From: Novisyntrophococcus fermenticellae
GTDB lineage: Bacteria > Bacillota > Clostridia > Lachnospirales > Lachnospiraceae
Assembly (NCBI RefSeq): GCF_018866245.1
Contig: NZ_CP076458.1
Span: 2,232,001 to 2,296,000, forward strand
Length of the DNA: 64,000 nucleotides
Reading direction: 5' to 3'
Within the stretch, counting starts at the first letter, position 1, and every line of letters begins with the position of its first letter. The position numbers and the translations under genes were made by a program. Under the pieces are notes generated by a model. That model did no database searches, was not told the origin of the DNA, and saw only the letters and a program-made list of their open reading frames with translations. Positions 1 through 64,000 of this stretch are shown here, piece after piece.

Positions 1-962
1 TCAACGATGTATCCCAACTGCAGTTCATGTTGGATAAAGCCATCGGATATGGCTATAAAAAGATTGGCTTCATCCTTGACCGTGGTTACTTTAGCCGCGG
101 AAATATACAGTACATGGATAAATGCGGCTATAGCTTTGTAATTATGGTTAAGGGGATGGCCACTTTTGTGAATGAATTAGTACTTGAGAATCAGGGTAAG
201 TTTGAAAGTAAAAGGGCCAATAATATCTATGACTATGGAGTGTATGGAATCACCATTAAGAAAAAGCTTTATGTAACGGATGAAAAAGACCGTTACTTCC
301 ATTTATACCATAGTATTTCCAAAGAGAGTTCCGAAAGGACAGGCCTTGAATCAAGGATCAATCAGATGACCATGTTTTTGAAAAAACATAGCAATGAAGC
401 AAAGGAGTTTGGGCCGGGATTTGAAAAGTATTTCTACCTTCATTATGATGAGAAAAGCCATACATTTTTACTCCCGGAAGAAAAGGCCGGTATCATTGAA
501 CGGGAACTTAACCTTTCGGGCTATTTCTGCATCATAACGTCCGAAAAAATGTCTGCAAAAGAGGCTATTGAACTGTATAAGAGTCGTGATGCTTCGGAAA
601 AGTTGTTCCGTGGAGACAAATCCTATCTAGGAAATAAGAGTCTGCGTGTTTACACAGAAGAATCAGCTAGGGCCAAGATCTTTGTTGAATTTGTGGGGAT
701 GATCATTCGGTGCCGGATATATACTTGCTTAAAGAATGAAATGAAGAAACTGGAAAAGAAACCGAATTATATGACGGTGCCAGCAGCCCTTAAGGAACTG
801 GAAAAAATAGAAATGGTGCGACAGTTGGATAATGTATATCGTTTAGATCACGCCGTTACAGCGAATCAGAAGGCAATCCTGAAAGCCTTTGGGTTGGATG
901 CGGACTATATAAAATATCGTGCAACTGAACTGAGTAAAGAATTAGAGGAAATAAAACAATAA
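1..962 (+). CDS. IS4/IS1634-type DDE transposase, 5' end outside window
   Basis: C-terminal part of a cut-and-paste transposase; the reading frame is open from base 3, so the gene begins before the window. Visible family marks are the second catalytic Asp in a DRGYFS motif (about codon 25 of the visible part) and the YREK-type signature of the IS4 superfamily, seen as Y-K-S-R-D-A-S-E-K near base 580. The last ~100 residues are helical and basic. A small gene follows 18 bp downstream in the same direction. Placement in the IS1634 branch is recalled from family features and is less sure than the DDE assignment. The missing N-terminus prevents judging whether the copy is active. Confidence 0.85.
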   Translation, partial: NDVSQLQFMLDKAIGYGYKKIGFILDRGYFSRGNIQYMDKCGYSFVIMVKGMATFVNELVLENQGKFESKRANNIYDYGVYGITIKKKLYVTDEKDRYFHLYHSISKESSERTGLESRINQMTMFLKKHSNEAKEFGPGFEKYFYLHYDEKSHTFLLPEEKAGIIERELNLSGYFCIITSEKMSAKEAIELYKSRDASEKLFRGDKSYLGNKSLRVYTEESARAKIFVEFVGMIIRCRIYTCLKNEMKKLEKKPNYMTVPAALKELEKIEMVRQLDNVYRLDHAVTANQKAILKAFGLDADYIKYRATELSKELEEIKQ

Positions 963-980
963 ATCAGGGGGAAAGTGAAA

Positions 981-1217
981 ATGGCAAGAGTGAGAAAAAA
1001 CAGCAAGGATGCACTGGATGAGAAAATCGAAAAGGCTGATGCCGATGTGATTGCCACTAAGAAAAAACATGATGATGCAACTGCAAATCTGAAGCAGCTT
1101 TTGAACAAAAGAGATGCCATCAGAAAAGAGGAGTTGATTGCTGCTGTTGAGAAGAGCGGCCGTTCCTATGAAGAGATACTGGCATTCCTAAATACCGATT
1201 CTGCAAAAGCAGAATAA
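981..1217 (+). CDS. Small coiled-coil protein downstream of transposase
   Basis: 78-residue, Lys/Glu/Asp-rich protein predicted to be almost entirely helical, with a heptad-like middle section, ending in SAKAE. The ATG at 981 is preferred over the in-frame GTG at 975, because the AGGGGG Shine-Dalgarno at 966-971 is about 9 nt from 981 but too close to 975. It follows the transposase by 18 bp and is followed directly by a terminator, so the two probably share a transcript. It recalls the small coiled-coil proteins (DUF4315-like) seen beside Firmicutes mobile genes. I cannot assign a function; it may be an insertion-sequence passenger. Confidence 0.6.
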   Translation: MARVRKNSKDALDEKIEKADADVIATKKKHDDATANLKQLLNKRDAIRKEELIAAVEKSGRSYEEILAFLNTDSAKAE

Positions 1218-1221
1218 AAAT

Positions 1222-1259
1222 AAATCCTGCCACTAGCATTAAGACTGGTGGCAGGATTT
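1222..1259. terminator. Bidirectional hairpin terminator
   Basis: A 15-bp stem (1222-1236 with 1245-1259, one G/U pair) encloses an 8-nt loop, with A-rich sequence on one side and T-rich on the other. It separates the rightward transposase unit from the leftward VOC gene, whose stop codon lies 3 bp beyond it. Confidence 0.75.
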
Positions 1260-1261
1260 AG

Positions 1262-1552
1262 TTATTTAGGCGGAAAATTTCTGGAAGTTAACACTTTATC
1301 CACCTCTACATAGTTTGAAACAGATAATGCAATTTCATAATGACCATTGATTCCTTTCACATAAGAAAATTTCCTGCCTGTCATTTTCTCAAAATCTGAT
1401 TTTCTATAAAGCAGAAAAAGTGTACCATCCTTTTCTAAAAATATATTGGATGTGTTTTCATCTTCCTTAATTTCAAAGCCAAGCACATCGTGATAAAATC
1501 GCACCATTGTCGGCATATCGTCTACCATGATTCCAAATCCGTCTAATCTCAT
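1262..1552 (-). pseudogene. VOC/glyoxalase-like protein, C-terminus lost
   Basis: Starts like a normal vicinal-oxygen-chelate protein (GFGIMVDDMPTMVRFYHDVLGF, a beta-alpha-beta half module) and is readable to residue 96, where it stops at the terminator beside the transposase gene. Family members usually run to about 120-130 residues and need the last strands (…DPEGN…) for the second metal-ligand set, which is absent here. The simplest reading is truncation by insertion or deletion at the IS boundary. The start overlaps the stop of the upstream remnant (ATGA), with an AGGAG ribosome site, so the pair was once translationally coupled. Confidence 0.6.
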
Positions 1553-1925
1553 TTTTCAACGCTCCTTATCTGTTCAATGATTGCAAGAAATTTTTTCTCA
1601 TATGGTATTTCATTCGTAACATAGTCCCCATTACAAAACAGTGAAAAATTTGTCCATGCAAACGGTACACTTTGTGCCTTTTCTTGGCTGTCAATTTTAA
1701 TCGTTGTAAGGGGTACATGATGTTCCAGTGCACACCGTTCTATGATAGGAATATATTTTGCTGTAAAAGGGCAGTCATTTGTATAGTAAATGGAAAATCT
1801 AATTCCTCCATCACTTTTTTAGGGTATAGACTGGATCGTCATCGGGAAAATGCAATTCGAAGAAACTGAAGTTAATTTTCTGTTGCCCTAATTCCAAAAT
1901 CGTTATAATAGTCTTGTTTAATCAT
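1549..1925 (-). pseudogene. YoaP-like domain protein remnant
   Basis: Conceptual translation of the minus strand from about 1818 down to 1549 gives a thioredoxin-like stretch (IYYTNDCPFTAKYIP … NFSLFCNGDYVTN) that matches what I recall of the YoaP C-terminal domain, found behind a GNAT acetyltransferase domain in Bacillus YoaP. The frame is closed by a TAA at 1819-1821. Upstream pieces (MIKQDYYNDFGIRATEN and a second-frame FELHFPDDDPVYTLKK) suggest more than one frameshift or deletion. It ends in an ATGA overlap with the VOC gene. Read as a decayed gene; no product is expected. Confidence 0.5.
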
Positions 1926-1926
1926 A

Positions 1927-1946
1927 GTTACATTATAACATGTAAC
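1927..1946. promoter_or_regulatory. Inverted repeat overlapping a minus-strand -10
   Basis: GTTACAT and ATGTAAC form a perfect 7-bp dyad around a 6-nt centre. On the minus strand the same bases contain TATAAT, just upstream of the first ATG of the YoaP-like remnant (1925). The geometry fits a repressor operator over a promoter, of the kind seen before multidrug or acetyltransferase genes; no cognate regulator is visible nearby. Confidence 0.4.
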
Positions 1947-2296
1947 GGAGGAAAAGATGGTTGTCGTTAGCCGTCTTTTTTTCTTTTTCAGAATATAATT
2001 AAGGGAAGGGTGTGACCGACAGTGGGCACACCCTTCCCCATTTCAAACTGTCTATTTCCCGGCAGCCCCTTAAATGTATGATTACTGGTGATATTATTAT
2101 AAGAAAAACGATTTTTTTTTGCGCAAGCAATGAGCAGTGCGAAAAAGCTCGGATAAGAAGATGCACCATGCTCACATGTAAGCGATTCTTATCTGATCTT
2201 TTCATAGGGCGAAAGCCCGTGAGTGAGATGCAGTCAACTCTAACACATCTTATTTCCATATCAGTATTTCTCTCGACCAAATTCTGGTTCAATAGC
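1947..2296. other. Hairpin-rich non-coding stretch
   Basis: I see no convincing gene in these 350 bp. It contains a weak hairpin followed by seven T (1956-1982), a perfect 12-bp stem-loop (2003-2038), a long-range GATAAGAA/TTCTTATC pairing (2152-2159 with 2186-2193) and a GGGC-GAAA-GCCC tetraloop hairpin near 2207-2218. Open frames of ~97-100 codons exist on both strands, but they cross these hairpins and show no family features. The series of structures ending at a strong hairpin on the minus strand could mark a structured RNA or the end of a lost mobile element. Confidence 0.35.
2003..2038. terminator. Strong perfect 12-bp hairpin
   Basis: GGGAAGGGTGTG at 2003-2014 pairs perfectly with CACACCCTTCCC at 2027-2038 around a 12-nt loop. 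No long T-run follows on either strand (TTAATTATA on the minus side), so it is either a modest terminator or a structural or protein-binding element of the surrounding non-coding region. Confidence 0.5.
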
Positions 2297-3007
2297 TTAA
2301 TTGATATTTACTGACCGACAAACTGGAATTTTCAAAAAAACGTCTAATCTTTTGTTTCTGTTATTCACTAAATCTATGGTACAAGCTTTATATTGTTTAT
2401 ACTCCTCGATTGTTAAGGGTAATGCCAATCGATTAAAATCGTCAAATGGCAAGGAAAAGTTAATTTGTTGTTTTTCATCTATAAAATCCTGCAACATGAA
2501 AAAATCAATGTACCCATTGAAATCAACAAATAAATCGAAAAATTTTTTGTATCTTATAAGTGTATCATAAAGCGGGCTTTGCTCCTCTTGATAAAAACGT
2601 CTAATACACTCCAAAGTTAAATCGAATCTGTCGCATATCAGTCGATTTACTCCTCTAGCTTGATTTATTGTAAACCCATTTTTCTTGTGCGCAGGAAAAA
2701 CAATGTGACCTCCAATGGTGCGGACCTTATATTTTAGTTCTTCTCTTTCAGAGTCAGGCAGCCAGCGGTCAAATTTTCCATTATACTTTCCGTCAAAATG
2801 CGGGCACATTCTATCGCTAGATAGGTTACCGAAGTCGCTTTTTAGCAGTAATCTACCATAACTACTGCCTACAACTTCCAAATCAAAAGCCTTTCCACAA
2901 GGTAACATCTTGCTCCATAAAAATTTATGGGTTTGATACAGTTTAGGGCTGTCCGTATCAGGATCACCACATTTGCTATCATTACGAAAATCAAAATTTA
3001 TATCCAT
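2297..3007 (-). CDS. DUF6994-like protein of unknown function
   Basis: A 236-residue soluble protein with no signal peptide or membrane segment. The opening (DFRNDSKCGDPDTDSPKLYQ…HKFLWSK) and the middle stretch TIGGHIVFPAHK…TINQARGVNRLICDRFDLTLECIRRFY match what I recall of the DUF6994 family, small orphan genes scattered in Firmicutes, often near mobile DNA. It stands alone between the non-coding stretch and the terminase relics. Biochemical role unknown. It appears intact in length and starts at an ATG. Confidence 0.55.
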   Translation of the reverse strand: MDINFDFRNDSKCGDPDTDSPKLYQTHKFLWSKMLPCGKAFDLEVVGSSYGRLLLKSDFGNLSSDRMCPHFDGKYNGKFDRWLPDSEREELKYKVRTIGGHIVFPAHKKNGFTINQARGVNRLICDRFDLTLECIRRFYQEEQSPLYDTLIRYKKFFDLFVDFNGYIDFFMLQDFIDEKQQINFSLPFDDFNRLALPLTIEEYKQYKACTIDLVNNRNKRLDVFLKIPVCRSVNIN

Positions 3008-3033
3008 GCTGTATCATCCTCTGTATTGATTTA

Positions 3034-4581
3034 TTAAAATACTAGAATCCCTCTTCCATCATACACACTTCCCGAACTGCTGCCATTCCGAATTGCCCGG
3101 TCAAGTACCATAACTGTTGCCACCGCCTCATCAATCTTCTCCGTAGATTTCTCCTTATCTGGCTTGATATTTCCCACCGGGTCAGTGCGAACAAAAATAT
3201 TATCCATCATCCACCGGAACACTGGATACCCACCATGAGCCAGTTTCTGTTCCAGAGTCTGCTTTATTAGTTCCTTGCTCGGCGGTGCCATATCCTTAAA
3301 TCCCTGTCCAAAAGGAACCACTGTAAATCCCAATCCCTCTAAGTTCTGTATCATCTGCACCGCTCCCCAGCGGTCAAATGCAATCTCTTTAATATGAAAC
3401 TTTTTCCCCAGTTCATCTATATACTTCTCAATAAAGCCATAATGCATCACATTTCCTTCCGTTGTCTCCAGAAATCCCCGCTGTGCCCATACATCATAAG
3501 GCACATGGTCACGCCGCACCCTCTGAATCATATTCTCCTTCGAAATCCAGAAATACGGCAGAATAACATACTTCTCCGTATCATCTCTTGGCCGAAACAC
3601 CAGTACAAATGCTGTGATATCAATGGAACTGGATAAATCCAGTTCACCATAACACTCCCGGCCAATCAGATCCTGCTCATCTACCGGAAATGCACAGGCA
3701 TCCCATTTCTCCATCTGCATTCACCTGATAGAATGCTTCACCCACTGATTCAGGCGAAGCTGCCGGAACAGATTCTCTTCCGCCGGATTATCCCTGGCAC
3801 TCAAATAAGCATTCCGCACCTTCTCAACATCAATGGTATGCCCCAGTGACGGATTAGAAACATACCAGACCTTCTCGGAAGTCCAGTCTGCATCATCCGA
3901 AGCCCCGTAAATGACTGGATAAAAAGTTGGGTCAATCTTCCTGCCAAGTATAATATCCTCCGCCTTCTGATGCTGTTCAAAACACACCGAATGCCGGTCT
4001 GTTCCAGCCGTGGTAATCAGAAAGAATAACTGCTGTGTTCTTGCATCGCCAGAACCTTTTGTCATAACATCAAACAGCTCCCGGTTCGGCTGGCTGTGCA
4101 GCTTATCGAAAATAACAGAATGGACATTCAAGCCATGTTTCGTATATGCCTCCGCTGAAAGCACCTGGTAAAAGCTGTTTGTCGGCTTATAAACCAGACG
4201 CTTCACAGACATAACCGGCTTGATCCGCTTTTTCAATGCCAGGCACTGGTCTACCATATCAACGGCTACATCAAACACAATACTGGCCTGCTGCCGGTTG
4301 GAAGCACAGCCATAAACCTCCGCTCCCCACTCACCATCACCGCAAGTCATGTATAAGGCAATTCCCGCCGCCAGTTCCGATTTCCCATTCTTCTTTGGAA
4401 TCTCCACATAGGCCGTATTATACTGACGGAACCCATTTTTCTTTACCGTTCCGAACACATCCCGGATAATTGTTTCCTGCCAGGGCAGCAAATCAAACGG
4501 CTGGCTTCTCCACCGCCCCTTGGTGTGTTTCAGGCAGTTAATAAATTCAACCGTCCGCCGTGCCTTCGCCTCTTCAAACAC
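3034..4581 (-). pseudogene. terL: Phage terminase large subunit, inactivated
   Basis: DNA-packaging motor of a tailed phage. The first 286 codons hold the ATPase domain (EIPKKNGKSELAA is the Walker A region); the next 228 codons hold the nuclease domain. The two halves are in the same frame and are separated only by a TGA at 3721-3723, in RLNQWVKHSIR-stop-MQMEKWDACAF, where relatives as I recall have Trp (TGG). The Walker B/catalytic site reads FDKLH where the family has FDELH, so the catalytic Glu is replaced by Lys. Both changes are explained by single G-to-A substitutions. No portal, protease or capsid gene follows, so this is a prophage relic. Confidence 0.85.
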
Positions 4582-5018
4582 TATCCGCTTCCCCCTTTCA
4601 CCAGCAGAAGCTCCATAGTATCACTTTTCTTATTCTCCCCGTTGTCCGTCACAATCCGGGTCCGTGCCGATGGGGTCAAGCCGAATTGCTCACAAAACCG
4701 GTTTATGATTTTCAGATAAGTCTGTGCAATAGACACCTTGGGAACCTGCTGGCAATACCCGGACGGTGCTTTCATCGCCGCCCCATGCTCGGAAATATAT
4801 TCTTCTGCTTCTTTCCATCTGGCATATACCTGACAGTATCCTGCAAAAGCCGCCATATCAATCTCCGTCAGAATACCAAGCTGCTCTAACTGCTTTGCCA
4901 TCCGCTTCCATTCCTTCTTGGCTTCACCCTCCAGCCAACCTAAACATCTTGGAGCCTTCTTTTCCGGCTTTGCTTCACTGATATATACATTCCGTTTTCC
5001 CGGATTCCCCTCTATATC
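4581..5018 (-). pseudogene. terS: P27-family terminase small subunit, N-terminus lost
   Basis: DNA-recognition partner of the terminase, directly upstream of the large subunit and overlapping its start. The intact-looking part begins at IEGNPGKR, which in the P27 family lies about 15-20 residues after the start, and continues through CLGWLEGEAKKEWKRMAKQLEQLGILTE, AFAGYCQVYARWKEAE and NRFCEQFGLTPSAR. No ATG, GTG or TTG with a ribosome site lies in frame just upstream; an internal ATG at 4901 would give a 106-residue fragment. Upstream lies the 3' end region of rlmD, so the phage gene was cut when it came to rest there. Confidence 0.75.
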
Positions 5019-5113
5019 AATTACTACAGAAACATTTATATAGTCCTTAATTACTTTATTTCTGATTTTTTCACCCTCACCAGTAAATACGATGTGCTTG
5101 AAATAAAGGATCT

Positions 5114-6796
5114 CTACATATCTGCTCGTTGTAGCAACACAATAGTCTCAACGTGTGTATTGTCGTCCAAACTTAAATCCATATCATGTTCAATGATTGG
5201 GAGCTTGAATTTGATGGATTTTAGCCATTGTCCGTTTGGCTGACGTTCTTCATATACTTGAATTTCAGAGATGAGTTTCTCTATCAGTTGCCGTTTCTCT
5301 GTTTCGTTCATATTGGCGTACAACTTATCAAAATAAATTAAAATCTTATAGATGTTGTCGCCTGTGATCTTTTCTGATTCAATGGCTCTCTTTTTCGCTT
5401 TAGCGTCGATAAGCCTCGATTCATGTTCCTCAATCTTATCATATATTTTGTATAAACGCTCATTAAAATCAGTTTTTATTCTGGAATAATGTTTGTTTTC
5501 AACGTCCAGCGAATCAATTTCATCTATCAGCTTTCCTTTTGTTGAGTAGCACTGGCGTATCTGCTTTTCATAGTTTGCAATCTCTTGCTCAACAGCAGTA
5601 GTATCCACTTGCATATCTATCTTGCAACGCATTAAATCTGCGAACTTGGGATTGCTGACGAGCTTTACAATGACTTCAGCTACGGCGTCGTCCAGAAGTT
5701 CTTCACGAATTTGCTTATTAAAATCACATTTATGCCCACGGTTCATTTTGCGGTGCTTGCAGCCATAATAATAAAAATCCTTGTATTTTGTCCCGTCTTT
5801 TTTATATTTAATACTCTTGTTGGCAAACATACCAACACCACAGATGGGACATTTTACAATACCGGAGAGAAGATGTATCCGCTCATCTTTTGATTTATTG
5901 ACATGCTCATATTTATTCGCCTGTGAAATAAGTTTAACCTGCGCTGCTTTCCAGTCGTTTTCTGAGATGATTGGCTCATGCACACCATCTACAAGAAGAT
6001 AATCGTCCTGCTCCACCAAATGGTACTCATTTCTTGTTCCGTGTACCTTTTCAGTTTTTCTGCGCCCATATGCAATTTTTCCAAAATAAACCGGATTTTT
6101 AAGTATCTTGCGAATTAATGAGGCATCAAACAGAGGGTTTTTCCCATTTTGCCTTGGGATTTTTTTAATGCCGTGATTTTCAAGATATTTTGACAAGCCG
6201 TTAGCACCGGTATCAGTTTTGATGTATTGTTCAAAAATTACACGTATGGCGATGGCTTCTTCTTCGTTGATTTCTAATTTTCCATCAGTGAGTTTATATC
6301 CGTAAGGCGCAAACCCACCGTTCCATTTACCTTCACGAGCTTTTTGAATGCGCCCTTCCATTGTCTGTATGCGTATATTCTCACGTTCAATTTCGGCGAC
6401 AGCAGATAGCACCGATATAATCAATTTACCTGCGTCCTTTGAGGAATCAATTCCATCTTCCACACAAATTAGGTTTACACCATAATCTTGCATAATTTGC
6501 AAGGTAGAAAGCACATCAGCCGCATTTCGCCCAAATCTGGATAATTTAAAGACAAGAACAAATGAAACACCATCTTTCCCCATTTTAATGTCTTCAATCA
6601 TTTGCCCAAATTCTAATCTGCCTTCTATTGATTTACCAGATTTGCCTGCATCTTCATATTCATGAACAATTTCATATCCATTGAAATCAGCAAATGCTTT
6701 CATTCTCGCTTTTTGAGCATCCAAAGAGAAACCGTCAATCTGCATTGCGGTGGATACTCTTGTATATGTATATACTTTAACTTTTTCGGCTTTCAT
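5114..6796 (-). CDS. Large serine recombinase (element integrase)
   Basis: Site-specific recombinase of the resolvase/invertase superfamily. N-terminal catalytic domain with Ser15 in YTRVSTAMQIDGFSLDAQ and arginines in KLSRFGRNAAD; then the recombinase domain (GGFAPYGYKL … LIRKILKNPVYFG), a zinc ribbon (CPICGVGM … C-X5-RGHKC) and a long coiled coil that usually controls integration versus excision. ATG 6796 is preferred to the upstream GTG at 6808. The last nine residues (IVLLQRADM) look like the tail of RlmD rather than of a recombinase: the gene crosses the attachment core at 5145. In the circular form it should gain the ~100-residue tail now on RlmD. It lies at the element's end, as expected for an integrase. 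Confidence 0.92.
   Translation of the reverse strand: MKAEKVKVYTYTRVSTAMQIDGFSLDAQKARMKAFADFNGYEIVHEYEDAGKSGKSIEGRLEFGQMIEDIKMGKDGVSFVLVFKLSRFGRNAADVLSTLQIMQDYGVNLICVEDGIDSSKDAGKLIISVLSAVAEIERENIRIQTMEGRIQKAREGKWNGGFAPYGYKLTDGKLEINEEEAIAIRVIFEQYIKTDTGANGLSKYLENHGIKKIPRQNGKNPLFDASLIRKILKNPVYFGKIAYGRRKTEKVHGTRNEYHLVEQDDYLLVDGVHEPIISENDWKAAQVKLISQANKYEHVNKSKDERIHLLSGIVKCPICGVGMFANKSIKYKKDGTKYKDFYYYGCKHRKMNRGHKCDFNKQIREELLDDAVAEVIVKLVSNPKFADLMRCKIDMQVDTTAVEQEIANYEKQIRQCYSTKGKLIDEIDSLDVENKHYSRIKTDFNERLYKIYDKIEEHESRLIDAKAKKRAIESEKITGDNIYKILIYFDKLYANMNETEKRQLIEKLISEIQVYEERQPNGQWLKSIKFKLPIIEHDMDLSLDDNTHVETIVLLQRADM
5145..5155. other. Left attachment core (attL-like)
   Basis: GTCTC-A-ACGTG, encoding on the minus strand the HVET of the recombinase end. 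It matches the copy at 26098-26108 in 10 of 11 positions. Sequence below 5145 (IVLLQRADM then stop at 5114) reads as the displaced natural C-terminus of RlmD. Confidence 0.7.
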
Positions 6797-6825
6797 ATTG
6801 GTCACCACTCGGCATTTTATTTTTT

Positions 6826-6864
6826 AAACTACACCTCAAGACTTAATATCTCGAGGTGTAGTTT
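6826..6864. repeat. 12-bp inverted repeat upstream of recombinase
   Basis: AAACTACACCTC (6826-6837) pairs perfectly with GAGGTGTAGTTT (6853-6864) over a 15-nt loop, 30 bp before the recombinase start. There is no T-run after it in the direction of the recombinase, so it could be an attenuating 5'-UTR hairpin or an operator controlling the integrase, or a weak terminator for the ParB transcript. Confidence 0.55.
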
Positions 6865-6889
6865 GGACTATTAGTTCACGATTATTATA

Positions 6890-7123
6890 TCACGCCTTTT
6901 CTTTTGTTGCAATACTGTTATTTGAAATCTTACTCGTCGTTGCATTTTTTTCAGTACTTATCTTGTTAATATCAGGATCCGGCATTGAATCTATCTCTAA
7001 AACATCTGAATATTTAGCAATCATGTTAGATAAAAATTCTGCTAACGCTCCCCATTCATCAATATTATTCAAAATGTGCCTCCAATTAAAAAACGCCCGA
7101 TAATCTGCAATCATGCAAATCAT
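6890..7123 (-). CDS. Small accessory protein downstream of ParB
   Basis: 77-residue protein with no family that I recognise. The N-terminal half (YRAFFNWRHILNNIDEWGALAEFLSNMIAKYSDVL) looks helical, and the C-terminal third is Ser/Thr/Asn/Lys-rich and probably disordered. The start overlaps the end of the parB-like gene by 4 bp (ATGA), so translation is coupled and it belongs to the mobilization operon. It could be a partition accessory or antitoxin-like protein, but nothing in the sequence decides this. Confidence 0.55.
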   Translation of the reverse strand: MICMIADYRAFFNWRHILNNIDEWGALAEFLSNMIAKYSDVLEIDSMPDPDINKISTEKNATTSKISNNSIATKEKA

Positions 7124-7986
7124 CGAGCGTTGTTTCGTTCCTTGTTTCGTTTTCGGTCTTCTAAAAGTTTTAGAATTGCTTTTTCTATCTGTTGAGGAGT
7201 ATAGTTATTTGGAAAGTATTGCTTTAGTCGTTCATATGGGAACTTGATTTGCTCTTTCTGATTGGCTTTTTCGGCAGTAAGAATACCGAAAATTGCATCC
7301 ATATCGAGCAACCCATTTTGTGATAACTTTTTCATTTGTTGAGCCTGTGAAAGCGACGGTGTACATTGCTCTGACTCAATAGTTTCTAATAAAGCGGTTT
7401 GTTCTTCTTTGGCGAGAAAAGAAAGCTCAACCGCCGGAGTTAAAGCAATTTTGCTGTCATCAACATATTGCAAAATTTCCGGGATAAGGTTGGTCAAGCG
7501 GATATAGCGGAATACTTGGTCACGGCTTTCGTTAGACTGCTTGCCAATTTCAGCAGCGGTGTCGAGCTTTGTCGCAACTTGCGACAAAGCTAAATCTGTC
7601 CGCTCGCCTTGCCGATTAAGAGCCTCCATTTTGAGCTTATAAGCGTTAGCCTTTTCAGATGGCAAAATGTGTTCTCTATGCAGATTTGAATCCACAAGTG
7701 CAATAACAGCCGCATTTCTATCCAAGGCATAAATTAAGGCAGGAATTTCGTTAATTCCTACCTTTTGTGCTGCGTGTAATCTCCGATGACCGGAGATTAC
7801 TTCATATTCATTTGTTTTGTTTTCAATCGGTCGGGCGATGATGGGATTCAAAATTCCATGTTCTTGAATACTGTCGGTCAGCATATTCATCTCGTCATTA
7901 TCCAGCACCTTATACGGATTTTCCTCAAACGGATGCAATTTTTCAATCGGAATATTTACCGATGATATGGTTTTTTCATTTTTCAT
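7120..7986 (-). CDS. ParB/Spo0J-like nuclease-domain protein
   Basis: Soluble DNA-binding partition-type protein of 288 residues. The N-terminal ParB/Srx fold is clear: IPIEKLHPFEENPYK, SIQEHGILNPIIARP and the nucleotide-binding box EVISGHRRLHAAQKVG, then the ALVDSNLHREHILPSEKA stretch and a helix-turn-helix region around QVFRYIRLTNLIPEIL. The ATG at 7986 is chosen because AGAGGTAG precedes it at good distance; a start at 8025 would lie inside the relaxase gene. No ParA accompanies it, as is common for ParB-like genes of Clostridia mobile elements. The likely role is maintenance or regulation of the element. Confidence 0.85.
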   Translation of the reverse strand: MKNEKTISSVNIPIEKLHPFEENPYKVLDNDEMNMLTDSIQEHGILNPIIARPIENKTNEYEVISGHRRLHAAQKVGINEIPALIYALDRNAAVIALVDSNLHREHILPSEKANAYKLKMEALNRQGERTDLALSQVATKLDTAAEIGKQSNESRDQVFRYIRLTNLIPEILQYVDDSKIALTPAVELSFLAKEEQTALLETIESEQCTPSLSQAQQMKKLSQNGLLDMDAIFGILTAEKANQKEQIKFPYERLKQYFPNNYTPQQIEKAILKLLEDRKRNKERNNAR

Positions 7987-7990
7987 AATG

Positions 7991-9379
7991 TTATCTACCT
8001 CTTTGTCTTTCTTTTTGTAGGGCATCTTTTTCCATTTGATGCTCGGTTTTTAATAAATTTTGTAATTTGGGATAACGCTCGGTAATGCTTTCTGCGATGC
8101 GGAGTTTGTCACGCAACGGTTTAATTTTTTTGGATATATCCATACATTTTTGTTTTAGCTCCATTTCTATTTCCGGCGAATGGCAACGGCGAATTTGATT
8201 ACGATACTGCTGCCGCTGTGCTTCCAGCGTTTTTATCTGCCCCGAAATACCACCCACAAATGAAAAAAGCTCCTCAGCCGAATGAATTTCATTTACGGCG
8301 AGGAGCGTATATTCCTTTTGTATCTGATGAAGCTTGGTGACTTCCATACGGATTGACGGCGATAGCGGTTGACTGCGCTGCTCCGGCGGCGATTCTTTAG
8401 CAAGCAATATCAATTGTAAGATGATATAAAAGATAACGTCAACCAAAACTACAACACCATCTTTTGAATGGTCAATTTCCCAGCTTAGCCGCTTCTCCAA
8501 TTCAAGTAACGGAAACTGTTTTGGTTTATATGGCGCTTTGTAAGTGTGAATATTAAAGAAATACTTGTCTTCACGATTTTTATCAAAGCGAGAATTGATT
8601 ACAGCTTTTGTATATCCAAGACTGTCCAAGCGAATCGACTTTTTCCAATCAGGCGCTTTAACAGAAAGATGTTGATACTTGTCATCACCACGGATAAACT
8701 GATAACCAAGTGCTTTCAAGCGAATTTGAAAATCTTGCGAATTACGAGAAAACTTCAAAACCGATTCTATATCCCGTTTCAAAATATCCCTGTGCGTCAT
8801 GCCGCCGTTTTTGTGAATCCAATAAGCGCCTTTTTCGCCGCCGTAGAACGGCGCATCTTTCAAAACAGATTTGCCATGTTCTATACAAACAGCGTCGGAA
8901 ATTTCACGTAAACGGTAATGGTCGGATATATGATTCTCAAACTTCCGTCCGGTTTTGAAAGAAACGGAGTTCACGACCATGTGATTGTGAAGCTTGTTTG
9001 TGTTCAAATGTGTTGTAACGATTATTTCATACTCATCGCCCCACATTTTTCTTGCTGTTTCCATGCCGATAGCATGTGCCTCTGCCGGAGTAACTTCTCC
9101 TTCTCTAAAAGATTGAAAACCATGATATGCAACATTAGTTCCTCGGTTGCCATACCGCTTTTTCGTTGCCATCATTCGCTCATATGCTTGTTTGGTGTTA
9201 CAGTTAATACCACTTACAAACATTTGCTTATCGGTTTTGTCATCGTTTTCAACATAACGCAGTGCTTTAAACAAATCATCATCAAGGAATTTTTTTGCAG
9301 TGGTTTTGTCCGGATTGCGGGCATATTCTATAACATCTTTCAGGCTGCCTTTAACAGGCCAAAACCCAGTGGTTGCCAC
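7991..9379 (-). CDS. Relaxase, MOBP-like (MobA/VirD2 family)
   Basis: Nicks oriT and pilots the strand during conjugative transfer. The N-terminal relaxase domain carries the metal-binding histidine triad H124-X6-H131-N-H133 (in THLNTNKLHNHMVVNS), a candidate nucleophilic Tyr in IEYARNPDKT (Tyr19), and the VSGINC and YHGFQSF segments typical of Firmicutes relaxases. The C-terminal half is basic and helical with no recognisable primase or helicase. It starts with GTG immediately after the MobC stop (TAAGTG), with AGAGGCG as ribosome site. At 462 residues it is a normal size for a mobilizable element without its own secretion system. Confidence 0.93.
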   Translation of the reverse strand: MATTGFWPVKGSLKDVIEYARNPDKTTAKKFLDDDLFKALRYVENDDKTDKQMFVSGINCNTKQAYERMMATKKRYGNRGTNVAYHGFQSFREGEVTPAEAHAIGMETARKMWGDEYEIIVTTHLNTNKLHNHMVVNSVSFKTGRKFENHISDHYRLREISDAVCIEHGKSVLKDAPFYGGEKGAYWIHKNGGMTHRDILKRDIESVLKFSRNSQDFQIRLKALGYQFIRGDDKYQHLSVKAPDWKKSIRLDSLGYTKAVINSRFDKNREDKYFFNIHTYKAPYKPKQFPLLELEKRLSWEIDHSKDGVVVLVDVIFYIILQLILLAKESPPEQRSQPLSPSIRMEVTKLHQIQKEYTLLAVNEIHSAEELFSFVGGISGQIKTLEAQRQQYRNQIRRCHSPEIEMELKQKCMDISKKIKPLRDKLRIAESITERYPKLQNLLKTEHQMEKDALQKERQRGR

Positions 9380-9667
9380 TTATTTCGCCTCTTTTCTCGG
9401 CAGAATAAATTCTGTGGTGATTTCATCTAATAGTTCAAGAAGTTTGTTTTCCGTTTCTTCTGAAAAATTGGAATCACAGAGCACATCCAGTTTACCGATA
9501 AATTTATAGAAATCCTCCGGCAAGACCGCTTTCGGCTCATATTTAAATGCACGTTGGCGAAGATACTCAGAAACCGACAACCCGGATTTGTTTGCTATTG
9601 CTTCAATACGCTTTTTCTCTTTATCGCTTACACGAATATAAAGATTGTTATTTTTAATTTCATTCAT
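9380..9667 (-). CDS. mobC: MobC-like relaxosome accessory protein
   Basis: 95-residue ribbon-helix-helix protein: a beta strand (NNLYIRVSDKEKKRIEAIANKSG) followed by LSVSEYLRQRAF, the pattern of MobC/plasmid mobilization proteins that bind oriT and help the relaxase. The start at ATG 9667 has GAAAGGAAC at the right distance; an upstream ATG at 9685 lies within the ribosome site region and is less likely. It abuts the relaxase gene. The hairpin cluster directly upstream (9697-9766) is the expected place for its binding site. Confidence 0.85.
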   Translation of the reverse strand: MNEIKNNNLYIRVSDKEKKRIEAIANKSGLSVSEYLRQRAFKYEPKAVLPEDFYKFIGKLDVLCDSNFSEETENKLLELLDEITTEFILPRKEAK

Positions 9668-9689
9668 AGAAATAGTTCCTTTCATTTCA

Positions 9690-9800
9690 AAGGGGTTTTA
9701 GGGTTCACCCTAAAGAAAAGCGGCTATTCAAGCCGCTTGAAATTGGAATCTGTACTTACAGATTCCCTGCTTGTTACGGTATAAGACAGTGCTAAGTCCG
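9690..9800. other. Candidate origin of transfer (oriT)
   Basis: Three closely spaced dyads lie directly upstream of mobC: TTTAGGGT/ACCCTAAA (9697-9714), AAGCGGCT/AGCCGCTT (9718-9738) and GGAATCTGT/ACAGATTCC (9745-9766). MOBP oriTs typically have an inverted repeat bound by the accessory protein, with the nick a few bases beyond its arm, and they usually lie next to mobC-relaxase. The nick site cannot be placed from sequence alone. The first two hairpins could instead act in mRNA. Confidence 0.5.
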
Positions 9801-9876
9801 TATATTCATCGTGCTTTTCGTATCCTTTTTTGGGTTGCATAACTTGTCCCTTCTTTCATAAATAGTGATGCCACAA

Positions 9877-9917
9877 TAATGCCACAAGTGTAATTGGCTA
9901 TCCAAAATGTGGCATTA
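9877..9917. terminator. Nested hairpin after ParR-like gene
   Basis: TAATGCCACA (9877-9886) pairs with TGTGGCATTA (9908-9917), and a second stem TTGG/CCAA sits inside. ATGCCACAA is also directly repeated just before (9868-9876). It lies 12 bp past the ParR-like stop on the minus strand, so it probably ends or attenuates the parMR transcript. Direct plus inverted copies of the same word could equally be a ParR-binding (parC) or transfer-related site. Confidence 0.45.
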
Positions 9918-9928
9918 CTTTGATGCCA

Positions 9929-10219
9929 TCAGCCGCCAAGAAACTCATCAAGCGTATCCAGCAAATTGTTTTCGTCTTCTGAAAGGGTATCCGGCTTTTT
10001 GTCTGTTTTGGTTTGCATAACAGCGACATTTTGAAAGCATTCCTTGATAGTCTGCCGAACAACATCAGCAATAGGGGTAGCATCCGGTTCGAAAAAGGTA
10101 TTGATAGCAGAAATAACAGCGCTATTTTTAGAACCTTCCGCACCTTGTAAATACTCCCAAGCCTTGCGGTCAACATCATTCTCCAAATTAAAACGAACGC
10201 TGATTCGTTTGGGTTTCAT
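9929..10219 (-). CDS. ParR-like ribbon-helix-helix adaptor
   Basis: 96-residue protein whose first half (RISVRFNLENDVDRKAWEYLQ … SKNSAVISAINTFF) is a ribbon-helix-helix DNA-binding module, and whose acidic C-terminus (LLDTLDEFLGG) resembles the tail by which ParR-type adaptors cap ParM filaments. It overlaps the end of the actin-like gene by 4 bp. Together they form a type II (ParM/ParR) segregation pair, which suggests that the excised element persists as a circle. Family identity rests on architecture and gene pairing. Confidence 0.75.
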   Translation of the reverse strand: MKPKRISVRFNLENDVDRKAWEYLQGAEGSKNSAVISAINTFFEPDATPIADVVRQTIKECFQNVAVMQTKTDKKPDTLSEDENNLLDTLDEFLGG

Positions 10220-11142
10220 ACACTCCCACCACTACGAATAAGCTTCATTTCAAGCATCCGCTCATACCCTTTGGCAGTAGCGCAAATATCGTCATTGATT
10301 ACGACCCGACTTTTATCGTAACTGCCAAAATTTTTGATAAGGCAACCGCCGCCACCGACAACATATAATCGCATCAATTTTGGATCGTATTCATTTTCAC
10401 GGAGCCTGCGGAAAATGTCGCTGACATATTCTGTCGCCGTGCTGGTAATGATTTTGAGATAGCTTTCATCAATATCCGCAGTGCCAAATCGGAGAACACG
10501 AGTGATGACCGAATCATCCACTGCAGCGTGATGAACACGCATAACATTTTCCCGAATAGCAAGTAAACATTGATTCGTGCCGAACTTTTCGGTAAAACAT
10601 CTTTTTGAATCAGGCTTTTTATCGTTTACATACATGACATTCATCGTGCCGTTACCGATGTCGCAGAGCATATTTACGCCGTTAAATTCATCGAGATTAT
10701 TGATAATAGCGGCAAATCCCTGCGGATAAACATCAGCTCCCACAATGCGAATGTGATATTCCTTACCTTTAAACGTAAAATCTGCCGTTTCAAATTGAAG
10801 AAGATACTTTTTGAACTCTTCTTTTTGCTCACTAACCCAAGTCAGCGGTAGTCCTGCGGCAATGAACACATCAGCGCAGTAGGTTTTGCAGATATTAAGC
10901 TCTCTTGCGATCGCCGCAAGGGTAAGGACATAATAGTCTGAGTCCAGCATTTTATCGGCGGCAAACTCTTTGTGTTCCTCACCGATAAGGTAATACTTAT
11001 CGTTCCAGATAAGCAGATTTTCCTTAAAAGTCGGTTCCTTGTCGTAAACGGTGACACCTGTTTTGAAACAGCAGTTTGCCGTTTTGATGTTGCCGTAGCC
11101 GTGATCGATGCCGATGATAATGCGGTTGTTATAGTTTTTCAT
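10216..11142 (-). CDS. ParM-like actin-family segregation ATPase
   Basis: 308-residue actin-fold ATPase. Phosphate-1 motif IIGIDHGYGNIKTA at the N-terminus, phosphate-2 NMLCDIGNGTMNVMYV near the middle, and adenosine motif LYVVGGGGCLIKNFG near the C-terminus. This is the StbA/ParM/Alp class that polymerises to push plasmid copies apart, rather than cellular MreB or FtsA. The ParR-like gene follows with overlap. Found on low-copy plasmids and on elements with a replicating circular phase; its presence here supports a plasmid-like stage. Confidence 0.9.
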   Translation of the reverse strand: MKNYNNRIIIGIDHGYGNIKTANCCFKTGVTVYDKEPTFKENLLIWNDKYYLIGEEHKEFAADKMLDSDYYVLTLAAIARELNICKTYCADVFIAAGLPLTWVSEQKEEFKKYLLQFETADFTFKGKEYHIRIVGADVYPQGFAAIINNLDEFNGVNMLCDIGNGTMNVMYVNDKKPDSKRCFTEKFGTNQCLLAIRENVMRVHHAAVDDSVITRVLRFGTADIDESYLKIITSTATEYVSDIFRRLRENEYDPKLMRLYVVGGGGCLIKNFGSYDKSRVVINDDICATAKGYERMLEMKLIRSGGSV

Positions 11143-11395
11143 AGTCGTTTCCTTTCTGCTGCATTGTAGCGGTTAAATTTTGGTTTTTACAGATTTCACC
11201 GTACATTTCTTTTTCGGCTGGTAGAACGGCACTGAGAAAATAGTTGCAATAAATTCCGTGGATACTGATGAGCTGCACGCACTTATGACTTTCACCATCA
11301 TCGAGGAGCAAGCAGTCACCGTGATAAAAGTTACAACACGCTTTCCTGACCAACCTATGAATCCGTTTTGCCTGTGCCGGGGTCGTTTTTAACAC
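11129..11395 (-). CDS. Cysteine-rich VLP-domain protein
   Basis: 88-residue protein with the pattern of the cysteine-rich VLP family: RIHRLVRKACCNFYHGDCLLLDDGE…C, then YFLSAVLPAEKEMYGEIC. The four or so conserved Cys probably bind a metal. The family occurs almost only on Firmicutes conjugative and mobilizable elements, next to ParM or relaxase genes; its function is unknown. It overlaps the start of the ParM-like gene by 14 bp and so belongs to the same operon. Confidence 0.8.
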   Translation of the reverse strand: MLKTTPAQAKRIHRLVRKACCNFYHGDCLLLDDGESHKCVQLISIHGIYCNYFLSAVLPAEKEMYGEICKNQNLTATMQQKGNDYEKL

Positions 11396-11423
11396 ATTGT
11401 TTCGCTTCCTTTCAACATAAATT

Positions 11424-11455
11424 TACTGCTCCGACACAAAAGTGTGGGAGCAGTA
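11424..11455. repeat. 32-nt hairpin repeat, copy 1
   Basis: TACTGCTCC-G-ACAC, AAAA loop, GTGT-GG-GAGCAGTA, followed on the plus strand by TATTTTAATAC. It is 31/32 identical to copy 2 at 12636-12667. The tetraloop and T-rich tail fit an intrinsic terminator, and it lies in the leader of the minus-strand cysVLP-parM operon. Confidence 0.75.
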
Positions 11456-11543
11456 TTTTAATACAATTTATTTATGTTTTTGTGCTGATTACCGGCTAAA
11501 AAAGAAAAAGGACTGCCACGCTCGGCAATCCTCTTTCGGCTAG

Positions 11544-11861
11544 TTATTCAAAATGGTCTATCATGGATTTAATCAGTTTTTCCTTGTTTCCGGCGTTCCA
11601 CTCGGCTATCAGCATTTCATTAAACATAGCCTGTGTGGTACTTTTTACACATTCCTCATTCCTATGCACCATGAGCAATACAAATATGATTTCGTATAGT
11701 TCCTCTTTGGCAAGCTGTTCAATCATGGTTTGTATAATGCTGTTGTTGATATGTTCGTCATTCGGGGTACAAATAAGATACCACCAGCCGGAATAACGGT
11801 TTATCCATTTCAAAAATCGTATTGTCTGCTTGTGTCTGCCGTTACAATGTGATTTACTCAT
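11544..11861 (-). CDS. Unknown small element protein
   Basis: 105-residue protein with AGAGG before its ATG. The N-terminus is basic (KSHCNGRHKQTIRFLKWINRYSGWWYLICTP) and the rest is helical and acidic (IIQTMIEQLAKEELYEIIFVLLMVHRNEE). I recognise no family. It lies 7 bp after the DUF6809-like gene in the same direction and is followed by a ~120-bp gap before the repeat hairpin. It could be a regulator or an element-specific accessory; nothing more can be said. Confidence 0.6.
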   Translation of the reverse strand: MSKSHCNGRHKQTIRFLKWINRYSGWWYLICTPNDEHINNSIIQTMIEQLAKEELYEIIFVLLMVHRNEECVKSTTQAMFNEMLIAEWNAGNKEKLIKSMIDHFE

Positions 11862-11867
11862 AACTTT

Positions 11868-12176
11868 TTACCTCTCGTTGTCTGTCTGCGTATTTCGGTT
11901 TATCTGCATGGCAAGTAGCAAACCGCATTGCAAGCCGATTTCCATATACACCTCTTGAGTGGCACTGACATAGTTGAACACAGGCATTGCCGATTGCTCG
12001 TATTCATCATCACTTGAATAGAACGAACGCAAAAAGCTGTTTGCAGCTTTTTCAGCTGTTCTTAAGCGGTCATGGTATGATTGCTTGCTGATTTTACATT
12101 CCTCTGTACCGTGCAATAAAAACTCTCTGATGTGCTGAATATCAAGCCTTGTAAAGATTTCATCAATATAACTCAT
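11868..12176 (-). CDS. DUF6809-like small protein
   Basis: 102 residues from ATG 12176, which has AAAGGAAG at the right distance; the longer frame from 12233 lacks a ribosome site. The helical layout (YIDEIF…, AANSFLRSF, then EVYMEIGLQCGLLLAMQI at the C-terminus) recalls DUF6809, small proteins found on Firmicutes mobile elements. Function unknown. It is probably co-transcribed with the ribbon-helix-helix gene upstream and the unknown gene downstream. Confidence 0.55.
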   Translation of the reverse strand: MSYIDEIFTRLDIQHIREFLLHGTEECKISKQSYHDRLRTAEKAANSFLRSFYSSDDEYEQSAMPVFNYVSATQEVYMEIGLQCGLLLAMQINRNTQTDNER

Positions 12177-12243
12177 TATTTTTCTTCCTTTCAACAATTT
12201 ACACAACCCATCTTGAAAGAAAGTCCGGCGCATGGTATAATAT

Positions 12244-12324
12244 TTACGCCAATTCTATCCTTGTGATGGTTGCGGCTGGGGAAGTGGGCGTTCTTCTTAG
12301 CTGGAGTGTCGCCCCTTCCTTCAT
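12244..12324 (-). CDS. Possible 26-aa peptide coupled to RHH gene
   Basis: An ATG at 12322-12324 overlaps the stop of the ribbon-helix-helix gene (TAATG), and the frame runs 26 codons: MKEGATLQLRRTPTSPAATI then six more residues (TRIELA). It is basic and Pro/Thr-rich with no known family. The coupling makes translation possible, but codon evidence is too slight to be sure; the segment could simply be intercistronic. Confidence 0.3.
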   Translation of the reverse strand: MKEGATLQLRRTPTSPAATITRIELA

Positions 12325-12500
12325 TATTTAAGGTCTGCATATATCTTACTTATCCCTTGACGGATAACGTCAGAACGGCTCATGTTCAGCTTTTTGGCAC
12401 ATTCCTCAAGCGTTTTGATTTCCTTGCTGTCCATGCGGAATTTGACGATTATATCTCTCGGATTTTCAGATACAGGGCGACCTAATTTTTTAGGCTTCAA
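12324..12500 (-). CDS. Ribbon-helix-helix (CopG-like) regulator
   Basis: 58-residue DNA-binding protein, starting at TTG 12500 with AGAGG seven bases before. Sequence: KKLGRPVSENPRDIIVKFRM, then DSKEIKTLEECAKKLNMSRS and DVIRQGISKIY. The strand (DIIVKFRM) plus two helices is the CopG/Arc fold common in plasmid copy-control and transfer regulators. A large hairpin (12512-12554) ends directly at its ribosome site, which suggests autoregulation or attenuation. It is the first gene of the minus-strand accessory operon and is divergent from the RNA-polymerase-like gene, so it may control both. Confidence 0.75.
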   Translation of the reverse strand: MKPKKLGRPVSENPRDIIVKFRMDSKEIKTLEECAKKLNMSRSDVIRQGISKIYADLK

Positions 12501-12511
12501 TTCCTCACCTC

Positions 12512-12554
12512 TTTTCTATGCCCACAACAATTTTATTGCTGTGGGCATAGAAAA
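12512..12554. promoter_or_regulatory. Large stem-loop abutting RHH ribosome site
   Basis: TTTTCTATGCCCACA (12512-12526) pairs with TGTGGGCATAGAAAA (12540-12554), and an inner CAAT/ATTG stem extends it. On the minus strand the 3' arm ends in the AGAGG ribosome site of the RHH gene. It may be a terminator/attenuator or a dyad operator for the RHH protein. Confidence 0.6.
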
Positions 12555-12635
12555 TCAAATGTGCGGATTTATAAATTGAGAAGGTAATGGTTGAATATTA
12601 ATAGCACAAAACAACAGATATACAGTTGACAAAAA

Positions 12636-12667
12636 TACTGCTCCAACACAAAAGTGTGGGAGCAGTA
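12636..12667. repeat. 32-nt hairpin repeat, copy 2
   Basis: TACTGCTCC-A-ACAC, AAAA loop, GTGT-GG-GAGCAGTA followed by TTTTATTTG on the plus strand. It differs from copy 1 (11424-11455) at one base, and both have the same orientation. It sits just upstream of the promoter of the RNA-polymerase-like gene and brackets the accessory operon together with copy 1. Confidence 0.75.
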
Positions 12668-12673
12668 TTTTAT

Positions 12674-12702
12674 TTGTATTTATTGTTTCTTTGTGCTATA
12701 CT
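12674..12702 (+). promoter_or_regulatory. Promoter of the RNA-polymerase-like gene
   Basis: TTGTAT (12674-12679), 17-nt spacer, TATACT (12697-12702) preceded by TG (extended -10). It lies 24 bp before the TTG start at 12726 and directly after hairpin repeat copy 2, whose T-tail would isolate it from upstream transcription. Confidence 0.55.
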
Positions 12703-12725
12703 TAACCTCAAATGAGGTGAAACGG

Positions 12726-15700
12726 TTGAAATATAAAATCTACGAGTTATCCGCCAGAGCGATCATGCGTTATGCGGTCGAAGCATCAAGCGGAATTTAC
12801 ACATACAACCTCAGTGAAGATGCCACGAACCGTTGTATTTCTTTTTCTGCGCCCACGATGCAGGACGATTGTGCTTTGTTCTTCCAGATCATGTGCGTCC
12901 TTCATGGCGACGATTTCAAGATGCCGGTTGGCGTAGACATTATTCCTGACCTTTCAGATATTCTCATAACTGTGGATTTTTCCGGTATATTTGACCGACA
13001 AGCAGTCCAGAAAAAATATATCGACCGGCAAATACAAGCCGAATCCATGTTCCGCCCCGACGGAATTACGCTGGATTTCGGAAAAGGAGCATATAAATAT
13101 CTCGCCTTCGAACGCAGCGCAAGTATGAGCCGAAACTCACGGCTATCATTTATTCGTGAAGATTTTTATGAGCATGTTCGCCGTCGGATTATGCTGGGTA
13201 TGCAAATTGGTATGTGCCAACTCAGCAAACTGTATGCCTACAACGGACTGATGCTCACGAGTGGTTTTCGTATTTCTAATATGGATATTTGGGATGAAAA
13301 GCGTATTGTCATTGTGGATAATCCGATTACGCCTGTTTATGAAGCGAAGTATATCACAGTCGAGGACGACGGCAGCGATAATCCCATGCGGAAATATCAC
13401 CGTGTAGAGAAAAAAGACGATGTAGAAGTAATCGAATTTGATGGCGAGGGTCTTGTATCCCGTGAATTTGCTGAAAAGATGGACATAGAATTTTGCGGCA
13501 AGCACATCCATAACTCTTTTCAAATTCGTATGCCGTATATCAAAGGTGTTGTGCATGAAGTGGATTTTAAATCGCTTTTTGCAGAGCTTGGAGTGCCTTA
13601 TATAGTAGATATTTGGGGAGTTAAACATCAGGTACAGGATGTTGTCCTGATTCTCACAAAAAGTATGTTCAAAGGCTTTGGCTGGATGACCGAAAACGGA
13701 TTATCGTGGACAGAATATCTTGACCGTTGCAAAAAATATCACCATTCGCTGTATATTTCTGGCGTCAATCAGGTTGAGTCACAAGAGTACACAGAGCTGA
13801 ACTATCAGTTTTTGAATACTGTTCCCATGACAGCAGAGGAATTTCGACCGTTGGATTTGACGCTTGGCTGGAAGCACAGCCCTGAAGAAGATAAACGGCA
13901 TTGGATTACAAAAGATACCGAAATTGCCTATTGGAAGCTTGCCGCCGACCCCACCAGCCGAAAAGAATATTTTTTGAATGCTTTGAACGCCCAAAACGCT
14001 GACAAACGAAGCATATTGCTTGCAAAAATATTGCAAAAGAATCCACTGTTCATTAATGAATCTATCTATGCAAACGAACTGGACAACAAGGCAAAGAGCC
14101 TGCTCAAGCAATACGCCATCGGCAGGCTAAATATCGCCGGGGATAACCGGTATCTTTCGGGTGATTTGATGAGGTTTATTTTAATGCTTGTAAAATCCGT
14201 CGCTGATGTAGATGATGAGTATATGGGCGTGATGATAAGGTTACAAAACGAATGTTATCGGGAAACGGTGGCTTATGCGCCCGGTGCTGTCTATCCGCAA
14301 AGTGAAAGCTATACGCTGCTGCGCAATCCGCATATCGCCCGAAATGAAGAAGCGATTGTATCCGCTCCGGATTATATCGGGCTGCTCCGGCAAAAGTACC
14401 TTTCACATCTAAACTATGTTATCATGGTGGATTCACGCACATTGATTCCGGAACGGCTCGGCGGCGCTGATTTTGACGGTGATATGATTAAGACAATCGC
14501 TGATCCTCTTTTGAACGCTTGTGTAACACGCAACTACAAAGAAAATGATTTTGACACTTACAGTCATCAAAGCAGCATCCCGCTTTTAAAGATTCCATCT
14601 GCAAACGCTTTGGCTTGTGATGCGAATGATTGGCAGGCTCGATTTGAAACAATCAAAAGCACTTTCTCTACCAGAATAGGTCAAATTTGCAATGCCGCTT
14701 TTGACCGCAGTATCATCGCTTATGATGAAAATTCATCAGCAGAAGATCGTGAGCGTTTGCAGCGTGAAACAGAAATGCTGGAAATCCTTACCGGACTTGA
14801 GATTGATTCTGTGAAAAGCGGTATTAAGCCGGACTTAACAGAGTTTCTAAACCAAAAGACGGTCAGCCGCAGCTCTTTTCTCAAATACAAAAGCTTGGTT
14901 GGCGAGGACGATAGCCGAGAATGGTATGAACCCACAAAAAACAAAAAGCTGAAACGGTTTTTTGATTCGATTGATTGGGATATCGTTACTTCCAATGTGG
15001 AGCGGCTTCCATATCTCGCAAAAATGCTGGAGGAAAACACGCCGAAAATAAAAGCAAAGCCAGCGGAAGATGCTGAACTTTTCGTCTTTGCACGAAAGTC
15101 AGGCTGGAAAGAACTGCTTGACTCGTCAGCGATGGAATATATGCAAACTTTAATTGCGGATTACGAGGAAGCACTCAACCGTATTCGTCGGAACTGGCAT
15201 ATCGGAGACATAAAAATGATTCGCAGAAACGATATTGAACGGATTTTATATGCCCGTGGACAGGAAAACGATTTTACAACGGATGAATTATATGCGGTTT
15301 TTAGCTTGTGTGATGCAAGACGAATCAATGATTTACGCAAGCTGCTAACCGAAGAACAGTGGCATTTGATGCTTCCGGAAGGACGGGAACAATTTCTCGA
15401 TTTGTTTTTGCCGTATGATACACCGCAGCAATATTATGATTTTTTCTCTGATTTCCGTTTTGGTGGATATCGTATATTGGGTGACATCATTTGTGATCTT
15501 GATGATATGTTCACAGCAGAGGAATTAAAGAAAAACCGTCTGCACCGTAAAGGTGACAGTGCGTTTTTGAAATACCTGATTGAGGGTTACGAGCACATGC
15601 GTTCTGTGGATTATATTGAAGCTGTATCAAAAAAGTGCAGAACGTACATTAATGGGATAAAGACCAAAAACAAAGCGTCCATGGATTTGGATACCGCTTT

Positions 15701-15788
15701 ACAATGCGCCATTGCATTGGGTAAACGGAAATTTGCGTTTGAAGTTTTACTGGATAGAATTGAGCAAAATGCCATAAAGGGACGGTGA
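12726..15788 (+). CDS. Single-chain RNA-polymerase-like protein (YonO/QDE-1 type)
   Basis: 1,020-residue cytosolic protein. Residues 582-586 read DFDGD within GGADFDGDMIKT, nearly the same as the bacterial beta-prime catalytic signature NADFDGDQM, whose three Asp hold the catalytic Mg. About 50 residues before it, YTLLRNPHIARNEEAIVSAP parallels the beta-prime segment LLNRAPTLHRLG and the RNPC.HPGD box of eukaryotic RdRPs. GRLNIAGDNRYLSGD lies ~70 residues further upstream. This is the double-psi beta-barrel arrangement of one-subunit polymerases such as SP-beta YonO and QDE-1. The start is TTG with AGGTG before it, reading LKYKIYELSARAIMRY. It has its own promoter and overlaps the next gene. 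Template and product are unknown; it could transcribe the element or prime its replication. Confidence 0.75.
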   Translation: MKYKIYELSARAIMRYAVEASSGIYTYNLSEDATNRCISFSAPTMQDDCALFFQIMCVLHGDDFKMPVGVDIIPDLSDILITVDFSGIFDRQAVQKKYIDRQIQAESMFRPDGITLDFGKGAYKYLAFERSASMSRNSRLSFIREDFYEHVRRRIMLGMQIGMCQLSKLYAYNGLMLTSGFRISNMDIWDEKRIVIVDNPITPVYEAKYITVEDDGSDNPMRKYHRVEKKDDVEVIEFDGEGLVSREFAEKMDIEFCGKHIHNSFQIRMPYIKGVVHEVDFKSLFAELGVPYIVDIWGVKHQVQDVVLILTKSMFKGFGWMTENGLSWTEYLDRCKKYHHSLYISGVNQVESQEYTELNYQFLNTVPMTAEEFRPLDLTLGWKHSPEEDKRHWITKDTEIAYWKLAADPTSRKEYFLNALNAQNADKRSILLAKILQKNPLFINESIYANELDNKAKSLLKQYAIGRLNIAGDNRYLSGDLMRFILMLVKSVADVDDEYMGVMIRLQNECYRETVAYAPGAVYPQSESYTLLRNPHIARNEEAIVSAPDYIGLLRQKYLSHLNYVIMVDSRTLIPERLGGADFDGDMIKTIADPLLNACVTRNYKENDFDTYSHQSSIPLLKIPSANALACDANDWQARFETIKSTFSTRIGQICNAAFDRSIIAYDENSSAEDRERLQRETEMLEILTGLEIDSVKSGIKPDLTEFLNQKTVSRSSFLKYKSLVGEDDSREWYEPTKNKKLKRFFDSIDWDIVTSNVERLPYLAKMLEENTPKIKAKPAEDAELFVFARKSGWKELLDSSAMEYMQTLIADYEEALNRIRRNWHIGDIKMIRRNDIERILYARGQENDFTTDELYAVFSLCDARRINDLRKLLTEEQWHLMLPEGREQFLDLFLPYDTPQQYYDFFSDFRFGGYRILGDIICDLDDMFTAEELKKNRLHRKGDSAFLKYLIEGYEHMRSVDYIEAVSKKCRTYINGIKTKNKASMDLDTALQCAIALGKRKFAFEVLLDRIEQNAIKGR

Positions 15789-15793
15789 TTGTT

Positions 15794-16645
15794 ATGCTAA
15801 ATGAAATAGAAGAATTTGCCGCCTACACAGGTGTTGTAGATTACACCGCCAAAAATAAATATGACAGCACCTATCTCGGCAGATTTACGTTTGATACGCT
15901 CCTTAAATTCGAGGGATTATCTCGCATACTGACGATTATCGCACGGGGATACATGTTCAAAAACGGCACTGAGCCGCAGATTGACTATGCTCGGAGTGTG
16001 CTTCAGGCATGGTGCAGTATTCCTGACAGTAAAAAAGCCAGCCCCAAAGAGGACTGGCAATACAAAACGGATTTTAGGAATTTACATGATGATTTTCCGG
16101 AGCTTGTTGATGTAAACGGCTGCGGTTGGTATTATCGGCACATTCAAAACTTGATTAATTTTATACAGAATAACCCTGATAAAGTCATGAAAACAGCGCT
16201 AAACAACTGTGAGGGTATGAAGAAAGGCTTTGACGGTGAATGGCGTAAAAAGGTATTACAGTTTCAAATACCGCTATTCGCTGAAAAAACTAAAGGCGCA
16301 TGGATATTGCGTTTTGATGATATCCTTGCTGATGCTCTGGAACCTGGCAAGCTTAGAAACACAGAAATCACTTTTACAGCGGAAGAATGGCGACAGGTTG
16401 AAACTGCCACGCCGGAAAAAGTGCCAACAGAAGTGTTATCTACGCTTATAGCTTATTATCGTGCCAATAAACCCGATGATTCCGATTGGGTGGTTCTGCC
16501 AGTTGCCAACTTCGATGCTTATTTCGGCAACACCAGTTTCAGTCGCAAATGGCTGAACCAAATGCTGCCGGAGATCATTGAACGCCAAACAAGTTTTGGT
16601 GTATGCAGGTATAAGGTAAATGGGATATGGCTAACCGGAACCTAA
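15794..16645 (+). CDS. Unknown partner of the RNA-polymerase-like protein
   Basis: 283 residues from ATG 15794, which has AAAGGGA 11 bp before it; an in-frame GTG at 15785 overlaps the polymerase stop but sits too close to the ribosome site. Either way translation is coupled. No known domain is recognised. The C-terminal 90 residues (VPTEVLSTLIAYYRANKPDDSDWVVLPVANFDAYFG … WLNQMLPEIIERQTSFG) look like a winged-helix or small alpha/beta module; the N-terminal part is helical with several Trp/Tyr clusters. Strict coupling to the polymerase-like gene suggests a specificity or processivity subunit, or a replication initiator. This is inference from arrangement only. Confidence 0.6.
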   Translation: MLNEIEEFAAYTGVVDYTAKNKYDSTYLGRFTFDTLLKFEGLSRILTIIARGYMFKNGTEPQIDYARSVLQAWCSIPDSKKASPKEDWQYKTDFRNLHDDFPELVDVNGCGWYYRHIQNLINFIQNNPDKVMKTALNNCEGMKKGFDGEWRKKVLQFQIPLFAEKTKGAWILRFDDILADALEPGKLRNTEITFTAEEWRQVETATPEKVPTEVLSTLIAYYRANKPDDSDWVVLPVANFDAYFGNTSFSRKWLNQMLPEIIERQTSFGVCRYKVNGIWLTGT

Positions 16646-16696
16646 TGGGAACCAAATGCTTGTTGCAGAGTAGTTTTGTATAGACGTTTCAGCTTC

Positions 16697-17464
16697 TTAT
16701 ATAACATCTTTAATACTACTCACAAATTGCTTCACTGGCTCAATACTTTCTCTGCCATATTCCGCAACCAGCTTAACAATTGCACTCCCAATGATAACTC
16801 CATCCGATAACGATGCCATATCCCGGGCTTGCTCCGGAGTCGATATTCCAAATCCAATGGCACAAGGAACAGATGAAACTTTTCTTGCCTGCGAGATCAT
16901 ATCGATGATATTTCCGCTGATTTCACTACGCACTCCGGTGACGCCAAGCGAAGATACACAGTAAAGAAACCCCTCGGCGTTTTTCGCGATCTTTTTAATT
17001 CGTTCCTGCGATGTCGGTGCGATCATAGAAATTTGATAAATTCCGTGTTTTGTACAATCATCCTCTAATTCATCTTTTTCTTCAAACGGCAGATCAGGGA
17101 CAATGATACCGTCAATCTCGCAGTCGGCGCACTTTTCGATAAACCGTTCCTTACCATAAACGAATATAGGGTTTATGTATGTCATAAACAATAGCGGAAT
17201 ATCCACTTTTGTTCTGACTCTTTTTATCATCTGAAACAATTTATCAACCGTGCAGCCGTTTGCGAGTGCCCGTTCATCGGCTTGCTGAATAACAATGCCT
17301 TCAGCAACAGGATCGGAAAATGGAATGCCGATCTCAATAATATCTACGCCCGATTCAGCCATTGCGACTATCAGTTTTTCCGTTGTTTCAATATCAGGAT
17401 CGCCGCCTGTGATAAACGCTATGAATGTCTTTTTATTTTCGATTGCCTTAGAAATTCTATTCAT
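16697..17464 (-). CDS. trpA: Tryptophan synthase alpha chain
   Basis: Cleaves indole-3-glycerol phosphate to indole and glyceraldehyde 3-phosphate, channelling indole to TrpB. A 255-residue TIM barrel; family marks are FITGGDPD near the N-terminus, the catalytic Glu/Asp pair in [16 protein letters not shown], and [14 protein letters not shown] followed by GFGIS, which bind the phosphate. The start overlaps the end of trpB by 8 bp. It is the last gene of the operon and converges on the RNA-polymerase partner gene, with only 51 bp and no clear terminator between. Confidence 0.97.
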
Positions 17465-18659
17465 GAATACTCACCCCTTTGTATCGTGCGATAGAAGCGA
17501 CATCCTTGTCGCCTCTGCCGGACAGGTTTACAACAATTATCTGATCTTTTTGCATGGCTGGCGCGATTTTTTTTGTATAAGCCAGCGCATGGGCGCTTTC
17601 TACCGCTGGAATAATCCCTTCGGTACGCGACAGATATTCAAACGCTTCCACCGCTTCCTCGTCCGTAACCGGCACATATTCAGCCCGTTTGATATCGGAG
17701 AGATGCGCGTGTTCCGGACCGATACCCGGATAGTCAAGACCGGCCGAAATAGAATACACAGGCGCTATTTGTCCGTATTCATCCTGACAAAAATAAGATT
17801 TCATGCCATGAAAAATACCGATTGTCCCATTTGCCATTGTCGCGGCATTCTTGGGATTATCCACACCCAACCCTGCGGCTTCGCAGCCTATGAGCCTGAC
17901 AGACGGATCATCAATAAATTCATAAAACGCGCCTATCGCATTACTGCCGCCGCCTACGCAGGCAACCACAGCGTCGGGCAATTTATTTTCGGCTCCAAGT
18001 ATTTGCTCCTTAATCTCTTTACTTATAACTTTTTGGAAATCGCGTACCATCATAGGAAACGGGTGCGGTCCCATAACTGAACCAAGTACATAATGCGTAT
18101 CGTCTATCCGCGATGTCCATTCACGCATGGTTTCATTTACAGCGTCTTTAAGCGTCATTGTTCCGCTGGTTACAGCGTGAACCTTCGCGCCAAGCAGTTC
18201 CATTCTAAATACGTTCAACGCTTGCCGTTCAGTATCCTCTTTACCCATAAAAATTTCACATTCGAGTCCTAACAACGTCGCCGCAGTGGCAGTCGCAACG
18301 CCATGCTGTCCTGCACCGGTTTCGGCAATAACACGGGTCTTGCCCATTTTTTTCGCAAGCAAAACCTGCCCTAAAACATTGTTAATTTTGTGGGAACCGG
18401 TATGGTTTAAATCCTCTCGCTTCAGGTAAATCTTTGCTCCGCCTAAATCCTTAGTCATTTTATCAGCGAAATATAAAAGCGATGGTCGTCCGGCATAATT
18501 ATGGAGTAAACCGGTAAGTTCTTTTTGAAAATCCGGGTCATCTTTATAATGCAGATATGCCTTTTCAAGTTCTCCCACAGCATTCATCAATGTTTCGGGA
18601 ATATACTGACCGCCGTAATTTCCGAATCTACCTTTTTTTATACGCTCTTGCATTCCCAT
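17457..18659 (-). CDS. trpB: Tryptophan synthase beta chain
   Basis: PLP enzyme that joins indole and serine to give tryptophan. 400 residues, classic TrpB1 type: [15 protein letters not shown] at the N-terminus, the PLP lysine K91 in [10 protein letters not shown], the EAGAGQHG-equivalent [13 protein letters not shown], the phosphate-binding [10 protein letters not shown], and a C-terminal SGRGDKD. It starts inside the end of trpF (22-bp overlap) and overlaps trpA. All active-site residues I can check are present, so the enzyme should work. Confidence 0.98.
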
Positions 18660-19252
18660 TCTCTCACTCTCTTTATAAACTCTTTAATCTTTTCGGGATC
18701 TTTGAATCCGTCTGTTTCAACGCCGCTGCTGACATCTACGGCAAACGGATTTGTTTCTTCGATAGCTTTCTTTATATTCTCTAAATTCATCCCGCCCGCT
18801 AAAAAGAACGGCTTATCCGTTTTGCCGATTAAATTCCAGTTAAAACTTAAACCTGCACCGCCGCCTTTATTATCAAGCAGCAAATAATCCGCTGAGGTTG
18901 CTGCCCATTTTTGAACATCACCTTCATTTTGAACAGCTATCGCTTTGATGATTGGCTTTTTTATCAGCACCTTTAATTTTTCTATATATTTTTCATTTTC
19001 AGAGCCGTGAAGCTGAACAGCATCTATTATCCCATTTTGCATCAAAGAAACGATATTCTCTGCCTTTTCATCTACAAAAACTCCAACAGGTATTATATCC
19101 GGCTCGAGCATTTTTCGCAACTCCAACGCTTGCTGTGGTGTGACTTTCCGGCGGCTCTCGGCGAACACAAAGCCTATATATTCCGGTTTTACCTCATTTA
19201 CAGCTTCAATATCACAAGGACGGGAAAGTCCGCAAATTTTAACCTTAACCAT
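18638..19252 (-). CDS. trpF: Phosphoribosylanthranilate isomerase
   Basis: Amadori rearrangement of phosphoribosylanthranilate to CdRP. A 204-residue TIM barrel starting [14 protein letters not shown], with the catalytic Cys in KICG and Asp in the GVFVDE strand, AVQLHGSE in the middle and [21 protein letters not shown] near the end. ATG 19252 is chosen because GGGGTGAT lies just before it and earlier candidate codons fall in the ribosome site. It overlaps trpB and follows trpC closely. A separate gene, not a TrpCF fusion. Confidence 0.96.
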
Positions 19253-20033
19253 ACACATCACCCCGCAGACGAATTATTTCCGCTTTTTTATCATTGCTCC
19301 GCATAATTGTCTCTCCAATCAAAGCGGCATCCGCGCCTATTTTTCGCAACGCTGCAACATCTTCGGGTGACTTTATACCGCTTTCAGAAACAAACAGTTT
19401 ATCATGTGGAATCATTTTTCTGAGCCGTTCACTTAAAGTTATATCAACCTCAAAAGTTTTAAGGTTTCTATTATTAACACCTATGATTCTCGCACCGGCA
19501 TTGAGCGCCATTAGAATTTCTTCTTCGCTGTGTGTTTCCACGAGCGCGGAAAGTCCAAGACTGTGAGCAATGTCAATATACTCGGCGAGAGTATCTTTGT
19601 CCAGTATGGAACAAATGAGCAAGACAGCACTTGCGCCGAGAACCTTCGCTTCGTAAATCATGTAGCTGTCAACAGTAAAATCCTTGCGCAGCAATGGGAT
19701 GGAAACTATATCGGCGATTTCGCGAAGATAACTGCCGTTGCCCTTGAAATAATACGGTTCAGTTAGTACCGAAATTGCAGATGCGCCTGCCGCTTCATAT
19801 TCTTTGGCGATGTCCAGGTAGGGAAAATCCTCCGCTATAATGCCTTTTGACGGCGACGCTTTTTTTATTTCACATATAAAAGCCATATCTTTAGATTTTA
19901 ATGCTTCTTCAAAGAGAAAACCACCGCAACTGGCAGAGCGTGCAAGCTCTATGACTTCTTCAAACGGTTGCAGTTTCTTTTGTTCAGCGATTCTCTCTTT
20001 TGTACGAATTGCGATTTCCTGTAAAATACTCAT
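19245..20033 (-). CDS. trpC: Indole-3-glycerol phosphate synthase
   Basis: Closes the pyrrole ring of CdRP to indole-3-glycerol phosphate with loss of CO2 and water. 262-residue barrel with the substrate-binding [16 protein letters not shown] (two catalytic Lys), [30 protein letters not shown] (third catalytic Lys), [14 protein letters not shown] and [11 protein letters not shown]. It overlaps trpD by 4 bp and trpF by 8 bp. Full length for the family, with no missing residue noticed. Confidence 0.97.
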
Positions 20034-21070
20034 CCTGTCACCGCCTCAGCTTCATTGGAACAGCGTATGAACTCGTCCATCTTCTCTCTTGCTTTTCCGC
20101 TGTCTATGACATCTTCGGCAATTATTACGGCTGACTCAATTGATTCATATTTTCCCGAGATATATAATGCCGCCGCCGCATTTAATACCGCCGCGTCGCG
20201 TTTTGCGCCTTTTTCACCATCCAACACCGCTCTTAATATTTCAGCGTTTTCAGCGGGAAGTCCGCCTTGCAAATCAGATTTGGTACACCGTTTAAACCCG
20301 AACTGCTCCGGCGTTATTGTGTATGAGCGGACCCATCCGTCTTTTACCTCGCACATAAGCGTAGGCGCACTTAATGAGATTTCATCCAATCCGTCCTCGC
20401 CGTGGACGACTATGGCTCTTTTCACTCCTAAATTACAAAGCACCTGCGCCAGCGGTTCAACCAAGTCTCTGTCATATACCCCCATCAGCTCCATCTTGGC
20501 TCCGGCAGGATTGGTGAGCGGTCCCAAGATATTAAACACTGTCCTGATAGCTAACTCACGGCGAATCGGCGCCACATATTTCATGGCTATGTGATAGTTT
20601 TGCGCATACAAAAAGCAAATTCCTATATTTTCAAGCAATTCGGCGCTTTTTGCGGGGGATATGTTGATATTTACGCCAAGCGCTTCCAACACATCTGCGG
20701 CTCCGCACTTGCTTGACGCGCTCCGGTTACCGTGCTTTGCAACCGGAACGCCTGCGGCCGCCGTAATTATCGCCGCTGTGGTGGATATATTAAAGGTGTT
20801 GGCATGATCACCGCCTGTGCCGACAATTTCCAGTGCGTCCGCATCATGCAGCAGCCTGACGCAATGCTGCCGCATACCAGAGGCGGAGGCTGTGATTTCG
20901 TCAGTCGTTTCACCTTTTAGACTTAAGGCTGTAAGATACGCACTCATTTGTACGGGCGTTGCTTTACCGGTCATAATCTCGTGCATAACTGCCTCGGCAG
21001 TTTCATAAGTTAAATCTTGTTTTTTAGACAGAGATAAAATTGCTTCTTTTATCACTTTTAATTCCTCCAT
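20030..21070 (-). CDS. trpD: Anthranilate phosphoribosyltransferase
   Basis: Transfers the phosphoribosyl group from PRPP to anthranilate. 346 residues, with the glycine-rich [17 protein letters not shown] loop, [20 protein letters not shown], and [26 protein letters not shown], which together form the PRPP- and anthranilate-binding sites of class IV transferases. It is not fused to TrpG. Its ATG shares the last base of the upstream membrane-protein gene, so the membrane gene is translated within the trp series. Confidence 0.97.
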
Positions 21071-21720
21071 TATTTATTTTTTTTGATTAAACTCGCGAAT
21101 GTATAAAACAGCGTCTCATGTTTGATTGCAGTGACGTCAAATTTAAGCATTTTAAAAACAATTTGAATGCATAATCCTCCTGCGACCGCCGCGATTATTG
21201 TTCCGGCTCCGACCATACCGCCCAACAACCAACCGACAACCGTTACGGTTATATCAACAATGCTGCGGCAAATTCCAATGGGCATTCCTGTCTTTTTGGT
21301 AAGAACAACCATCAAATTATCTCTCGGTCCGGTTCCAAAAGCCGATTTCATGTAAAAATACGATCCTATTGCGATAATAAATAATCCCGCAACAATCATT
21401 ATTACGCCGAGTGGCAGATTTAGAGCTATAGGTATAATTCCACTTTCTAAGATAATATCAAGGAAAATGCCAATTACTATAACATTTAAAACGGTTCCAA
21501 GTCCTATCTTTTCGCCCGCGAACGTGACTATAATAACGATTATCATCCCTACGAATATTGATACGATTCCGATTGTTGATCCGAATTTATCCGCAAGCCC
21601 GATATGGAAAACATCCCACGGAGCATAACCGATATGGGCTTGCACCGTGAGCGCGATACCAAGAGCGTACAGGAAAAGTCCAATCATGACGTTTATTAAA
21701 CGTATTAAAAATTGTTTCAA
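21070..21720 (-). CDS. YczE/YitT-like membrane protein inside trp operon
   Basis: 216-residue membrane protein with about five or six hydrophobic helices and the stretches [25 protein letters not shown] and [17 protein letters not shown], typical of the YczE/YyaS group (YitT superfamily, DUF6198-like). It overlaps trpG at its start and touches trpD at its end, so it is a full member of the operon. YczE-like proteins have no agreed substrate. A role in export or import of an aromatic compound or pathway intermediate is suggested only by this position. It is absent from trp operons that I know. Confidence 0.8.
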
Positions 21721-22289
21721 ATGTTACCTCTTATAAAATTTCTGATAATAATTTCCCCTTTGGGAGTAAGTATGGATTCAGGATGGAATTGCAAGCCGTA
21801 TATCGGATATTTTTTGTGGCACACCGCCATTATTTCATTGTCTTTAGTCCAAGCAATGATTTTAAGCTCTTCGGACAAGGTGTCTTTTACGCCTGCTAAT
21901 GAATGGTAACGCGCTGCTATTATAGTTGTCTCCATCCCTTTAAACAAAGAATTGCTTGTATCAACCACTACCTCCGACGACTTCCCGTGCATAAGTTTTG
22001 CAGCATACGACACTGTACCGCCAAAGGCTTCATATATCGCCTGATGTCCAAGACAAATTCCTAAAATCGGTATATCGGTATATAATTGCCTTACGGCATC
22101 AATACATATTCCCGCATTTGACGGTTTGCCGGGACCGGGGGAGATCACAATACGATCAGGAGCAATTTTCCGTATTTCATCAATACTCACCTCATCGTTC
22201 CGTACGATTCTAATGTCGGAATCCACCGACCCGATAAGCTGATATAAATTGTATGAGAAACTGTCGTAATTATCAATCAAGAGTACCAT
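21717..22289 (-). CDS. trpG: Anthranilate synthase glutaminase subunit
   Basis: Class I glutamine amidotransferase supplying ammonia to TrpE. 190 residues, starting LLIDNYDSFSYNLYQLIG, with the nucleophile Cys in ILGICLGHQAIYEAFGG and the His-Glu pair in GLQFHPESILTPKG. VISPGPGKP forms the oxyanion region. The ATG overlaps the trpE stop (ATGA). It could serve PabB as well, as in some Gram-positives, but the operon context favours tryptophan. Confidence 0.97.
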   Translation of the reverse strand: MVLLIDNYDSFSYNLYQLIGSVDSDIRIVRNDEVSIDEIRKIAPDRIVISPGPGKPSNAGICIDAVRQLYTDIPILGICLGHQAIYEAFGGTVSYAAKLMHGKSSEVVVDTSNSLFKGMETTIIAARYHSLAGVKDTLSEELKIIAWTKDNEIMAVCHKKYPIYGLQFHPESILTPKGEIIIRNFIRGNI

Positions 22290-23770
22290 CAGTCAAGCCC
22301 TCCTTCGGATTGCTTCAACGCGGCAAACATTGCTTTTGCTTTGTTTAAGCACTCCTGATATTCTGATTGCGGATTACTGTCGGCAACGATACCCGCGCCG
22401 GAACGAACGAACACCTTGCCTGCTTTTTTATAAGCGATCCTGATGGCAATGCAGGTGTCCATATTACCTGTAAAATCAAGATAACCGATAGCACCGCCGT
22501 AAATTCCGCGTTTGTTTTGTTCCAGCTCATTTATGATTTGCATAGCACGTATCTTGGGTGCGCCGGACAATGTTCCGGCAGGCAACACAGCGTTGATGGC
22601 ATCCAAGCCGGTTTTGTCCTCACATATCTCTCCGCGGACAGTCGAGCCAATGTGCATAACATGGGAAAACTGCAGAACCGACATGTATTTCTCAACTTCG
22701 ACTGTACCGAATTTACTGATCTTGCCCAAATCATTACGTCCCAAATCAACCAGCATATTGTGTTCTGACAATTCCTTTTCGTCCGCAAGCAATTCTTTTT
22801 CCAGCGCAATATCCTCTTCATCGGTCGCTCCACGCGGACGGGTGCCGGCAAGCGGAAAGGTAAACAGCTTGCCGTCTTGTAATTTCACCAGCGTTTCAGG
22901 CGAAGCTCCCGCGATTTCGACATCGCTGCCGCTAAAATAAAGCATATACGGCGACGGATTTATTGTTCGCAGGACGCGGTAAGTATCAAAAATGCTGCCC
23001 TCAAAATCCGCTTCAAAACGATTTGACAATACAACTTGGAAAATGTCACCCTCTTTAATAAAACCTTTTGCTTCTTCAACCATCCGGCAAAATTCACCTT
23101 TTGTAAACAGAGCCTTAAACTCGGATTTGATGTGTGCGGGAAACGTCTGTTCTTGAGTTTTATTTTTAATAAGGTTTTTTAAGTTTTCAAGCTCAGATAT
23201 TCCGTCTGCATATGTGGCCTCTATATTTTCAGTGCTTATATTAACAATCAAAACAATTTTTTGCCGGTAATGATCAAATGCTATGACTTTATCGAAAAGC
23301 ATCAAATCAACATCATTAAAGCGTTCCTCATCACACGCATCAAGTCTGAGTGAGGGTTCCGAATATTTGGCATAATCATAGGAAAAATAGCCCACAAGCC
23401 CTCCGGTAAAGGGTGGCAGCCAATCAAATTTTACACTCTTGTGCCGGTCTAAAGTCTCCTGTATGCACCGGTTAGGATTGTCGGTTTCAAACGATTCCTC
23501 TGTGTCTGATTTAATACGCACCCCGCCGTTTAAAGCTGTGATTTCCATCTTGGGGTCAAATCCAAGAAAGGTGTATCTTCCCCAGGTTTTAGCGTCCCCC
23601 GCACTTTCAAGCATAAAGCAGTGCTGACTGACGGTTTTTAATACTTTCATCACTTCAATCGGTGTAGTCATATCCGCATAAATTTCGGTACTGACAGGTA
23701 TAACTTTATACTGTCCTGCTTCGGCAATACGTTTCGATTCTTCAATGGTTGGTTTGAACATACCTTTCAT
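22289..23770 (-). CDS. trpE: Anthranilate synthase component I
   Basis: Makes anthranilate from chorismate. Chorismate-binding domain in the C-terminal half: NPSPYMLYF, GASPETLVKL, FPLAGTRPRG, LVDLGRNDLGKIS, HIGSTVRGE, LPAGTLSGAPKIRAM and GIYGGAIGYLDFTGN. The N-terminal part holds CFMLESAGDAKTWGRYTFLG, equivalent to the LLES Trp-binding motif of feedback-inhibited TrpE, so allosteric control is probably kept. ATG 23770 is used with AGGAG upstream; earlier in-frame codons overlap the DAHP synthase end. Confidence 0.96.
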   Translation of the reverse strand: MKGMFKPTIEESKRIAEAGQYKVIPVSTEIYADMTTPIEVMKVLKTVSQHCFMLESAGDAKTWGRYTFLGFDPKMEITALNGGVRIKSDTEESFETDNPNRCIQETLDRHKSVKFDWLPPFTGGLVGYFSYDYAKYSEPSLRLDACDEERFNDVDLMLFDKVIAFDHYRQKIVLIVNISTENIEATYADGISELENLKNLIKNKTQEQTFPAHIKSEFKALFTKGEFCRMVEEAKGFIKEGDIFQVVLSNRFEADFEGSIFDTYRVLRTINPSPYMLYFSGSDVEIAGASPETLVKLQDGKLFTFPLAGTRPRGATDEEDIALEKELLADEKELSEHNMLVDLGRNDLGKISKFGTVEVEKYMSVLQFSHVMHIGSTVRGEICEDKTGLDAINAVLPAGTLSGAPKIRAMQIINELEQNKRGIYGGAIGYLDFTGNMDTCIAIRIAYKKAGKVFVRSGAGIVADSNPQSEYQECLNKAKAMFAALKQSEGGLD

Positions 23771-23774
23771 CTCG

Positions 23775-24788
23775 TTACATCTCCTTTTCTTCAAGCACTG
23801 CGCGTTTTTTTAGGTCTTCCATAAGTGCGTGAAATTGTTCTAAATCAAGGGATTGGGCGCCGTCGCAAAGCGCTTTTGCGGGGTTGTTATGCGTTTCTAC
23901 CATGATGCCGTCCGCCCCGACAGCCATAGCAGCCTTTGCGAGAGGCGGCACCAGACTTCTTATACCTGAAGCATGGCTGGGATCGGTGATTACCGGCAGA
24001 TGTGATTTCTGTTTAAGCAGCACCACGGCAGACAAATCCAGCGTGTTCCGGGTCATTGTTTCAAAGGTGCGAATACCGCGTTCACACAGGATAACCTGAC
24101 TGTTTCCCTCGGCCACTATATACTCTGCGCTCATTAACAATTCTTCAATCGTATTGGCAAGGCCGCGTTTAAGCAATACCGGCTTTTTCAGTTTACCAAC
24201 CTCTTTGAGCAAATCAAAATTTTGCATATTTCGGGCACCGATTTGCACGATGTCTACATCTTCAAATAAATCAATCTGCGTTTGATTCATTATTTCCGAG
24301 ACAATAGGTAATCCGGTTTCCTTTTTTGCAATACGCAGCATCTGAAGCCCCTGAGCCTGTTTACCCTGAAACGCGTAAGGTGAAGTTCTGGGCTTAAACG
24401 CCCCTCCACGAAGGATTTTTGCCCCGCTTTCTTTCACGCTCCGGGCGATTTCCGTAATCTGTTCCTCACTTTCAACCGAACACGGGCCGGATATTACCGT
24501 AAAGAACCCTTCTCCTATTGATATATCCCCGACATTGATAATCGTATTATCTTCATGTACTGTTCGATTAACCGCTTTGTATTGTTCCGTAATACGTTTG
24601 CCGTAGGATACGATATCGGTTGTCTGAACAACATGATCTAAATCCACCTCAGCAGTGTTTCCGATCAGGCAGACAGCGGTGTGTTCCGTGCCAACACTTA
24701 AAATTGTAGAAAATCCTTTTTGTTCCCAACCTAATATAAATTTATCAATCTTTTCCTTTGATACCTTGGGGTTTAGTATGAATACCAT
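23775..24788 (-). CDS. aroF: DAHP synthase (AroF/AroG, Thermotoga type)
   Basis: First enzyme of the shikimate pathway (PEP + erythrose 4-phosphate). An N-terminal ferredoxin-like domain (VFILNPKVSKEKIDKFILGW…) of ~90 residues precedes the barrel, the type I-beta layout in which this domain mediates feedback control by Phe or Tyr. Barrel marks: VISGPCSVES, ILRGGAFKPRTSPYAFQG, VQIGARNMQNF, VLLKRGLANTIEE, ITDPSHASG, MVETHNNP. ATG 24788 follows AAAGGCGG. It is the first gene after the Trp T-box, so carbon entry is induced together with the Trp branch. Confidence 0.96.
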   Translation of the reverse strand: MVFILNPKVSKEKIDKFILGWEQKGFSTILSVGTEHTAVCLIGNTAEVDLDHVVQTTDIVSYGKRITEQYKAVNRTVHEDNTIINVGDISIGEGFFTVISGPCSVESEEQITEIARSVKESGAKILRGGAFKPRTSPYAFQGKQAQGLQMLRIAKKETGLPIVSEIMNQTQIDLFEDVDIVQIGARNMQNFDLLKEVGKLKKPVLLKRGLANTIEELLMSAEYIVAEGNSQVILCERGIRTFETMTRNTLDLSAVVLLKQKSHLPVITDPSHASGIRSLVPPLAKAAMAVGADGIMVETHNNPAKALCDGAQSLDLEQFHALMEDLKKRAVLEEKEM

Positions 24789-24810
24789 TTTTATAATCCG
24801 CCTTTCTGCA

Positions 24811-25102
24811 AATAAAAAAGTCCTTGGTAAAGTAAAATACTTTACCAAGGACGAATAAACTTATCCGCGGTGCCACCTTGATTTACGAAAAAATCGTACA
24901 ACTTTGTAGGATACTAACATATCCCTCGCAACTGACGTATGCGTCACGTCATGGAATACTCAGCGCGAAAAGCGCCTTTGACCATGCCCTCAGCGGTCCA
25001 TTTAACAGCTTGCATTCTATTCGGTTCTCAGCACCCCGAACTCTCTGTACAGCGCATATGCTGTTTTTATCTCCACTTCAACGGTTTCGAAATATTAAAT
25101 TT
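24811..25102 (-). promoter_or_regulatory. Tryptophan T-box leader
   Basis: tRNA-sensing riboswitch in the leader of aroF-trp. AAGGTGGCACCGCGG at 24879-24865 is the conserved T-box; its UGGC is complementary to GCCA, the acceptor end expected of tRNA-Trp with discriminator G. Stem I contains AGAGAG and a GGGG-loop-CCGA distal arm, and the specifier region AAATGGACC places UGG (Trp) at 25000-24998. The intrinsic terminator is a perfect 15-bp stem (24852-24838 with 24834-24820) followed by TTTTTTATT. Uncharged tRNA-Trp should favour the antiterminator and switch the operon on. Confidence 0.93.
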
Positions 25103-25108
25103 TCTTAT

Positions 25109-25137
25109 ATTATACGCCGATTAGTTGAATATGTCAA
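25109..25137 (-). promoter_or_regulatory. Consensus sigma-A promoter of trp operon
   Basis: TTGACA (25137-25132), exactly 17 nt, TATAAT (25114-25109): a full match to the consensus. It drives the T-box leader, so output is probably set by the riboswitch rather than by initiation. It lies inside the mobile element, so the operon carries its own promoter wherever the element goes. Confidence 0.88.
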
Positions 25138-25199
25138 TAATAATTTTTGGGAATTTACTTGACACGGAACGGTTTAGAAAACTTCTCGCTCTTTTGTTA

Positions 25200-25574
25200 T
25201 TAATCATAAATCAATTCGTTTCTAATAATTTCATCGGCACAATTTCGAATATTGTTGACTTTGCCAACCCAAGCCATCATATCATCAGCTTTAAGCTGTT
25301 CAGTAATGCCTTGCGATTTCATCATCTGTTCAATTAACAATTCCCGCCGTTCAAAAGCAGCAATATCAATCTCATGCAAATGCTCCGACAACTTACAGGA
25401 TGTCAGAAGATTTGTGTAAAGAACACGTTTGTGTTTTTTCAGATAGTCAAGCCGCCGTTGTCCCCAAATTCCAATAGTGTATTCCGGCTCATCTGGTAAA
25501 GTCAGATTTGGAATTTGGTAATCTCCGACCATGCGATATGCACCACCTTGTTGTTCAAATAAAGATTTTTCCAT
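25200..25574 (-). CDS. tnpV: TnpV-like transposon protein
   Basis: 124-residue protein of the TnpV family, known from Tn4451-type elements with large serine recombinases; role unresolved. Recognised by GIWGQRRLDYLKKHKRVLYTNLLTSCKLSEHLHEIDIAA and the closing LKADDMMAWVGKVNNIRNCADEIIRNELIYD. ATG 25574 follows GAAAGGGGCG. It lies at the right end of the element, just inside the displaced recombinase tail, and is transcribed toward the trp leader. Full length for the family. Confidence 0.88.
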   Translation of the reverse strand: MEKSLFEQQGGAYRMVGDYQIPNLTLPDEPEYTIGIWGQRRLDYLKKHKRVLYTNLLTSCKLSEHLHEIDIAAFERRELLIEQMMKSQGITEQLKADDMMAWVGKVNNIRNCADEIIRNELIYD

Positions 25575-25664
25575 AATAAACGCCCCTTTCAAAATTTATA
25601 GTTTTATTCTAATCAAATTATTTTTCCAATGCAAATGTGCAATATAATTTTCTTAATATAATTA

Positions 25665-25680
25665 CACACAATATTGTGTG
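25665..25680. promoter_or_regulatory. 16-bp perfect palindrome upstream of tnpV
   Basis: CACACAATATTGTGTG, an exact self-complementary 16-mer about 90 bp before tnpV, in AT-rich DNA. The symmetry without a loop suggests a dimeric protein-binding site rather than an RNA hairpin. Confidence 0.45.
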
Positions 25681-25725
25681 ACAAAAACTTAAAAAAAAGG
25701 AGTTTACTTAACCAATAATATGAAA

Positions 25726-25756
25726 AAAGCTCTCAACCATATTGATTGAGGGCTTT
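25726..25756. terminator. Terminator after the RlmD/recombinase tail
   Basis: AAAGCTCTCAA (25726-25736) pairs with TTGAGGGCTTT (25746-25756), with a T-run on the minus strand. In the present state it ends the rlmD transcript. In the circular element it would lie behind the extended recombinase. Confidence 0.7.
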
Positions 25757-25796
25757 ATTTGCATCTGCTATGATAGGTATTACTTATACTTTAAAC

Positions 25797-27434
25797 TCAG
25801 ATCATTTCAAAATGTTTCAACGCAGTTGTAATAGCTGTTTCTTTCTCAGCAGGGCATTCTGGAACTCTTGCATTATCGGATTTTGGCAAATTATAGCACA
25901 CGCCCACTACAAGACCGAGTTTACGTTTGACTTGCGAAATATATAAAGAAGAAACCTTTAGTCCTGTTGTTTTCAAGATATAATCCTTAATTTCTTCATA
26001 GGTTGCCTTACTTTCTGAACTGGTCAAATCAAGCTCATCGAGCTTCAAATCTACTTCAATATGATGCTCCGTATTAAGTTTGGACAATAAGCATACCGTC
26101 TCCACGTGCACCGTCTGCCCAAACTGATCTACCCCCCGCACCTTCTTCAACTCATACCCCCTATCACAAAGATATCTCAAATCCCGTGCCAATGTGGCCG
26201 AATCACAGCTAACATACACGATCCTCTCCGGCTGCATCCGGATCATGGTATCCAAAACGCTTTCCTCGCAGCCCTTCCTCGGCGGATCGACCACGATTAC
26301 ATCGGCGTGTATCCGTTCTTTCTCATACTTCTCCGGCAGCACGTCCTCCGCCCTGCCTGCAAAGAATTCCGCATTCCGGATCTGATTCAGTTTCGCATTG
26401 CGTCTGGCATCTTCAATCGCCTGTGGAACGATCTCCACACCATAAACCATCTTCGCCTTTTGGGCCAGGAACAGCGATATCGTACCGATTCCGCAATACA
26501 GATCCCATACGACTTCATCCCCCTGCAAACCCGCATATGCAAGTGCTGTCTCATAGAGCACCTTCGTCTGTGCCGGATTTACCTGATAGAAGGACAGCGG
26601 GGATATCTGATACTTCACATCCCCGATATAATCCGTAATATAGGTCTGGCCCCAAAGTAAGGTAATCTTCTCTCCCATGATCACATTCGTGCGTTTCGTA
26701 TTGCTGTTCGTGGTTATGCTGGTCATCCCCGGTATCTCTTTCAGTGATTTTATGAGTTCCTCTCTCTTTGGAACCCTGTCTCCGTTGAGTACCAGGCAGA
26801 CCATAACCTCTTTCGTAGTAAATCCGTAGCGAATCAGGACATGACGAATAAGCCCCTTTCCGGACTCTTCCTCATAGGCTGGAATTCCATACTGCTCCAT
26901 CCAGCCCAGTACCCGGTTCAGAACCCGTTCATTCTCTTCCACGCCAAGATAGCATTTACGGGTGTTGATGATGCTGTGGGTTCTGCCGGCATAGAATCCG
27001 GTAACCGGCCTTCCATCCTTATCCACGCTAATTGGAAACTGTGCTTTATTCCGATAGTAGAATGGTTCTTTCATCCCCAGGATAGGCTCCATGGGAATCT
27101 CCTGAAAGCCGCCAATCCTCTTTAAATTATTCAGTATCTTATTTTCCTTAAATGCAAGCTGTTCTTCGTAAGACATCATCTGAAGCTGACATCCCCCGCA
27201 TTGCCGTGCAATCGGACACAGTGGTTCCACCCGATGAGGGGAAGGGGTGAGAAGCTTCATCAGCCGCGCATATCCGTAGTTCTTCTTCGCCTTGATAACC
27301 TTGACCTCTGCCTCGTCACCGATTACCGTGTCCTTCACAAACAGCGTATATCCGTTAACCTTTCCAATCCCTTCTCCATCGTGACCGATGTCTTCGATTT
27401 TAAGGGTAAGTACATCATTCTTCTTATAAATCAT
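25797..27434 (-). CDS. rlmD: 23S rRNA m5U methyltransferase with element-encoded tail
   Basis: Methylates a uridine of 23S rRNA. TRAM domain at residues ~5-60, iron-sulfur cysteines in PLCPIARQCGGCQ, SAM motif WDLYCGIGTISLFLA, and catalytic region VDPPRKGCEE with VSCDSATLARDL. Residues up to ~446 (HVET) are a normal RlmD. From base 26098 down the protein continues for ~100 residues (VCLLSKLNTEHHIEVDL … TTALKHFEMI) that belong to the inserted element and match the tail I recall from serine recombinases. The ORF is 545 aa, against the usual 430-460. Whether the tail harms activity is unknown. It follows yhaM by 18 bp. Confidence 0.9.
   Translation of the reverse strand: MIYKKNDVLTLKIEDIGHDGEGIGKVNGYTLFVKDTVIGDEAEVKVIKAKKNYGYARLMKLLTPSPHRVEPLCPIARQCGGCQLQMMSYEEQLAFKENKILNNLKRIGGFQEIPMEPILGMKEPFYYRNKAQFPISVDKDGRPVTGFYAGRTHSIINTRKCYLGVEENERVLNRVLGWMEQYGIPAYEEESGKGLIRHVLIRYGFTTKEVMVCLVLNGDRVPKREELIKSLKEIPGMTSITTNSNTKRTNVIMGEKITLLWGQTYITDYIGDVKYQISPLSFYQVNPAQTKVLYETALAYAGLQGDEVVWDLYCGIGTISLFLAQKAKMVYGVEIVPQAIEDARRNAKLNQIRNAEFFAGRAEDVLPEKYEKERIHADVIVVDPPRKGCEESVLDTMIRMQPERIVYVSCDSATLARDLRYLCDRGYELKKVRGVDQFGQTVHVETVCLLSKLNTEHHIEVDLKLDELDLTSSESKATYEEIKDYILKTTGLKVSSLYISQVKRKLGLVVGVCYNLPKSDNARVPECPAEKETAITTALKHFEMI
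26098..26108. other. Right attachment core (attR-like)
   Basis: GTCTC-C-ACGTG, encoding HVET of RlmD on the minus strand, and the partner of 5145-5155. Bases above it are chromosomal rlmD; bases below it are element DNA encoding the recombinase-type tail. Confidence 0.7.
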
Positions 27435-27452
27435 TCCACACCCCTGTCTCTC

Positions 27453-28400
27453 CTATTCCTCAGAGGATCTTCTCAAATTGGATTCAAAGATGCGGTTATA
27501 GCCCAGCCATCCGTTGTTATCTCCTGCATTTTCAAAAATTTCTTTCATGGTTTCCATCTTGGCATCCGTATTATCCGCCAGATTTAAGGCCAGTGCCTCT
27601 GCGAGGGCCGGTTTCTTTGGCGAACCATATTCCAGCTCTCCATGGTGGGCCAGGATACAGTGCTTCAGTTCATGTTCCAGCTTTTCCGGAAAGCCCGGTA
27701 TCTTCTGAGCTGCATCGTGAATCATCTCGGCTCCGATCATAATATGTCCCAAAAGCTGTCCGTCATCGGTATAGTCATTCTGGGGAAATGCAGATAGCTC
27801 CTTTGTTTTTCCGATATCGTGGAAAATTGCGGATGTAATCAAAAGATCCCGGTTCAGAATCGGGTATGCTTTAGCATAATAATCACACAGTCTTGTCACG
27901 CCCAGCGTATGCTCCAGAAGGCCCCCGATAAATCCGTGATGTACGTTCTTGGCGGCAGAGCTGTTCTTAAATGCCTTAATTAGTTCTGTATCCATTTCAA
28001 AATAGTACGACAGCAGCTGGGAAAAATATGGATTTTTGACAGTCCTTATGAACTGCAGCAGCTCCGCATACATCGTCTCAATATTAAATTTACTCGCCGG
28101 AAGGTAATCTGCGGGGTTATACTCGCCCTCCTTAACCTTACGGGCGCGCTTAATGCTTACCTGTAAGGCTCCAGCAAAGCTCGTCACATCTCCTACCACA
28201 TCAATATAATCCAGGGAATCAAAATCCGCAATTCCTACGGAATTCGGCTCCCAGATTTTCGCATCAATCGTTCCCGTCTTATCCTGAAGAATTACATTCT
28301 CGTAACTTTTCCCATTCTTCGTCACAGCGGGCTGCTTGTGTTTACAGAGATAAACACCTGTCATCTTGTTACCTTCATGCAATTCATTAATGTACTTCAT
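27453..28400 (-). CDS. yhaM: 3'-5' exoribonuclease YhaM-like
   Basis: Cytosolic 3'-5' exonuclease that trims RNA ends. An N-terminal OB-fold (residues ~10-100, NVILQDKTGTIDAKIWEPN) is followed by an HD phosphohydrolase domain: HHGFIGGLLEHTLGV, SAIFHDIGKTKEL, ILAHHGELEYGSP. The HD pair and additional His/Asp ligands are all present. 315 residues is normal. ATG 28400 is preferred over the adjacent TTG. It lies between the HtrA-like gene and rlmD in one direction, a housekeeping cluster. Confidence 0.93.
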   Translation of the reverse strand: MKYINELHEGNKMTGVYLCKHKQPAVTKNGKSYENVILQDKTGTIDAKIWEPNSVGIADFDSLDYIDVVGDVTSFAGALQVSIKRARKVKEGEYNPADYLPASKFNIETMYAELLQFIRTVKNPYFSQLLSYYFEMDTELIKAFKNSSAAKNVHHGFIGGLLEHTLGVTRLCDYYAKAYPILNRDLLITSAIFHDIGKTKELSAFPQNDYTDDGQLLGHIMIGAEMIHDAAQKIPGFPEKLEHELKHCILAHHGELEYGSPKKPALAEALALNLADNTDAKMETMKEIFENAGDNNGWLGYNRIFESNLRRSSEE

Positions 28401-28490
28401 CAATACTTATTCTCCTATCTATTACCGTACCCGTATCAATAATCCCGGATACAGTTTCTTGACTCATTCTACCCTAATTCAGCTTTCATT

Positions 28491-29771
28491 TCAAGCTTCA
28501 CCTATCTCAACCTCGAAAGGAACCTCCACATATCCTTCCGCACCTTTTCTCATGGCCGTTATCTGAATCTTCTGTCCTGGTGTACATTTGTCCAGCTTAT
28601 CCCGATATTGCTTTAATGTAGTAACCTTATCCTCGCCGAACTTGACTATGACATCCTGCTCGTTGATTCCTGAGAGCATCGCAGGTGAATCCGGCTGTAC
28701 CGTAGTAACCAGAACACCTTTGGGGATTCCGGTTTTCTCTGCAATTTCCGGTGTAACATCCTGCCCCTTGATTCCCACATAGGTAAGTTGTTCATTATTG
28801 GATAACTTTTCAATCATCTGCTTGATCTGTGAGATTGCTATGCCTGTTATGATGTTCTTGTCCTCTGAGCTGTAGCTTTGAGCGATAATTCCGACAATCT
28901 CACCATCCAGATTTACCAGGATACCACTTCCCTCCTTGCTTCCCATGATGTCTGTGGTAAGCAGGTTATACTCTGTATCTATGGTGGATATTTTATTTGT
29001 AACCGAGGTAATGACACCATACGCCACGGAAGCACTGTAACCGATGGGGCTGCCCAGCGCCAGTATAGGTTCTCCCTGTGACACGCCATAAGAATTTCCC
29101 AGCGGAGCGATCTCCATTCCATCCCGGGTTGACTGTTCCAGATCCGCGCTTGTCACCCTTATAATTGCGAAGCCGGTGTTGGGGTCGCTCTTTTGATAGA
29201 TTGCATCTACCATTGCCCCATCCCAGAATGTCACCTGAATCCGCTCCACATCTTCTAAAACCCTGTACTCTGTAAGTATGAACAAATCCTGGCCATTATC
29301 CGCAACCAGCAGACCGGAAATCTGCTGCTGACTTTCATAATTCTGATTGAAATAATCCATCCAGCTTTTAATTCCGATTACGTTTACGATGGAACGCTCA
29401 GGTTTTTCCGACACAGCCAGCATCTCTTTATAGAGCTGCTTATATTCCGTCAGCCCGATTTCATCCCTTGGCTGCCCGTCCGTATTTGCCGCCGGGTCCT
29501 GCGATGTCCCGGTAGCAGACGAATCTCCTGCTGCGGGCGTGGGGGTAGGCTCCTCATCCACCGGAATATCCACCTTGGGTGCCTTCCCTTCTCCATGAAT
29601 TGCAGAAGATGCTTGGGGTTCCACCCAGGCAAAGATACAGGCCGCAGCCGCACCGAATATGATTCCTGCGCCTGCAATCATGGCAATCCGTATGAGAATA
29701 TCCTTTTTATCCAACTGCTTTTTCTTTATGATTTCCTTTATGAAATGATAGGGTTTCTGATCGTGATCCAT
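28491..29771 (-). CDS. Membrane-anchored HtrA-like protein, catalytic triad degenerate
   Basis: 426 residues: a cytosolic N-terminus, one membrane segment (IRIAMIAGAGIIFGAAAACIFAWV, residues ~27-50), a Pro/Thr/Ser linker, a trypsin-like domain and a C-terminal PDZ domain (YVGIKGQDVTPEIAEKTGIPKGVLVTTVQPDSPA). Overall layout is HtrA/DegP. Where active enzymes have TNNHVV, this has LTEYRVL (His lost); TDLAV is replaced by TGFAI (Asp lost); GNSGGPL is replaced by KEGSGIL. It is therefore probably a non-proteolytic PDZ scaffold or stress sensor. It heads the yhaM-rlmD cluster. Confidence 0.8.
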   Translation of the reverse strand: MDHDQKPYHFIKEIIKKKQLDKKDILIRIAMIAGAGIIFGAAAACIFAWVEPQASSAIHGEGKAPKVDIPVDEEPTPTPAAGDSSATGTSQDPAANTDGQPRDEIGLTEYKQLYKEMLAVSEKPERSIVNVIGIKSWMDYFNQNYESQQQISGLLVADNGQDLFILTEYRVLEDVERIQVTFWDGAMVDAIYQKSDPNTGFAIIRVTSADLEQSTRDGMEIAPLGNSYGVSQGEPILALGSPIGYSASVAYGVITSVTNKISTIDTEYNLLTTDIMGSKEGSGILVNLDGEIVGIIAQSYSSEDKNIITGIAISQIKQMIEKLSNNEQLTYVGIKGQDVTPEIAEKTGIPKGVLVTTVQPDSPAMLSGINEQDVIVKFGEDKVTTLKQYRDKLDKCTPGQKIQITAMRKGAEGYVEVPFEVEIGEA

Positions 29772-29972
29772 AATCGGTTTCTCCTGTTTCTTTTTTGGTC
29801 ACTGCTATCATGGATTGCTTCGCATTTTGTGACCCTTATGTTTTTTTATAATACCAGAAACATATGAACAATTTATGAAGAAGTCTTAAGAATCATGTAG
29901 TTGTCTTTTTCACTTTTCCCTTCCAAAATAGACGCATTTAGAGTATAGTAGATATTGGAATTGTATGCAGCA

Positions 29973-30015
29973 ATACAGAAAACCTGCCACCGGCAGCTTT
30001 CCTTGCATACTTTGG
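29973..30015 (-). repeat. 43-nt dispersed repeat, single copy
   Basis: Reverse complement of the tandem pair at 56832-56918. The unit contains CTGCC-N3-GGCAG flanked by A-rich and T-rich arms. Here it lies 31 bp before mutS2, in the gap 29772-30045 that also holds the divergent promoters. Confidence 0.85.
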
Positions 30016-30045
30016 CATGATAAAACAAACTATAAGGAATGAAAC

Positions 30046-32424
30046 ATGAATAAGAAAGCGTTAAAAACATTAGAATATGATAAAATTATCGAGCGTCTCA
30101 TTTCCCATGCCTCCTCCCCCATGGGTAAGGAGCTGTGCCGGAACCTGGAGCCTTCCGATGATATTGATACAATCAGAAGAATGCAAAGAGAAACCCATGA
30201 TGCTCTGTCCCGCCTGTTTAAAAAGGGAAATATTTCCTTTGGCGGTGCCAGCGATATTCGTCCTTCTTTGAGGAGGCTGGATATCGGCAGTTCTCTGAAT
30301 ATCCCGGAATTGCTTGCAATCTGCAGCCTGTTGGAAAATACAGCCAGAATAAAGTCCTATGGGCGTCATGACAATACGGATGTATTGCCCGATGTGCTGG
30401 ATCCACTGTTTGACGCACTGGAACCCCTGACACCCCTTTCCGCCAGAATCCGAAGCTGCATCCTTTCAGAGGATGAAATTACTGATGATGCCAGCAGTAC
30501 TTTAAAGCAGATCCGCCGTTCTATGAAACAGGCAGGAGACAGGATACATGCACAGCTCTCTTCCCTGTTAAACGGTTCTCTGCGGACATATCTGCAGGAT
30601 GCTGTGATTACGATGAGGAATGGCCGGTACTGTGTCCCGGTCAAGTCTGAATACCGCGGACAGGTGCCGGGGATGATTCATGACCAGTCCTCCACAGGCT
30701 CTACCGTATTTATCGAGCCTATAAGCATCGTGAAGCTGAATAACGATATCCGGGAGTTGGAGAACAGGGAACAGGCAGAAATTGAAGTTATCCTGGCCGG
30801 TTTGAGCCAGGAGGCCGCCGGTTATCTGGAGGTTATCGGATACAATCTGGAAAACATGGTGGAACTGGACTTCATCTTTGCCCGGGCCTCCCTCGCCATG
30901 GATATGGATGCCAATGAACCACTGTTCAATACCGAGGGGCGGATTCGGATTCGAAAAGGCCGTCATCCGTTGATTGACAGGCAAAAGGTGGTTCCTATTG
31001 ATATATTGCTTGGAGATGCCTTCGATCTGCTGATTATCACAGGCCCCAATACCGGTGGTAAAACTGTATCTTTAAAGACCGTAGGTCTGCTGACGCTGAT
31101 GGGGCAGGCCGGTCTGCATATCCCGGCTCTGGACCGCAGTGAGCTCGCAGTTTTCCGGGAGGTATACGCCGATATCGGCGATGAGCAGAGTATTGAGCAG
31201 TCTTTAAGTACCTTTTCCTCGCATATGACCAACGTAGTTTCCTTTCTGGAGAAGGCAGACAAAAGTTCTCTTGTTCTTTTTGATGAGCTTGGCGCAGGTA
31301 CGGACCCTACGGAAGGTGCGGCGCTCGCCATCTCTATCCTCTCCTATCTGCATAACCAGGGGATTCGAACCATGGCTACCACGCATTACAGTGAACTGAA
31401 GGTCTATGCGCTTTCTACTCCCGGTGTGGAAAATGCCAGCTGCGAATTTGACGTGGAAACCCTTCGCCCCACCTATCGCCTGTTAATCGGTGTCCCTGGC
31501 AAAAGTAATGCCTTTGCTATTTCTTCTAAGCTGGGCCTTCCGGATTATATTATTGAGGAAGCACGCAGTCAGATCAGTGAGGAGGCGGAATCCTTCGAAG
31601 ATGTGATTACCTCGCTGGAGGAAAGCCGCAGAACAATCGAAAAAGAGCGGGAAGAAATTGCCTCTTATAAAAAAGAGATTGAAGATCTGAAATCCAAATT
31701 CTCTGAGAAGCATGAAAAACTGGAGCAGCGCCGGGATAAAATCATCCAAAATGCAGTAGATGAGGCCAATACGATTCTGCGGGATGCAAAGCAGTATGCA
31801 GACCAGACCATGCGTGATTTCCAGAAATTTGGGAAAGATCATGTGGATGTGAATCAGATGGAACGGGAACGTCAGGCCCTCCGTGAGGAGATGAATAAGC
31901 TGGAGAAGAAAAAGTCAGGTATAGACAAGCCAAAAGTAACCTCCAACCTGAAACCCAAGGATTTGAATCTGGGTGATGCCGTAAGGGTGTTGAGCCTGAA
32001 CCTGAAGGGAACCGTAAGCTCCCGCCCGGACAGCAAAGGTTTTCTCTTTGTTCAAATGGGAATTATGCGCTCCAAGGTTCATATCTCCGATCTTCAGCTG
32101 ATTGATGAGCCCGTAATCACTGCCCCTTCTATGCAGCGAACAGGAACCGGAAAAATTAAGATGTCGAAATCGGCTTCTGTATCCACAGAGATTAATCTTT
32201 TGGGGAAAACAGTTGATGAGGCCGTAGCCGAGTTAGACAAATACCTGGATGATGCCTATCTGTCACACCTTCCAAGCGTAAGGGTTGTTCATGGCAAAGG
32301 TACAGGTGCCTTACGCAAGGGGGTACATAACTACCTGCGCCGTCAAAAGTACGTTGAAAATTTCCATCTGGCCGAATTTGGCGAAGGTGATGCAGGAGTT
32401 ACAATTGTTGAATTCAAGAAATAA
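30046..32424 (+). CDS. mutS2: MutS2 ATPase/endonuclease
   Basis: 792-residue MutS-family protein without the mismatch-recognition domain; it acts on branched DNA and on collided ribosomes. Core domain at ~1-300, ATPase with Walker A GPNTGGKT (about residues 332-339), VLFDELGAGTDPTEG Walker B and the TMATTHYSELK switch; a long coiled coil (~510-640); and a C-terminal Smr nuclease domain (INLLGKTVDEAV … VRVVHGKGTGALRKGVHNYLR). Full length. The response-regulator gene follows after 28 bp and may share the transcript. Confidence 0.97.
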   Translation: MNKKALKTLEYDKIIERLISHASSPMGKELCRNLEPSDDIDTIRRMQRETHDALSRLFKKGNISFGGASDIRPSLRRLDIGSSLNIPELLAICSLLENTARIKSYGRHDNTDVLPDVLDPLFDALEPLTPLSARIRSCILSEDEITDDASSTLKQIRRSMKQAGDRIHAQLSSLLNGSLRTYLQDAVITMRNGRYCVPVKSEYRGQVPGMIHDQSSTGSTVFIEPISIVKLNNDIRELENREQAEIEVILAGLSQEAAGYLEVIGYNLENMVELDFIFARASLAMDMDANEPLFNTEGRIRIRKGRHPLIDRQKVVPIDILLGDAFDLLIITGPNTGGKTVSLKTVGLLTLMGQAGLHIPALDRSELAVFREVYADIGDEQSIEQSLSTFSSHMTNVVSFLEKADKSSLVLFDELGAGTDPTEGAALAISILSYLHNQGIRTMATTHYSELKVYALSTPGVENASCEFDVETLRPTYRLLIGVPGKSNAFAISSKLGLPDYIIEEARSQISEEAESFEDVITSLEESRRTIEKEREEIASYKKEIEDLKSKFSEKHEKLEQRRDKIIQNAVDEANTILRDAKQYADQTMRDFQKFGKDHVDVNQMERERQALREEMNKLEKKKSGIDKPKVTSNLKPKDLNLGDAVRVLSLNLKGTVSSRPDSKGFLFVQMGIMRSKVHISDLQLIDEPVITAPSMQRTGTGKIKMSKSASVSTEINLLGKTVDEAVAELDKYLDDAYLSHLPSVRVVHGKGTGALRKGVHNYLRRQKYVENFHLAEFGEGDAGVTIVEFKK

Positions 32425-32452
32425 CCTAGTATAGAGATAAGGAGGATTACTC

Positions 32453-33163
32453 ATGGTGGCAAAACAGAAAATATTGATTGTCGATGATGATAATAATATC
32501 GCAGAGCTTATTTCTCTGTATTTGACAAAAGAGTGCTATGATTGCAAGATTGTAAATGACGGCGAAGAGGCCATAAGGGAAAATGACGTGTTTCAGCCGA
32601 ATCTGATTCTGCTGGATCTTATGCTTCCGGGGATGGACGGCTATCAGGTATGCAGAGAAATCCGGCAGAAATCCAACGTTCCAATCATCATGCTCTCTGC
32701 AAAGGGGGAAATCTTTGATAAGGTTTTAGGGTTAGAGCTGGGTGCCGACGATTATATCATCAAGCCTTTCGACGCCAAGGAGCTGGTGGCAAGAGTAAAA
32801 GCAGTACTCCGCCGCTTCCAGCCGGCGGCTTCCACATCCGCAGACGTATCAAAGACCAGCGGAAAATGCGTAGAGTATCCTGATTTGATTATCAATCTGA
32901 CAAATTACTCTGTCATTTACCGGGGAGAGTCTGTTGATATGCCCCCTAAGGAACTGGAGCTTCTTTATTTTCTGGCCTCTTCCCCCAATCAGGTGTTTAC
33001 AAGAGAGCAGCTTCTGGATCATATCTGGGGATATGAATATATCGGGGATACCCGGACGGTAGACGTCCATATCAAGCGTCTGCGGGAAAAGATCAAGGAT
33101 CACCGCACCTGGTCCATCAGTACGGTATGGGGAATCGGATACAAATTTGAGGTTAAGTCATGA
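32453..33163 (+). CDS. OmpR-family response regulator
   Basis: Two-component DNA-binding regulator of 236 residues. Receiver domain with the acidic pocket IVDDDNN, phosphoacceptor D55 in LILLDLMLPGMDGY, and Lys in DDYIIKPFDAKE; then a winged-helix output domain (PPKELELLYFLASSPNQVFTREQLLDHIWGYEY … VDVHIKRLREKI). GGAGG-type ribosome site (AAGGAGG) upstream. Its stop overlaps the start of the histidine kinase by 4 bp, so they form one unit. Target genes are not evident. Confidence 0.95.
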   Translation: MVAKQKILIVDDDNNIAELISLYLTKECYDCKIVNDGEEAIRENDVFQPNLILLDLMLPGMDGYQVCREIRQKSNVPIIMLSAKGEIFDKVLGLELGADDYIIKPFDAKELVARVKAVLRRFQPAASTSADVSKTSGKCVEYPDLIINLTNYSVIYRGESVDMPPKELELLYFLASSPNQVFTREQLLDHIWGYEYIGDTRTVDVHIKRLREKIKDHRTWSISTVWGIGYKFEVKS

Positions 33164-34587
33164 ACAGAAAGCTCTACGGAAAGTTCCTTCTGGCCTATGC
33201 GTTGGTAGGAGTGGTCTCATTCCTTTTGATTTCCACTCTGGGTTCAAAGCTGATTCAGCAAAAAGTAGTAGCGTCAGTCAGCAGCACGCTTTATAAGGAG
33301 GCTGCTTCTATTGCCAGTAATCAGGGCACAAAATATTATACGGATAAAACAAGCCTGGAGGATACCTACGAAACCATAGAGCTTCTAGGTATCTATCAAA
33401 ACTCCGAAATCTGGCTGCTCAGCCGTGATGGAGATATTCTTTTGAATTCGTCCATGCCGCTGGATGAAGAACATGCTGAACACCTCCCCGGCTTTGATCC
33501 TGTGGCCCTGGGATTTGATTATTATTCAGTGGGCCGTTTTTTTCAATACTTTGATCAGGATATGCTGAGTGTGATGAAACCCGTCACAGGTAATCTGTCC
33601 CTGCGCGGCTATATCGCAATACATACAAGTATGCAGGACATCTATCAGCAGCGGGAATCTATCCTGGCAGTTGTATACATTCTGTTTGCCGTTATATACG
33701 CCATGTTTTTTCTTATTCTGCTTTTATTTTCTTTTACTGTCTACCGTCCGCTTAAGAAAATCATACATGGTGCGAAGGAATATGCAGATGGAAACCTGAC
33801 CTATAACATTTTAGTCAGATCTCATGATGAGATGGGCTATCTGGCCACTACACTGAACTATATGTCAGGAGAGCTGAATAAGATGAATGAATACCAGCGG
33901 AAATTTGTAGCCAATGTTTCCCATGATTTTCGTTCGCCCCTGACTTCTATCAAAGGTTACGTAGAGGCCATACAAGATGGTACAATTCCACCGGAAATGC
34001 AGGAAAAGTATCTGAACATTGTCCTGTTGGAAACAGAGCGTCTGAACAAGCTTACAAAAGAGATGCTGACACTGAATGCCCTGGACAACAGAGGGAGTTT
34101 TCTGGACATTACCTCTTTTGATCTCAATGCCGTAATCAAAAATACGGCCGCTTCCTTTGAAGGAATCTGCCGTAACAAACATATAACAATTCAACTTCTC
34201 ATGGCTGCCCAGACCCTGTATGTATCTGCGGATATTGGCAAAATTCAGCAGGTCCTCTATAACCTGATCGATAATGCCATCAAATTCAGTGATAAGGATT
34301 CTACAATCTTTGTGGAAACTACAGAGAAACACGGAAAAGTTTTCGTATCCGTGAAGGATACAGGAGTCGGAATTCCCAGAGACAGTATCCAGAAAATCTG
34401 GGAACGTTTTTATAAAATCGATGCGTCCCGGGGAAAAGACCGGAGAGGAACCGGCCTGGGTCTTTCAATCGTAAAGGAAATTATCAATGCTCACAATCAG
34501 AATATCAATGTAATCAGCACGCAGGGTGTGGGAACAGAGTTCGTCTTTACACTGGACAAGGGTAAGGCTCCCACGTCCGCCCCTTAA
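33160..34587 (+). CDS. Sensor histidine kinase
   Basis: 475-residue membrane kinase paired with the preceding regulator. First membrane helix at ~9-29, an extracellular sensor domain of ~135 residues, second helix at ~168-195, HAMP, dimerisation domain with H255 in FVANVSHDFRSPLTSIKGY, and a catalytic domain with the N box (LYNLIDNAIKFS), G1 (VKDTGVGIPRD) and G2 (RGTGLGLSIVKEI). The family resembles the PhoR/YycG kinases of cell-envelope stress; the signal is unknown. Confidence 0.95.
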   Translation: MNRKLYGKFLLAYALVGVVSFLLISTLGSKLIQQKVVASVSSTLYKEAASIASNQGTKYYTDKTSLEDTYETIELLGIYQNSEIWLLSRDGDILLNSSMPLDEEHAEHLPGFDPVALGFDYYSVGRFFQYFDQDMLSVMKPVTGNLSLRGYIAIHTSMQDIYQQRESILAVVYILFAVIYAMFFLILLLFSFTVYRPLKKIIHGAKEYADGNLTYNILVRSHDEMGYLATTLNYMSGELNKMNEYQRKFVANVSHDFRSPLTSIKGYVEAIQDGTIPPEMQEKYLNIVLLETERLNKLTKEMLTLNALDNRGSFLDITSFDLNAVIKNTAASFEGICRNKHITIQLLMAAQTLYVSADIGKIQQVLYNLIDNAIKFSDKDSTIFVETTEKHGKVFVSVKDTGVGIPRDSIQKIWERFYKIDASRGKDRRGTGLGLSIVKEIINAHNQNINVISTQGVGTEFVFTLDKGKAPTSAP

Positions 34588-34608
34588 ACCTGACTTACTA
34601 AAAATTCT

Positions 34609-35115
34609 CTATCTCCAGTCATGTGTTCTTAAGTGGCCCTCCAGCTGCATATGGTCAAAATTATGCTGGCGAAGTGCTTCATAAAGCACGATGGCCACAG
34701 AATTGGAGAGATTCAGGGAACGGATGTCCCCAATCATGGGAATCCTCACCGCCGTTTCCTGATTCTGATACAGAATATCCTCAGGAATTCCTGCGCTTTC
34801 CTTGCCAAACATAAGAAAGCAATCCTCCGGGTATTCTACCTCTGTATAAGTTTTGCTTCCCTTAGTGGTAGCGTAGTATATTCTGGCACCGGGATTTTTT
34901 TCAAGAAAATCTTCGTAGTTCATATATCTTGTAACATCCAGATTCCTCCAGTAATCCATCCCTGCACGCTTAATTGCTTTTTCGTTCAGATGAAACCCTA
35001 AAGGTTCGATCAGATGCAGCCTGGTTCCTGTAGCCACGCAGGTTCTGCCAATGTTGCCGGTATTGGCCGGTATCTCCGGCTCATGTAGTACAATATTCAG
35101 ATGTGCCACGCTCAT
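34609..35115 (-). CDS. trmL: tRNA (cytidine/uridine-34 2'-O)-methyltransferase
   Basis: SPOUT methyltransferase that modifies the wobble ribose of tRNA-Leu. 168 residues, the compact form of the family: NIVLHEPEIPANTGNIGRTC at the start, then LHLIEPLGF, FGKESAGIPEDIL and the knot segment IPMIGDIRSLNLSNSVAIVLYEAL. It converges with the histidine kinase gene with a gap of 21 bp and no obvious terminator. It lies downstream of the AIR-synthase-like gene. Confidence 0.95.
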   Translation of the reverse strand: MSVAHLNIVLHEPEIPANTGNIGRTCVATGTRLHLIEPLGFHLNEKAIKRAGMDYWRNLDVTRYMNYEDFLEKNPGARIYYATTKGSKTYTEVEYPEDCFLMFGKESAGIPEDILYQNQETAVRIPMIGDIRSLNLSNSVAIVLYEALRQHNFDHMQLEGHLRTHDWR

Positions 35116-35142
35116 CCTCCTTCAACACCTTTTTATCAGCTT

Positions 35143-36138
35143 TTATCTTTTATACTTTAATGCTCTGTATAACTCATCCGGCTGAGGTCTGTCCAGATAT
35201 CGGATTTCCTGTCCGTTTCTTAACGTCTTATCATTACCTTCTGTCGTACACCCGATCACTGCTGCATGGATACCTGCTTTCTCCAGAGTCCTGACCAGGG
35301 AAGTCCCATCATCAATGGCAATCATCATAGAACCGCTGGACATAATCTGATAAGGGTTTGCATCGAAATGCTCACAGATTTCCACGGTCTCCTGCCTGAT
35401 GGGAATGGCTTTCAGATCGATGTCCAATCCGACATTCCCGGAAGAGGCCAGCTCCCAAAGCGCTCCGAATACGCCTCCCTCTGTGATATCATGCATCGCC
35501 GAAGCTCCCATATCTGACGCTATTCTTCCTTCCGTAACGACAGACAGATACTGATCAAAGTTTTTTGCCGTATGCAGGAATGCGGGAGAGAAGATTTCCA
35601 GCAGATCCTCTTCTCTTTCTTTGACCAGAATTGAAGTGGCCTCCAGGCCAATCCATTTTGTAATGACCACATCCTGATGCGGTTTCGCATGGGTGTGGGT
35701 GAGCAGGCGCTTCTTGTCTACCTTCCCCACTCCTGTCACGGTAATCACCGGCTGCTTCACCACATCCGTGATTTCCGTATGACCGCCCAGGATCTCGATA
35801 TTCAGACTCTCACATACTGCTTCAGCCTCCGATACCAGTTCCCGGATTTCCGCTTCCTCAGTATCTTCGGTAAGCAGTACGGTAAGCATGACGCCCAGCG
35901 GCTCTGCACCCGATGCAGCCAGATCGTTGGCTGTAATATGGATGCAGTGCCTTCCCAGATCTTTTACGGTTCCCGTAATCGGATCCGAAGACATCACAAG
36001 CACCTCTCCTTCTTTCAATTCGAGTGCGGCGCAGTCAAGACCAACTCCCGGTCCTATCAATACCTCGTCACGCCTGTGCCTAATCTGCTTTAAAACGGAA
36101 CGGATCAATACCTGCTCCGGCAGCTTGCCAATCTTCAT
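35143..36138 (-). CDS. AIR-synthase-related protein
   Basis: PurM/HypE-like two-domain ATP-binding fold, 331 residues from ATG 36138 (GGGAGAATGAC just before). Seen: a GPGVGLDCAALEL stretch near the N-terminus, the substrate/metal loop MSSDPITGTVKDLGRHCIHITANDLAASGAEPLGVMLT, GHTEITDVVKQPVITVT, and HDITEGGVFGALWELA. It lacks the signatures of PurM, PurL or SelD that would fix a substrate; HypE-like maturation genes are not nearby. This subgroup is common in Clostridia with unknown role. The following gene in the operon is trmL. Confidence 0.8.
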   Translation of the reverse strand: MKIGKLPEQVLIRSVLKQIRHRRDEVLIGPGVGLDCAALELKEGEVLVMSSDPITGTVKDLGRHCIHITANDLAASGAEPLGVMLTVLLTEDTEEAEIRELVSEAEAVCESLNIEILGGHTEITDVVKQPVITVTGVGKVDKKRLLTHTHAKPHQDVVITKWIGLEATSILVKEREEDLLEIFSPAFLHTAKNFDQYLSVVTEGRIASDMGASAMHDITEGGVFGALWELASSGNVGLDIDLKAIPIRQETVEICEHFDANPYQIMSSGSMMIAIDDGTSLVRTLEKAGIHAAVIGCTTEGNDKTLRNGQEIRYLDRPQPDELYRALKYKR

Positions 36139-36173
36139 GTCATTCTCCCGCTTTCTGTTTTTATACTTTTGCA

Positions 36174-37628
36174 TCATGCCGATGCTTTGCCTCCCGGGTA
36201 TCGTGCAAGGATCTCATTCACCTTACCCATATCACCCATGTCTATAGCAGAGGTAAGCGCATCAACCGCTTCGTCATCTCCGCCCTTTATCCCAATCCGG
36301 GTCACATGCGGGGTCATCTGATAGGTGCTTTCATTCACCTGTTCTCTGGTTTCCTGCCCATCCACGGTTACAATCTTCCAGAGTCTGGCTTCTTTTCCTG
36401 TATGCCCGTTCGTCGATTCCACCGCTCCAAAATCCAGATTCGAATCCTTCTGAATCTTGTTTTCGGGTTCTGTTGTGGTCAGTGTTTCACTTTCAAAGGA
36501 AACCTGACGGTTCTCACGATCCCTCGTCTCGTGTCCATAGATGACAAAACCCACCTCTCCGCCGGAAGCATATCCCAGAATATAGATGGGTGCATCCGTA
36601 TTATTCCTGAATCGGAAGTCCTTGCTCCCATCTGCGATTGCGGCGTCCATTGAAGGTTTTACATAACCGACAATCATCGAATGATTGGATCGTTCTGTCA
36701 CCTCCAGCTCGGCCCTGAGCACAGCCAGGTAGAGTGTCGTGGATACCTGGCAGATTCCGCCTCCGTAGCTGTCGACCACGCTTCCCATCTCATAGGAAGG
36801 TGCGGTGGCATAACCACTTTCTGCATCAAAGGGCTTTACCGCCTCCAGTACAGAAAACTCTTCACCGGGATAGAGTACCTTTCCATTTAGCTTGGATGTC
36901 CCCGTAAGTACATTGGTTCTCCGGTTTTCCGAACTGGCGGAATAATCTGTACTGCTTTCACCCAGCACATCCTTCACAAGAGCAAGCTGCCCGGGATCTC
37001 CCTGGGCCGGTACTGTCTCGGCATCCAAAGTAATCTCGGCATCTCCCCCCCGCCAGATTTCGGAAAAAAAGTTTAAAATTGTCTGCACAGACTCTTCTTC
37101 CTTTAAAGCAGCTCCATCCTGACCTGGCACTGTTGAAAACGAGCCGTCGTTTTGCAGCTTTAAAGACATGTTAACGGCCGGATGGCTAAGCGGAACACAC
37201 TGGGCTTCCACGATGGCTCTTACCTTCTCTTCATCTGCCGCATAATGCAGTTCCAGAACCAACGGTCCTCTCTTTTGGATGGAGCGGGTCGTTTCAAAAC
37301 GCTGAAGAACATTTCCCTTCTGCCCCAGCTCCAGAGCCTGCCGGACAATCTTTTCATTGGTACATGAAAGGCCCAGATCCCCGGCAGTAACAGAAGCTCC
37401 CGAATTACCCACATACAGCACAATGCGGCTCCCGGACAATTCCTCTATCTTACTTTGTATTTCCTGGCGAATCTGGTCTTCACCCATGCCGGCTACATTT
37501 ATATTTTCAATATAAATCCCTTCTATCGCCTGTTCCTGCCCATCTCCGGCATCCGCCCGGACAGTTATTCCACCCGGCCAAAACAGGAGGGCAGCCAGAA
37601 TTACAACTGCAATTCCAGTTTTTTTCAT
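36174..37628 (-). CDS. VanW-family exported protein
   Basis: 484 residues with an N-terminal signal/anchor (GIAVVILAALLFWPGGITVRA), a repeated peptidoglycan-binding-like region, and the VanW domain at ~230-360 (TNVLTGTSKLNGKVLYPGEEFSVLEAVKPF … GGGICQVSTTLYLAVLRAELEVTERSNHS). VanW was first seen beside vancomycin resistance genes, but the domain is widespread in Firmicutes surface proteins and does not itself mean resistance. No van genes are nearby. The C-terminal 100 residues are acidic. It overlaps the extreme 5' region of the AIR-synthase-like frame. Confidence 0.9.
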   Translation of the reverse strand: MKKTGIAVVILAALLFWPGGITVRADAGDGQEQAIEGIYIENINVAGMGEDQIRQEIQSKIEELSGSRIVLYVGNSGASVTAGDLGLSCTNEKIVRQALELGQKGNVLQRFETTRSIQKRGPLVLELHYAADEEKVRAIVEAQCVPLSHPAVNMSLKLQNDGSFSTVPGQDGAALKEEESVQTILNFFSEIWRGGDAEITLDAETVPAQGDPGQLALVKDVLGESSTDYSASSENRRTNVLTGTSKLNGKVLYPGEEFSVLEAVKPFDAESGYATAPSYEMGSVVDSYGGGICQVSTTLYLAVLRAELEVTERSNHSMIVGYVKPSMDAAIADGSKDFRFRNNTDAPIYILGYASGGEVGFVIYGHETRDRENRQVSFESETLTTTEPENKIQKDSNLDFGAVESTNGHTGKEARLWKIVTVDGQETREQVNESTYQMTPHVTRIGIKGGDDEAVDALTSAIDMGDMGKVNEILARYPGGKASA

Positions 37629-37663
37629 TCGTATCTCCTATACTCTGCGACCAGATGGCAATA

Positions 37664-37762
37664 TCAGATCAGATAACCAAGTACCATCGGTACAATCATG
37701 ACTATAATCAGCATAACAGCAACCACACCGGTAATCACTTTTCTTTTTTTCGGATTCATCAT
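37664..37762 (-). CDS. 32-aa single-pass membrane peptide
   Basis: MMNPKKRK followed by a hydrophobic helix (VITGVVAVMLIIVMIVPMVL) and a GYLI end; GAGAGG lies upstream. Basic start plus one membrane span is the layout of DUF4044-like mini-proteins. It sits 9 bp after the exonuclease gene and 35 bp before vanW in the same direction, so it is probably translated as part of the operon. Function unknown. Confidence 0.6.
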   Translation of the reverse strand: MMNPKKRKVITGVVAVMLIIVMIVPMVLGYLI

Positions 37763-37771
37763 ACTCTTTTC

Positions 37772-38485
37772 TTACCTCTCTATTCTTCCATATCTCAGGA
37801 TGATATGATCAATCATCCTGGAAGCCTCATTCTTCGTGAGACTGTCAGGTTCAACTTCAGCTTCTATTTTATGATATTTTATCAAATCATTCAAGTACCG
37901 TTTTTGTGCCGGGGTTATTGGATTTTGGCGTTTCACCTTATAAGTCAGCGGTTTTGTCTCAAACCATGCAGGATTTTTTTTCCCAAATTCACCCCATAGA
38001 TATTCGTATAGTTTCATAGAAGCCCATGCATCATCGTATGCACGATGGGCGCGGGTTCGGTCAATCGCATAATAGCTGCACATCGACGTAAGGCTTCTGC
38101 TGGGCAGCCCGGGAAATGCCTTGCGTGCAATGTGAAGAGTGTCACAGGCCTTTTTTTCAAATTCCCTTCGTAAATTGGCTGCCTGATGCTTTAGAAAACT
38201 ATAATCAAAGAGAATGTTGTGTCCCAGAAGAGGCAAGTCCCCACAAAAATCCAGGATATTTGAAACTGCTTCCTCCTGATACGGCTGCCCCTCGACCATC
38301 TCCTGGGTAATGCCCGTCAGTTGTCTAATACTGTCCGGTATCTTCATTCTGGGATTCACAAATGTGCGGTATGTATCCACAATTTCATCGTTTACTACTT
38401 TCAGGGCACCGATTTCCAGTATCCGGTCGGTTTTTGGCTGCAGGCCTGTGGTTTCCAGATCCAGGGCCACATATGTCTGCATCAT
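37772..38485 (-). CDS. DnaQ-like 3'-5' exonuclease
   Basis: 237-residue DEDDh exonuclease. Exo I VALDLETTGL (Asp/Glu), Exo II GHNILFDYSFL (Asp), Exo III HRAYDDAWAS (His-X4-Asp). The domain matches the PolC/epsilon proofreading fold, but stands alone with a ~65-residue C-terminal extension (NPITPAQKRYLNDLIKYH…) of the kind seen in Clostridia DnaQ-like proteins. It overlaps the nth stop by 4 bp, so a repair role is suggested. Confidence 0.9.
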   Translation of the reverse strand: MMQTYVALDLETTGLQPKTDRILEIGALKVVNDEIVDTYRTFVNPRMKIPDSIRQLTGITQEMVEGQPYQEEAVSNILDFCGDLPLLGHNILFDYSFLKHQAANLRREFEKKACDTLHIARKAFPGLPSRSLTSMCSYYAIDRTRAHRAYDDAWASMKLYEYLWGEFGKKNPAWFETKPLTYKVKRQNPITPAQKRYLNDLIKYHKIEAEVEPDSLTKNEASRMIDHIILRYGRIER

Positions 38486-39138
38486 AGGCCTGCCTTCTTT
38501 CCGGCGGCTCTGTCCTTATATTCTTTACAGTACTCTGTCAGAAAACACTCCCCGCACCTGGGGTTCCGTGCGAAACAGATCTGCCTTCCAAATGTAATAA
38601 TCTGTATATTATAAAGAATCCAGTGATCCTCAGGCAAAGCCTTCATTAATTCAAACTCTATTTTTTCCGGATCGTTTTCCTTCGCCAGCCCCAGCCTTCG
38701 GGATATCCGCTTTACATGCGTGTCCACCACTATACTGGGTTCGTGGAAGATATTTCCGCGGATGACATTGGCTGTCTTGCGCCCCACCCCTGGAAGAGAG
38801 GTTAAAGCCTCCAGATCGCCTGGTACTTCCCCGCCGAATTCCAGACATAGCTTTCTGGCACAGGCGATAATATTCTTTGCCTTATTATGGTAAAAACCTG
38901 TAGGCTTGATATCCTGCTCCAGTTCTGACAATTCTGCATGGGCAAAGGACTCCATATCAGGATATTTTACAAAAAGATCTTTTGTTACAATATTCACCCG
39001 GGCATCCGTGCACTGCGCGGAGAGCATGGTCGCTATTAAAAGCTGTCCGGGATTTTCGTGATTCAGATAACACTTATATTCTGTGGAATACTGTTCATCC
39101 AGAAGAGCCAGTATCTCTTTTGTTCTTTTCGTTGCCAC
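38482..39138 (-). CDS. nth: Endonuclease III
   Basis: DNA glycosylase/AP lyase that removes oxidised pyrimidines. 218 residues: helix-hairpin-helix with catalytic Lys in LTSLPGVGRKTANVI, catalytic Asp in SIVVDTHVKRISRRLGL, and a C-terminal 4Fe-4S cluster C-X6-C-X2-C-X5-C in CFARNPRCGECFLTEYC. Complete and normal in length. Lies between a radical SAM gene and the exonuclease gene, all leftward. Confidence 0.97.
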   Translation of the reverse strand: MATKRTKEILALLDEQYSTEYKCYLNHENPGQLLIATMLSAQCTDARVNIVTKDLFVKYPDMESFAHAELSELEQDIKPTGFYHNKAKNIIACARKLCLEFGGEVPGDLEALTSLPGVGRKTANVIRGNIFHEPSIVVDTHVKRISRRLGLAKENDPEKIEFELMKALPEDHWILYNIQIITFGRQICFARNPRCGECFLTEYCKEYKDRAAGKKAGL

Positions 39139-39155
39139 TTACAACTCCTTTCTCT

Positions 39156-40910
39156 TCAGCAGCCGCGTATGATTCGTTCTGTTACGTCAATCTGCCTTGC
39201 AGATCCCGTTAAAGGATCTCTCTCGTTATAATCAAACAGGATGGCCTTCGGCTGTTCTCCTATAGACGATATAATTTCCACATGAGTCATCTTCCACATC
39301 TGTTTCCAGCCGTATCCTTCATAAGATGGAAGAAGTTCTCTCGTCACTTCCTCCCTTTGGAAGAATTCTCTTAAGCAATCCTTATATGGTCCATTGTCTG
39401 CTGCAAAATGCGGTCTGCTTTTTGCATTCTCTCTGGCGTATACATCCAGGACCGCCAAATTGCAAAACTTCTGAATTTTGTCCGGAAATGCTTCTTTCAG
39501 AAATTCCAGCAGAATCTCGTAGCGCCGGATTCTGGTATGAGAAATCTTTCCATAACCCCGTTCCTCATAAAATATTCCCAATCCTTCAAAAAAATGAAAC
39601 ATATTCCGGTATTTGGTTTCTACCTCTTGCAGAAGATTTTGGAATTGTCCGCTGTTATAGTAGACCTCCACCATCTCTTCCACCTGTTTCAGCCTGATTA
39701 CATCTGCATAGGACAGCCATCTGGTTGAGAGGATTTCGTAAGGCTCCTTATTCCTGCAGACCCCTTCGTATTCCTGCAGATGCTCCGCCATATATGATCC
39801 CTTCAGTACCTTCAGAAATCCCATCTGCAATTGATCGGGATGTAGTCTGTAGACATCCCGAAAGGATTCCGAAAAGCTTTCATAGTCCTCAAACGGAAGC
39901 CCTGCAATCAAATCCAGATGCTGATGGATATTATGACCCGTTTGAACCTTCCGTACAATCTCGGCCACTTTATGAAAATCCATCTTTCTGTGTATCTCCT
40001 CCACGGTCTTAGGGTTCGTGGACTGTACCCCGATTTCCAATTGAATCAGGCCCGGACGCATCTTCCGGAAAAGTTCCAGTTCTTCCTCTGTCGTCAAATC
40101 TGCTGCGACCTCAAAGTGGAAATTCGTAAACCCATTGTCTGACTCCAGGATAAACCTCCAGATTTCCATCGCATGTTCTTTCCTGCAATTAAAAGTCCGG
40201 TCCACAAATTTAACCTGGGCCACCTTCCTGTCGATAAAAAACTGCAGCTCCTGTTTTACCAGTTCCGTATCTCTGAATCTTAAACACTTATCCACGGAAG
40301 AGAGACAGTAACTACAGGAAAAAGGGCAGCCCCTGCTGGATTCATAATAGATGATTCTGTAATCAAATGCACTTAAATCCTCATACGGAAACGGAACTTC
40401 ACTTAACTCCATGATTTCTCTGTCCAGGTTCTTTTGTATCAATCCCTGTTCATCCCGGTAAGTAATCCCCCGGATCTCACGGATCCCATTCCTCCTGTAC
40501 TCCTCACTGCTGCCCTCTTTTCTCAAAATCCAATCTGCCAGCTCAGCAAAGGTCTTTTCACCTTCTCCCCGCATCACCCCATGGATGGCGGGATTCTCTT
40601 CCAGGACCTTCCCGGCATCATAGGAAACCTCCGGGCCGCCCACCCAGATTTCCGTCTCCGGGAGTACTTTCGAAAGGTCATAAATCAATTCCCGGACAAA
40701 AGAAATATTCCATATATAACATGAAAAGCAAAGAACATCCGGTCTGTACCGGAAAATATCCTTCATGATTTCATCCTGCGGCTGATTAATTGTGTATTCA
40801 GCCAAATCCGTCAATATTCCCTGCTTTCGGGCATATGCCCTGAGACTGTAAACCGCCAGATTCGAATGTATATATTTGGCATTCACCGCTGCCAGAAGAA
40901 TTCGCTTCAT
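39156..40910 (-). CDS. B12-binding-domain radical SAM protein (DUF4080 type)
   Basis: 584 residues from ATG 40910 (an upstream in-frame start at 40931 is less likely). An N-terminal Rossmann-like B12-binding domain (ILLAAVNAKYIHSNLAVYSLRAYA … VLCFSCYIWNISF … VGGPEVSYD, GEGE) is followed by the radical SAM core with the cluster cysteines in SSRGCPFSCSYCLSS (C-X3-C-X2-C). The C-terminal domain resembles DUF4080. The B12-domain motif D-X-H-X2-G is not obvious, so cobalamin binding is uncertain. The reaction is unknown; members are common in Clostridia. Confidence 0.88.
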   Translation of the reverse strand: MKRILLAAVNAKYIHSNLAVYSLRAYARKQGILTDLAEYTINQPQDEIMKDIFRYRPDVLCFSCYIWNISFVRELIYDLSKVLPETEIWVGGPEVSYDAGKVLEENPAIHGVMRGEGEKTFAELADWILRKEGSSEEYRRNGIREIRGITYRDEQGLIQKNLDREIMELSEVPFPYEDLSAFDYRIIYYESSRGCPFSCSYCLSSVDKCLRFRDTELVKQELQFFIDRKVAQVKFVDRTFNCRKEHAMEIWRFILESDNGFTNFHFEVAADLTTEEELELFRKMRPGLIQLEIGVQSTNPKTVEEIHRKMDFHKVAEIVRKVQTGHNIHQHLDLIAGLPFEDYESFSESFRDVYRLHPDQLQMGFLKVLKGSYMAEHLQEYEGVCRNKEPYEILSTRWLSYADVIRLKQVEEMVEVYYNSGQFQNLLQEVETKYRNMFHFFEGLGIFYEERGYGKISHTRIRRYEILLEFLKEAFPDKIQKFCNLAVLDVYARENAKSRPHFAADNGPYKDCLREFFQREEVTRELLPSYEGYGWKQMWKMTHVEIISSIGEQPKAILFDYNERDPLTGSARQIDVTERIIRGC

Positions 40911-40990
40911 TACAATTACCTCACTATCCACCTATTCTATCACAGAGCTTCATGAAGAACAAGAAATCAATCCTGGGAGTTTTTTATAAA

Positions 40991-41019
40991 CAAAAAAAGT
41001 ATTAGTTCACACCAATACT
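40991..41019 (-). terminator. Terminator after tRNA-Phe
   Basis: AGTATT/AATACT stem (40998-41003 with 41014-41019) with a run of seven T on the minus strand directly after it. It ends the tRNA-Phe transcript. Confidence 0.6.
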
Positions 41020-41029
41020 TACATCAAAC

Positions 41030-41102
<73 letters not shown>

Positions 41103-41176
41103 ATATAGTTTTCACTTGCAGAAATAATATTATCATATTACTTTCAGAAAAGCAAGAAAAAAGTGTTTTTTAGGGC

Positions 41177-41209
41177 AGCCCTGCGGATTTGTTGAAAATC
41201 CACAGGACT
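41177..41209 (-). terminator. Terminator of ABC exporter operon
   Basis: AGCCCTGCGGATTT (41177-41190) and AAATCCACAGGACT (41196-41209) form a 14-bp stem with two imperfect pairs and a 5-nt loop, 25 bp past the permease stop. The minus strand continues GCCCTAAAAAAC, so the T-run is poor. Confidence 0.55.
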
Positions 41210-41233
41210 GAAACCGTTACCTGCTGATTACGA

Positions 41234-42451
41234 TTATCTTTCACGGATTTTCTTCAATGCAACTGAAAATTTAACAGGATTTCCATACATTAAAGTACCA
41301 AACCGAAAGATCTTTGCGGCCACAAATCCTGCAAGTCCACAGGATGCTGCCAGAATCAGGGCGGAGATCACAACCTCGGCCGCCGTGACAGAGCCCATAG
41401 CCACTCTTATGAACATGCTGTTACTGGAGGTAAAGGGGATAAAGGACGCTACCTTTATTAAAACGCTGTCCGGCGTGTTCATGCCAAAGATAGCTACAAA
41501 AAATGCTGCCAGATAAATAATTGTAACGGGTGTGGCGCTTTTGCTGATATCCTCTGTCTTCGAAACCAATGCTCCAAGCATGCCAAAAAGGAACGCATAA
41601 AGCAGGTATCCCAGTATTCCAAACAGGATAAAAGCAAGCCATACATTGACCGGTATGTCAAACAGGAAATCCAGCTGATTGTTCCAGGCATTGCGGAACA
41701 TCCGGTAGGAGGCGACACCTGCCCCCAGTATCAGTCCTCCCTGAAAGAGGCTGCAGATGGCACCGGCAACTACCTTTCCAAAAATCAGGCTGTTACTGTT
41801 CACGCTGGTGACCAGAATCTCGATGGCACGGTTGCTCTTTTCACTTGTAACCGATGTGGCAATCATCTGCCCGTAGAGTAATACAAACATATACATCACA
41901 AATACCAGTACATAGGTATACATGTAATTCTTTGCGCTGTCCTTACCCAGAACCATCGTATCCGATTGCAGCGGCTTCTCATACAGGGATTCCACCATGC
42001 CGGCATCCACCCCTTGTTCTGTCAGTGTTTTCATACGGTAATGCTTAAGCATACCGGATTCAAAGCTTTCCTGTATATCATCCATCATAGGTCTGTTTTC
42101 CACTACATAGGTGTATTCTGCCTCTCCCAGAATGAGGAAGCCGACCTTTGCCTTTTCACTTCTTACAGCCTCCTTAAGTTCCTGTTCCCCGGAACAGTTC
42201 AGCCAGTCATACTGGGGCAGCAGCTGTTCAAATTCATCTGGATTTCCCAGATACCCTTCTTCATCGAAAAATGCCACTGTAGTCTTTGTATCTTCTTCGG
42301 AATCCGCCTTTTTTGATCCTCCCATAAAGAAGGTTGGTACGATCACGCCTCCCACCATAAGGAGTGCCAAAGCAACTGTGGTAAGAAGGAAACTCTTATT
42401 CTTTAAATAATTCCCGATTTCAAATTTCAGAACAGTCAAAAACTTCTTCAT
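41234..42451 (-). CDS. ABC-2 type transporter permease (NatB-like)
   Basis: 405-residue membrane protein with an N-terminal helix (~20-40), a ~135-residue extracytoplasmic domain, then five or six helices from ~175 on (NYMYTYVLVFVMYMFVLLYGQMIATSV, VTSEKSNRAIEILVTSVNSNSLIFGKV). The motif TSEKSNRAIEIL is typical of NatB/YhaP permeases that export sodium, drugs or peptides. It is paired with the ATPase gene 38 bp upstream. The substrate is not evident; regulation by the XRE gene at the operon head is likely. Confidence 0.9.
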   Translation of the reverse strand: MKKFLTVLKFEIGNYLKNKSFLLTTVALALLMVGGVIVPTFFMGGSKKADSEEDTKTTVAFFDEEGYLGNPDEFEQLLPQYDWLNCSGEQELKEAVRSEKAKVGFLILGEAEYTYVVENRPMMDDIQESFESGMLKHYRMKTLTEQGVDAGMVESLYEKPLQSDTMVLGKDSAKNYMYTYVLVFVMYMFVLLYGQMIATSVTSEKSNRAIEILVTSVNSNSLIFGKVVAGAICSLFQGGLILGAGVASYRMFRNAWNNQLDFLFDIPVNVWLAFILFGILGYLLYAFLFGMLGALVSKTEDISKSATPVTIIYLAAFFVAIFGMNTPDSVLIKVASFIPFTSSNSMFIRVAMGSVTAAEVVISALILAASCGLAGFVAAKIFRFGTLMYGNPVKFSVALKKIRER

Positions 42452-42489
42452 ATTCCATATATCCCTTTCGTCTTTATTTCGTCGACAGG

Positions 42490-43401
42490 TTAATCTTCTG
42501 CCACTTCTACAAAAATGTCATTTAACGATGGCTGATAATCCCCGAATCGTTCTACATCCAGACTGCTTTCTGCCAGGGCACTTAAGATCATCTCCTTTTT
42601 GACCTCAGGCTTCATCTCCAGAATTAACTGTTCCTTGTTGTATCCGTATACCCTCACCAGGTTTCCCCACTTTTGATCAACGGTTCTGTGCAGTTCCTTA
42701 GACTCCATATCATTGGCTGAGAGAATCAGACGATTGTTGCCGAATTCGCGTTTGATGTTCTTCAAATCACCGGAAAGAACGGTGGTTCCTTTATTGATAA
42801 TCATGATGTCCTTACAAAACTCTTCCACATATCCCATCTGATGGCTGGAAAAAATCACCAGCTTCCCTTTTTGGATCTCCTCTAGAATTACATCTTTAAG
42901 CACCTGCGAATTGACGGGGTCCAGACCGGAAAATGGTTCATCCAGTATGAAAATCTGAGGATCACAGACGAGCGTCTGTGCCAGCTGGACCTTCTGCTGA
43001 TTTCCCTTTGACAAGGTTTCCAGCAGCCTGTTCTCATATTCGGATACCTCCAGACGTGCAAGCCACCTTCGCATGCTCTCCTTCGACTCCTTTGTCCCCA
43101 TCCCACGCAGCTGGGCAAGATATGTAATTTGTTCCCCGACCTTTTTCTTCGGATATAGTCCCCTTTCTTCGGGGAGATATCCGATGCGGTATTCACCGGG
43201 ACAAAATTTTATGCCATCCAGCAGAACTTCACCCTTATCTGCCTTGAACACATCCATCAAAATGCGGATTGTGGTCGTCTTTCCGGCGCCATTGCGCCCC
43301 AAAAGTCCCAGAGCACTCCCGCTTTCCACCGAAAATGATATTCCGTGAAGTACTTCTTTGCCTCCGAAGCTTTTGTGAATATCTTTCACCTCAAGTCTCA
43401 T
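42490..43401 (-). CDS. ABC transporter ATP-binding protein (NatA-like)
   Basis: 303 residues. Walker A GLLGRNGAGKTTTIRIL, Q-loop region YLPEERGLYPKKKV, signature LSKGNQQKVQLAQ, Walker B IFILDEPFSGLDPVN and the H-loop IFSSHQMGYVEEF. A C-terminal ~85-residue extension is typical of NatA/YhaQ ATPases with ABC-2 partners. It is followed by its permease. The unusual PEERGLYPKKKV stretch is standard for this subgroup. Confidence 0.95.
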   Translation of the reverse strand: MRLEVKDIHKSFGGKEVLHGISFSVESGSALGLLGRNGAGKTTTIRILMDVFKADKGEVLLDGIKFCPGEYRIGYLPEERGLYPKKKVGEQITYLAQLRGMGTKESKESMRRWLARLEVSEYENRLLETLSKGNQQKVQLAQTLVCDPQIFILDEPFSGLDPVNSQVLKDVILEEIQKGKLVIFSSHQMGYVEEFCKDIMIINKGTTVLSGDLKNIKREFGNNRLILSANDMESKELHRTVDQKWGNLVRVYGYNKEQLILEMKPEVKKEMILSALAESSLDVERFGDYQPSLNDIFVEVAED

Positions 43402-43450
43402 GTTATTTCCTCCCTGGGTTGATTTTTATATGTAATCGGATGTATCCCGG

Positions 43451-44212
43451 CTACATCATCTTCTCTTTCTGGCTTTTTATGTTGTAATAGCCATTTATAA
43501 TTGTCTGTGCTAGCCACATGAGTGCCGTTATAAATAATGCGAATACACCCACCGGAAAGAGAAGGGCCAGTATTGCGGTGGTGCAGAAGCCAATACTTAT
43601 AATATAACAGCTGGCAATATTCGTCTGATAGGATACTCGGAATGTTCTCATCTTTTCCGCTTCATCACAGCTCTCCATCCAGTCTTTTTGAAAACGCATG
43701 GAACCCGGGACACCTTTTTTTGAAGGGTCATGTCTCTTTAACAGGTTGACAATAAGAATATAAAATACAGGATATATCAAAACGGGGACGATAAACAAAA
43801 GAACATTCATAATATCTGTCCGTTCTCCCCTGCTATATGACAACACATAGTTGAAAAACAGCAAAATATAGAAAACACCGTTTCCGGATAAGCTCAGTGT
43901 ACTGATGCGATCGATTTTATCGTCAAGCAAATCACTCTTTTCCTCATCCCTGCATACTTCCGCCTGTAACACACAGAATCTCAATTTTAAAAAAAAGAGA
44001 AGATTCAGCAGCAGCATGCAAAGTGTAAGGATCATCATAACAGGCCTATACGCTTTCACGGTCATATCTAATAAGTAATTGGCAGTTTCCTCCACCGCTG
44101 CAGAATCACTGTCTCCAAACATGTAGCCGATGATTCCTCCGATTACAGCCCCAAGCAGCAGCTTCCCGCCCATTGCTGAAAAGCCTTTTCCTTCTTTCTT
44201 AGTTCTGTTCAT
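43451..44212 (-). CDS. DUF3169-like membrane protein
   Basis: 253 residues with about six hydrophobic helices (KLLLGAVIGGIIGYMFG; VMMILTLCMLLLNLLFFLKL; VFYILLFFNYVLSY; VLLFIVPVLIYPVFYILIVNLL; two more at the end). This layout and its place directly after a small XRE regulator fit DUF3169, a frequent partner of such regulators and of NatAB exporters in Firmicutes. It overlaps the regulator gene by 14 bp. The function is not established. Confidence 0.75.
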   Translation of the reverse strand: MNRTKKEGKGFSAMGGKLLLGAVIGGIIGYMFGDSDSAAVEETANYLLDMTVKAYRPVMMILTLCMLLLNLLFFLKLRFCVLQAEVCRDEEKSDLLDDKIDRISTLSLSGNGVFYILLFFNYVLSYSRGERTDIMNVLLFIVPVLIYPVFYILIVNLLKRHDPSKKGVPGSMRFQKDWMESCDEAEKMRTFRVSYQTNIASCYIISIGFCTTAILALLFPVGVFALFITALMWLAQTIINGYYNIKSQKEKMM

Positions 44213-44423
44213 CTTTCTCTCCCTCCTCCAGATAATCGAAGATATCCTCTACCGGACATCCAAAAATCTTTGCCAGCTTTAAGGCCAGGGTAACTGAAGG
44301 AGAATAATCCTCTCTCTCAATCAGGCTGATGGTCTGGCGAGATACCCCGGCCAGTTTTCCAAGCTCTGCCTGATTTAAGCCCAGTCTGGCACGATGCTCT
44401 TTCACATGATTTAATAATGGCAT
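44199..44423 (-). CDS. XRE-family HTH regulator
   Basis: 74-residue Cro/CI-type protein, mostly the helix-turn-helix: VKEHRARLGLNQAELGKLAGVSRQTISLIEREDYSPSVTLALKLAKIFG. ATG 44423 with GGAGGTT is preferred to the upstream frame start at 44444. First gene of the operon with DUF3169 and the NatAB-like exporter. Three TGACA-N8-TGTCA dyads in its upstream region, one over the promoter, are the natural candidates for its own binding sites, which would mean autoregulation. Confidence 0.93.
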   Translation of the reverse strand: MPLLNHVKEHRARLGLNQAELGKLAGVSRQTISLIEREDYSPSVTLALKLAKIFGCPVEDIFDYLEEGEKDEQN

Positions 44424-44461
44424 CTTAACCTCCATTCTGTGCATGCTTCACAGCTTTGAGA

Positions 44462-44533
44462 TGACATATTAGTTTGTCATTTTGACAATAATTTTTGTCA
44501 ATCAAATAATAGCATTGACAAGTAAATTTGTCA
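44462..44533. promoter_or_regulatory. Three TGACA-N8-TGTCA operators over a promoter
   Basis: Dyads at 44462-44479, 44483-44500 and 44516-44533, each TGACA, 8 nt, TGTCA. Centres are 21 and 33 bp apart, close to two and three helical turns. The minus-strand promoter TTGACA (44534-44529), 17 nt, TATTAT (44511-44506) overlaps the third site. This fits repression, or cooperative control, of the xre operon. Confidence 0.7.
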
Positions 44534-44545
44534 ATGCTATTATTT
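44504..44545. terminator. 18-bp perfect stem-loop after araC
   Basis: Arms 44504-44521 and 44528-44545 are perfectly complementary around a 6-nt loop; TTATTT follows on the minus strand. It lies 15 bp after the araC stop and so can end that operon, while also containing operator 3 and the promoter of the next operon. Confidence 0.6.
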
Positions 44546-44559
44546 CTTACGTTTTTCTG

Positions 44560-45471
44560 TCAGAATGTTGAGCTCATGCAATCTCCTTTTTCTGTTTTGT
44601 AAACGAGTTCCGCTTCTACCTCCCGATATGTCCTCGGACTCATCCCGCAGCACTGTTTAAATATTCTGGAAAATGCAAGCTGATCCGAATAGCCCACCGC
44701 ATCTGCGATGCACTTAATCTGCATATCTGTTTTTTTGAGCATGGATTTTGCTTTTTCCATACGCAGATTGACCAGATATTGCTGTGGGGAACATCCAACG
44801 ATTTTCTTGAAGCTGCTGGTCAGATAACTCCTGTTGACACCGATATAGTCTGCCAGCTCGGTGATTTTAATCCTCTTGTTATAGTTTGATGAAATATATT
44901 CCATCGCATGCTTAACATAAACCGCTCCCGGATATGGATGCTGCATGCCTGCGCCAGGCAGCTTATTCCTGTATTCATCAATCATTACGGAAAAAAACAT
45001 CATCAAAAGCCCATTTCTTTTCAGTTCGTCTGAATAAGAGAGCTGATGAGCCTCCAGTATCTCGTCAATAAATCCGTTCAGTTCTTTCATACATTCCACC
45101 CTGCCTACGGGTGTCTTTGCAGAAAATCCTGCACTGCTGATACATTTTTCCGCCTTCAGCCCCGTAAATCCCACCCACATATAAGACCAGGGTTCCTCCA
45201 TATCTGCCTTATACCATGCTTCGGTATTGGGTGGTATATAAAAAGCATCCCCCTGGCTTAATTGATACGTCTTGTTATAAATCTTCAGCGTTCCTTTCCC
45301 TTCTCTGACAATATGCAAAAGATGGGAAGCCCTCATATTGGGTCCGAAACTATGTCCCGGCTCGCAATATTCCCATCCACAATAGATCAGACACAGTTCC
45401 ACCGCTTCCCTCTGAAGATCCTCCAGGCACTTATATCTGAGTGAATTGGTATATGCAGTTATGTGTTTCAA
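44560..45471 (-). CDS. AraC-family regulator of the adjacent importer
   Basis: 303 residues from TTG 45471 (LKHITAYTNSLRYK…), which follows the permease stop by one base (TAAATTG) with GGAGG upstream; the frame extends further but would overlap the permease. N-terminal cupin-like sensing domain (GKGTLKIYNKTYQLSQGDAFYIPPNTEAWYKAD) and two C-terminal helix-turn-helix units (ITELADYIGVNRSYLTSSFKKIVGCSPQQYL; IADAVGYSDQLAFSRIFKQCCGMSPRTYR). As the last gene of the SBP-MalF-MalG operon, it probably senses the imported sugar and activates the operon. Confidence 0.9.
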   Translation of the reverse strand: MKHITAYTNSLRYKCLEDLQREAVELCLIYCGWEYCEPGHSFGPNMRASHLLHIVREGKGTLKIYNKTYQLSQGDAFYIPPNTEAWYKADMEEPWSYMWVGFTGLKAEKCISSAGFSAKTPVGRVECMKELNGFIDEILEAHQLSYSDELKRNGLLMMFFSVMIDEYRNKLPGAGMQHPYPGAVYVKHAMEYISSNYNKRIKITELADYIGVNRSYLTSSFKKIVGCSPQQYLVNLRMEKAKSMLKKTDMQIKCIADAVGYSDQLAFSRIFKQCCGMSPRTYREVEAELVYKTEKGDCMSSTF

Positions 45472-45472
45472 T

Positions 45473-46345
45473 TTAAAGCTTGCCTCCGCTGGTTGCAATT
45501 CCTTCAATAAATTGCTTCTGGAAGATTATGTAAAGTAGAATCATTGGAATACAGGCAATTAAAGATGCCGCCATCAATTCCGGGAACTTGGACACGTATT
45601 GTCCCTGCATTTTAGCAAGTGCCGAGGAAAGAACCAGCATATCCTTATCTGTATTTACAATCATAGGCCACATCAGATCTTTAAAGGCAAACACCGCTGT
45701 AAAAATCCCCAGCGCAACCATACTGGATTTCGTAAGCGGAGCCATGATGTAGAGAAAAGTCTGTCCGATATTACATCCGTCCAGTCTCGCCGCCTCCTCC
45801 AGATCATTCGGCAATCCCATATAACCCTGGCGGAGAAGAAAGGTCCCGAATGCCGTTACAAACCCCGGGAATACCAAAGCGAAAATCGTGTTCAGCATCC
45901 CCATCTTACTTACCATCAGGTACTGCGGGATGATAAAAATCTGACTCGGAACCATCATCTGCAGTAACACCAGTGAAAAGCAGAAGTCCCTTCCTTTAAA
46001 ATGCAGCCGTCCGAACGCATAACCCGCCATGGTCGCCGTAAGTACCGCACATATCACACGAAATAAAATCAGAAGCAGGGTGTTCTTGTATAGCACTATA
46101 AAATTCATGTTTTTTATCACCGATGTAAATGCATCTGTCCGCCATACCTTTGGAAAAATTACAAAGGGATCCACAGACGTAGCTTCAGTTACAGACTTAA
46201 AGGCAGTAAGAAACATCCATGCAAAGGGAATCAGCATAGTGATCGATACTAAAATCAGAATAACGTGGATCAATAGATTCATAAGTTTACTTTTTCTTTT
46301 CATGCTCTCCATACCAAACCGCCTCTCTAATTGTAGAACACCCAT
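45473..46345 (-). CDS. Sugar ABC transporter permease, MalG type (system 1)
   Basis: 290-residue inner-membrane permease of the CUT1 family, six predicted helices. The EAA loop EAARLDGCNIGQTFLYIMAPLTKSSMV contacts the ATPase. It overlaps its MalF partner by 19 bp and is followed directly by araC. No ATPase gene is present in the operon, as usual where one MsmK-like ATPase serves several importers. Confidence 0.95.
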   Translation of the reverse strand: MGVLQLERRFGMESMKRKSKLMNLLIHVILILVSITMLIPFAWMFLTAFKSVTEATSVDPFVIFPKVWRTDAFTSVIKNMNFIVLYKNTLLLILFRVICAVLTATMAGYAFGRLHFKGRDFCFSLVLLQMMVPSQIFIIPQYLMVSKMGMLNTIFALVFPGFVTAFGTFLLRQGYMGLPNDLEEAARLDGCNIGQTFLYIMAPLTKSSMVALGIFTAVFAFKDLMWPMIVNTDKDMLVLSSALAKMQGQYVSKFPELMAASLIACIPMILLYIIFQKQFIEGIATSGGKL

Positions 46346-47235
46346 TTTTTCTGCCCGATCATCTGAAATGCCGTAATAATCAAAGTTATCACGAGAAGCA
46401 GGATGACAATCGTAGAACCGTATCCCATATTCTTGTTAATAAAAGCATATTTATAGAACAGATATACTAAAGACTGGGTTTTCTCCAGTGCCGGGTTAGA
46501 TTTATCCATAACCATATACATCAAGTCAAATACCTGTAACGCACTGATTATGCGGGTAACCAGTACAAAGAAAATCGTCGGGGATAACAGGGGAATCGTA
46601 ATATAAAAGAAGCTCTTGACACCTGTAGCACCGTCAATCTCGGCCGCCTCATAAAAATCATGTGGTATTTCCTGCAGACCTGCTATGAACAATACCATAT
46701 TGTAACCGATAATGGACCAGATTCCAATTACTGCAACAGAAAAAACTGCAATTTGAGGATCCGAGACCCATTTTACCTGTATAGGAAACACATTGTTAAT
46801 CAGTCCGAAATCCGAGTTATACAGCCATCTCCAAACCATAGCGATTGCTGCTGGAGCCGCAACCATAGGAAGAAAGATAATTGTCCGATAAAATCCCCTT
46901 CCCCGCATCTTCCTGTTCAATAAAACTGCCAGAATCAGTGCAATAATAATAGAAAACGGAACTTCTACAATTGCATATTTAAACGTGTTGATTAATGACT
47001 GCCATACCTCCTTGTCACCGAATACCTGTGCATAATTGTCCAATCCGACAAAGACATTTCCCCTGCCGAAATCTCCGGTTTTGAAGAAGCTCTGGTACAG
47101 TGTCTGAAAAATCGGGATGATATTCAAAATCACAAGCCCAATCATGGTCGGAAGGATGAACAGCCACCCCCATAAAAACTCACTGCGTGCCCTCCCGGTC
47201 ACTTTTCTTTTTTTCGTATTTGTCATGGCTTTCAC
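46327..47235 (-). CDS. Sugar ABC transporter permease, MalF type (system 1)
   Basis: 302 residues, six helices, with a basic N-terminus (TNTKKRKVTGRARSEFLWGWLFILPTMIGL) and EAA loop EAAEIDGATGVKSFFYITIPLLSPTIFF. It pairs with the MalG-type gene. It lies 48 bp after the binding-protein gene, separated by an 11-bp hairpin that may lower permease expression relative to the binding protein. Confidence 0.95.
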   Translation of the reverse strand: MKAMTNTKKRKVTGRARSEFLWGWLFILPTMIGLVILNIIPIFQTLYQSFFKTGDFGRGNVFVGLDNYAQVFGDKEVWQSLINTFKYAIVEVPFSIIIALILAVLLNRKMRGRGFYRTIIFLPMVAAPAAIAMVWRWLYNSDFGLINNVFPIQVKWVSDPQIAVFSVAVIGIWSIIGYNMVLFIAGLQEIPHDFYEAAEIDGATGVKSFFYITIPLLSPTIFFVLVTRIISALQVFDLMYMVMDKSNPALEKTQSLVYLFYKYAFINKNMGYGSTIVILLLVITLIITAFQMIGQKKWVFYN

Positions 47236-47245
47236 TCCTTTTCCA

Positions 47246-47279
47246 AATACAGGCAGATTCTTCCGAACCTGCCTGTATT
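47246..47279 (-). promoter_or_regulatory. Intercistronic hairpin after binding-protein gene 1
   Basis: AATACAGGCAG/CTGCCTGTATT, 11 bp perfect with a 12-nt loop, between the solute-binding protein stop and the MalF ribosome site, with no T-run. It probably stabilises the upstream mRNA so that the binding protein is made in excess. Confidence 0.6.
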
Positions 47280-47283
47280 ATAT

Positions 47284-48585
47284 TTATTCGCCGGCCAGTT
47301 TTTCATTCATCTGTGCAGCCATTTCTTTACATGCCTCTTCCATGGTTTTATCTCCCGTGTAGACACTTTTCAGAATTTCGTTATCCTCATTTTCCCAGGT
47401 AACTGTAGTCTTGGAGTAAGGGCGGATTACCATGTCGTCCATCATGTTCAGATATGCCTGCAGATTGAAATCAGCAGACTTTGTCCATGCCTCTGAAGTT
47501 CCTTTGTAAGCAGACATCGTCACGCCCAACTCTGCCTGCTTTATCTGTGCTTCCTTGGAGCCCAGATATTCAATTAGCTGTTTCGCTTCCTCCGTATGCT
47601 TGCCATTCGCGGCTGCGGCCCAGCCAAGACCATTATATATGGAAGCCCTTCTTCCCGTAGCGGCACTCTTGGGAAGTTCAGCGATGTCACAATTCTCTGC
47701 CGTGTACTCATTATCGCGATATGCGGCCACCATCCATGAGCCCTGGAACACCATAGCAACCTTTCCGGACTGGAAAAGAACGTCCTCACTGTTCTCAGAC
47801 ATCGTTTCAATAGATGGCATCAGTCCCAGCTTAATCCATTCTTCCACCTGCTGCATCGCTTCGATTGTCTTGGGGTCATCCCATCCGGAGGTTTTCTTGT
47901 CATCGCTTATGATTGTTCCTCCGTTATCGTAGACCATGTTATAATAACCGGCCTGATTGTTATCGTTTCTAAGAGCCATACCATACTGGCTTCCATCCTC
48001 TTTCGTCAGCTTTTTCGCTGCTTCTGTTACATCATCCCAGGTCCAGTCCGCCGTCGGATATGCAACTCCCGCTTCATCGAACATTTTCTTGTTATACCAG
48101 AGGGCTATTGTATCTACATCCTTCGGAACGGCATAATACTTATCCTCATATGTATACAAGCCCCAGATATCAGACGGGTAATTCTCAGGATCTATCTTAT
48201 CGCTGTCCTTAATCATATCCGTCAGATCCAAAAGCATATCGTTTGACATGTATCTCTGGCTTTCATTGGAATGCATCCAGAATACATCCGGAAGGGAGCC
48301 CCCCTGTGCACCTGCCTCAAGCATCGTCCAGTATTCGTCCCACTTTACGACAGAAACCTTTGTCTTTATCCCGGTCTCTTCTGTGAAATCCGCCAGTATT
48401 TCGCTGATACCCGGCTCTTGATTGGTATCCCATATCGATACAGAAAGTTCTGCATCGCCCGAACCCTGCTCGGATTTCCCATCTGATTTAGCGTTTCCGG
48501 ATTCTCCTTTTCCTCCTCCACATGCGGTAAGTGACAGTACCATAACACATGCCATCGCCATCGCTGCTGCTTTTTTGAACTTCAT
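47284..48585 (-). CDS. Extracellular sugar-binding lipoprotein (system 1)
   Basis: 433-residue solute-binding protein (family 1). Lipoprotein signal MKFKKAAAMAMACVMVLSLT then A-C (lipobox LTAC, Cys at ~22), Gly/Ser linker, then the two-lobed domain with DVFWMHSNESQRYM, YAVPKDVDTIALWYNKKMFDEAG and GKVAMVFQGSWMV. First gene of the operon with MalF, MalG and AraC. The ligand is not predictable from sequence. Confidence 0.95.
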   Translation of the reverse strand: MKFKKAAAMAMACVMVLSLTACGGGKGESGNAKSDGKSEQGSGDAELSVSIWDTNQEPGISEILADFTEETGIKTKVSVVKWDEYWTMLEAGAQGGSLPDVFWMHSNESQRYMSNDMLLDLTDMIKDSDKIDPENYPSDIWGLYTYEDKYYAVPKDVDTIALWYNKKMFDEAGVAYPTADWTWDDVTEAAKKLTKEDGSQYGMALRNDNNQAGYYNMVYDNGGTIISDDKKTSGWDDPKTIEAMQQVEEWIKLGLMPSIETMSENSEDVLFQSGKVAMVFQGSWMVAAYRDNEYTAENCDIAELPKSAATGRRASIYNGLGWAAAANGKHTEEAKQLIEYLGSKEAQIKQAELGVTMSAYKGTSEAWTKSADFNLQAYLNMMDDMVIRPYSKTTVTWENEDNEILKSVYTGDKTMEEACKEMAAQMNEKLAGE

Positions 48586-48906
48586 ACATTTTCCTCCTCT
48601 ACATTCAAGATTCGTCAGTTTGACTGTTTTGTCGCACCACTTCTTGATTCATTTATTATAATTGTATATGGAATAATGTGAAATGGAGATATGTTTTTAG
48701 ATTATGGCATAATGTTGTTTCTTGTGCTTTTGTTCTATTTTATAATCATTTCCTGCTCATTTTCTTGTGCTTTCCTAATGGAAATGCTCTTAATATTCCT
48801 GCTTCTTTTGTTTTTCCGTCATATTGACGAATACATTCTTACATATCCGTACCACATCACAGCTAAAATCCCTTACATTTTTCCATATGCCTGTAAAACA
48901 CTGGAA
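48586..48906. other. Promoter region of importer operon 1
   Basis: No gene is supported in this 321-bp gap. An 86-codon plus-strand frame is only low-complexity Phe/Leu-rich DNA. On the minus strand, TATAAT near 48656-48661 lies about 70 bp before the binding-protein start and can serve as -10, with an AGGAGGAAAA-type ribosome site just before the gene. No clear AraC half-sites were found. Confidence 0.5.
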
Positions 48907-48949
48907 AAGAGTAAGAGGCCGGTCATGAATCGACCGGCCTCTTACTCTT
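48907..48949 (-). terminator. Strong terminator of importer operon 2
   Basis: AAGAGTAAGAGGCCGGTC (48907-48924) pairs perfectly with 48932-48949 around 7 nt: an 18-bp stem, followed by TTTTCC on the minus strand. It lies 7 bp after the isomerase-like gene and closes the leftward operon. Confidence 0.85.
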
Positions 48950-48955
48950 GAAGCG

Positions 48956-49789
48956 TTATTGCAGCAGTTCATCCAAAACTGCTTTTGCCATGATGATATC
49001 TTTCTTTTGTTCTTCTCCGGATATCTCCCGTTCAATTGTGATATCTCCTGTATATCCAATTTCTTTCAGCTTTTCAATAAATGCGGGATAGTTTACCTTC
49101 CCCTGACCAAGCGGAACTTCCTCGCCCAGCATATGACCATCTGTAGGATATCTGCCATCCTTTCCGTGTATCCCCATCACGTATTCTCCGAATACTTCCA
49201 GAGCATCTACAGGATTCGCTTTCCCATACATGATCAGATTGGCGGGATCCAGATTAATTCCCACATTACCCTTTCCAAGAGCCTTTTCAATATCCTGAAT
49301 TGCTCTTTTGAGCGTAACCGGAGTTTCCTGTCCCGTTTCAAAAAGGAAATTCTGTCCATTCGCCTTGCACTGTCTTACCAATTCTTTCAAACACACCAGC
49401 ACACCTGCATAGTTGGGATCGTAAGGATTTTCCGGCATATATCCCACGTGGGTTGCCACATCCTTTACATGAATCATCGCCGCAAAAGCAATTCCTTTCT
49501 CAAGCATCTTTACGCGTGCAAACCGGAAGCCTTCCGGTATCAGTCCCAACGTAAGCTGTCCGTCATAGAAATCCCATACCTTTGGCCCTTCCCATCCGCA
49601 CCAGAATGCAGTGATATCTACCTGATGGTGCGCCGATGCAGCATTTACGGCGGCGGCGGTATCCTCATTCAGCAATTCTTTGTCCCAGCATACCAGCTGG
49701 CAGCTTTCCATCCCCATAGAACGCAGTTCTTCAAATTTCGCATCTATGTCTGTATCACGGAAAATTTCAATTAAAACTCCAACTCTCAT
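48956..49789 (-). CDS. Sugar phosphate isomerase/epimerase-like TIM barrel
   Basis: 277-residue xylose-isomerase-like barrel (AP endonuclease 2 superfamily). Seen: LVCWDKELLNEDTAAAVNAASAHHQVDITAFWCGW, MIHVKDVATHVGYMP, NFLFETGQETPVTLKRAI, VGINLDPANLIMYGKANPV, MGIHGKDG and TGDITIEREI. The Glu, Asp, His and Glu around these strands form the usual metal site. Relatives include IolE, IolI and 3-keto-glycoside enzymes. Last gene after a Gfo/Idh oxidoreductase and an importer, so it probably acts on an oxidised sugar or inositol. Confidence 0.88.
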   Translation of the reverse strand: MRVGVLIEIFRDTDIDAKFEELRSMGMESCQLVCWDKELLNEDTAAAVNAASAHHQVDITAFWCGWEGPKVWDFYDGQLTLGLIPEGFRFARVKMLEKGIAFAAMIHVKDVATHVGYMPENPYDPNYAGVLVCLKELVRQCKANGQNFLFETGQETPVTLKRAIQDIEKALGKGNVGINLDPANLIMYGKANPVDALEVFGEYVMGIHGKDGRYPTDGHMLGEEVPLGQGKVNYPAFIEKLKEIGYTGDITIEREISGEEQKKDIIMAKAVLDELLQ

Positions 49790-49816
49790 CTCATTCCTCC
49801 ATAATTTCTAGCATAC

Positions 49817-50644
49817 TCAGCCTTTGACGGCTCCCGCCGTCACACCACCTACAATATGCTTCTGCATAAAGATAAAGAATACAAGACTGGGAATCATAGA
49901 CATCACGATTCCAGGCAGGGCATGTTCCCAGTCTGCTGTCTGTGCCGAAAACTGCATGTAAAGTGCATTCTGGATATTCATGGCCTCTGCATTACCCCCG
50001 ATAATCAATTGATTCGTAATGATATCGTTCCATGTGGCCAATGTATCAAGAACGATCACGGTTGTAAGAATCGGCTTTAACAGAGGCAGAACAATGTTAA
50101 AATAGGTTCTGACTTTACCCGCTCCGTCAATGCAGGCACACTCCTCCAGTTCAATCGGTACATTCTTGACAAAACCATGTATCATATAAACCGCCAGAGG
50201 CATACAAAGCCCCGCACTTACCAGTATATACCCCGCTCTGTTTCCTGTCAGACCCAGTTTTGCAACCAGTCTGGTCAGAGTAATCATGTAGGACTGGAAC
50301 GGAACCATCATAGGCATGATGATGAGCACAAAGCAGACTCCTGATAATTTTCCCTTTGTCCTTGCCAGTTTATACGCCGCCATCGGAGCCAAAAGTGCTA
50401 CAATCAATACCGTACACACCGTATACAAAAGTGTGTTGCCGATAAGCATGGGAAATTTAAATCTGGTCCAGGTCTCTAGATACATGTTCAGGCTCCAGCT
50501 TTCAGGAAGCGCCAGGAACTTCTGCAGCATGTCATTGTAAGGTTTGAACGAGTTAATGAAAATCAGCAGCAGAGGCATCAGCCAAAAGAGAGAGCATATA
50601 AATATAATCGCCGAAAGCGGGCTTATTTTCCTGACTTTTTTCAT
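49817..50644 (-). CDS. Sugar ABC transporter permease, MalG type (system 2)
   Basis: 275 residues, six helices, CUT1 family. The N-terminal helix is ISPLSAIIFICSLFWLMPLLLIFINSF; the EAA loop is EECACIDGAGKVRTYFNIVLPLLKPIL. Its start shares a base with the MalF-type stop. It ends GGVTAGAVKG, normal for the family. Confidence 0.94.
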   Translation of the reverse strand: MKKVRKISPLSAIIFICSLFWLMPLLLIFINSFKPYNDMLQKFLALPESWSLNMYLETWTRFKFPMLIGNTLLYTVCTVLIVALLAPMAAYKLARTKGKLSGVCFVLIIMPMMVPFQSYMITLTRLVAKLGLTGNRAGYILVSAGLCMPLAVYMIHGFVKNVPIELEECACIDGAGKVRTYFNIVLPLLKPILTTVIVLDTLATWNDIITNQLIIGGNAEAMNIQNALYMQFSAQTADWEHALPGIVMSMIPSLVFFIFMQKHIVGGVTAGAVKG

Positions 50645-51534
50645 TATGCTTCTACCTCCTTGCTCTTCGTTACCTTAATCTGTATTACAGTGATAATCAA
50701 TACAAAAACAACAAATACCAGAGACTTCGCAGTAGCCATACCATATCTGTTATTGACAAACGCTTCCTTATAGATATTATACGCTACAGAAATTGTAGAA
50801 TTCGCAGGCCCGCCTTTGGTAAATACCATAATTACATCAAAGAGTTTGAATGCAAATGTCAGGGAAGTGAGCATACAGATGGAAATAGCCGGCATGATCA
50901 TAGGGATTGTGATTTTCCTTAAAACCTGGAATTTACGGGCTCCATCTATTTTCGCCGCCTCAATCAGTTCTTTTGGCACAGCGATAATTCCGGCGATATA
51001 ATTTACCATATAAAATCCCAGGTTCTGCCAAACCGTCATAAATACCACTACAAAAAATGCAAGCTTTCCGGTTCCCAGCCAGCTCCAGTTGAAAAACTCC
51101 CATCCTGTCACCTTGTACAAAGACTCAAATCCAGGACCCAGAATAAACTTCCAGATCAGGCTGATTGCGGTCAGGCTGATAATATAAGGAATATAGTAAA
51201 ATGCACGTCCCACACTGGAACTCTTTTTTTCCTTCGACATAACGAGCGCCACCGTAAGCGACAGAATATTCACGATTATTACAAAGAATACCGAGAATTT
51301 AAGTGTAAACACTGCACTCTTCCAAAACAGCGCATCCTTCGTAAATATATTCACAAAATTCTGAAGTCCTACGAATTTCATGTCTTTACTGATTCCGTTC
51401 CATTCAAAAACAGAATAATAAAGATTCATCAGGAATGGCACATCCGTCGAAAAAAGAACAAATGCCACTGCCGGAAATACAAATAATGCGAAAATCAGTA
51501 TCTCTTTTGCTTTTCCTTTGTTTTTTGCTTTCAA
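50644..51534 (-). CDS. Sugar ABC transporter permease, MalF type (system 2)
   Basis: 296 residues, six helices; EAA loop EAAKIDGARKFQVLRKITIPMIMPAIS. N-terminus KAKNKGKAKEILIFALFVFPAVAFVLF is cytoplasmic, then the first helix. Lies 41 bp after the binding-protein gene; that spacer contains the palindrome TTCTGCCGGCAGAA, a possible RNA hairpin. As with system 1, no ATPase gene is present. Confidence 0.94.
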   Translation of the reverse strand: MKAKNKGKAKEILIFALFVFPAVAFVLFSTDVPFLMNLYYSVFEWNGISKDMKFVGLQNFVNIFTKDALFWKSAVFTLKFSVFFVIIVNILSLTVALVMSKEKKSSSVGRAFYYIPYIISLTAISLIWKFILGPGFESLYKVTGWEFFNWSWLGTGKLAFFVVVFMTVWQNLGFYMVNYIAGIIAVPKELIEAAKIDGARKFQVLRKITIPMIMPAISICMLTSLTFAFKLFDVIMVFTKGGPANSTISVAYNIYKEAFVNNRYGMATAKSLVFVVFVLIITVIQIKVTKSKEVEA

Positions 51535-51575
51535 TCCTCCAAACTCTCCTTTCTGCCGGCAGAAGTCACCTGTTC

Positions 51576-52850
51576 CTACTGTACAACCCAGCCATTCTGG
51601 AACTCTTCTGTCACCTGCTCCGCTGTCATATCGCCACTCATATAGGCCTGAAGCGCCGGCCCTACAATGTCAGCATAACCGTTTGGCTCTATGGTATGAA
51701 TCCATCCATTCGTTTTTCCTTCACTTACATAAACGGACGCGTCATTGGCAAGCGCACCCTTTACTTCCTGTGTATTCTTTGCTCCGGGAACGGCACCGAC
51801 ACCTTCCGTCATCCACTTCAGCCCCTCCTCAGATGTCAGGATATATTCCAGGTATTCCTTTGCAAGATCCAGATGCTCAGAATCCTTATTCACAAGATAG
51901 GTCCAGTTACAGGAAGACAGTAATGTGACATCCTCCGGATTATCGCTTACCGGGCAGGGGAGAAATCCTAAGTTTGCATCCGGATTAAAGGAATCCAGCG
52001 TAGACTGGCACCAGTCGCCCATATGGATAATTGCAGCCTCGCCATTCGCCAGCATATTCTCACTTTTTTCCCAGTCAACTTCCAAAGGCTTGTCCGGTCC
52101 ATATTTTACAGCCAGATCTAAAAATTTAAAAACATTCTGGAAGTTCTTCATATCTTTAAATTTTAAATCCCCGCTGTTAAGTTTTTCAACAACGCCCTTT
52201 GCATCCAGGGATTTGTCCATCATAAAGTGTGAGGAAAGCTGCTGCAGTACCCAGGATTCCTTCGCAGCCAGAGAAAATGCAGTAATTCCCGCCGCATCCA
52301 GTTTTTCACAGGCTTCCTCCAGCTCATCCATAGTCTTGGGAAGTTCCGTGATACCTGCTTTTTGAAAGAGATCCTTATTGTAAATCAGTCCCATATTTTC
52401 ATATGTCCACGGCAGAGACATAATATTTCCGTCCGCATCTTTTCCTGTTTCCAGTGCCGCTTCATTGAACTTATCCAGCACCTCTTTGTCATTTGACCAG
52501 TCATAGGCATATTCATAGTATTTCTGGGCGGAGGTTCCTGCTTCCACGTCAAACACATCCGGAATATCACCGGAATTTACCCGGGATTGGAGTAATGTGT
52601 TGCTGTCATTCGCCGCATGCTGAACTTCAATTTTTACGCCGGGATGGGATTCCTCAAACTTCTTAGCCATATCTGCGTACTCGTCCAGACCATATGCATG
52701 CGCATCAAAAACCTTTAAGGTAATCTCCTTGCCGCTGTCAGATTTTTCAGACGAGCTCCCCTCCTTCGTGTCTGTACCTGCTCCGCCGCATGCTGCGAGA
52801 CCAGTTACCAATACAGTTGTCATTGCAATTGCCAGTGTCCTTTTCCTCAT
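51576..52850 (-). CDS. Extracellular sugar-binding lipoprotein (system 2)
   Basis: 424 residues; lipoprotein signal MRKRTLAIAMTTVLVTGLAAC with lipobox Cys at 21, then a family 1 solute-binding domain (EITLKVFDAHAYGLDEYADMAKKFEESHPGVKIEVQH … LPWTYENMGLIYNKDLFQKAG … GEAAIIHMGDWC). It follows the Gfo/Idh gene by 28 bp. Ligand not known; it is distinct in sequence from the system 1 protein, so the two importers are not recent duplicates. Confidence 0.95.
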   Translation of the reverse strand: MRKRTLAIAMTTVLVTGLAACGGAGTDTKEGSSSEKSDSGKEITLKVFDAHAYGLDEYADMAKKFEESHPGVKIEVQHAANDSNTLLQSRVNSGDIPDVFDVEAGTSAQKYYEYAYDWSNDKEVLDKFNEAALETGKDADGNIMSLPWTYENMGLIYNKDLFQKAGITELPKTMDELEEACEKLDAAGITAFSLAAKESWVLQQLSSHFMMDKSLDAKGVVEKLNSGDLKFKDMKNFQNVFKFLDLAVKYGPDKPLEVDWEKSENMLANGEAAIIHMGDWCQSTLDSFNPDANLGFLPCPVSDNPEDVTLLSSCNWTYLVNKDSEHLDLAKEYLEYILTSEEGLKWMTEGVGAVPGAKNTQEVKGALANDASVYVSEGKTNGWIHTIEPNGYADIVGPALQAYMSGDMTAEQVTEEFQNGWVVQ

Positions 52851-52878
52851 TCCTTTTTCCTCCTTAATTTATATTTGG

Positions 52879-53904
52879 TTATTTTCTGCCTATATATTCC
52901 TTTGCCCGTTTCCACTCCGCTAAACCTTGTCTTACGGACTTGATTCCTTCTTCCAGCGGAGCAAGGTCAATTTCTCTTCCCTCTTGCAGGCACTGGATAA
53001 AATACTTGATTTCTGTGTAATAGGGACCCAGATTCGAGATATTGATTCCCGCCGAATCATCCTGTACATCATATTCCCGAACCAGTTCCGGATACTCAAC
53101 GGTACCATCATTTTTATAGACTGCCAGAGGTTTTTCGTTCCGGCCTTTAAAAACAATACTGGCCTCTTCAAAGCATGCATGAAAGCTGGCTTCAAACGGG
53201 AGTGCTGAACTGGTATCCCATATACCTTCTGTCACGGCAAACACTTTTCCGAACTCATATGTCGTGAAAATCTGATTCACCATGCCGCTGGCAAAGGCAG
53301 TAGCCCTCACATCAAAGGAATCCGGTTCTCCCAGCATGTATCTTAGAAAATCCAAATCATGTACATGCAGATCCAAAACAACCGAGCCGCTCTCCTCTTC
53401 CTGATGAAACCAGTCCTCGTATCCCCAGGCTGCATCTCCGCTTATCCGCTGCATCGTGATGGATTTCAGTTCCCCATACCGGCCTGTATCGTAGCTTTCT
53501 TTCAGATAACGATACTCGCTGAAGGAACGGACCACCTGTCCTACCATGACCTGAACCTGATTTCTTGCTTTCGCTTCCAGCAGTTTTTCCGCCTCTTCCT
53601 CTGTCAGACATACAGGCTTTTCAACGAAAACCTGTATTCCCTTATTCATCGCTGCCACCGCATGCTCCGTATGCAGATAACTTGGAAGACAAATATGTAC
53701 ACTGTCTAACTTCTCATGTTTCAAAAGCTCCATCCCCGTCTCATACAGCTTCGCATCCGGCCATTGCTCCGCAGCTTTTTTAAGAAATTCCGGTCTGCAG
53801 TCCGCAAGGGCGGTAACCTCCACATTCATCGTGGATGACAACGCTTTCAACGAAAGATTATGGGTCGTCCCCATCCCCCCGCATCCTATCAATCCCACTT
53901 TCAT
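52879..53904 (-). CDS. Gfo/Idh/MocA-family oxidoreductase
   Basis: NAD(P)-dependent sugar dehydrogenase of 341 residues. N-terminal Rossmann domain with GLIGCGGMGTTHNLSLKAL, ALADCRPEF and VHICLPSYLHTEHAVAAMNKGIQVFVEKPVCLT (the EKP Lys is conserved); C-terminal domain with VVLDLHVHDLDFLRYMLGEPD, whose His-X3-Asp pair is usual for the family. First gene of the operon, under two TTGACA promoters overlapped by TGAC-N6-GTCA dyads. With the isomerase-like gene it suggests oxidation and isomerisation of an imported sugar, inositol or glycoside. Confidence 0.92.
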   Translation of the reverse strand: MKVGLIGCGGMGTTHNLSLKALSSTMNVEVTALADCRPEFLKKAAEQWPDAKLYETGMELLKHEKLDSVHICLPSYLHTEHAVAAMNKGIQVFVEKPVCLTEEEAEKLLEAKARNQVQVMVGQVVRSFSEYRYLKESYDTGRYGELKSITMQRISGDAAWGYEDWFHQEEESGSVVLDLHVHDLDFLRYMLGEPDSFDVRATAFASGMVNQIFTTYEFGKVFAVTEGIWDTSSALPFEASFHACFEEASIVFKGRNEKPLAVYKNDGTVEYPELVREYDVQDDSAGINISNLGPYYTEIKYFIQCLQEGREIDLAPLEEGIKSVRQGLAEWKRAKEYIGRK

Positions 53905-54347
53905 TTCATCATCCTCTTTTCATTTAGTTTGTTCAGTGACCTTACTATTAGATTAAAAATATAAAGCTTTCTTGACGCATTTGTCAATATCAGCTTTCCT
54001 GTAATGTAAGAATCATGTTTTTTATAGCTATACAATAGCATTGACTGACATATCTGTCAATACATTTTTTAATCTATATCCTTTATAATAAACTGTTTGT
54101 AATTTATAAACAATTATTGGCTTTGTTTTTATGTATATTTTACATACATCCCTCTTTTTCCTTTGATATTACAATCTGTTTCGCTTTATATTGCTTATAT
54201 TTTTCAGAATTCAGCATGCAATTGCAATTTTCTCTTTATTTCTTTCAATTGGGGGACAAAAATACTTGTGCTTGCATATATTTCACTTTTATGATAGCAT
54301 TTTATTAATAAGGTCCCTTAATTATATTCTCTTAAGGAGGTGAGTTT
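53905..54347. promoter_or_regulatory. Divergent control region with two operator-promoters
   Basis: Minus-strand promoter P1: TTGACA (53987-53982), 17 nt, TTATAT (53964-53959). Promoter P2: TTGACA (54060-54055), 17 nt, TATTGT (54037-54032). Each -35 lies in a TGAC-N6-GTCA dyad, at 53973-53986 and 54046-54059. These drive the Gfo/Idh-importer operon. The two ROK-type repressors encoded on the other side are the best candidates to bind. The rest of the gap up to 54347 is AT-rich, and no gene is seen. Confidence 0.65.
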
Positions 54348-55502
54348 ACGAAGATTCTGGCACAACAGATTATAAAAAACGCCAATATGAAATCTCTGTA
54401 TTCCTCTATTGCAATAGAAGGCGGAATTTCGCGCACAATGCTGGCAAGACAGACTCACCTCAGCAAAACCACCGTATCCACCCTGGTGGATGAGTTAATT
54501 GATCTGAATTTTATTGTAGATGAGGGTGTCTCCTATTCTGACAACGTAGGAAGAAAACCAAATTGTCTGAAACCCAGGAGCGGTCAGTATTATGTAATTG
54601 TCCTAAGATGGATTGAGCATACTGCAGAAGCTCATGTTGTGGACATTACCGGATTTACGCTCTACACCACAAAACTGCATCTGGAGCAGGGGGAGTCCTA
54701 TATTTCTCTTTCCCAATCCTGTGTATACAATGATATCCTGAAACAATTTCCCTCCGGGCGCATTCTCGGCATCTGCATCGTGGTATCGGCCATGATTGAT
54801 GCCGCCCATAACGAGATTTACTCTACGACACTGAGCCTGGGAGCAGGCAGGAGCGCAAATCTGATTCATGATTTATACACTGCCTTCCCCAATTATCCGG
54901 TAGCCTTACTGGAGGATACAGCATGCTATGCTTATGCCGAGAAGGTCTATGCCCGTATCAGTCAGGATAATTTTGCATTTATCAACTTTGGCAGGGGCAT
55001 TGGTGCCACGATTTTTATTGATGGGAAAATGCTGGGAAAAGCCAGCGGTTCTGTCACTCAATTCGGACACTATACGGTCGATCCACACGGTCCTCTCTGT
55101 GCCTGTGGAAATCATGGCTGTCTGGAATCCATGCTTTCAGAAGGGCAGCTCAAGATAAGTTTTGAGGAACTGGGTGCTGCTGCACAGCATAAAGATCCTG
55201 CAGCCATTCACACACTGCGGAGGATGGCAAAGTTCCTGGCTCTCGCCTTAAGCAATCTGATCTGTATTGTAAATCCTGAACTTATTATTTTAGGTGGAAA
55301 GGGGCAGTATCTGGGTAACTTATTTCTGGAAGAGGTTAAGTGCTCTCTAAAAGATGTGGGATTTCGCAGAATGGTAGATGGTTCGGACATCCGATACTCC
55401 ACGCTCCACAGTGATGCCTGCCTGAATGGGGCCATGAAGTACTTTTTTGACACATACTATTCATTCCTGGAGCCCCACCTGCCTGCATTCTATATTGGGT
55501 AA
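54348..55502 (+). CDS. ROK-family transcriptional repressor 1, apparent ACG start
   Basis: 384 residues if started at ACG 54348. AAGGAGGTGA lies 7 nt before it, and the reading TKILAQQIIKNANMKSLYSSI aligns codon for codon with the neighbouring ROK gene, which has ATG at this place. The first ATG (54387) lacks a ribosome site and would delete part of the N-terminal winged helix (LYSSIAIEGGISRTMLARQTHLSKTTVSTLVDELI). The C-terminal ROK domain carries the zinc motif CACGNHGCLE. Likely an NagC/XylR-like sugar-responsive repressor of the divergent importer operon. Confidence 0.85.
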   Translation, partial: TKILAQQIIKNANMKSLYSSIAIEGGISRTMLARQTHLSKTTVSTLVDELIDLNFIVDEGVSYSDNVGRKPNCLKPRSGQYYVIVLRWIEHTAEAHVVDITGFTLYTTKLHLEQGESYISLSQSCVYNDILKQFPSGRILGICIVVSAMIDAAHNEIYSTTLSLGAGRSANLIHDLYTAFPNYPVALLEDTACYAYAEKVYARISQDNFAFINFGRGIGATIFIDGKMLGKASGSVTQFGHYTVDPHGPLCACGNHGCLESMLSEGQLKISFEELGAAAQHKDPAAIHTLRRMAKFLALALSNLICIVNPELIILGGKGQYLGNLFLEEVKCSLKDVGFRRMVDGSDIRYSTLHSDACLNGAMKYFFDTYYSFLEPHLPAFYIG

Positions 55503-55565
55503 AAAAGTGGTTGTAAAGAATTTTACATCTGCGTGCTGTGAAGCATGCACAGAATAGAGGTTATT

Positions 55566-56756
55566 ATGAAACTTGTAAATCAACAATTAATTAAAAATAC
55601 CAATTTAAAGCAGCTATACAATTCCATATACCAGAATCCAGGGATTTCAAGAGCACAGCTTGCCAAGGATTCCCATCTGAGCAAGACTGCCGTATCCTCT
55701 CTGGTGGATGAATTAATTGCCACCCGGTTCATCTATGACTCCGGTACAAGCGGAAGTACCAATGTGGGGCGTAAGCCCAACAGCCTGATGCTTAAGGCTG
55801 AACAATACTATGTGACAGTCTTTTTCCTTGAAGAACAAAAGCTGAATGCCGCTCTGGTCGATATCACAGGGGCTTCCTCCTTCTATATGGAGCTCTCTTC
55901 CCCTGACGGATATGCGCCAAAATGCCGGGAATATGTATATGATACAGTGCTTCAGCAGATTCAGATAGAGCAGCTCCTTGGAATCTGTGTTGTCGTACCC
56001 GCCATGATAGACCCGGATAAACGGGAGATTTTCGCAACCACCTTAAATCTTCCCGAAAAAGATTTTGTGGGAGAGATACAGCGAGCCTTCCCCGACTTTT
56101 CTGTCGCTGTCCTAAACGATACCGCCTGTTTCGCCTATGCGGAAAAAGTCTACACCCAGATTACGGAAAAGGATTTCGCTTTCATCAACTTCGGGAAGGG
56201 CATCGGTGCCACACTTTTTATTCATAATGAGATGCTGGGGCATGCCTGTGCATCCTATACACAGTTTGGTCACTATTCCATCAATCCCAAAGGGAAGCTG
56301 TGTTCCTGCGGAAACAGAGGATGTCTGGAACTAATGATTGGAGAGGACTCTCTGAAAGAAAGAATTGCCCGGATTGGAAGCAGTCCGGCCTTAAAAAACA
56401 CAGACTCCATTACCTATGCAGACCTCGGACAGGCCAGTGTGTATGGAGATGTTGCATCCCGTAAGGTGATTCATGATATAGCCTATGAATTTTCCCTGGC
56501 TTTGTGCAACCTGATCTGCATCGTCCACCCCAAGCTGATCATCATCGGCGGCAAAGGAAAGGATCTGGGGCCACAGTTTCTTCGGGAAATTCAAAAATGC
56601 CTGGACACCACAGGCTTTCGACGCATGGTGGACTCTGTCAGCGTCAGATACAGCCAGCTCGACTCCAGTGCACTTTATAACGGGGCGATGAAATATTTTT
56701 TTGATATTCACTATAACTTTACACAGGATATGGAAGGGAGTTTTTTTATCGGATAA
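55566..56756 (+). CDS. ROK-family transcriptional repressor 2
   Basis: 396 residues from ATG 55566 with AGAGG before it. Same layout as its neighbour: winged helix (LKQLYNSIYQNPGISRAQLAKDSHLSKTAVSSLVDELI), then a ROK kinase-like domain with FINFGKGIGATLFI and the zinc motif CSCGNRGCLE. The two are clearly paralogues in tandem, 63 bp apart. Both lack a cognate sugar kinase gene nearby and so probably act as regulators only. Having two could allow response to two sugars or formation of mixed dimers. Confidence 0.93.
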   Translation: MKLVNQQLIKNTNLKQLYNSIYQNPGISRAQLAKDSHLSKTAVSSLVDELIATRFIYDSGTSGSTNVGRKPNSLMLKAEQYYVTVFFLEEQKLNAALVDITGASSFYMELSSPDGYAPKCREYVYDTVLQQIQIEQLLGICVVVPAMIDPDKREIFATTLNLPEKDFVGEIQRAFPDFSVAVLNDTACFAYAEKVYTQITEKDFAFINFGKGIGATLFIHNEMLGHACASYTQFGHYSINPKGKLCSCGNRGCLELMIGEDSLKERIARIGSSPALKNTDSITYADLGQASVYGDVASRKVIHDIAYEFSLALCNLICIVHPKLIIIGGKGKDLGPQFLREIQKCLDTTGFRRMVDSVSVRYSQLDSSALYNGAMKYFFDIHYNFTQDMEGSFFIG

Positions 56757-56783
56757 ATCTCCTGTCTGCAATAGCAAAAAGAA

Positions 56784-56821
56784 AGCAGGACATGTTCCAT
56801 TGTTTCAGAACATATCCTGCT
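56784..56821 (+). terminator. Terminator after ROK pair
   Basis: AGCAGGACATGTTC (56784-56797) pairs with GAACATATCCTGCT (56808-56821), 13 of 14 bp, 10-nt loop, then GCTTTAAAAT. It lies 27 bp after the second ROK gene. Confidence 0.65.
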
Positions 56822-56831
56822 GCTTTAAAAT

Positions 56832-56918
56832 ACCAAAGTATGCAAGGAAAGCTGCCGGTGGCAGGTTTTCTGTATACCAAAGTATGCAAGGAAAGCTGCC
56901 GGTGGCAGGTTTTCTGTA
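56832..56918 (+). repeat. Tandem pair of the 43-nt dispersed repeat
   Basis: Two identical units, 56832-56874 and 56876-56918 (period 44), each beginning CCAAAGTATGCAAGG and ending GGTTTTCTGTAT, with CTGCC-N3-GGCAG in the centre. The same unit occurs once, inverted, at 29973-30015. The pair sits between the converging ROK and aldo-keto reductase genes. Confidence 0.9.
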
Positions 56919-58037
56919 TTAAGCAAATGTCTCCGTTAACTCCGCCATTAAAGTGCTGATTCCTATATGCTGCGGACAGGCCTTCTCACACCGCAGACAT
57001 TTGACACAGGCATCTGCCTTTGTTTCCAATTCAGCGTATGCCTTCTTTGCTTTCTCCTCCCCCGAAACCGCTGTACTGTTATAGACGGCAAAGATGCCGG
57101 GAATGTCAATACCTGATGGGCAGGGCATACAGTATCCACATCTGGTACATCTCACAAGTGCCATCGTATCAAAGATTTTCTTTGCTTTTGGATAGATTTC
57201 CCATTCCTTTTCACTCAACATTCCCACAGATGAACGATCCGCATATTTCAGATTATCTTCCACTTGCTTTTCATCGCTCATACCACTCAATAAAAGGCTG
57301 ACCTCCGGCTGATCCCACAAGAAGTCCAGAGCCCATTCCACGGGTGTCTTTTCTTTTGGAAAAACATCAGCCAAATGAGGGGCGACATCGGCCAGTCTTC
57401 CTCCGCGTAAAGGCTCCATAATTACTACACCCAGCCCTTTATCCGCAGCATAACGCAATCCTTCCACTCCGGCCTGATATTCCACATCCACATAGTTATA
57501 CTGGATTTGACAAAACTCCCAGTCCTCATAGTAGTCGATAATGTCCTTAAATACTTCCAGTTCGTCATGGAAGGAAAATCCTATATGTCTGATTTTGCCG
57601 GCAGCTTTAGCTTTTTCCATGTGTTTTATCAGATTATACTTCTTGACAATCTCTTCCATACGCTGCCGGTCCAAACCGTGCAGCAGGTAGAAGTCAATAT
57701 GCTCCACTTGCAGCCTTTCCAGCTGTTCCTCCAGATATGTATCAAAATCTTCTTCTTTTTTTATCAGCCAGACCGGACATTTATCGGCTATATATACTTT
57801 TTCCCGGTAACCGTCCTGAAGAGCCTCCCCCAGAAGCCCCTCACTTTCTCCGTCATGATAGGGATAGGCTGTATCCATATAGTTCACTCCATTGTCAATA
57901 GACTGCCTGATCATACTAATCGCCCGTTCGCGGTCAATTACATTCTTTTCCCCCTGTTTTTTCATAGGGAAACGCATGCAGCCAAACCCCAGTGCGGATA
58001 CTTCTATTCCTGTCTTTCCAAATTTACGATACTTCAT
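56919..58037 (-). CDS. Aldo/keto reductase with C-terminal ferredoxin domain
   Basis: 372 residues. The aldo-keto reductase barrel (MKYRKFGKTGIEVSALGFGCMRFP; catalytic Asp/Tyr in NYMDTAYPYHDGESE; HIDFYLLHGLD with His) occupies the first ~270 residues. The end carries two 4Fe-4S-type cysteine groups (CTRCGYCMPCPSGIDIP and CVKCLRCEKACPQHIGI). This electron-transfer fusion is common in anaerobes and suggests ferredoxin-linked rather than purely NADPH-linked reduction. It stands alone between the repeat pair and the UroD-type gene. Confidence 0.92.
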   Translation of the reverse strand: MKYRKFGKTGIEVSALGFGCMRFPMKKQGEKNVIDRERAISMIRQSIDNGVNYMDTAYPYHDGESEGLLGEALQDGYREKVYIADKCPVWLIKKEEDFDTYLEEQLERLQVEHIDFYLLHGLDRQRMEEIVKKYNLIKHMEKAKAAGKIRHIGFSFHDELEVFKDIIDYYEDWEFCQIQYNYVDVEYQAGVEGLRYAADKGLGVVIMEPLRGGRLADVAPHLADVFPKEKTPVEWALDFLWDQPEVSLLLSGMSDEKQVEDNLKYADRSSVGMLSEKEWEIYPKAKKIFDTMALVRCTRCGYCMPCPSGIDIPGIFAVYNSTAVSGEEKAKKAYAELETKADACVKCLRCEKACPQHIGISTLMAELTETFA

Positions 58038-58133
58038 GATACCGCCTTCCTTTCATCCTGTATTTATAGAAGAATTATACTATATTTTTATGGATTTGTC
58101 AGCAGGCGGTATCATCGAAGTGGCCGGTCATCC

Positions 58134-59180
58134 TTACTGTTTTTTCAGATAAAATGCATCTCCATAACGGTATACCTCATCAAATAATATACCGTTCTTT
58201 CGAATCATCTCCTGGTCATCCAGAGCTCCCAGATAACCTCCGCACCAGCAAAATCCCCCGCCTGGCGCATACTGATCCATAGTGTCACGAACAGACTGCC
58301 GGATTTCCTCTTCCGTTACGTCAGGTTCTGCCAGCCGGTTCCGGGCATCCCAGCAGCCCATTAAAACGATTTTGTTCCCATACTTTTCTTGAATCCCTTT
58401 CAAATCATTACACGTCTGCGCCGGATCCCATGCATTGATACCGATGGAAAGCCAGTCGTCTATAAATCCTTCTGCTTTTCCGCAGTCATGCATAGTAATC
58501 GGTATTCCTGCATCACGGCCGAATTTGGCCTGGCGGTCATGGAAGGGTAATACCAGCTCCCGGTACATCTCTGTGGAAATAAAAGGAGCTCTCCAGGTCG
58601 CCGTATCGTCCATCATGGTCAGCACATCCGGCTGTACGTATGGCATAATCTGTCTGGTTACCTCCGTGTAAAAATCACACATATAATCAAACAGGGCATA
58701 CACCTCTTCCGGCTCCTCAAACATCGCACAGAGACCTTCTGTAAAGCCCATGAATGCCATCAGATTCTGAAAATAGCCCACGTGAAGATTCAGCGCTATG
58801 GCACTGTCCTCTCTGTTTACGCCCATCCTGTAAAACCCTTCCAGCTGCCTTTTCGCCATCGCCTCCCAGTCGACGCCTTCCAGGGAAGGCGCCTTTATTA
58901 CATCCCTCCAATGCCGAATATCATCCAATATAAATTCTCCGGGTTTGGGAAGTAATGCCCCACCCGTTTCCCTGGTTGGGACATAGGTAACTCCCCAGCA
59001 ATCCTTACCTCCTCCTTTGAAGCGGAATTCCGCCAGAATCTCCGGCTCCAGCATACAGGAAGTGCATGGGCGCACCTGACCGGGCATGGGCCCGAAGTTG
59101 TAAGTGGGTACCCACTCCGGCTGTTCTCCCCTTAATGTCATCAGATAATTTGTTTTTTCCGTAAGCTTCACTACAATCAT
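58134..59180 (-). CDS. Uroporphyrinogen decarboxylase-family methyltransferase
   Basis: 348-residue UROD/MtaA-CmuA-like barrel. Zinc-ligand candidates are His and Cys in TMHDCGKAEGF and Cys in VLMGCWDARN, the pattern of corrinoid methyltransferases rather than haem-pathway HemE; HemE's N-terminal Arg-rich signature is missing. Such proteins take methyl groups from O-, N- or halo-methyl compounds to a cobalamin protein, or from it to an acceptor. No corrinoid protein or activase gene is adjacent. It lies 5 bp after the transporter gene and so is co-transcribed with it, pointing to use of an imported methylated compound or glycoside. Confidence 0.8.
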   Translation of the reverse strand: MIVVKLTEKTNYLMTLRGEQPEWVPTYNFGPMPGQVRPCTSCMLEPEILAEFRFKGGGKDCWGVTYVPTRETGGALLPKPGEFILDDIRHWRDVIKAPSLEGVDWEAMAKRQLEGFYRMGVNREDSAIALNLHVGYFQNLMAFMGFTEGLCAMFEEPEEVYALFDYMCDFYTEVTRQIMPYVQPDVLTMMDDTATWRAPFISTEMYRELVLPFHDRQAKFGRDAGIPITMHDCGKAEGFIDDWLSIGINAWDPAQTCNDLKGIQEKYGNKIVLMGCWDARNRLAEPDVTEEEIRQSVRDTMDQYAPGGGFCWCGGYLGALDDQEMIRKNGILFDEVYRYGDAFYLKKQ

Positions 59181-59185
59181 CCTCC

Positions 59186-60589
59186 TTAGCTTATCCGCTG
59201 CTCTGCCAAATTCGATTTTGCTGCTGCTTTTTTTGCATTTTCTTCCGCATACATCTGTGCATCGTGATCCGTGATTTTATAGCCGATTCCCATAACCAGG
59301 GCCCCAAACAGTACCAGAGCCGCAGGAAGAATACCCATAAGGATAAGAAATCTGTTCTGGAAAACAGAATCCACATGCATGTGTGCCTGATAGCCAATAA
59401 ACGTCAGACCATAAGTGGCTATTGCTCCACCCAATGCCATACCAATCTTCATAGGAACTGAAAACATTGAAATTGCCACATCCCTGGCGTCCTTTCCTGT
59501 TCTATACAGATAATATTCACCACAATCTACAAAATAGTTGGCTCCAAAGCTTGTGAACATATAAATGGCCGCCCCGCCTCCTGCTGCAAACAGCGTATAG
59601 AGAATCCAGCTTGCTCCTGCAATAAACAGACATGCACAGGTAGCTGCATATATAACGAATCCGGTCACCATAGCCTTTTTCTTTCCGAGCCTTCCACCCA
59701 GCTTTGGCATAATCAGTGATGCGATAAATCCTGTGATCATCGACACAGTCATAGAATAGGACATTTTCATAAAGTCACCTACAAGGTAGGTAAAATAATA
59801 GGCTCCCAGATTAGAAAATATATAAAGAGCCACGTAATAGATCGTATAGGAAATAAATACTACCAGCAGTTGTTTATTTCTGATTACTGACTTTACCATA
59901 TCCATCACTGTCACGGTGGATACCGGTCTTCCTCCCTGTCCTGTCCTCACTGCCGGATCACAGTCCTTGCACAGATTGGATACCATCCGACAGCCAAAGA
60001 TATAAGGAATAGCAAACACCACTGAAACCGCCAGATAAGCGTTGCCTCCTCCTACAATCGGAGAAAGAAGGGTAACCAGCGGAATCGTACATGCGGAAAA
60101 TATCAACATAGCTATACAAGAGAATTGTGCACCCCTTGTGCTCAGGCGGAATCTGTCACTTAGATTAGCACCTGCCAGCGCCGGCCCCAGTCCATAGTAT
60201 GCATTGGTTGTAAAGCTCATACTTACGTTCATCAGCATATAGCCGATAAATGACACTCCAATGCGAAATGCCAGTGGCCAGGAACTTGTATCAAAGAAAG
60301 AACATACCAGTGAAAAAATAATAACCCAGCGCAGGATCAGCAGCCAGGAACGGTATTTTCCCCAGGGCAGACGGGCCTTTTCTATAATACCTCCGCAGAT
60401 AATTCCCACAAGCAAATCAATCACCCTTGCAACAAGAAGTGTTGTGGCTACAATTCCTGTGGGGATTCCGATGTAATCTGTCATGAAGATAGTTACGTAT
60501 GTCATCTGTACCATCGCAGCCAGTGAAGAGGCAAAGAAATAAAATCCATACCGGTTCACCTGTGACTTAGATAAACTCTTTTCTGTCAT
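59186..60589 (-). CDS. GPH-family (MelB-like) MFS transporter
   Basis: About 467 residues and 12 membrane helices of the glycoside-pentoside-hexuronide:cation symporter type: MTYVTIFMTDYIGIPTGIVATTLLVARVIDLLVGIICGGIIEKARLPWGKYRSWLL near the start carries the conserved Asp and the loop KYR. ATG 60589 is used. The C-terminus is a short Lys/Ala tail. With the downstream UroD-type gene it forms a two-gene operon, divergent from a PucR-type regulator that probably controls it. Confidence 0.92.
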   Translation of the reverse strand: MTEKSLSKSQVNRYGFYFFASSLAAMVQMTYVTIFMTDYIGIPTGIVATTLLVARVIDLLVGIICGGIIEKARLPWGKYRSWLLILRWVIIFSLVCSFFDTSSWPLAFRIGVSFIGYMLMNVSMSFTTNAYYGLGPALAGANLSDRFRLSTRGAQFSCIAMLIFSACTIPLVTLLSPIVGGGNAYLAVSVVFAIPYIFGCRMVSNLCKDCDPAVRTGQGGRPVSTVTVMDMVKSVIRNKQLLVVFISYTIYYVALYIFSNLGAYYFTYLVGDFMKMSYSMTVSMITGFIASLIMPKLGGRLGKKKAMVTGFVIYAATCACLFIAGASWILYTLFAAGGGAAIYMFTSFGANYFVDCGEYYLYRTGKDARDVAISMFSVPMKIGMALGGAIATYGLTFIGYQAHMHVDSVFQNRFLILMGILPAALVLFGALVMGIGYKITDHDAQMYAEENAKKAAAKSNLAEQRIS

Positions 60590-60835
60590 GAACAAACCCT
60601 CTACTATTATTTCCTTTACTTTTATTCTATCTTCTCCCCTTATTATACGTCATGTATAGACAGTACGAATTTTCTTTAAATTTTATCTGACTATTTGTAC
60701 GAATCATTCTTTATAAAAAGGCATAAGTATGTTAGAATAGCATATATGACGCTACAGTTCGGCCGTGCAAACTTTAATGCAATCAGTTTAACGGCTGAGC
60801 TGTAACTATGTGAGAATGACAAAGGGGCCTTAAAA
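60590..60835. promoter_or_regulatory. Divergent control region, PucR gene and transporter
   Basis: No gene is seen. A minus-strand TATAAT near 60641-60646 serves the transporter; an extended -10 (TGTTAGAAT, ~60730-60738) serves the plus-strand regulator. GTACGAAT occurs twice (60663-60670, 60697-60704) as a direct repeat with 34-bp spacing, a candidate regulator site. The regulator's leader contains an imperfect 13-bp stem (60754-60766 with 60791-60803). Confidence 0.5.
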
Positions 60836-62296
60836 ATGAAACTTAGTATGTGGATGCTGGCAAACCGCCTTTCTTCCCTGGATTTGGTTCTGAATATTGC
60901 AGATGATGCAAAGCCGATACTGAAAAGTGCCCGGCGGGTATACGCTACGAACTGTGTTCATGTTTACCAGGAGGGACACGATGTAATCTGTAATGGTGAG
61001 GGTGATACGATTCGAATAAAAGACATGCCGGTTACAGAGGCATTTGAACTTGTACAATATGTGTTTGATTTTTACGAAGACTGGTATTCAGAAGTGGTAG
61101 AACTGATTAAATCCGGGAATTATCCGGAAGCAGTCAACAGCTGCTGGTCCGTCTTTCATAACCCCATCATGTTGTTTGACGGTAACTGTAAATTATTGGG
61201 GATTACCGAACAGTATACGGCCGATGAGATGGATGATGAATGGCGGTATCTGTTAGCCTACGGCTATTCCTCTATGCGGGCCATCAGCTATATCAAATTT
61301 CAGCATGCAAACAGAGATTTCACCAAAAGCGGCATGCAGCGTTTTGATTTTAAGGGTGATCTGTGCTATCCCGGCATCACTTACAGCCTTTATTTTAATG
61401 AAATACTATGTGGCAGAATCAATGTTCTTGAAAAAGACCGTCCCTTAAATCCCGGTGATTTCCAGCTGCTGGAGCTGCTGGCAGACATTTTAAAAGTATA
61501 TCTGGCCGAACAAAGCAAAACCTCCCGCCAAGGTACAAATATGGATTTTTTCCATCTTCTTCTGACAGGTGTCCATGTGGATGATGAACAGTTAGAGCTT
61601 CTGCTAAGTTATCCACGATGGAAAAAGGAAGATCTTTACCAGATTTATATTGCACAGATGACTTCTCCGAGTCTGGGGAAAGACCAGATGAATATATTGT
61701 CCCACACCATCGAGCAGCAGATGCAGCAATGTGTAATTATACGAAAATATCCAAACATCATCGTCCTTTGCAATCTCTCACGCTATCAGGGACTGCCGCC
61801 TCTGGATATTCTGACAAGATTGGCAGACAGTGCTGAAATTCATCTCTCCTGCAGCCTTCCCGGAGTCGGAATCATCAATATTCACTATCTGATGAATCAG
61901 GCTCTGGCTGCTCTGGGCTATGGCAGACTGCAGTTTCCGGGCAAGAGATTTCATGAATTCTATCAATATGCTATGGATTACATCATTGAAGCAAAGAACC
62001 TGTCGGATTGCATACATGCCTGCCATCCGGATGTACTGGCACTGTGGAAGCACCGCAGGGATTCCAACGATTACAAATTTGATACGCTAAAGGCGTATCT
62101 CAACAATGAACGCTCTCTGGTTAATACCGCACAGGCACTGTATGTTCACCGCAATACACTGGTTTACCGCGTCCGGAGACTGACGGAATTCCTCCATTAC
62201 AATCTGGATGATGTTTACACCAGAGATTACATGAAGCTCTCCATACGGACGTTAGAGCTGTACGAACAGAAATTAAAATCCGGAGAAACTAATTGA
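60836..62296 (+). CDS. PucR/CdaR-type transcriptional regulator
   Basis: 486 residues ending in the PucR C-terminal helix-turn-helix (TLKAYLNNERSLVNTAQALYVHRNTLVYRVRRLTEFL … YMKLSIRTLELY). The N-terminal 350 residues are an uncharacterised sensing region with a GAF-like feel (NPIMLFDGNCKLLGIT …). Such regulators control uptake and breakdown genes near them; here the divergent GPH transporter/UroD operon is the evident target. The last 8 bp overlap the converging PBP gene. Confidence 0.88.
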   Translation: MKLSMWMLANRLSSLDLVLNIADDAKPILKSARRVYATNCVHVYQEGHDVICNGEGDTIRIKDMPVTEAFELVQYVFDFYEDWYSEVVELIKSGNYPEAVNSCWSVFHNPIMLFDGNCKLLGITEQYTADEMDDEWRYLLAYGYSSMRAISYIKFQHANRDFTKSGMQRFDFKGDLCYPGITYSLYFNEILCGRINVLEKDRPLNPGDFQLLELLADILKVYLAEQSKTSRQGTNMDFFHLLLTGVHVDDEQLELLLSYPRWKKEDLYQIYIAQMTSPSLGKDQMNILSHTIEQQMQQCVIIRKYPNIIVLCNLSRYQGLPPLDILTRLADSAEIHLSCSLPGVGIINIHYLMNQALAALGYGRLQFPGKRFHEFYQYAMDYIIEAKNLSDCIHACHPDVLALWKHRRDSNDYKFDTLKAYLNNERSLVNTAQALYVHRNTLVYRVRRLTEFLHYNLDDVYTRDYMKLSIRTLELYEQKLKSGETN

Positions 62297-64000
62297 CTGA
62301 ACCGCTCACCCGAAACCATTGTTCCAGCACAGTTTTCGTCTTATCCACTACATATCCGCTCCCGCCCCGGTCTTTTACATCTTCTACCATGGAAATCAGC
62401 AGTAATGGATTTTCCATGGCGGGATCAGTAGTAAATACATTAAACCACCCCAGCTCTGTACCAGAGGTATCTTCTTTGGATGCTTTTATTTCCGCTGTAC
62501 CTGTTTTTCCTGCCAGAGGAATCCCTTCTATCCTGGCATTGTGTCCGGTTCCGCCCGGATTTTCAATCACTTGAACTAAATCTTCCTGCACGGTCCTGGC
62601 TGCTTCCGGTGTAAATGCATCTTCCACCCAGGTTCCCCCTGCTGCTCCTTCTCATATTCCAACCGGGGACGAATCATCTTTCCGTCATTGACAAATGCTG
62701 TATATATACCCGCCATATGAAGCGGATTCACAAGCATCCGCCCCTGTCCGTAACCGCTGTCGGCCAGGGTTATTTCATCCCCCAGCCCTCCGCTGTCATT
62801 CTCATACTGCGATTTCTTCATCACAATATCAAAGGGGATGTCAGTCCCGAATCCCAGCCGGTTCAGCTGCTCCGTCAGTGTGTCTTGCCCTATCTTGAGC
62901 ACAGCCTTTGCAAAATAGATATTATCTGAATATATCAATGCATTTTCCAGATTAGAAGGTCCCTCATAGGTATGTAAGGTAGTAATCTCATAATTCCCCC
63001 AGCTGTCATCCTTCTTCCAACTGCTGACAGCAGGTCCCAAATCCTCATCAGCTCCCAAAGTACCGGTACTAAGTCCAATTCCACCTATAATTGGCTTCAG
63101 TGCGGAGCCTGGAACCCAGGATGCGCGAAACCGGTTATACATTGGCTGTCTCTCATCATCATTCAATTCTTTCCACTTTTTCTCAGACATGCCCAGGATA
63201 AAATCATTATCGTCATATCCGGGCGCACTGACAAGCGCCAATATCTCTCCGGTATAAGGATTCATGGCCACACTTGCTGCCTGATCCCCGGCATATGCCT
63301 CATAGAGCATGGTCTGGAGATTGGAGTCAATAGTGGTTATGATATCCTCTCCGTCTTTGACCTCCCGGGATACCAGGATCTCTTTATTCTCCCCTGCCTC
63401 ATCCTGAATCCAGATCTTACATCCATCTGCCCCGTGAAGTCTCTCTTCATATAAGGACTCCAGACCGCTTTTCCCCAGCCTGCTCTGGGCAGTATAGCCT
63501 TTCCCGGAACGTTCTTTCAGCTCTTCGGCACTGATACTTTGAATATAGCCCACCAGCAAGGAGGCCTTTTCTCCCAGGGGATATACTCTGTCTTCTGCAT
63601 CTGATATCATCACACCCGGGATTTCAAGAAGCTGGTTCTGCAAGGCCAGTTCCTGTGACTGGGCTGCTTCCTCCGCCGACATCAGCGGAGATACTTTCTT
63701 CAGACTTTTCACCGGAACAAAGCTGCCTTTTGTAACCCATCCCGCATCCAGCTTCTTTTGAATGCTCTCCGTCGATACGTCCAAAAGCTCCGCCAGCCGC
63801 TTCAAATCTGCGGCCGAATCCTCACGCATCTTCTCCGGCACCAATCCAACGGAAGAGACCTGACCGTCTCCTGCCAGCAGCGATCCCTCCCGGTCAAAGA
63901 TATTGCCGCGATGGGCCGCCTCAGCGGATACCCTTACCTTATCGGTCCTTAGCAGGTCTGGGAAGATAATGCTGTCATCCCACTGCAGATAATATTTTCC
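62289..64000 (-). pseudogene. Class B PBP (MecA-N/B3 type), frameshifted, 5' end outside window
   Basis: Cell-wall transpeptidase, membrane-anchored with its start beyond 64,000. Visible in order: an NTF2-like N-terminal region (KYYLQWDDSIIFPDLL), the RGNIFDREG box, and a transpeptidase domain with SxxK in WVPGSALKP and SxN in IYSDNIYF. The frame then breaks in a run of five C (62635-62639, G on the coding strand). In the next frame the domain continues GTWVEDAFTPEAARTVQEDL and contains the KTGTAE motif. One more G restores the whole protein. Without it the product lacks KTG and would be inactive. A homopolymer sequencing error is an equal possibility. Confidence 0.85.

Follow-up and report, generated by a model that had tools for sequence, protein, structure and literature searches.

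A probable mobilizable element at rlmD with a tryptophan operon as cargo in Novisyntrophococcus fermenticellae

The closest described systems are the streptococcal ICEs and IMEs that use a serine integrase to enter rumA (rlmD), and the IME review includes IME_SpnAP200_rumA among them. As far as the available text of the two sources goes, att in these elements lies in both the integrase and the methylase genes, and the 3' ends of the two genes are reciprocally exchanged (PMC4701971, PMC5704250). Both rlmD as a target and the exchange of tails were known before, as were rumA-site ICEs in streptococci (PMC4701971). Lateral transfer of trp operons has also been discussed, and one gut Clostridiales species is reported whose strains differ in the presence of the trp operon, in the part of that source available (PMC6349461), so that a first-pass annotation of this DNA was too strong in calling amino-acid biosynthesis operons normally vertically inherited.

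Within the window (the whole stretch of DNA that was analysed, 64,000 nucleotides) we find a unit that has the target gene, the att placement and the exchange of 3' ends in common with the streptococcal elements. It is very probably an IME of about 20.95 kb at rlmD carrying a self-contained trp module, one that would be able to excise, be mobilized, express its operon and benefit some hosts. Unlike the streptococcal rumA elements as described in the available text, it carries a trp operon and a YonO-like polymerase as cargo, and it sits in another host family, inferred to be Lachnospiraceae. The streptococcal swap is described in that text as shifting the reading frame of both proteins, whereas here both proteins read HVET in one frame. 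The present element also has ParM/ParB segregation genes, a point on which the streptococcal gene lists were not compared. The machinery is known already; the cargo is unusual, and titles and abstract openings among the literature matches listed contain no description of such trp cargo, in keeping with the initial impression that no element of this kind had been described.

Attachment sites and exchanged gene ends

A unit of ~21 kb between two GTCTC-N-ACGTG cores at rlmD had been proposed at the outset, and its limits hold up. The cores at the recombinase end (GTCTCAACGTG, 5145-5155) and at the rlmD end (GTCTCCACGTG, 26098-26108) lie 20,953 bp apart and are the only two in the whole 64 kb, where 0.05 are expected and where 0 of 100 shuffles contained two such cores. 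Both share the left part GTCTC, which on the coding strand reads GAGAC. The features at the two ends are as follows.

5114..6808, minus strand: large serine recombinase (integrase), 564 aa (Pfam PF00239, PF07508 and PF13408: Resolvase, Recombinase, Zn_ribbon_recom; translation)
5145..5155, minus strand: att core (GAGAC), recombinase end; predicted crossover GA, plus-strand TC, at 5148-5149 (core match and dyad centre)
6890..7123, minus strand: small ORF, 77 aa; partial matches adjoin several recombinases of the element's recombinase family; no Pfam or PHROGs match
25797..26097, minus strand: replacement tail on the element, into which the interrupted rlmD reads (translation; homologous tails in relatives)
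25797..27434, minus strand: chromosomal rlmD fused to the element-borne tail (TIGR00479)
26098..26108, minus strand: att core (GAGAC), rlmD end; predicted crossover at 26101-26102 (core match and dyad centre)

The att site thus lies inside both rlmD and the integrase gene, whose 3' ends are exchanged, and the final 9 residues of the recombinase are encoded beyond the core. When the element ends are joined in silico they form an attP dyad of 12 consecutive paired bases centred exactly on the core; in the same test the longest paired run was 5 in attL and 3 both in attR and in the predicted empty site, and when pieces of the window were joined at random 20,000 times, no join reached 12. Both ends therefore belong to one attP. 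A serine integrase could produce this arrangement by inserting the element at the GAGAC core near the rlmD 3' end, which would swap the last codons of rlmD for the element-borne tail and the integrase tail for a flanking one; reversal would free a circle and rejoin the dyad-symmetric attP.

Comparison at rlmD agrees with this picture. One same-genus genome has an uninterrupted rlmD with the GAGAC core inside, and elements lacking trp but with a recombinase of this family sit at rlmD-type genes, the copies that precede other rlmD-like tails being 69-79% identical to the element's recombinase. Three relatives could be delimited at both ends (G087, G208 and G167); their attP dyads share the centre and have 11, 12 and 11 consecutive paired bases, respectively. 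The recombinase-side core of G167 reads GAAAG instead of GAGAC. A fourth candidate, G260, was dropped, as the rlmD-like gene on its contig has no matching tail. The DNA fetched from 12 other recombinase-bearing family genomes, nine of them covered only in part, yielded no trp gene, and the six short contigs matched by the recombinase in IMG/VR included none with a trp match. Left of 5145 lies what seem to be the remains of another element, with pieces of terminase genes and with IS transposases, because of which the original rlmD tail is not seen there.

Gene content of the element

Gene identities come from Pfam, NCBIfam and PHROGs profile searches, and the operon and element genes named are open. 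The operon runs in the order aroF-trpE-trpG-yczE-trpD-C-F-B-A, behind its own leader and promoter.

16697..17464, minus strand: trpA (TIGR00262)
17457..18659, minus strand: trpB (TIGR00263, above cut-off)
18638..19261, minus strand: trpF (NF002300, 195 bits, under the cut-off of 212 bits)
19245..20033, minus strand: trpC (NF001377)
20030..21070, minus strand: trpD (TIGR01245)
21070..21720, minus strand: YczE-like membrane protein within the trp operon (NF052291, 158 bits, under the cut-off of 205 bits)
21717..22289, minus strand: trpG (TIGR00566, PF00117)
22289..23794, minus strand: trpE (TIGR00564)
23775..24848, minus strand: aroF, DAHP synthase (NF006421, TIGR01361); coordinates of the listed ORF, the true start probably nearer 24.79 kb as judged by eye
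24820..24852, minus strand: terminator at the leader end, 15-bp stem and T run
24844..25090, minus strand: T-box leader with UGG (Trp) specifier (RF00230, 85.3 bits, E 6.6e-19 in a 901-base search)
25109..25137, minus strand: sigma-70 promoter TTGACA-17-TATAAT, 12/12 consensus bases

A T-box leader with a UGG specifier and a terminator before the trp genes make this a Trp T-box operon, and the consensus promoter and Trp T-box claimed for it earlier are both present. The T-box scores below the Rfam gathering score of 93, so it is absent from the output of the whole-window scan.

The remaining genes are those of mobilization and segregation, together with further cargo.

7120..8025, minus strand: ParB-like protein (PF02195, PF17762)
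7991..9379, minus strand: MobA/VirD2-type relaxase (PF03432; NF040665 and NF041893 under cut-off)
9380..9685, minus strand: NikA/MbpA-like (MobC) relaxase accessory protein (PF21983; NF041418 under cut-off)
9929..10219, minus strand: putative ParR (position beside ParM; no Pfam or PHROGs match)
10216..11142, minus strand: ParM-like actin (PF17989; phrog_691, partition protein)
11129..11395, minus strand: Cys-rich VLP protein (PF14194)
12654..15788, plus strand: YonO-like single-chain RNA polymerase, 1044 aa, cargo (PF05183; DFDGD motif present)
15785..16645, plus strand: ORF of 286 aa 3' of the polymerase, no assigned family; its 3' half falls in the near-identical block described below
25200..25592, minus strand: TnpV (PF14198)

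Pfam and NCBIfam bear out most of the genes listed in the first-pass annotation (recombinase, relaxase, MobC-like protein, ParM, TnpV, aroF and the trp genes); ParR is the exception, with no family match, and a homologue of the candidate adjoins ParM in two related backbones (G256 and G017). The ParB-like protein, the YonO-like polymerase with its partner ORF (12654-16645) and the YczE-like gene are additions to that list, as are, outside the element, a second complete trp operon in the genome and the apparent remnant left of 5145. Five element ORFs gave no defence match in PADLOC, the YonO-like protein had no match among PDB sequences, and scans of IMG/VR turned up no relative of TrpE, of the relaxase or of the YonO-like protein.

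The two related backbones come from the same family and share with the element the gene order ParM, ParR-like gene, MobC, relaxase, ParB, with TnpV on the far side of the cargo; the Cys-rich VLP gene was found in G017 and not in G256. They differ from the element in having a different serine recombinase, 25-26% identical to the element's, and no trp genes. Among five ORFs scanned in each, the cargo of G256 includes NERD and STAND/kinase genes, and that of G017 a tyrosine integrase and ORFs with no clear match. Since the closest backbones have a different recombinase, the modules are combined as a mosaic. The foreign trp module and the YonO-like polymerase occupy a slot with TnpV on one side and the mobilization genes on the other. 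We envisage that the relaxase and its accessory protein allow transfer by a co-resident conjugative element, and that ParM/ParB stabilise the free form.

A near-identical block and competing explanations

A contig of 8,986 bp in UBA5396, a MAG of another lineage, is identical to the element at 8,645 of 8,650 aligned bases (99.94%), from inside the 286-aa ORF to the T-box; apparent insertions in that contig are runs of N and were dropped. Either recent spread or mis-binning could explain such a match. If it is binning contamination, a prospect we would put somewhat under an even chance, it gives no evidence of recent spread and the element is a one-off in its lineage, which is compatible with its being an IME. 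The size of the contig fits contamination, as do two further partial trp operons in the same bin and the distance to the next best match in a TrpE scan of the species-genome collection (78% among the 80 loci kept). The best match to the element's recombinase in the MAG is 29% identical, and no close copy was found. Against contamination, 39.8 kb of the host chromosome tested against the MAG gave only five short weak matches, and the MAG also has a contig with a mosaic relaxase-MobC-TnpV.

The same block bears on whether the unit is now a decayed or immobile island, integrated long ago, since fixed, and retaining its trp operon through usefulness. The element remnant immediately to the left would suit such a history, but all element genes examined have open reading frames, the promoter, the T-box and the att dyad are each intact, and the block recurs in a MAG that lacks a similar chromosome over the 39.8 kb tested; we consider an immobile island unlikely.

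Far less probable still is an origin of the trp operon as old DNA of the chromosome that lies between two unrelated att-like sequences and is not cargo of one element. Short repeats alone may arise by chance and trp is usually chromosomal; against this reading stand the end-to-end dyad and the same layout in three relatives. The host genome itself also argues against ancestral origin, as it holds a second intact trpEGDCFBA operon (locus L004) with its own Trp T-box, and in each of the three other genus genomes that are at least 90% complete a single trpB exceeds the cut-off. The two operons have the same trp genes and leader type; that of the element differs in its extra aroF and yczE and its place on a mobile unit, and protein identity between them is 48-80%. 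In the TrpE tree the element's copy falls in an 18-row clade among 86 rows (SH-aLRT 99), a lineage made up of gut MAGs that bear the labels of several phyla, apart from the host's chromosomal TrpE, which pairs with Fusicatenibacter (99) and is of other ancestry. TrpD separates the two copies less than TrpE does: they are non-sisters within the same 10-row set (support 90, not starred). Judged by the TrpE phylogeny, the trp module on the element is probably foreign, its TrpE having a different ancestry from the chromosomal one.

A self-transferring integrative conjugative element, or part of one, is just as hard to credit, and we rejected it: rumA-site ICEs are described in the available text (PMC4701971) and the recombinase family also occurs on the conjugative plasmid record pAPRE01, but the main ORFs given to Pfam combine a relaxase with no mating-pore or other type IV secretion genes, and no coupling protein or VirB4-like ATPase is among them.

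Tryptophan genes elsewhere and possible recipients

The first-pass annotation had proposed that one transfer could convert a tryptophan auxotroph to a prototroph. We reject plain auxotroph rescue for this host: the second intact operon makes the element's copy redundant, so that its benefit here is not evident. In this host the element may provide a second, parallel Trp supply, switched on when charged tRNA-Trp drops, while in a recipient with no trp genes it could provide the pathway from chorismate onward. For other recipients the proposal still stands as a possibility, as 78 of 329 family genomes have no trpB match (E 1e-120), and by this count auxotrophic recipients look plentiful. Second trpB copies occur in 18 other family genomes, 16 of which have copies with lower scores (511-564 bits); in G190 and G198 both copies score high, and their fetched contigs showed none of the element's recombinase or mobilization genes.

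An element that combines integrase and relaxase genes with a defined target and with an operon that is intact and has its own leader is a plausible and testable carrier for lateral trp transfer. It also points to nutritional independence as a trait that elements can carry as cargo, in the way they carry resistance or defence, given that the same slot in one related backbone (G256) holds defence-like genes. A broader idea, which we offer as doubtful speculation, is that such an element is a present-day vehicle for one-event transfer of the whole trp pathway to gut bacteria with the rlmD site, including many apparent Trp auxotrophs, and that elements of this kind underlie the scattered occurrence, in termite guts, of the element's trp lineage among Bacillota, Spirochaetota and Fibrobacterota. 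The termite-gut TrpE loci look chromosomal where tested, with none of ten ORFs matching a mobile-element family (eight at L054, L057, L059 and L063, and one each at L191 and L192). Across the 80 TrpE loci, taken with at most 10 kb on each side, a weak recombinase match occurs only at L095 and L127, with 27% identity over about half the protein, 6-7 kb from trpE.

Plasmid records matching TrpE number 650, of which 43 are from Buchnera. Like the present element, Buchnera plasmids hold Trp biosynthesis genes off the main chromosome; they are known to carry trpEG only, whereas the present unit, a single mobilizable one, has aroF together with the full set of seven trp genes.

Ends of the element and the rlmD target

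A pattern search of the whole window for GTCTC-N-ACGTG returned only two matches, the same two cores that the first-pass annotation had named (5145-5155 at the recombinase end and 26098-26108 at the rlmD end). On the coding strand, where GTCTC reads as GAGAC, the recombinase end is AAGTTTGGAC...GAGAC and the rlmD-side end is GAGAC...GTCCAAACTT. Joined at GAGAC, these ends form a dyad of 12 consecutive paired bases whose centre falls between core bases 1 and 2 (G and A). No such dyad is found in attL, attR or the predicted empty site (longest paired runs of 5, 3 and 3, respectively), and when pieces of the window were joined at random 20,000 times, no join reached a run of 12. Elements delimited by the same two landmarks in three other genomes of the family have runs of 11, 12 and 11 with an identical dyad centre (G087, ~17.6 kb core to core; G208, ~14.4 kb; G167, ~5.9 kb, with GAAAG as its recombinase-side core). 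Because of the joined-end dyad, the negative controls and the dyad centre common to the three relatives, we consider the GA dinucleotide of the core to be the likely crossover, and we read the element as one unit of 20,953 bp, core to core.

In translation, rlmD continues past the core and ends in a tail supplied by the element, giving a product of 545 aa, and the recombinase gene reads through its own core into 9 more codons, the same pattern as the 3'-end exchange described for streptococcal rumA elements in PMC4701971; rumA-site IMEs are also mentioned in a review (PMC5704250). Comparison of related genomes at rlmD, a check proposed with the original claim, yielded a same-genus genome (G003) in which rlmD is uninterrupted and its last residues come after the same GAGAC. 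In a second same-genus genome (G002), only a few bases separate the end of the rlmD match from the end of the contig (L040, C15), roughly where the att core lies, which may mark a further insertion.

The DNA past the left core looks unlike plain chromosome. On visual comparison it is similar to the sequence that follows the same recombinase family in two compared loci (L181 and L042) and in plasmid pAPRE01 (L051), and it continues into a terminase small-subunit gene, whose ORF is continuous with the element-end-like sequence. Synteny with G003 returns ~15 kb further left. We regard this flank as what probably remains of a second element inserted at rlmD:

2297-5145, left flank: terminase small subunit, terminase large subunit over two neighbouring ORFs, DUF6994

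The pAPRE01 record, a conjugative plasmid, carries two serine recombinases and two rlmD-type replacement tails at 6516-21686, perhaps as stacked insertions.

Cargo, regulation and the host's own tryptophan genes

Of the gene content first described for the element, the recombinase, relaxase, ParM, TnpV, aroF and trp genes were recovered between the two cores, where the following genes lie:

Between the cores, large serine recombinase (protein-family profile searches)
Between the cores, ParB-like protein (protein-family profile searches)
Between the cores, MobA/VirD2-type relaxase and NikA-like accessory protein (protein-family profile searches)
Between the cores, ParM-like actin and small neighbour
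Between the cores, Cys-rich VLP protein
Between the cores, TnpV
12654-16645, 1044-aa YonO-like protein (RdRP/YonO domain PF05183, DFDGD motif) and 286-aa ORF (orf286), adjoining the trp operon
Between the cores, trpA, B, F, C, D, YczE-like gene, trpG, trpE, aroF
21070-21720, gene for a YczE-like membrane protein, lying between trpG and trpD of the trp operon

From these families and from described relatives, we infer that the element would have been integrated by its own serine integrase, that excision would give a circle and that a helper would mobilize it. The operon has its own promoter, a perfect consensus match, and a Trp T-box leader (85.3 bits, UGG specifier), as the first-pass annotation had it, and this leader points to control by T-box attenuation. 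Among the rows listed, distant relatives of the YonO-like polymerase (22-27% identity) occur in SPbeta-type, Thomasclavelia and human faecal phage records. As guesses, this polymerase may transcribe element genes, and the YczE-like protein might be a transporter for an indole compound.

Family genome G173 shares its match coordinates and E-value with the genome of Fusicatenibacter saccharivorans (G082), which makes the family probably Lachnospiraceae. The host genome (G000), one contig of 3.42 Mb, has two over-cut-off trpB genes. The second lies inside an intact trpEGDCFBA operon at ~600-607 kb, with its own T-box (74.8 bits, UGG specifier) and proteins 48-80% identical to the element's. Given this second intact operon, the proposed conversion of an auxotroph to a prototroph is not supported for this host, where the element would provide a second Trp supply; it may hold for a trp-less recipient, in which the element could take the pathway on from chorismate to its end, provided that the host has shikimate genes. 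The element's aroF would raise flux into it. One over-cut-off trpB each is present in three of the five other genus genomes, those at least 90% complete, and none was found in the remaining two (58% and 79% complete). At E 1e-120, trpB was matched in 251 of 329 family genomes (206 of 269 good ones) and had no match in 78 (63 of the good ones). In one gut Clostridiales species, the whole trp operon is found in some strains only, according to PMC6349461.

Relatives and ancestry of the trp cargo

Element DNA was searched against 397 family genomes, of which 323 were scored, with one candidate each, and 74 were unscored. Among the matches listed, the recombinase region is present in at least 12 genomes, and no trp gene was found in their fetched DNA (3 of the 12 delimited at both ends). 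The relaxase is matched at E 1e-60 or better in 17 of 329 family genomes, host included, and two relaxase-bearing genomes, G256 and G017, share a wider backbone; in G256 (L206, 646-8503), genes for a NERD nuclease and a STAND/kinase protein occupy the slot of the trp operon. Thus trp looks like a rare cargo on a common type of element. The first-pass annotation was aware of no described element of this kind, in agreement with our literature search: among the matches listed, from titles and abstract openings and with most subscription journals outside coverage, no paper reported an integrative mobilizable element with an operon for making tryptophan or another amino acid.

Scanning the collection of species genomes with a TrpE pattern gave 398 loci, and among the best 80, which were kept, the top match is UBA5396, a MAG of another lineage (100%), and the next is at 78%. 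In a tree of 86 TrpE rows, from which the UBA5396 protein was omitted as split by a run of N, the element falls in an 18-row clade (SH-aLRT 99) of 7 Bacillota, 4 Fibrobacterota, 4 Spirochaetota and 3 rows without group, one being the element itself. Seven of these rows (L054, L055, L058, L062, L063, L069 and L092) are probably from insect-gut MAGs. The chromosomal TrpE pairs with Fusicatenibacter (support 99). Host prefixes Nc, Th, Cu and Co, which stand for termite species in PMC7886697, are on 8 others of the 18 rows. A TrpD tree of 67 rows groups the element with UBA5396, a Fibrimonadaceae MAG and G139 (support 100); the chromosomal TrpD lies outside this clade, and both are inside a 10-row set (support 90). 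Because both trees are of a quick kind, without bootstrap, and use contigs from genome bins, some as short as 4-7 kb, the cross-phylum reading of the operon's ancestry is provisional. One clade unites the trpE loci L052, L054-L065, L069 and L092, which belong to MAGs from termite guts and similar sources that bear the labels of three phyla. In most of these loci trpEG is present, in several also aroF; several contigs are cut near trpE, and trpDCFBA was not found in their available DNA except for trpD-trpC in L063.

The UBA5396 copy (DHOG01000054.1, titled Ruminococcaceae bacterium) differs from the element at 5 of 8,650 aligned bases, from window position 16,214, inside orf286, to 24,882, in the T-box, with two alignment gaps that are runs of N. 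Two stretches of host chromosome totalling 39.8 kb gave only five short weak matches to the same MAG, and we therefore read the near-identical block either as transferred very recently or as a contig that strayed into the bin. UBA5396 has two further partial trp operons, both of one lineage (L195 and L196), which suggests that the bin is mixed or the operon duplicated. No close recombinase was found on its contigs of at least 3 kb, and one contig of the MAG carries a mosaic relaxase together with MobC and TnpV.
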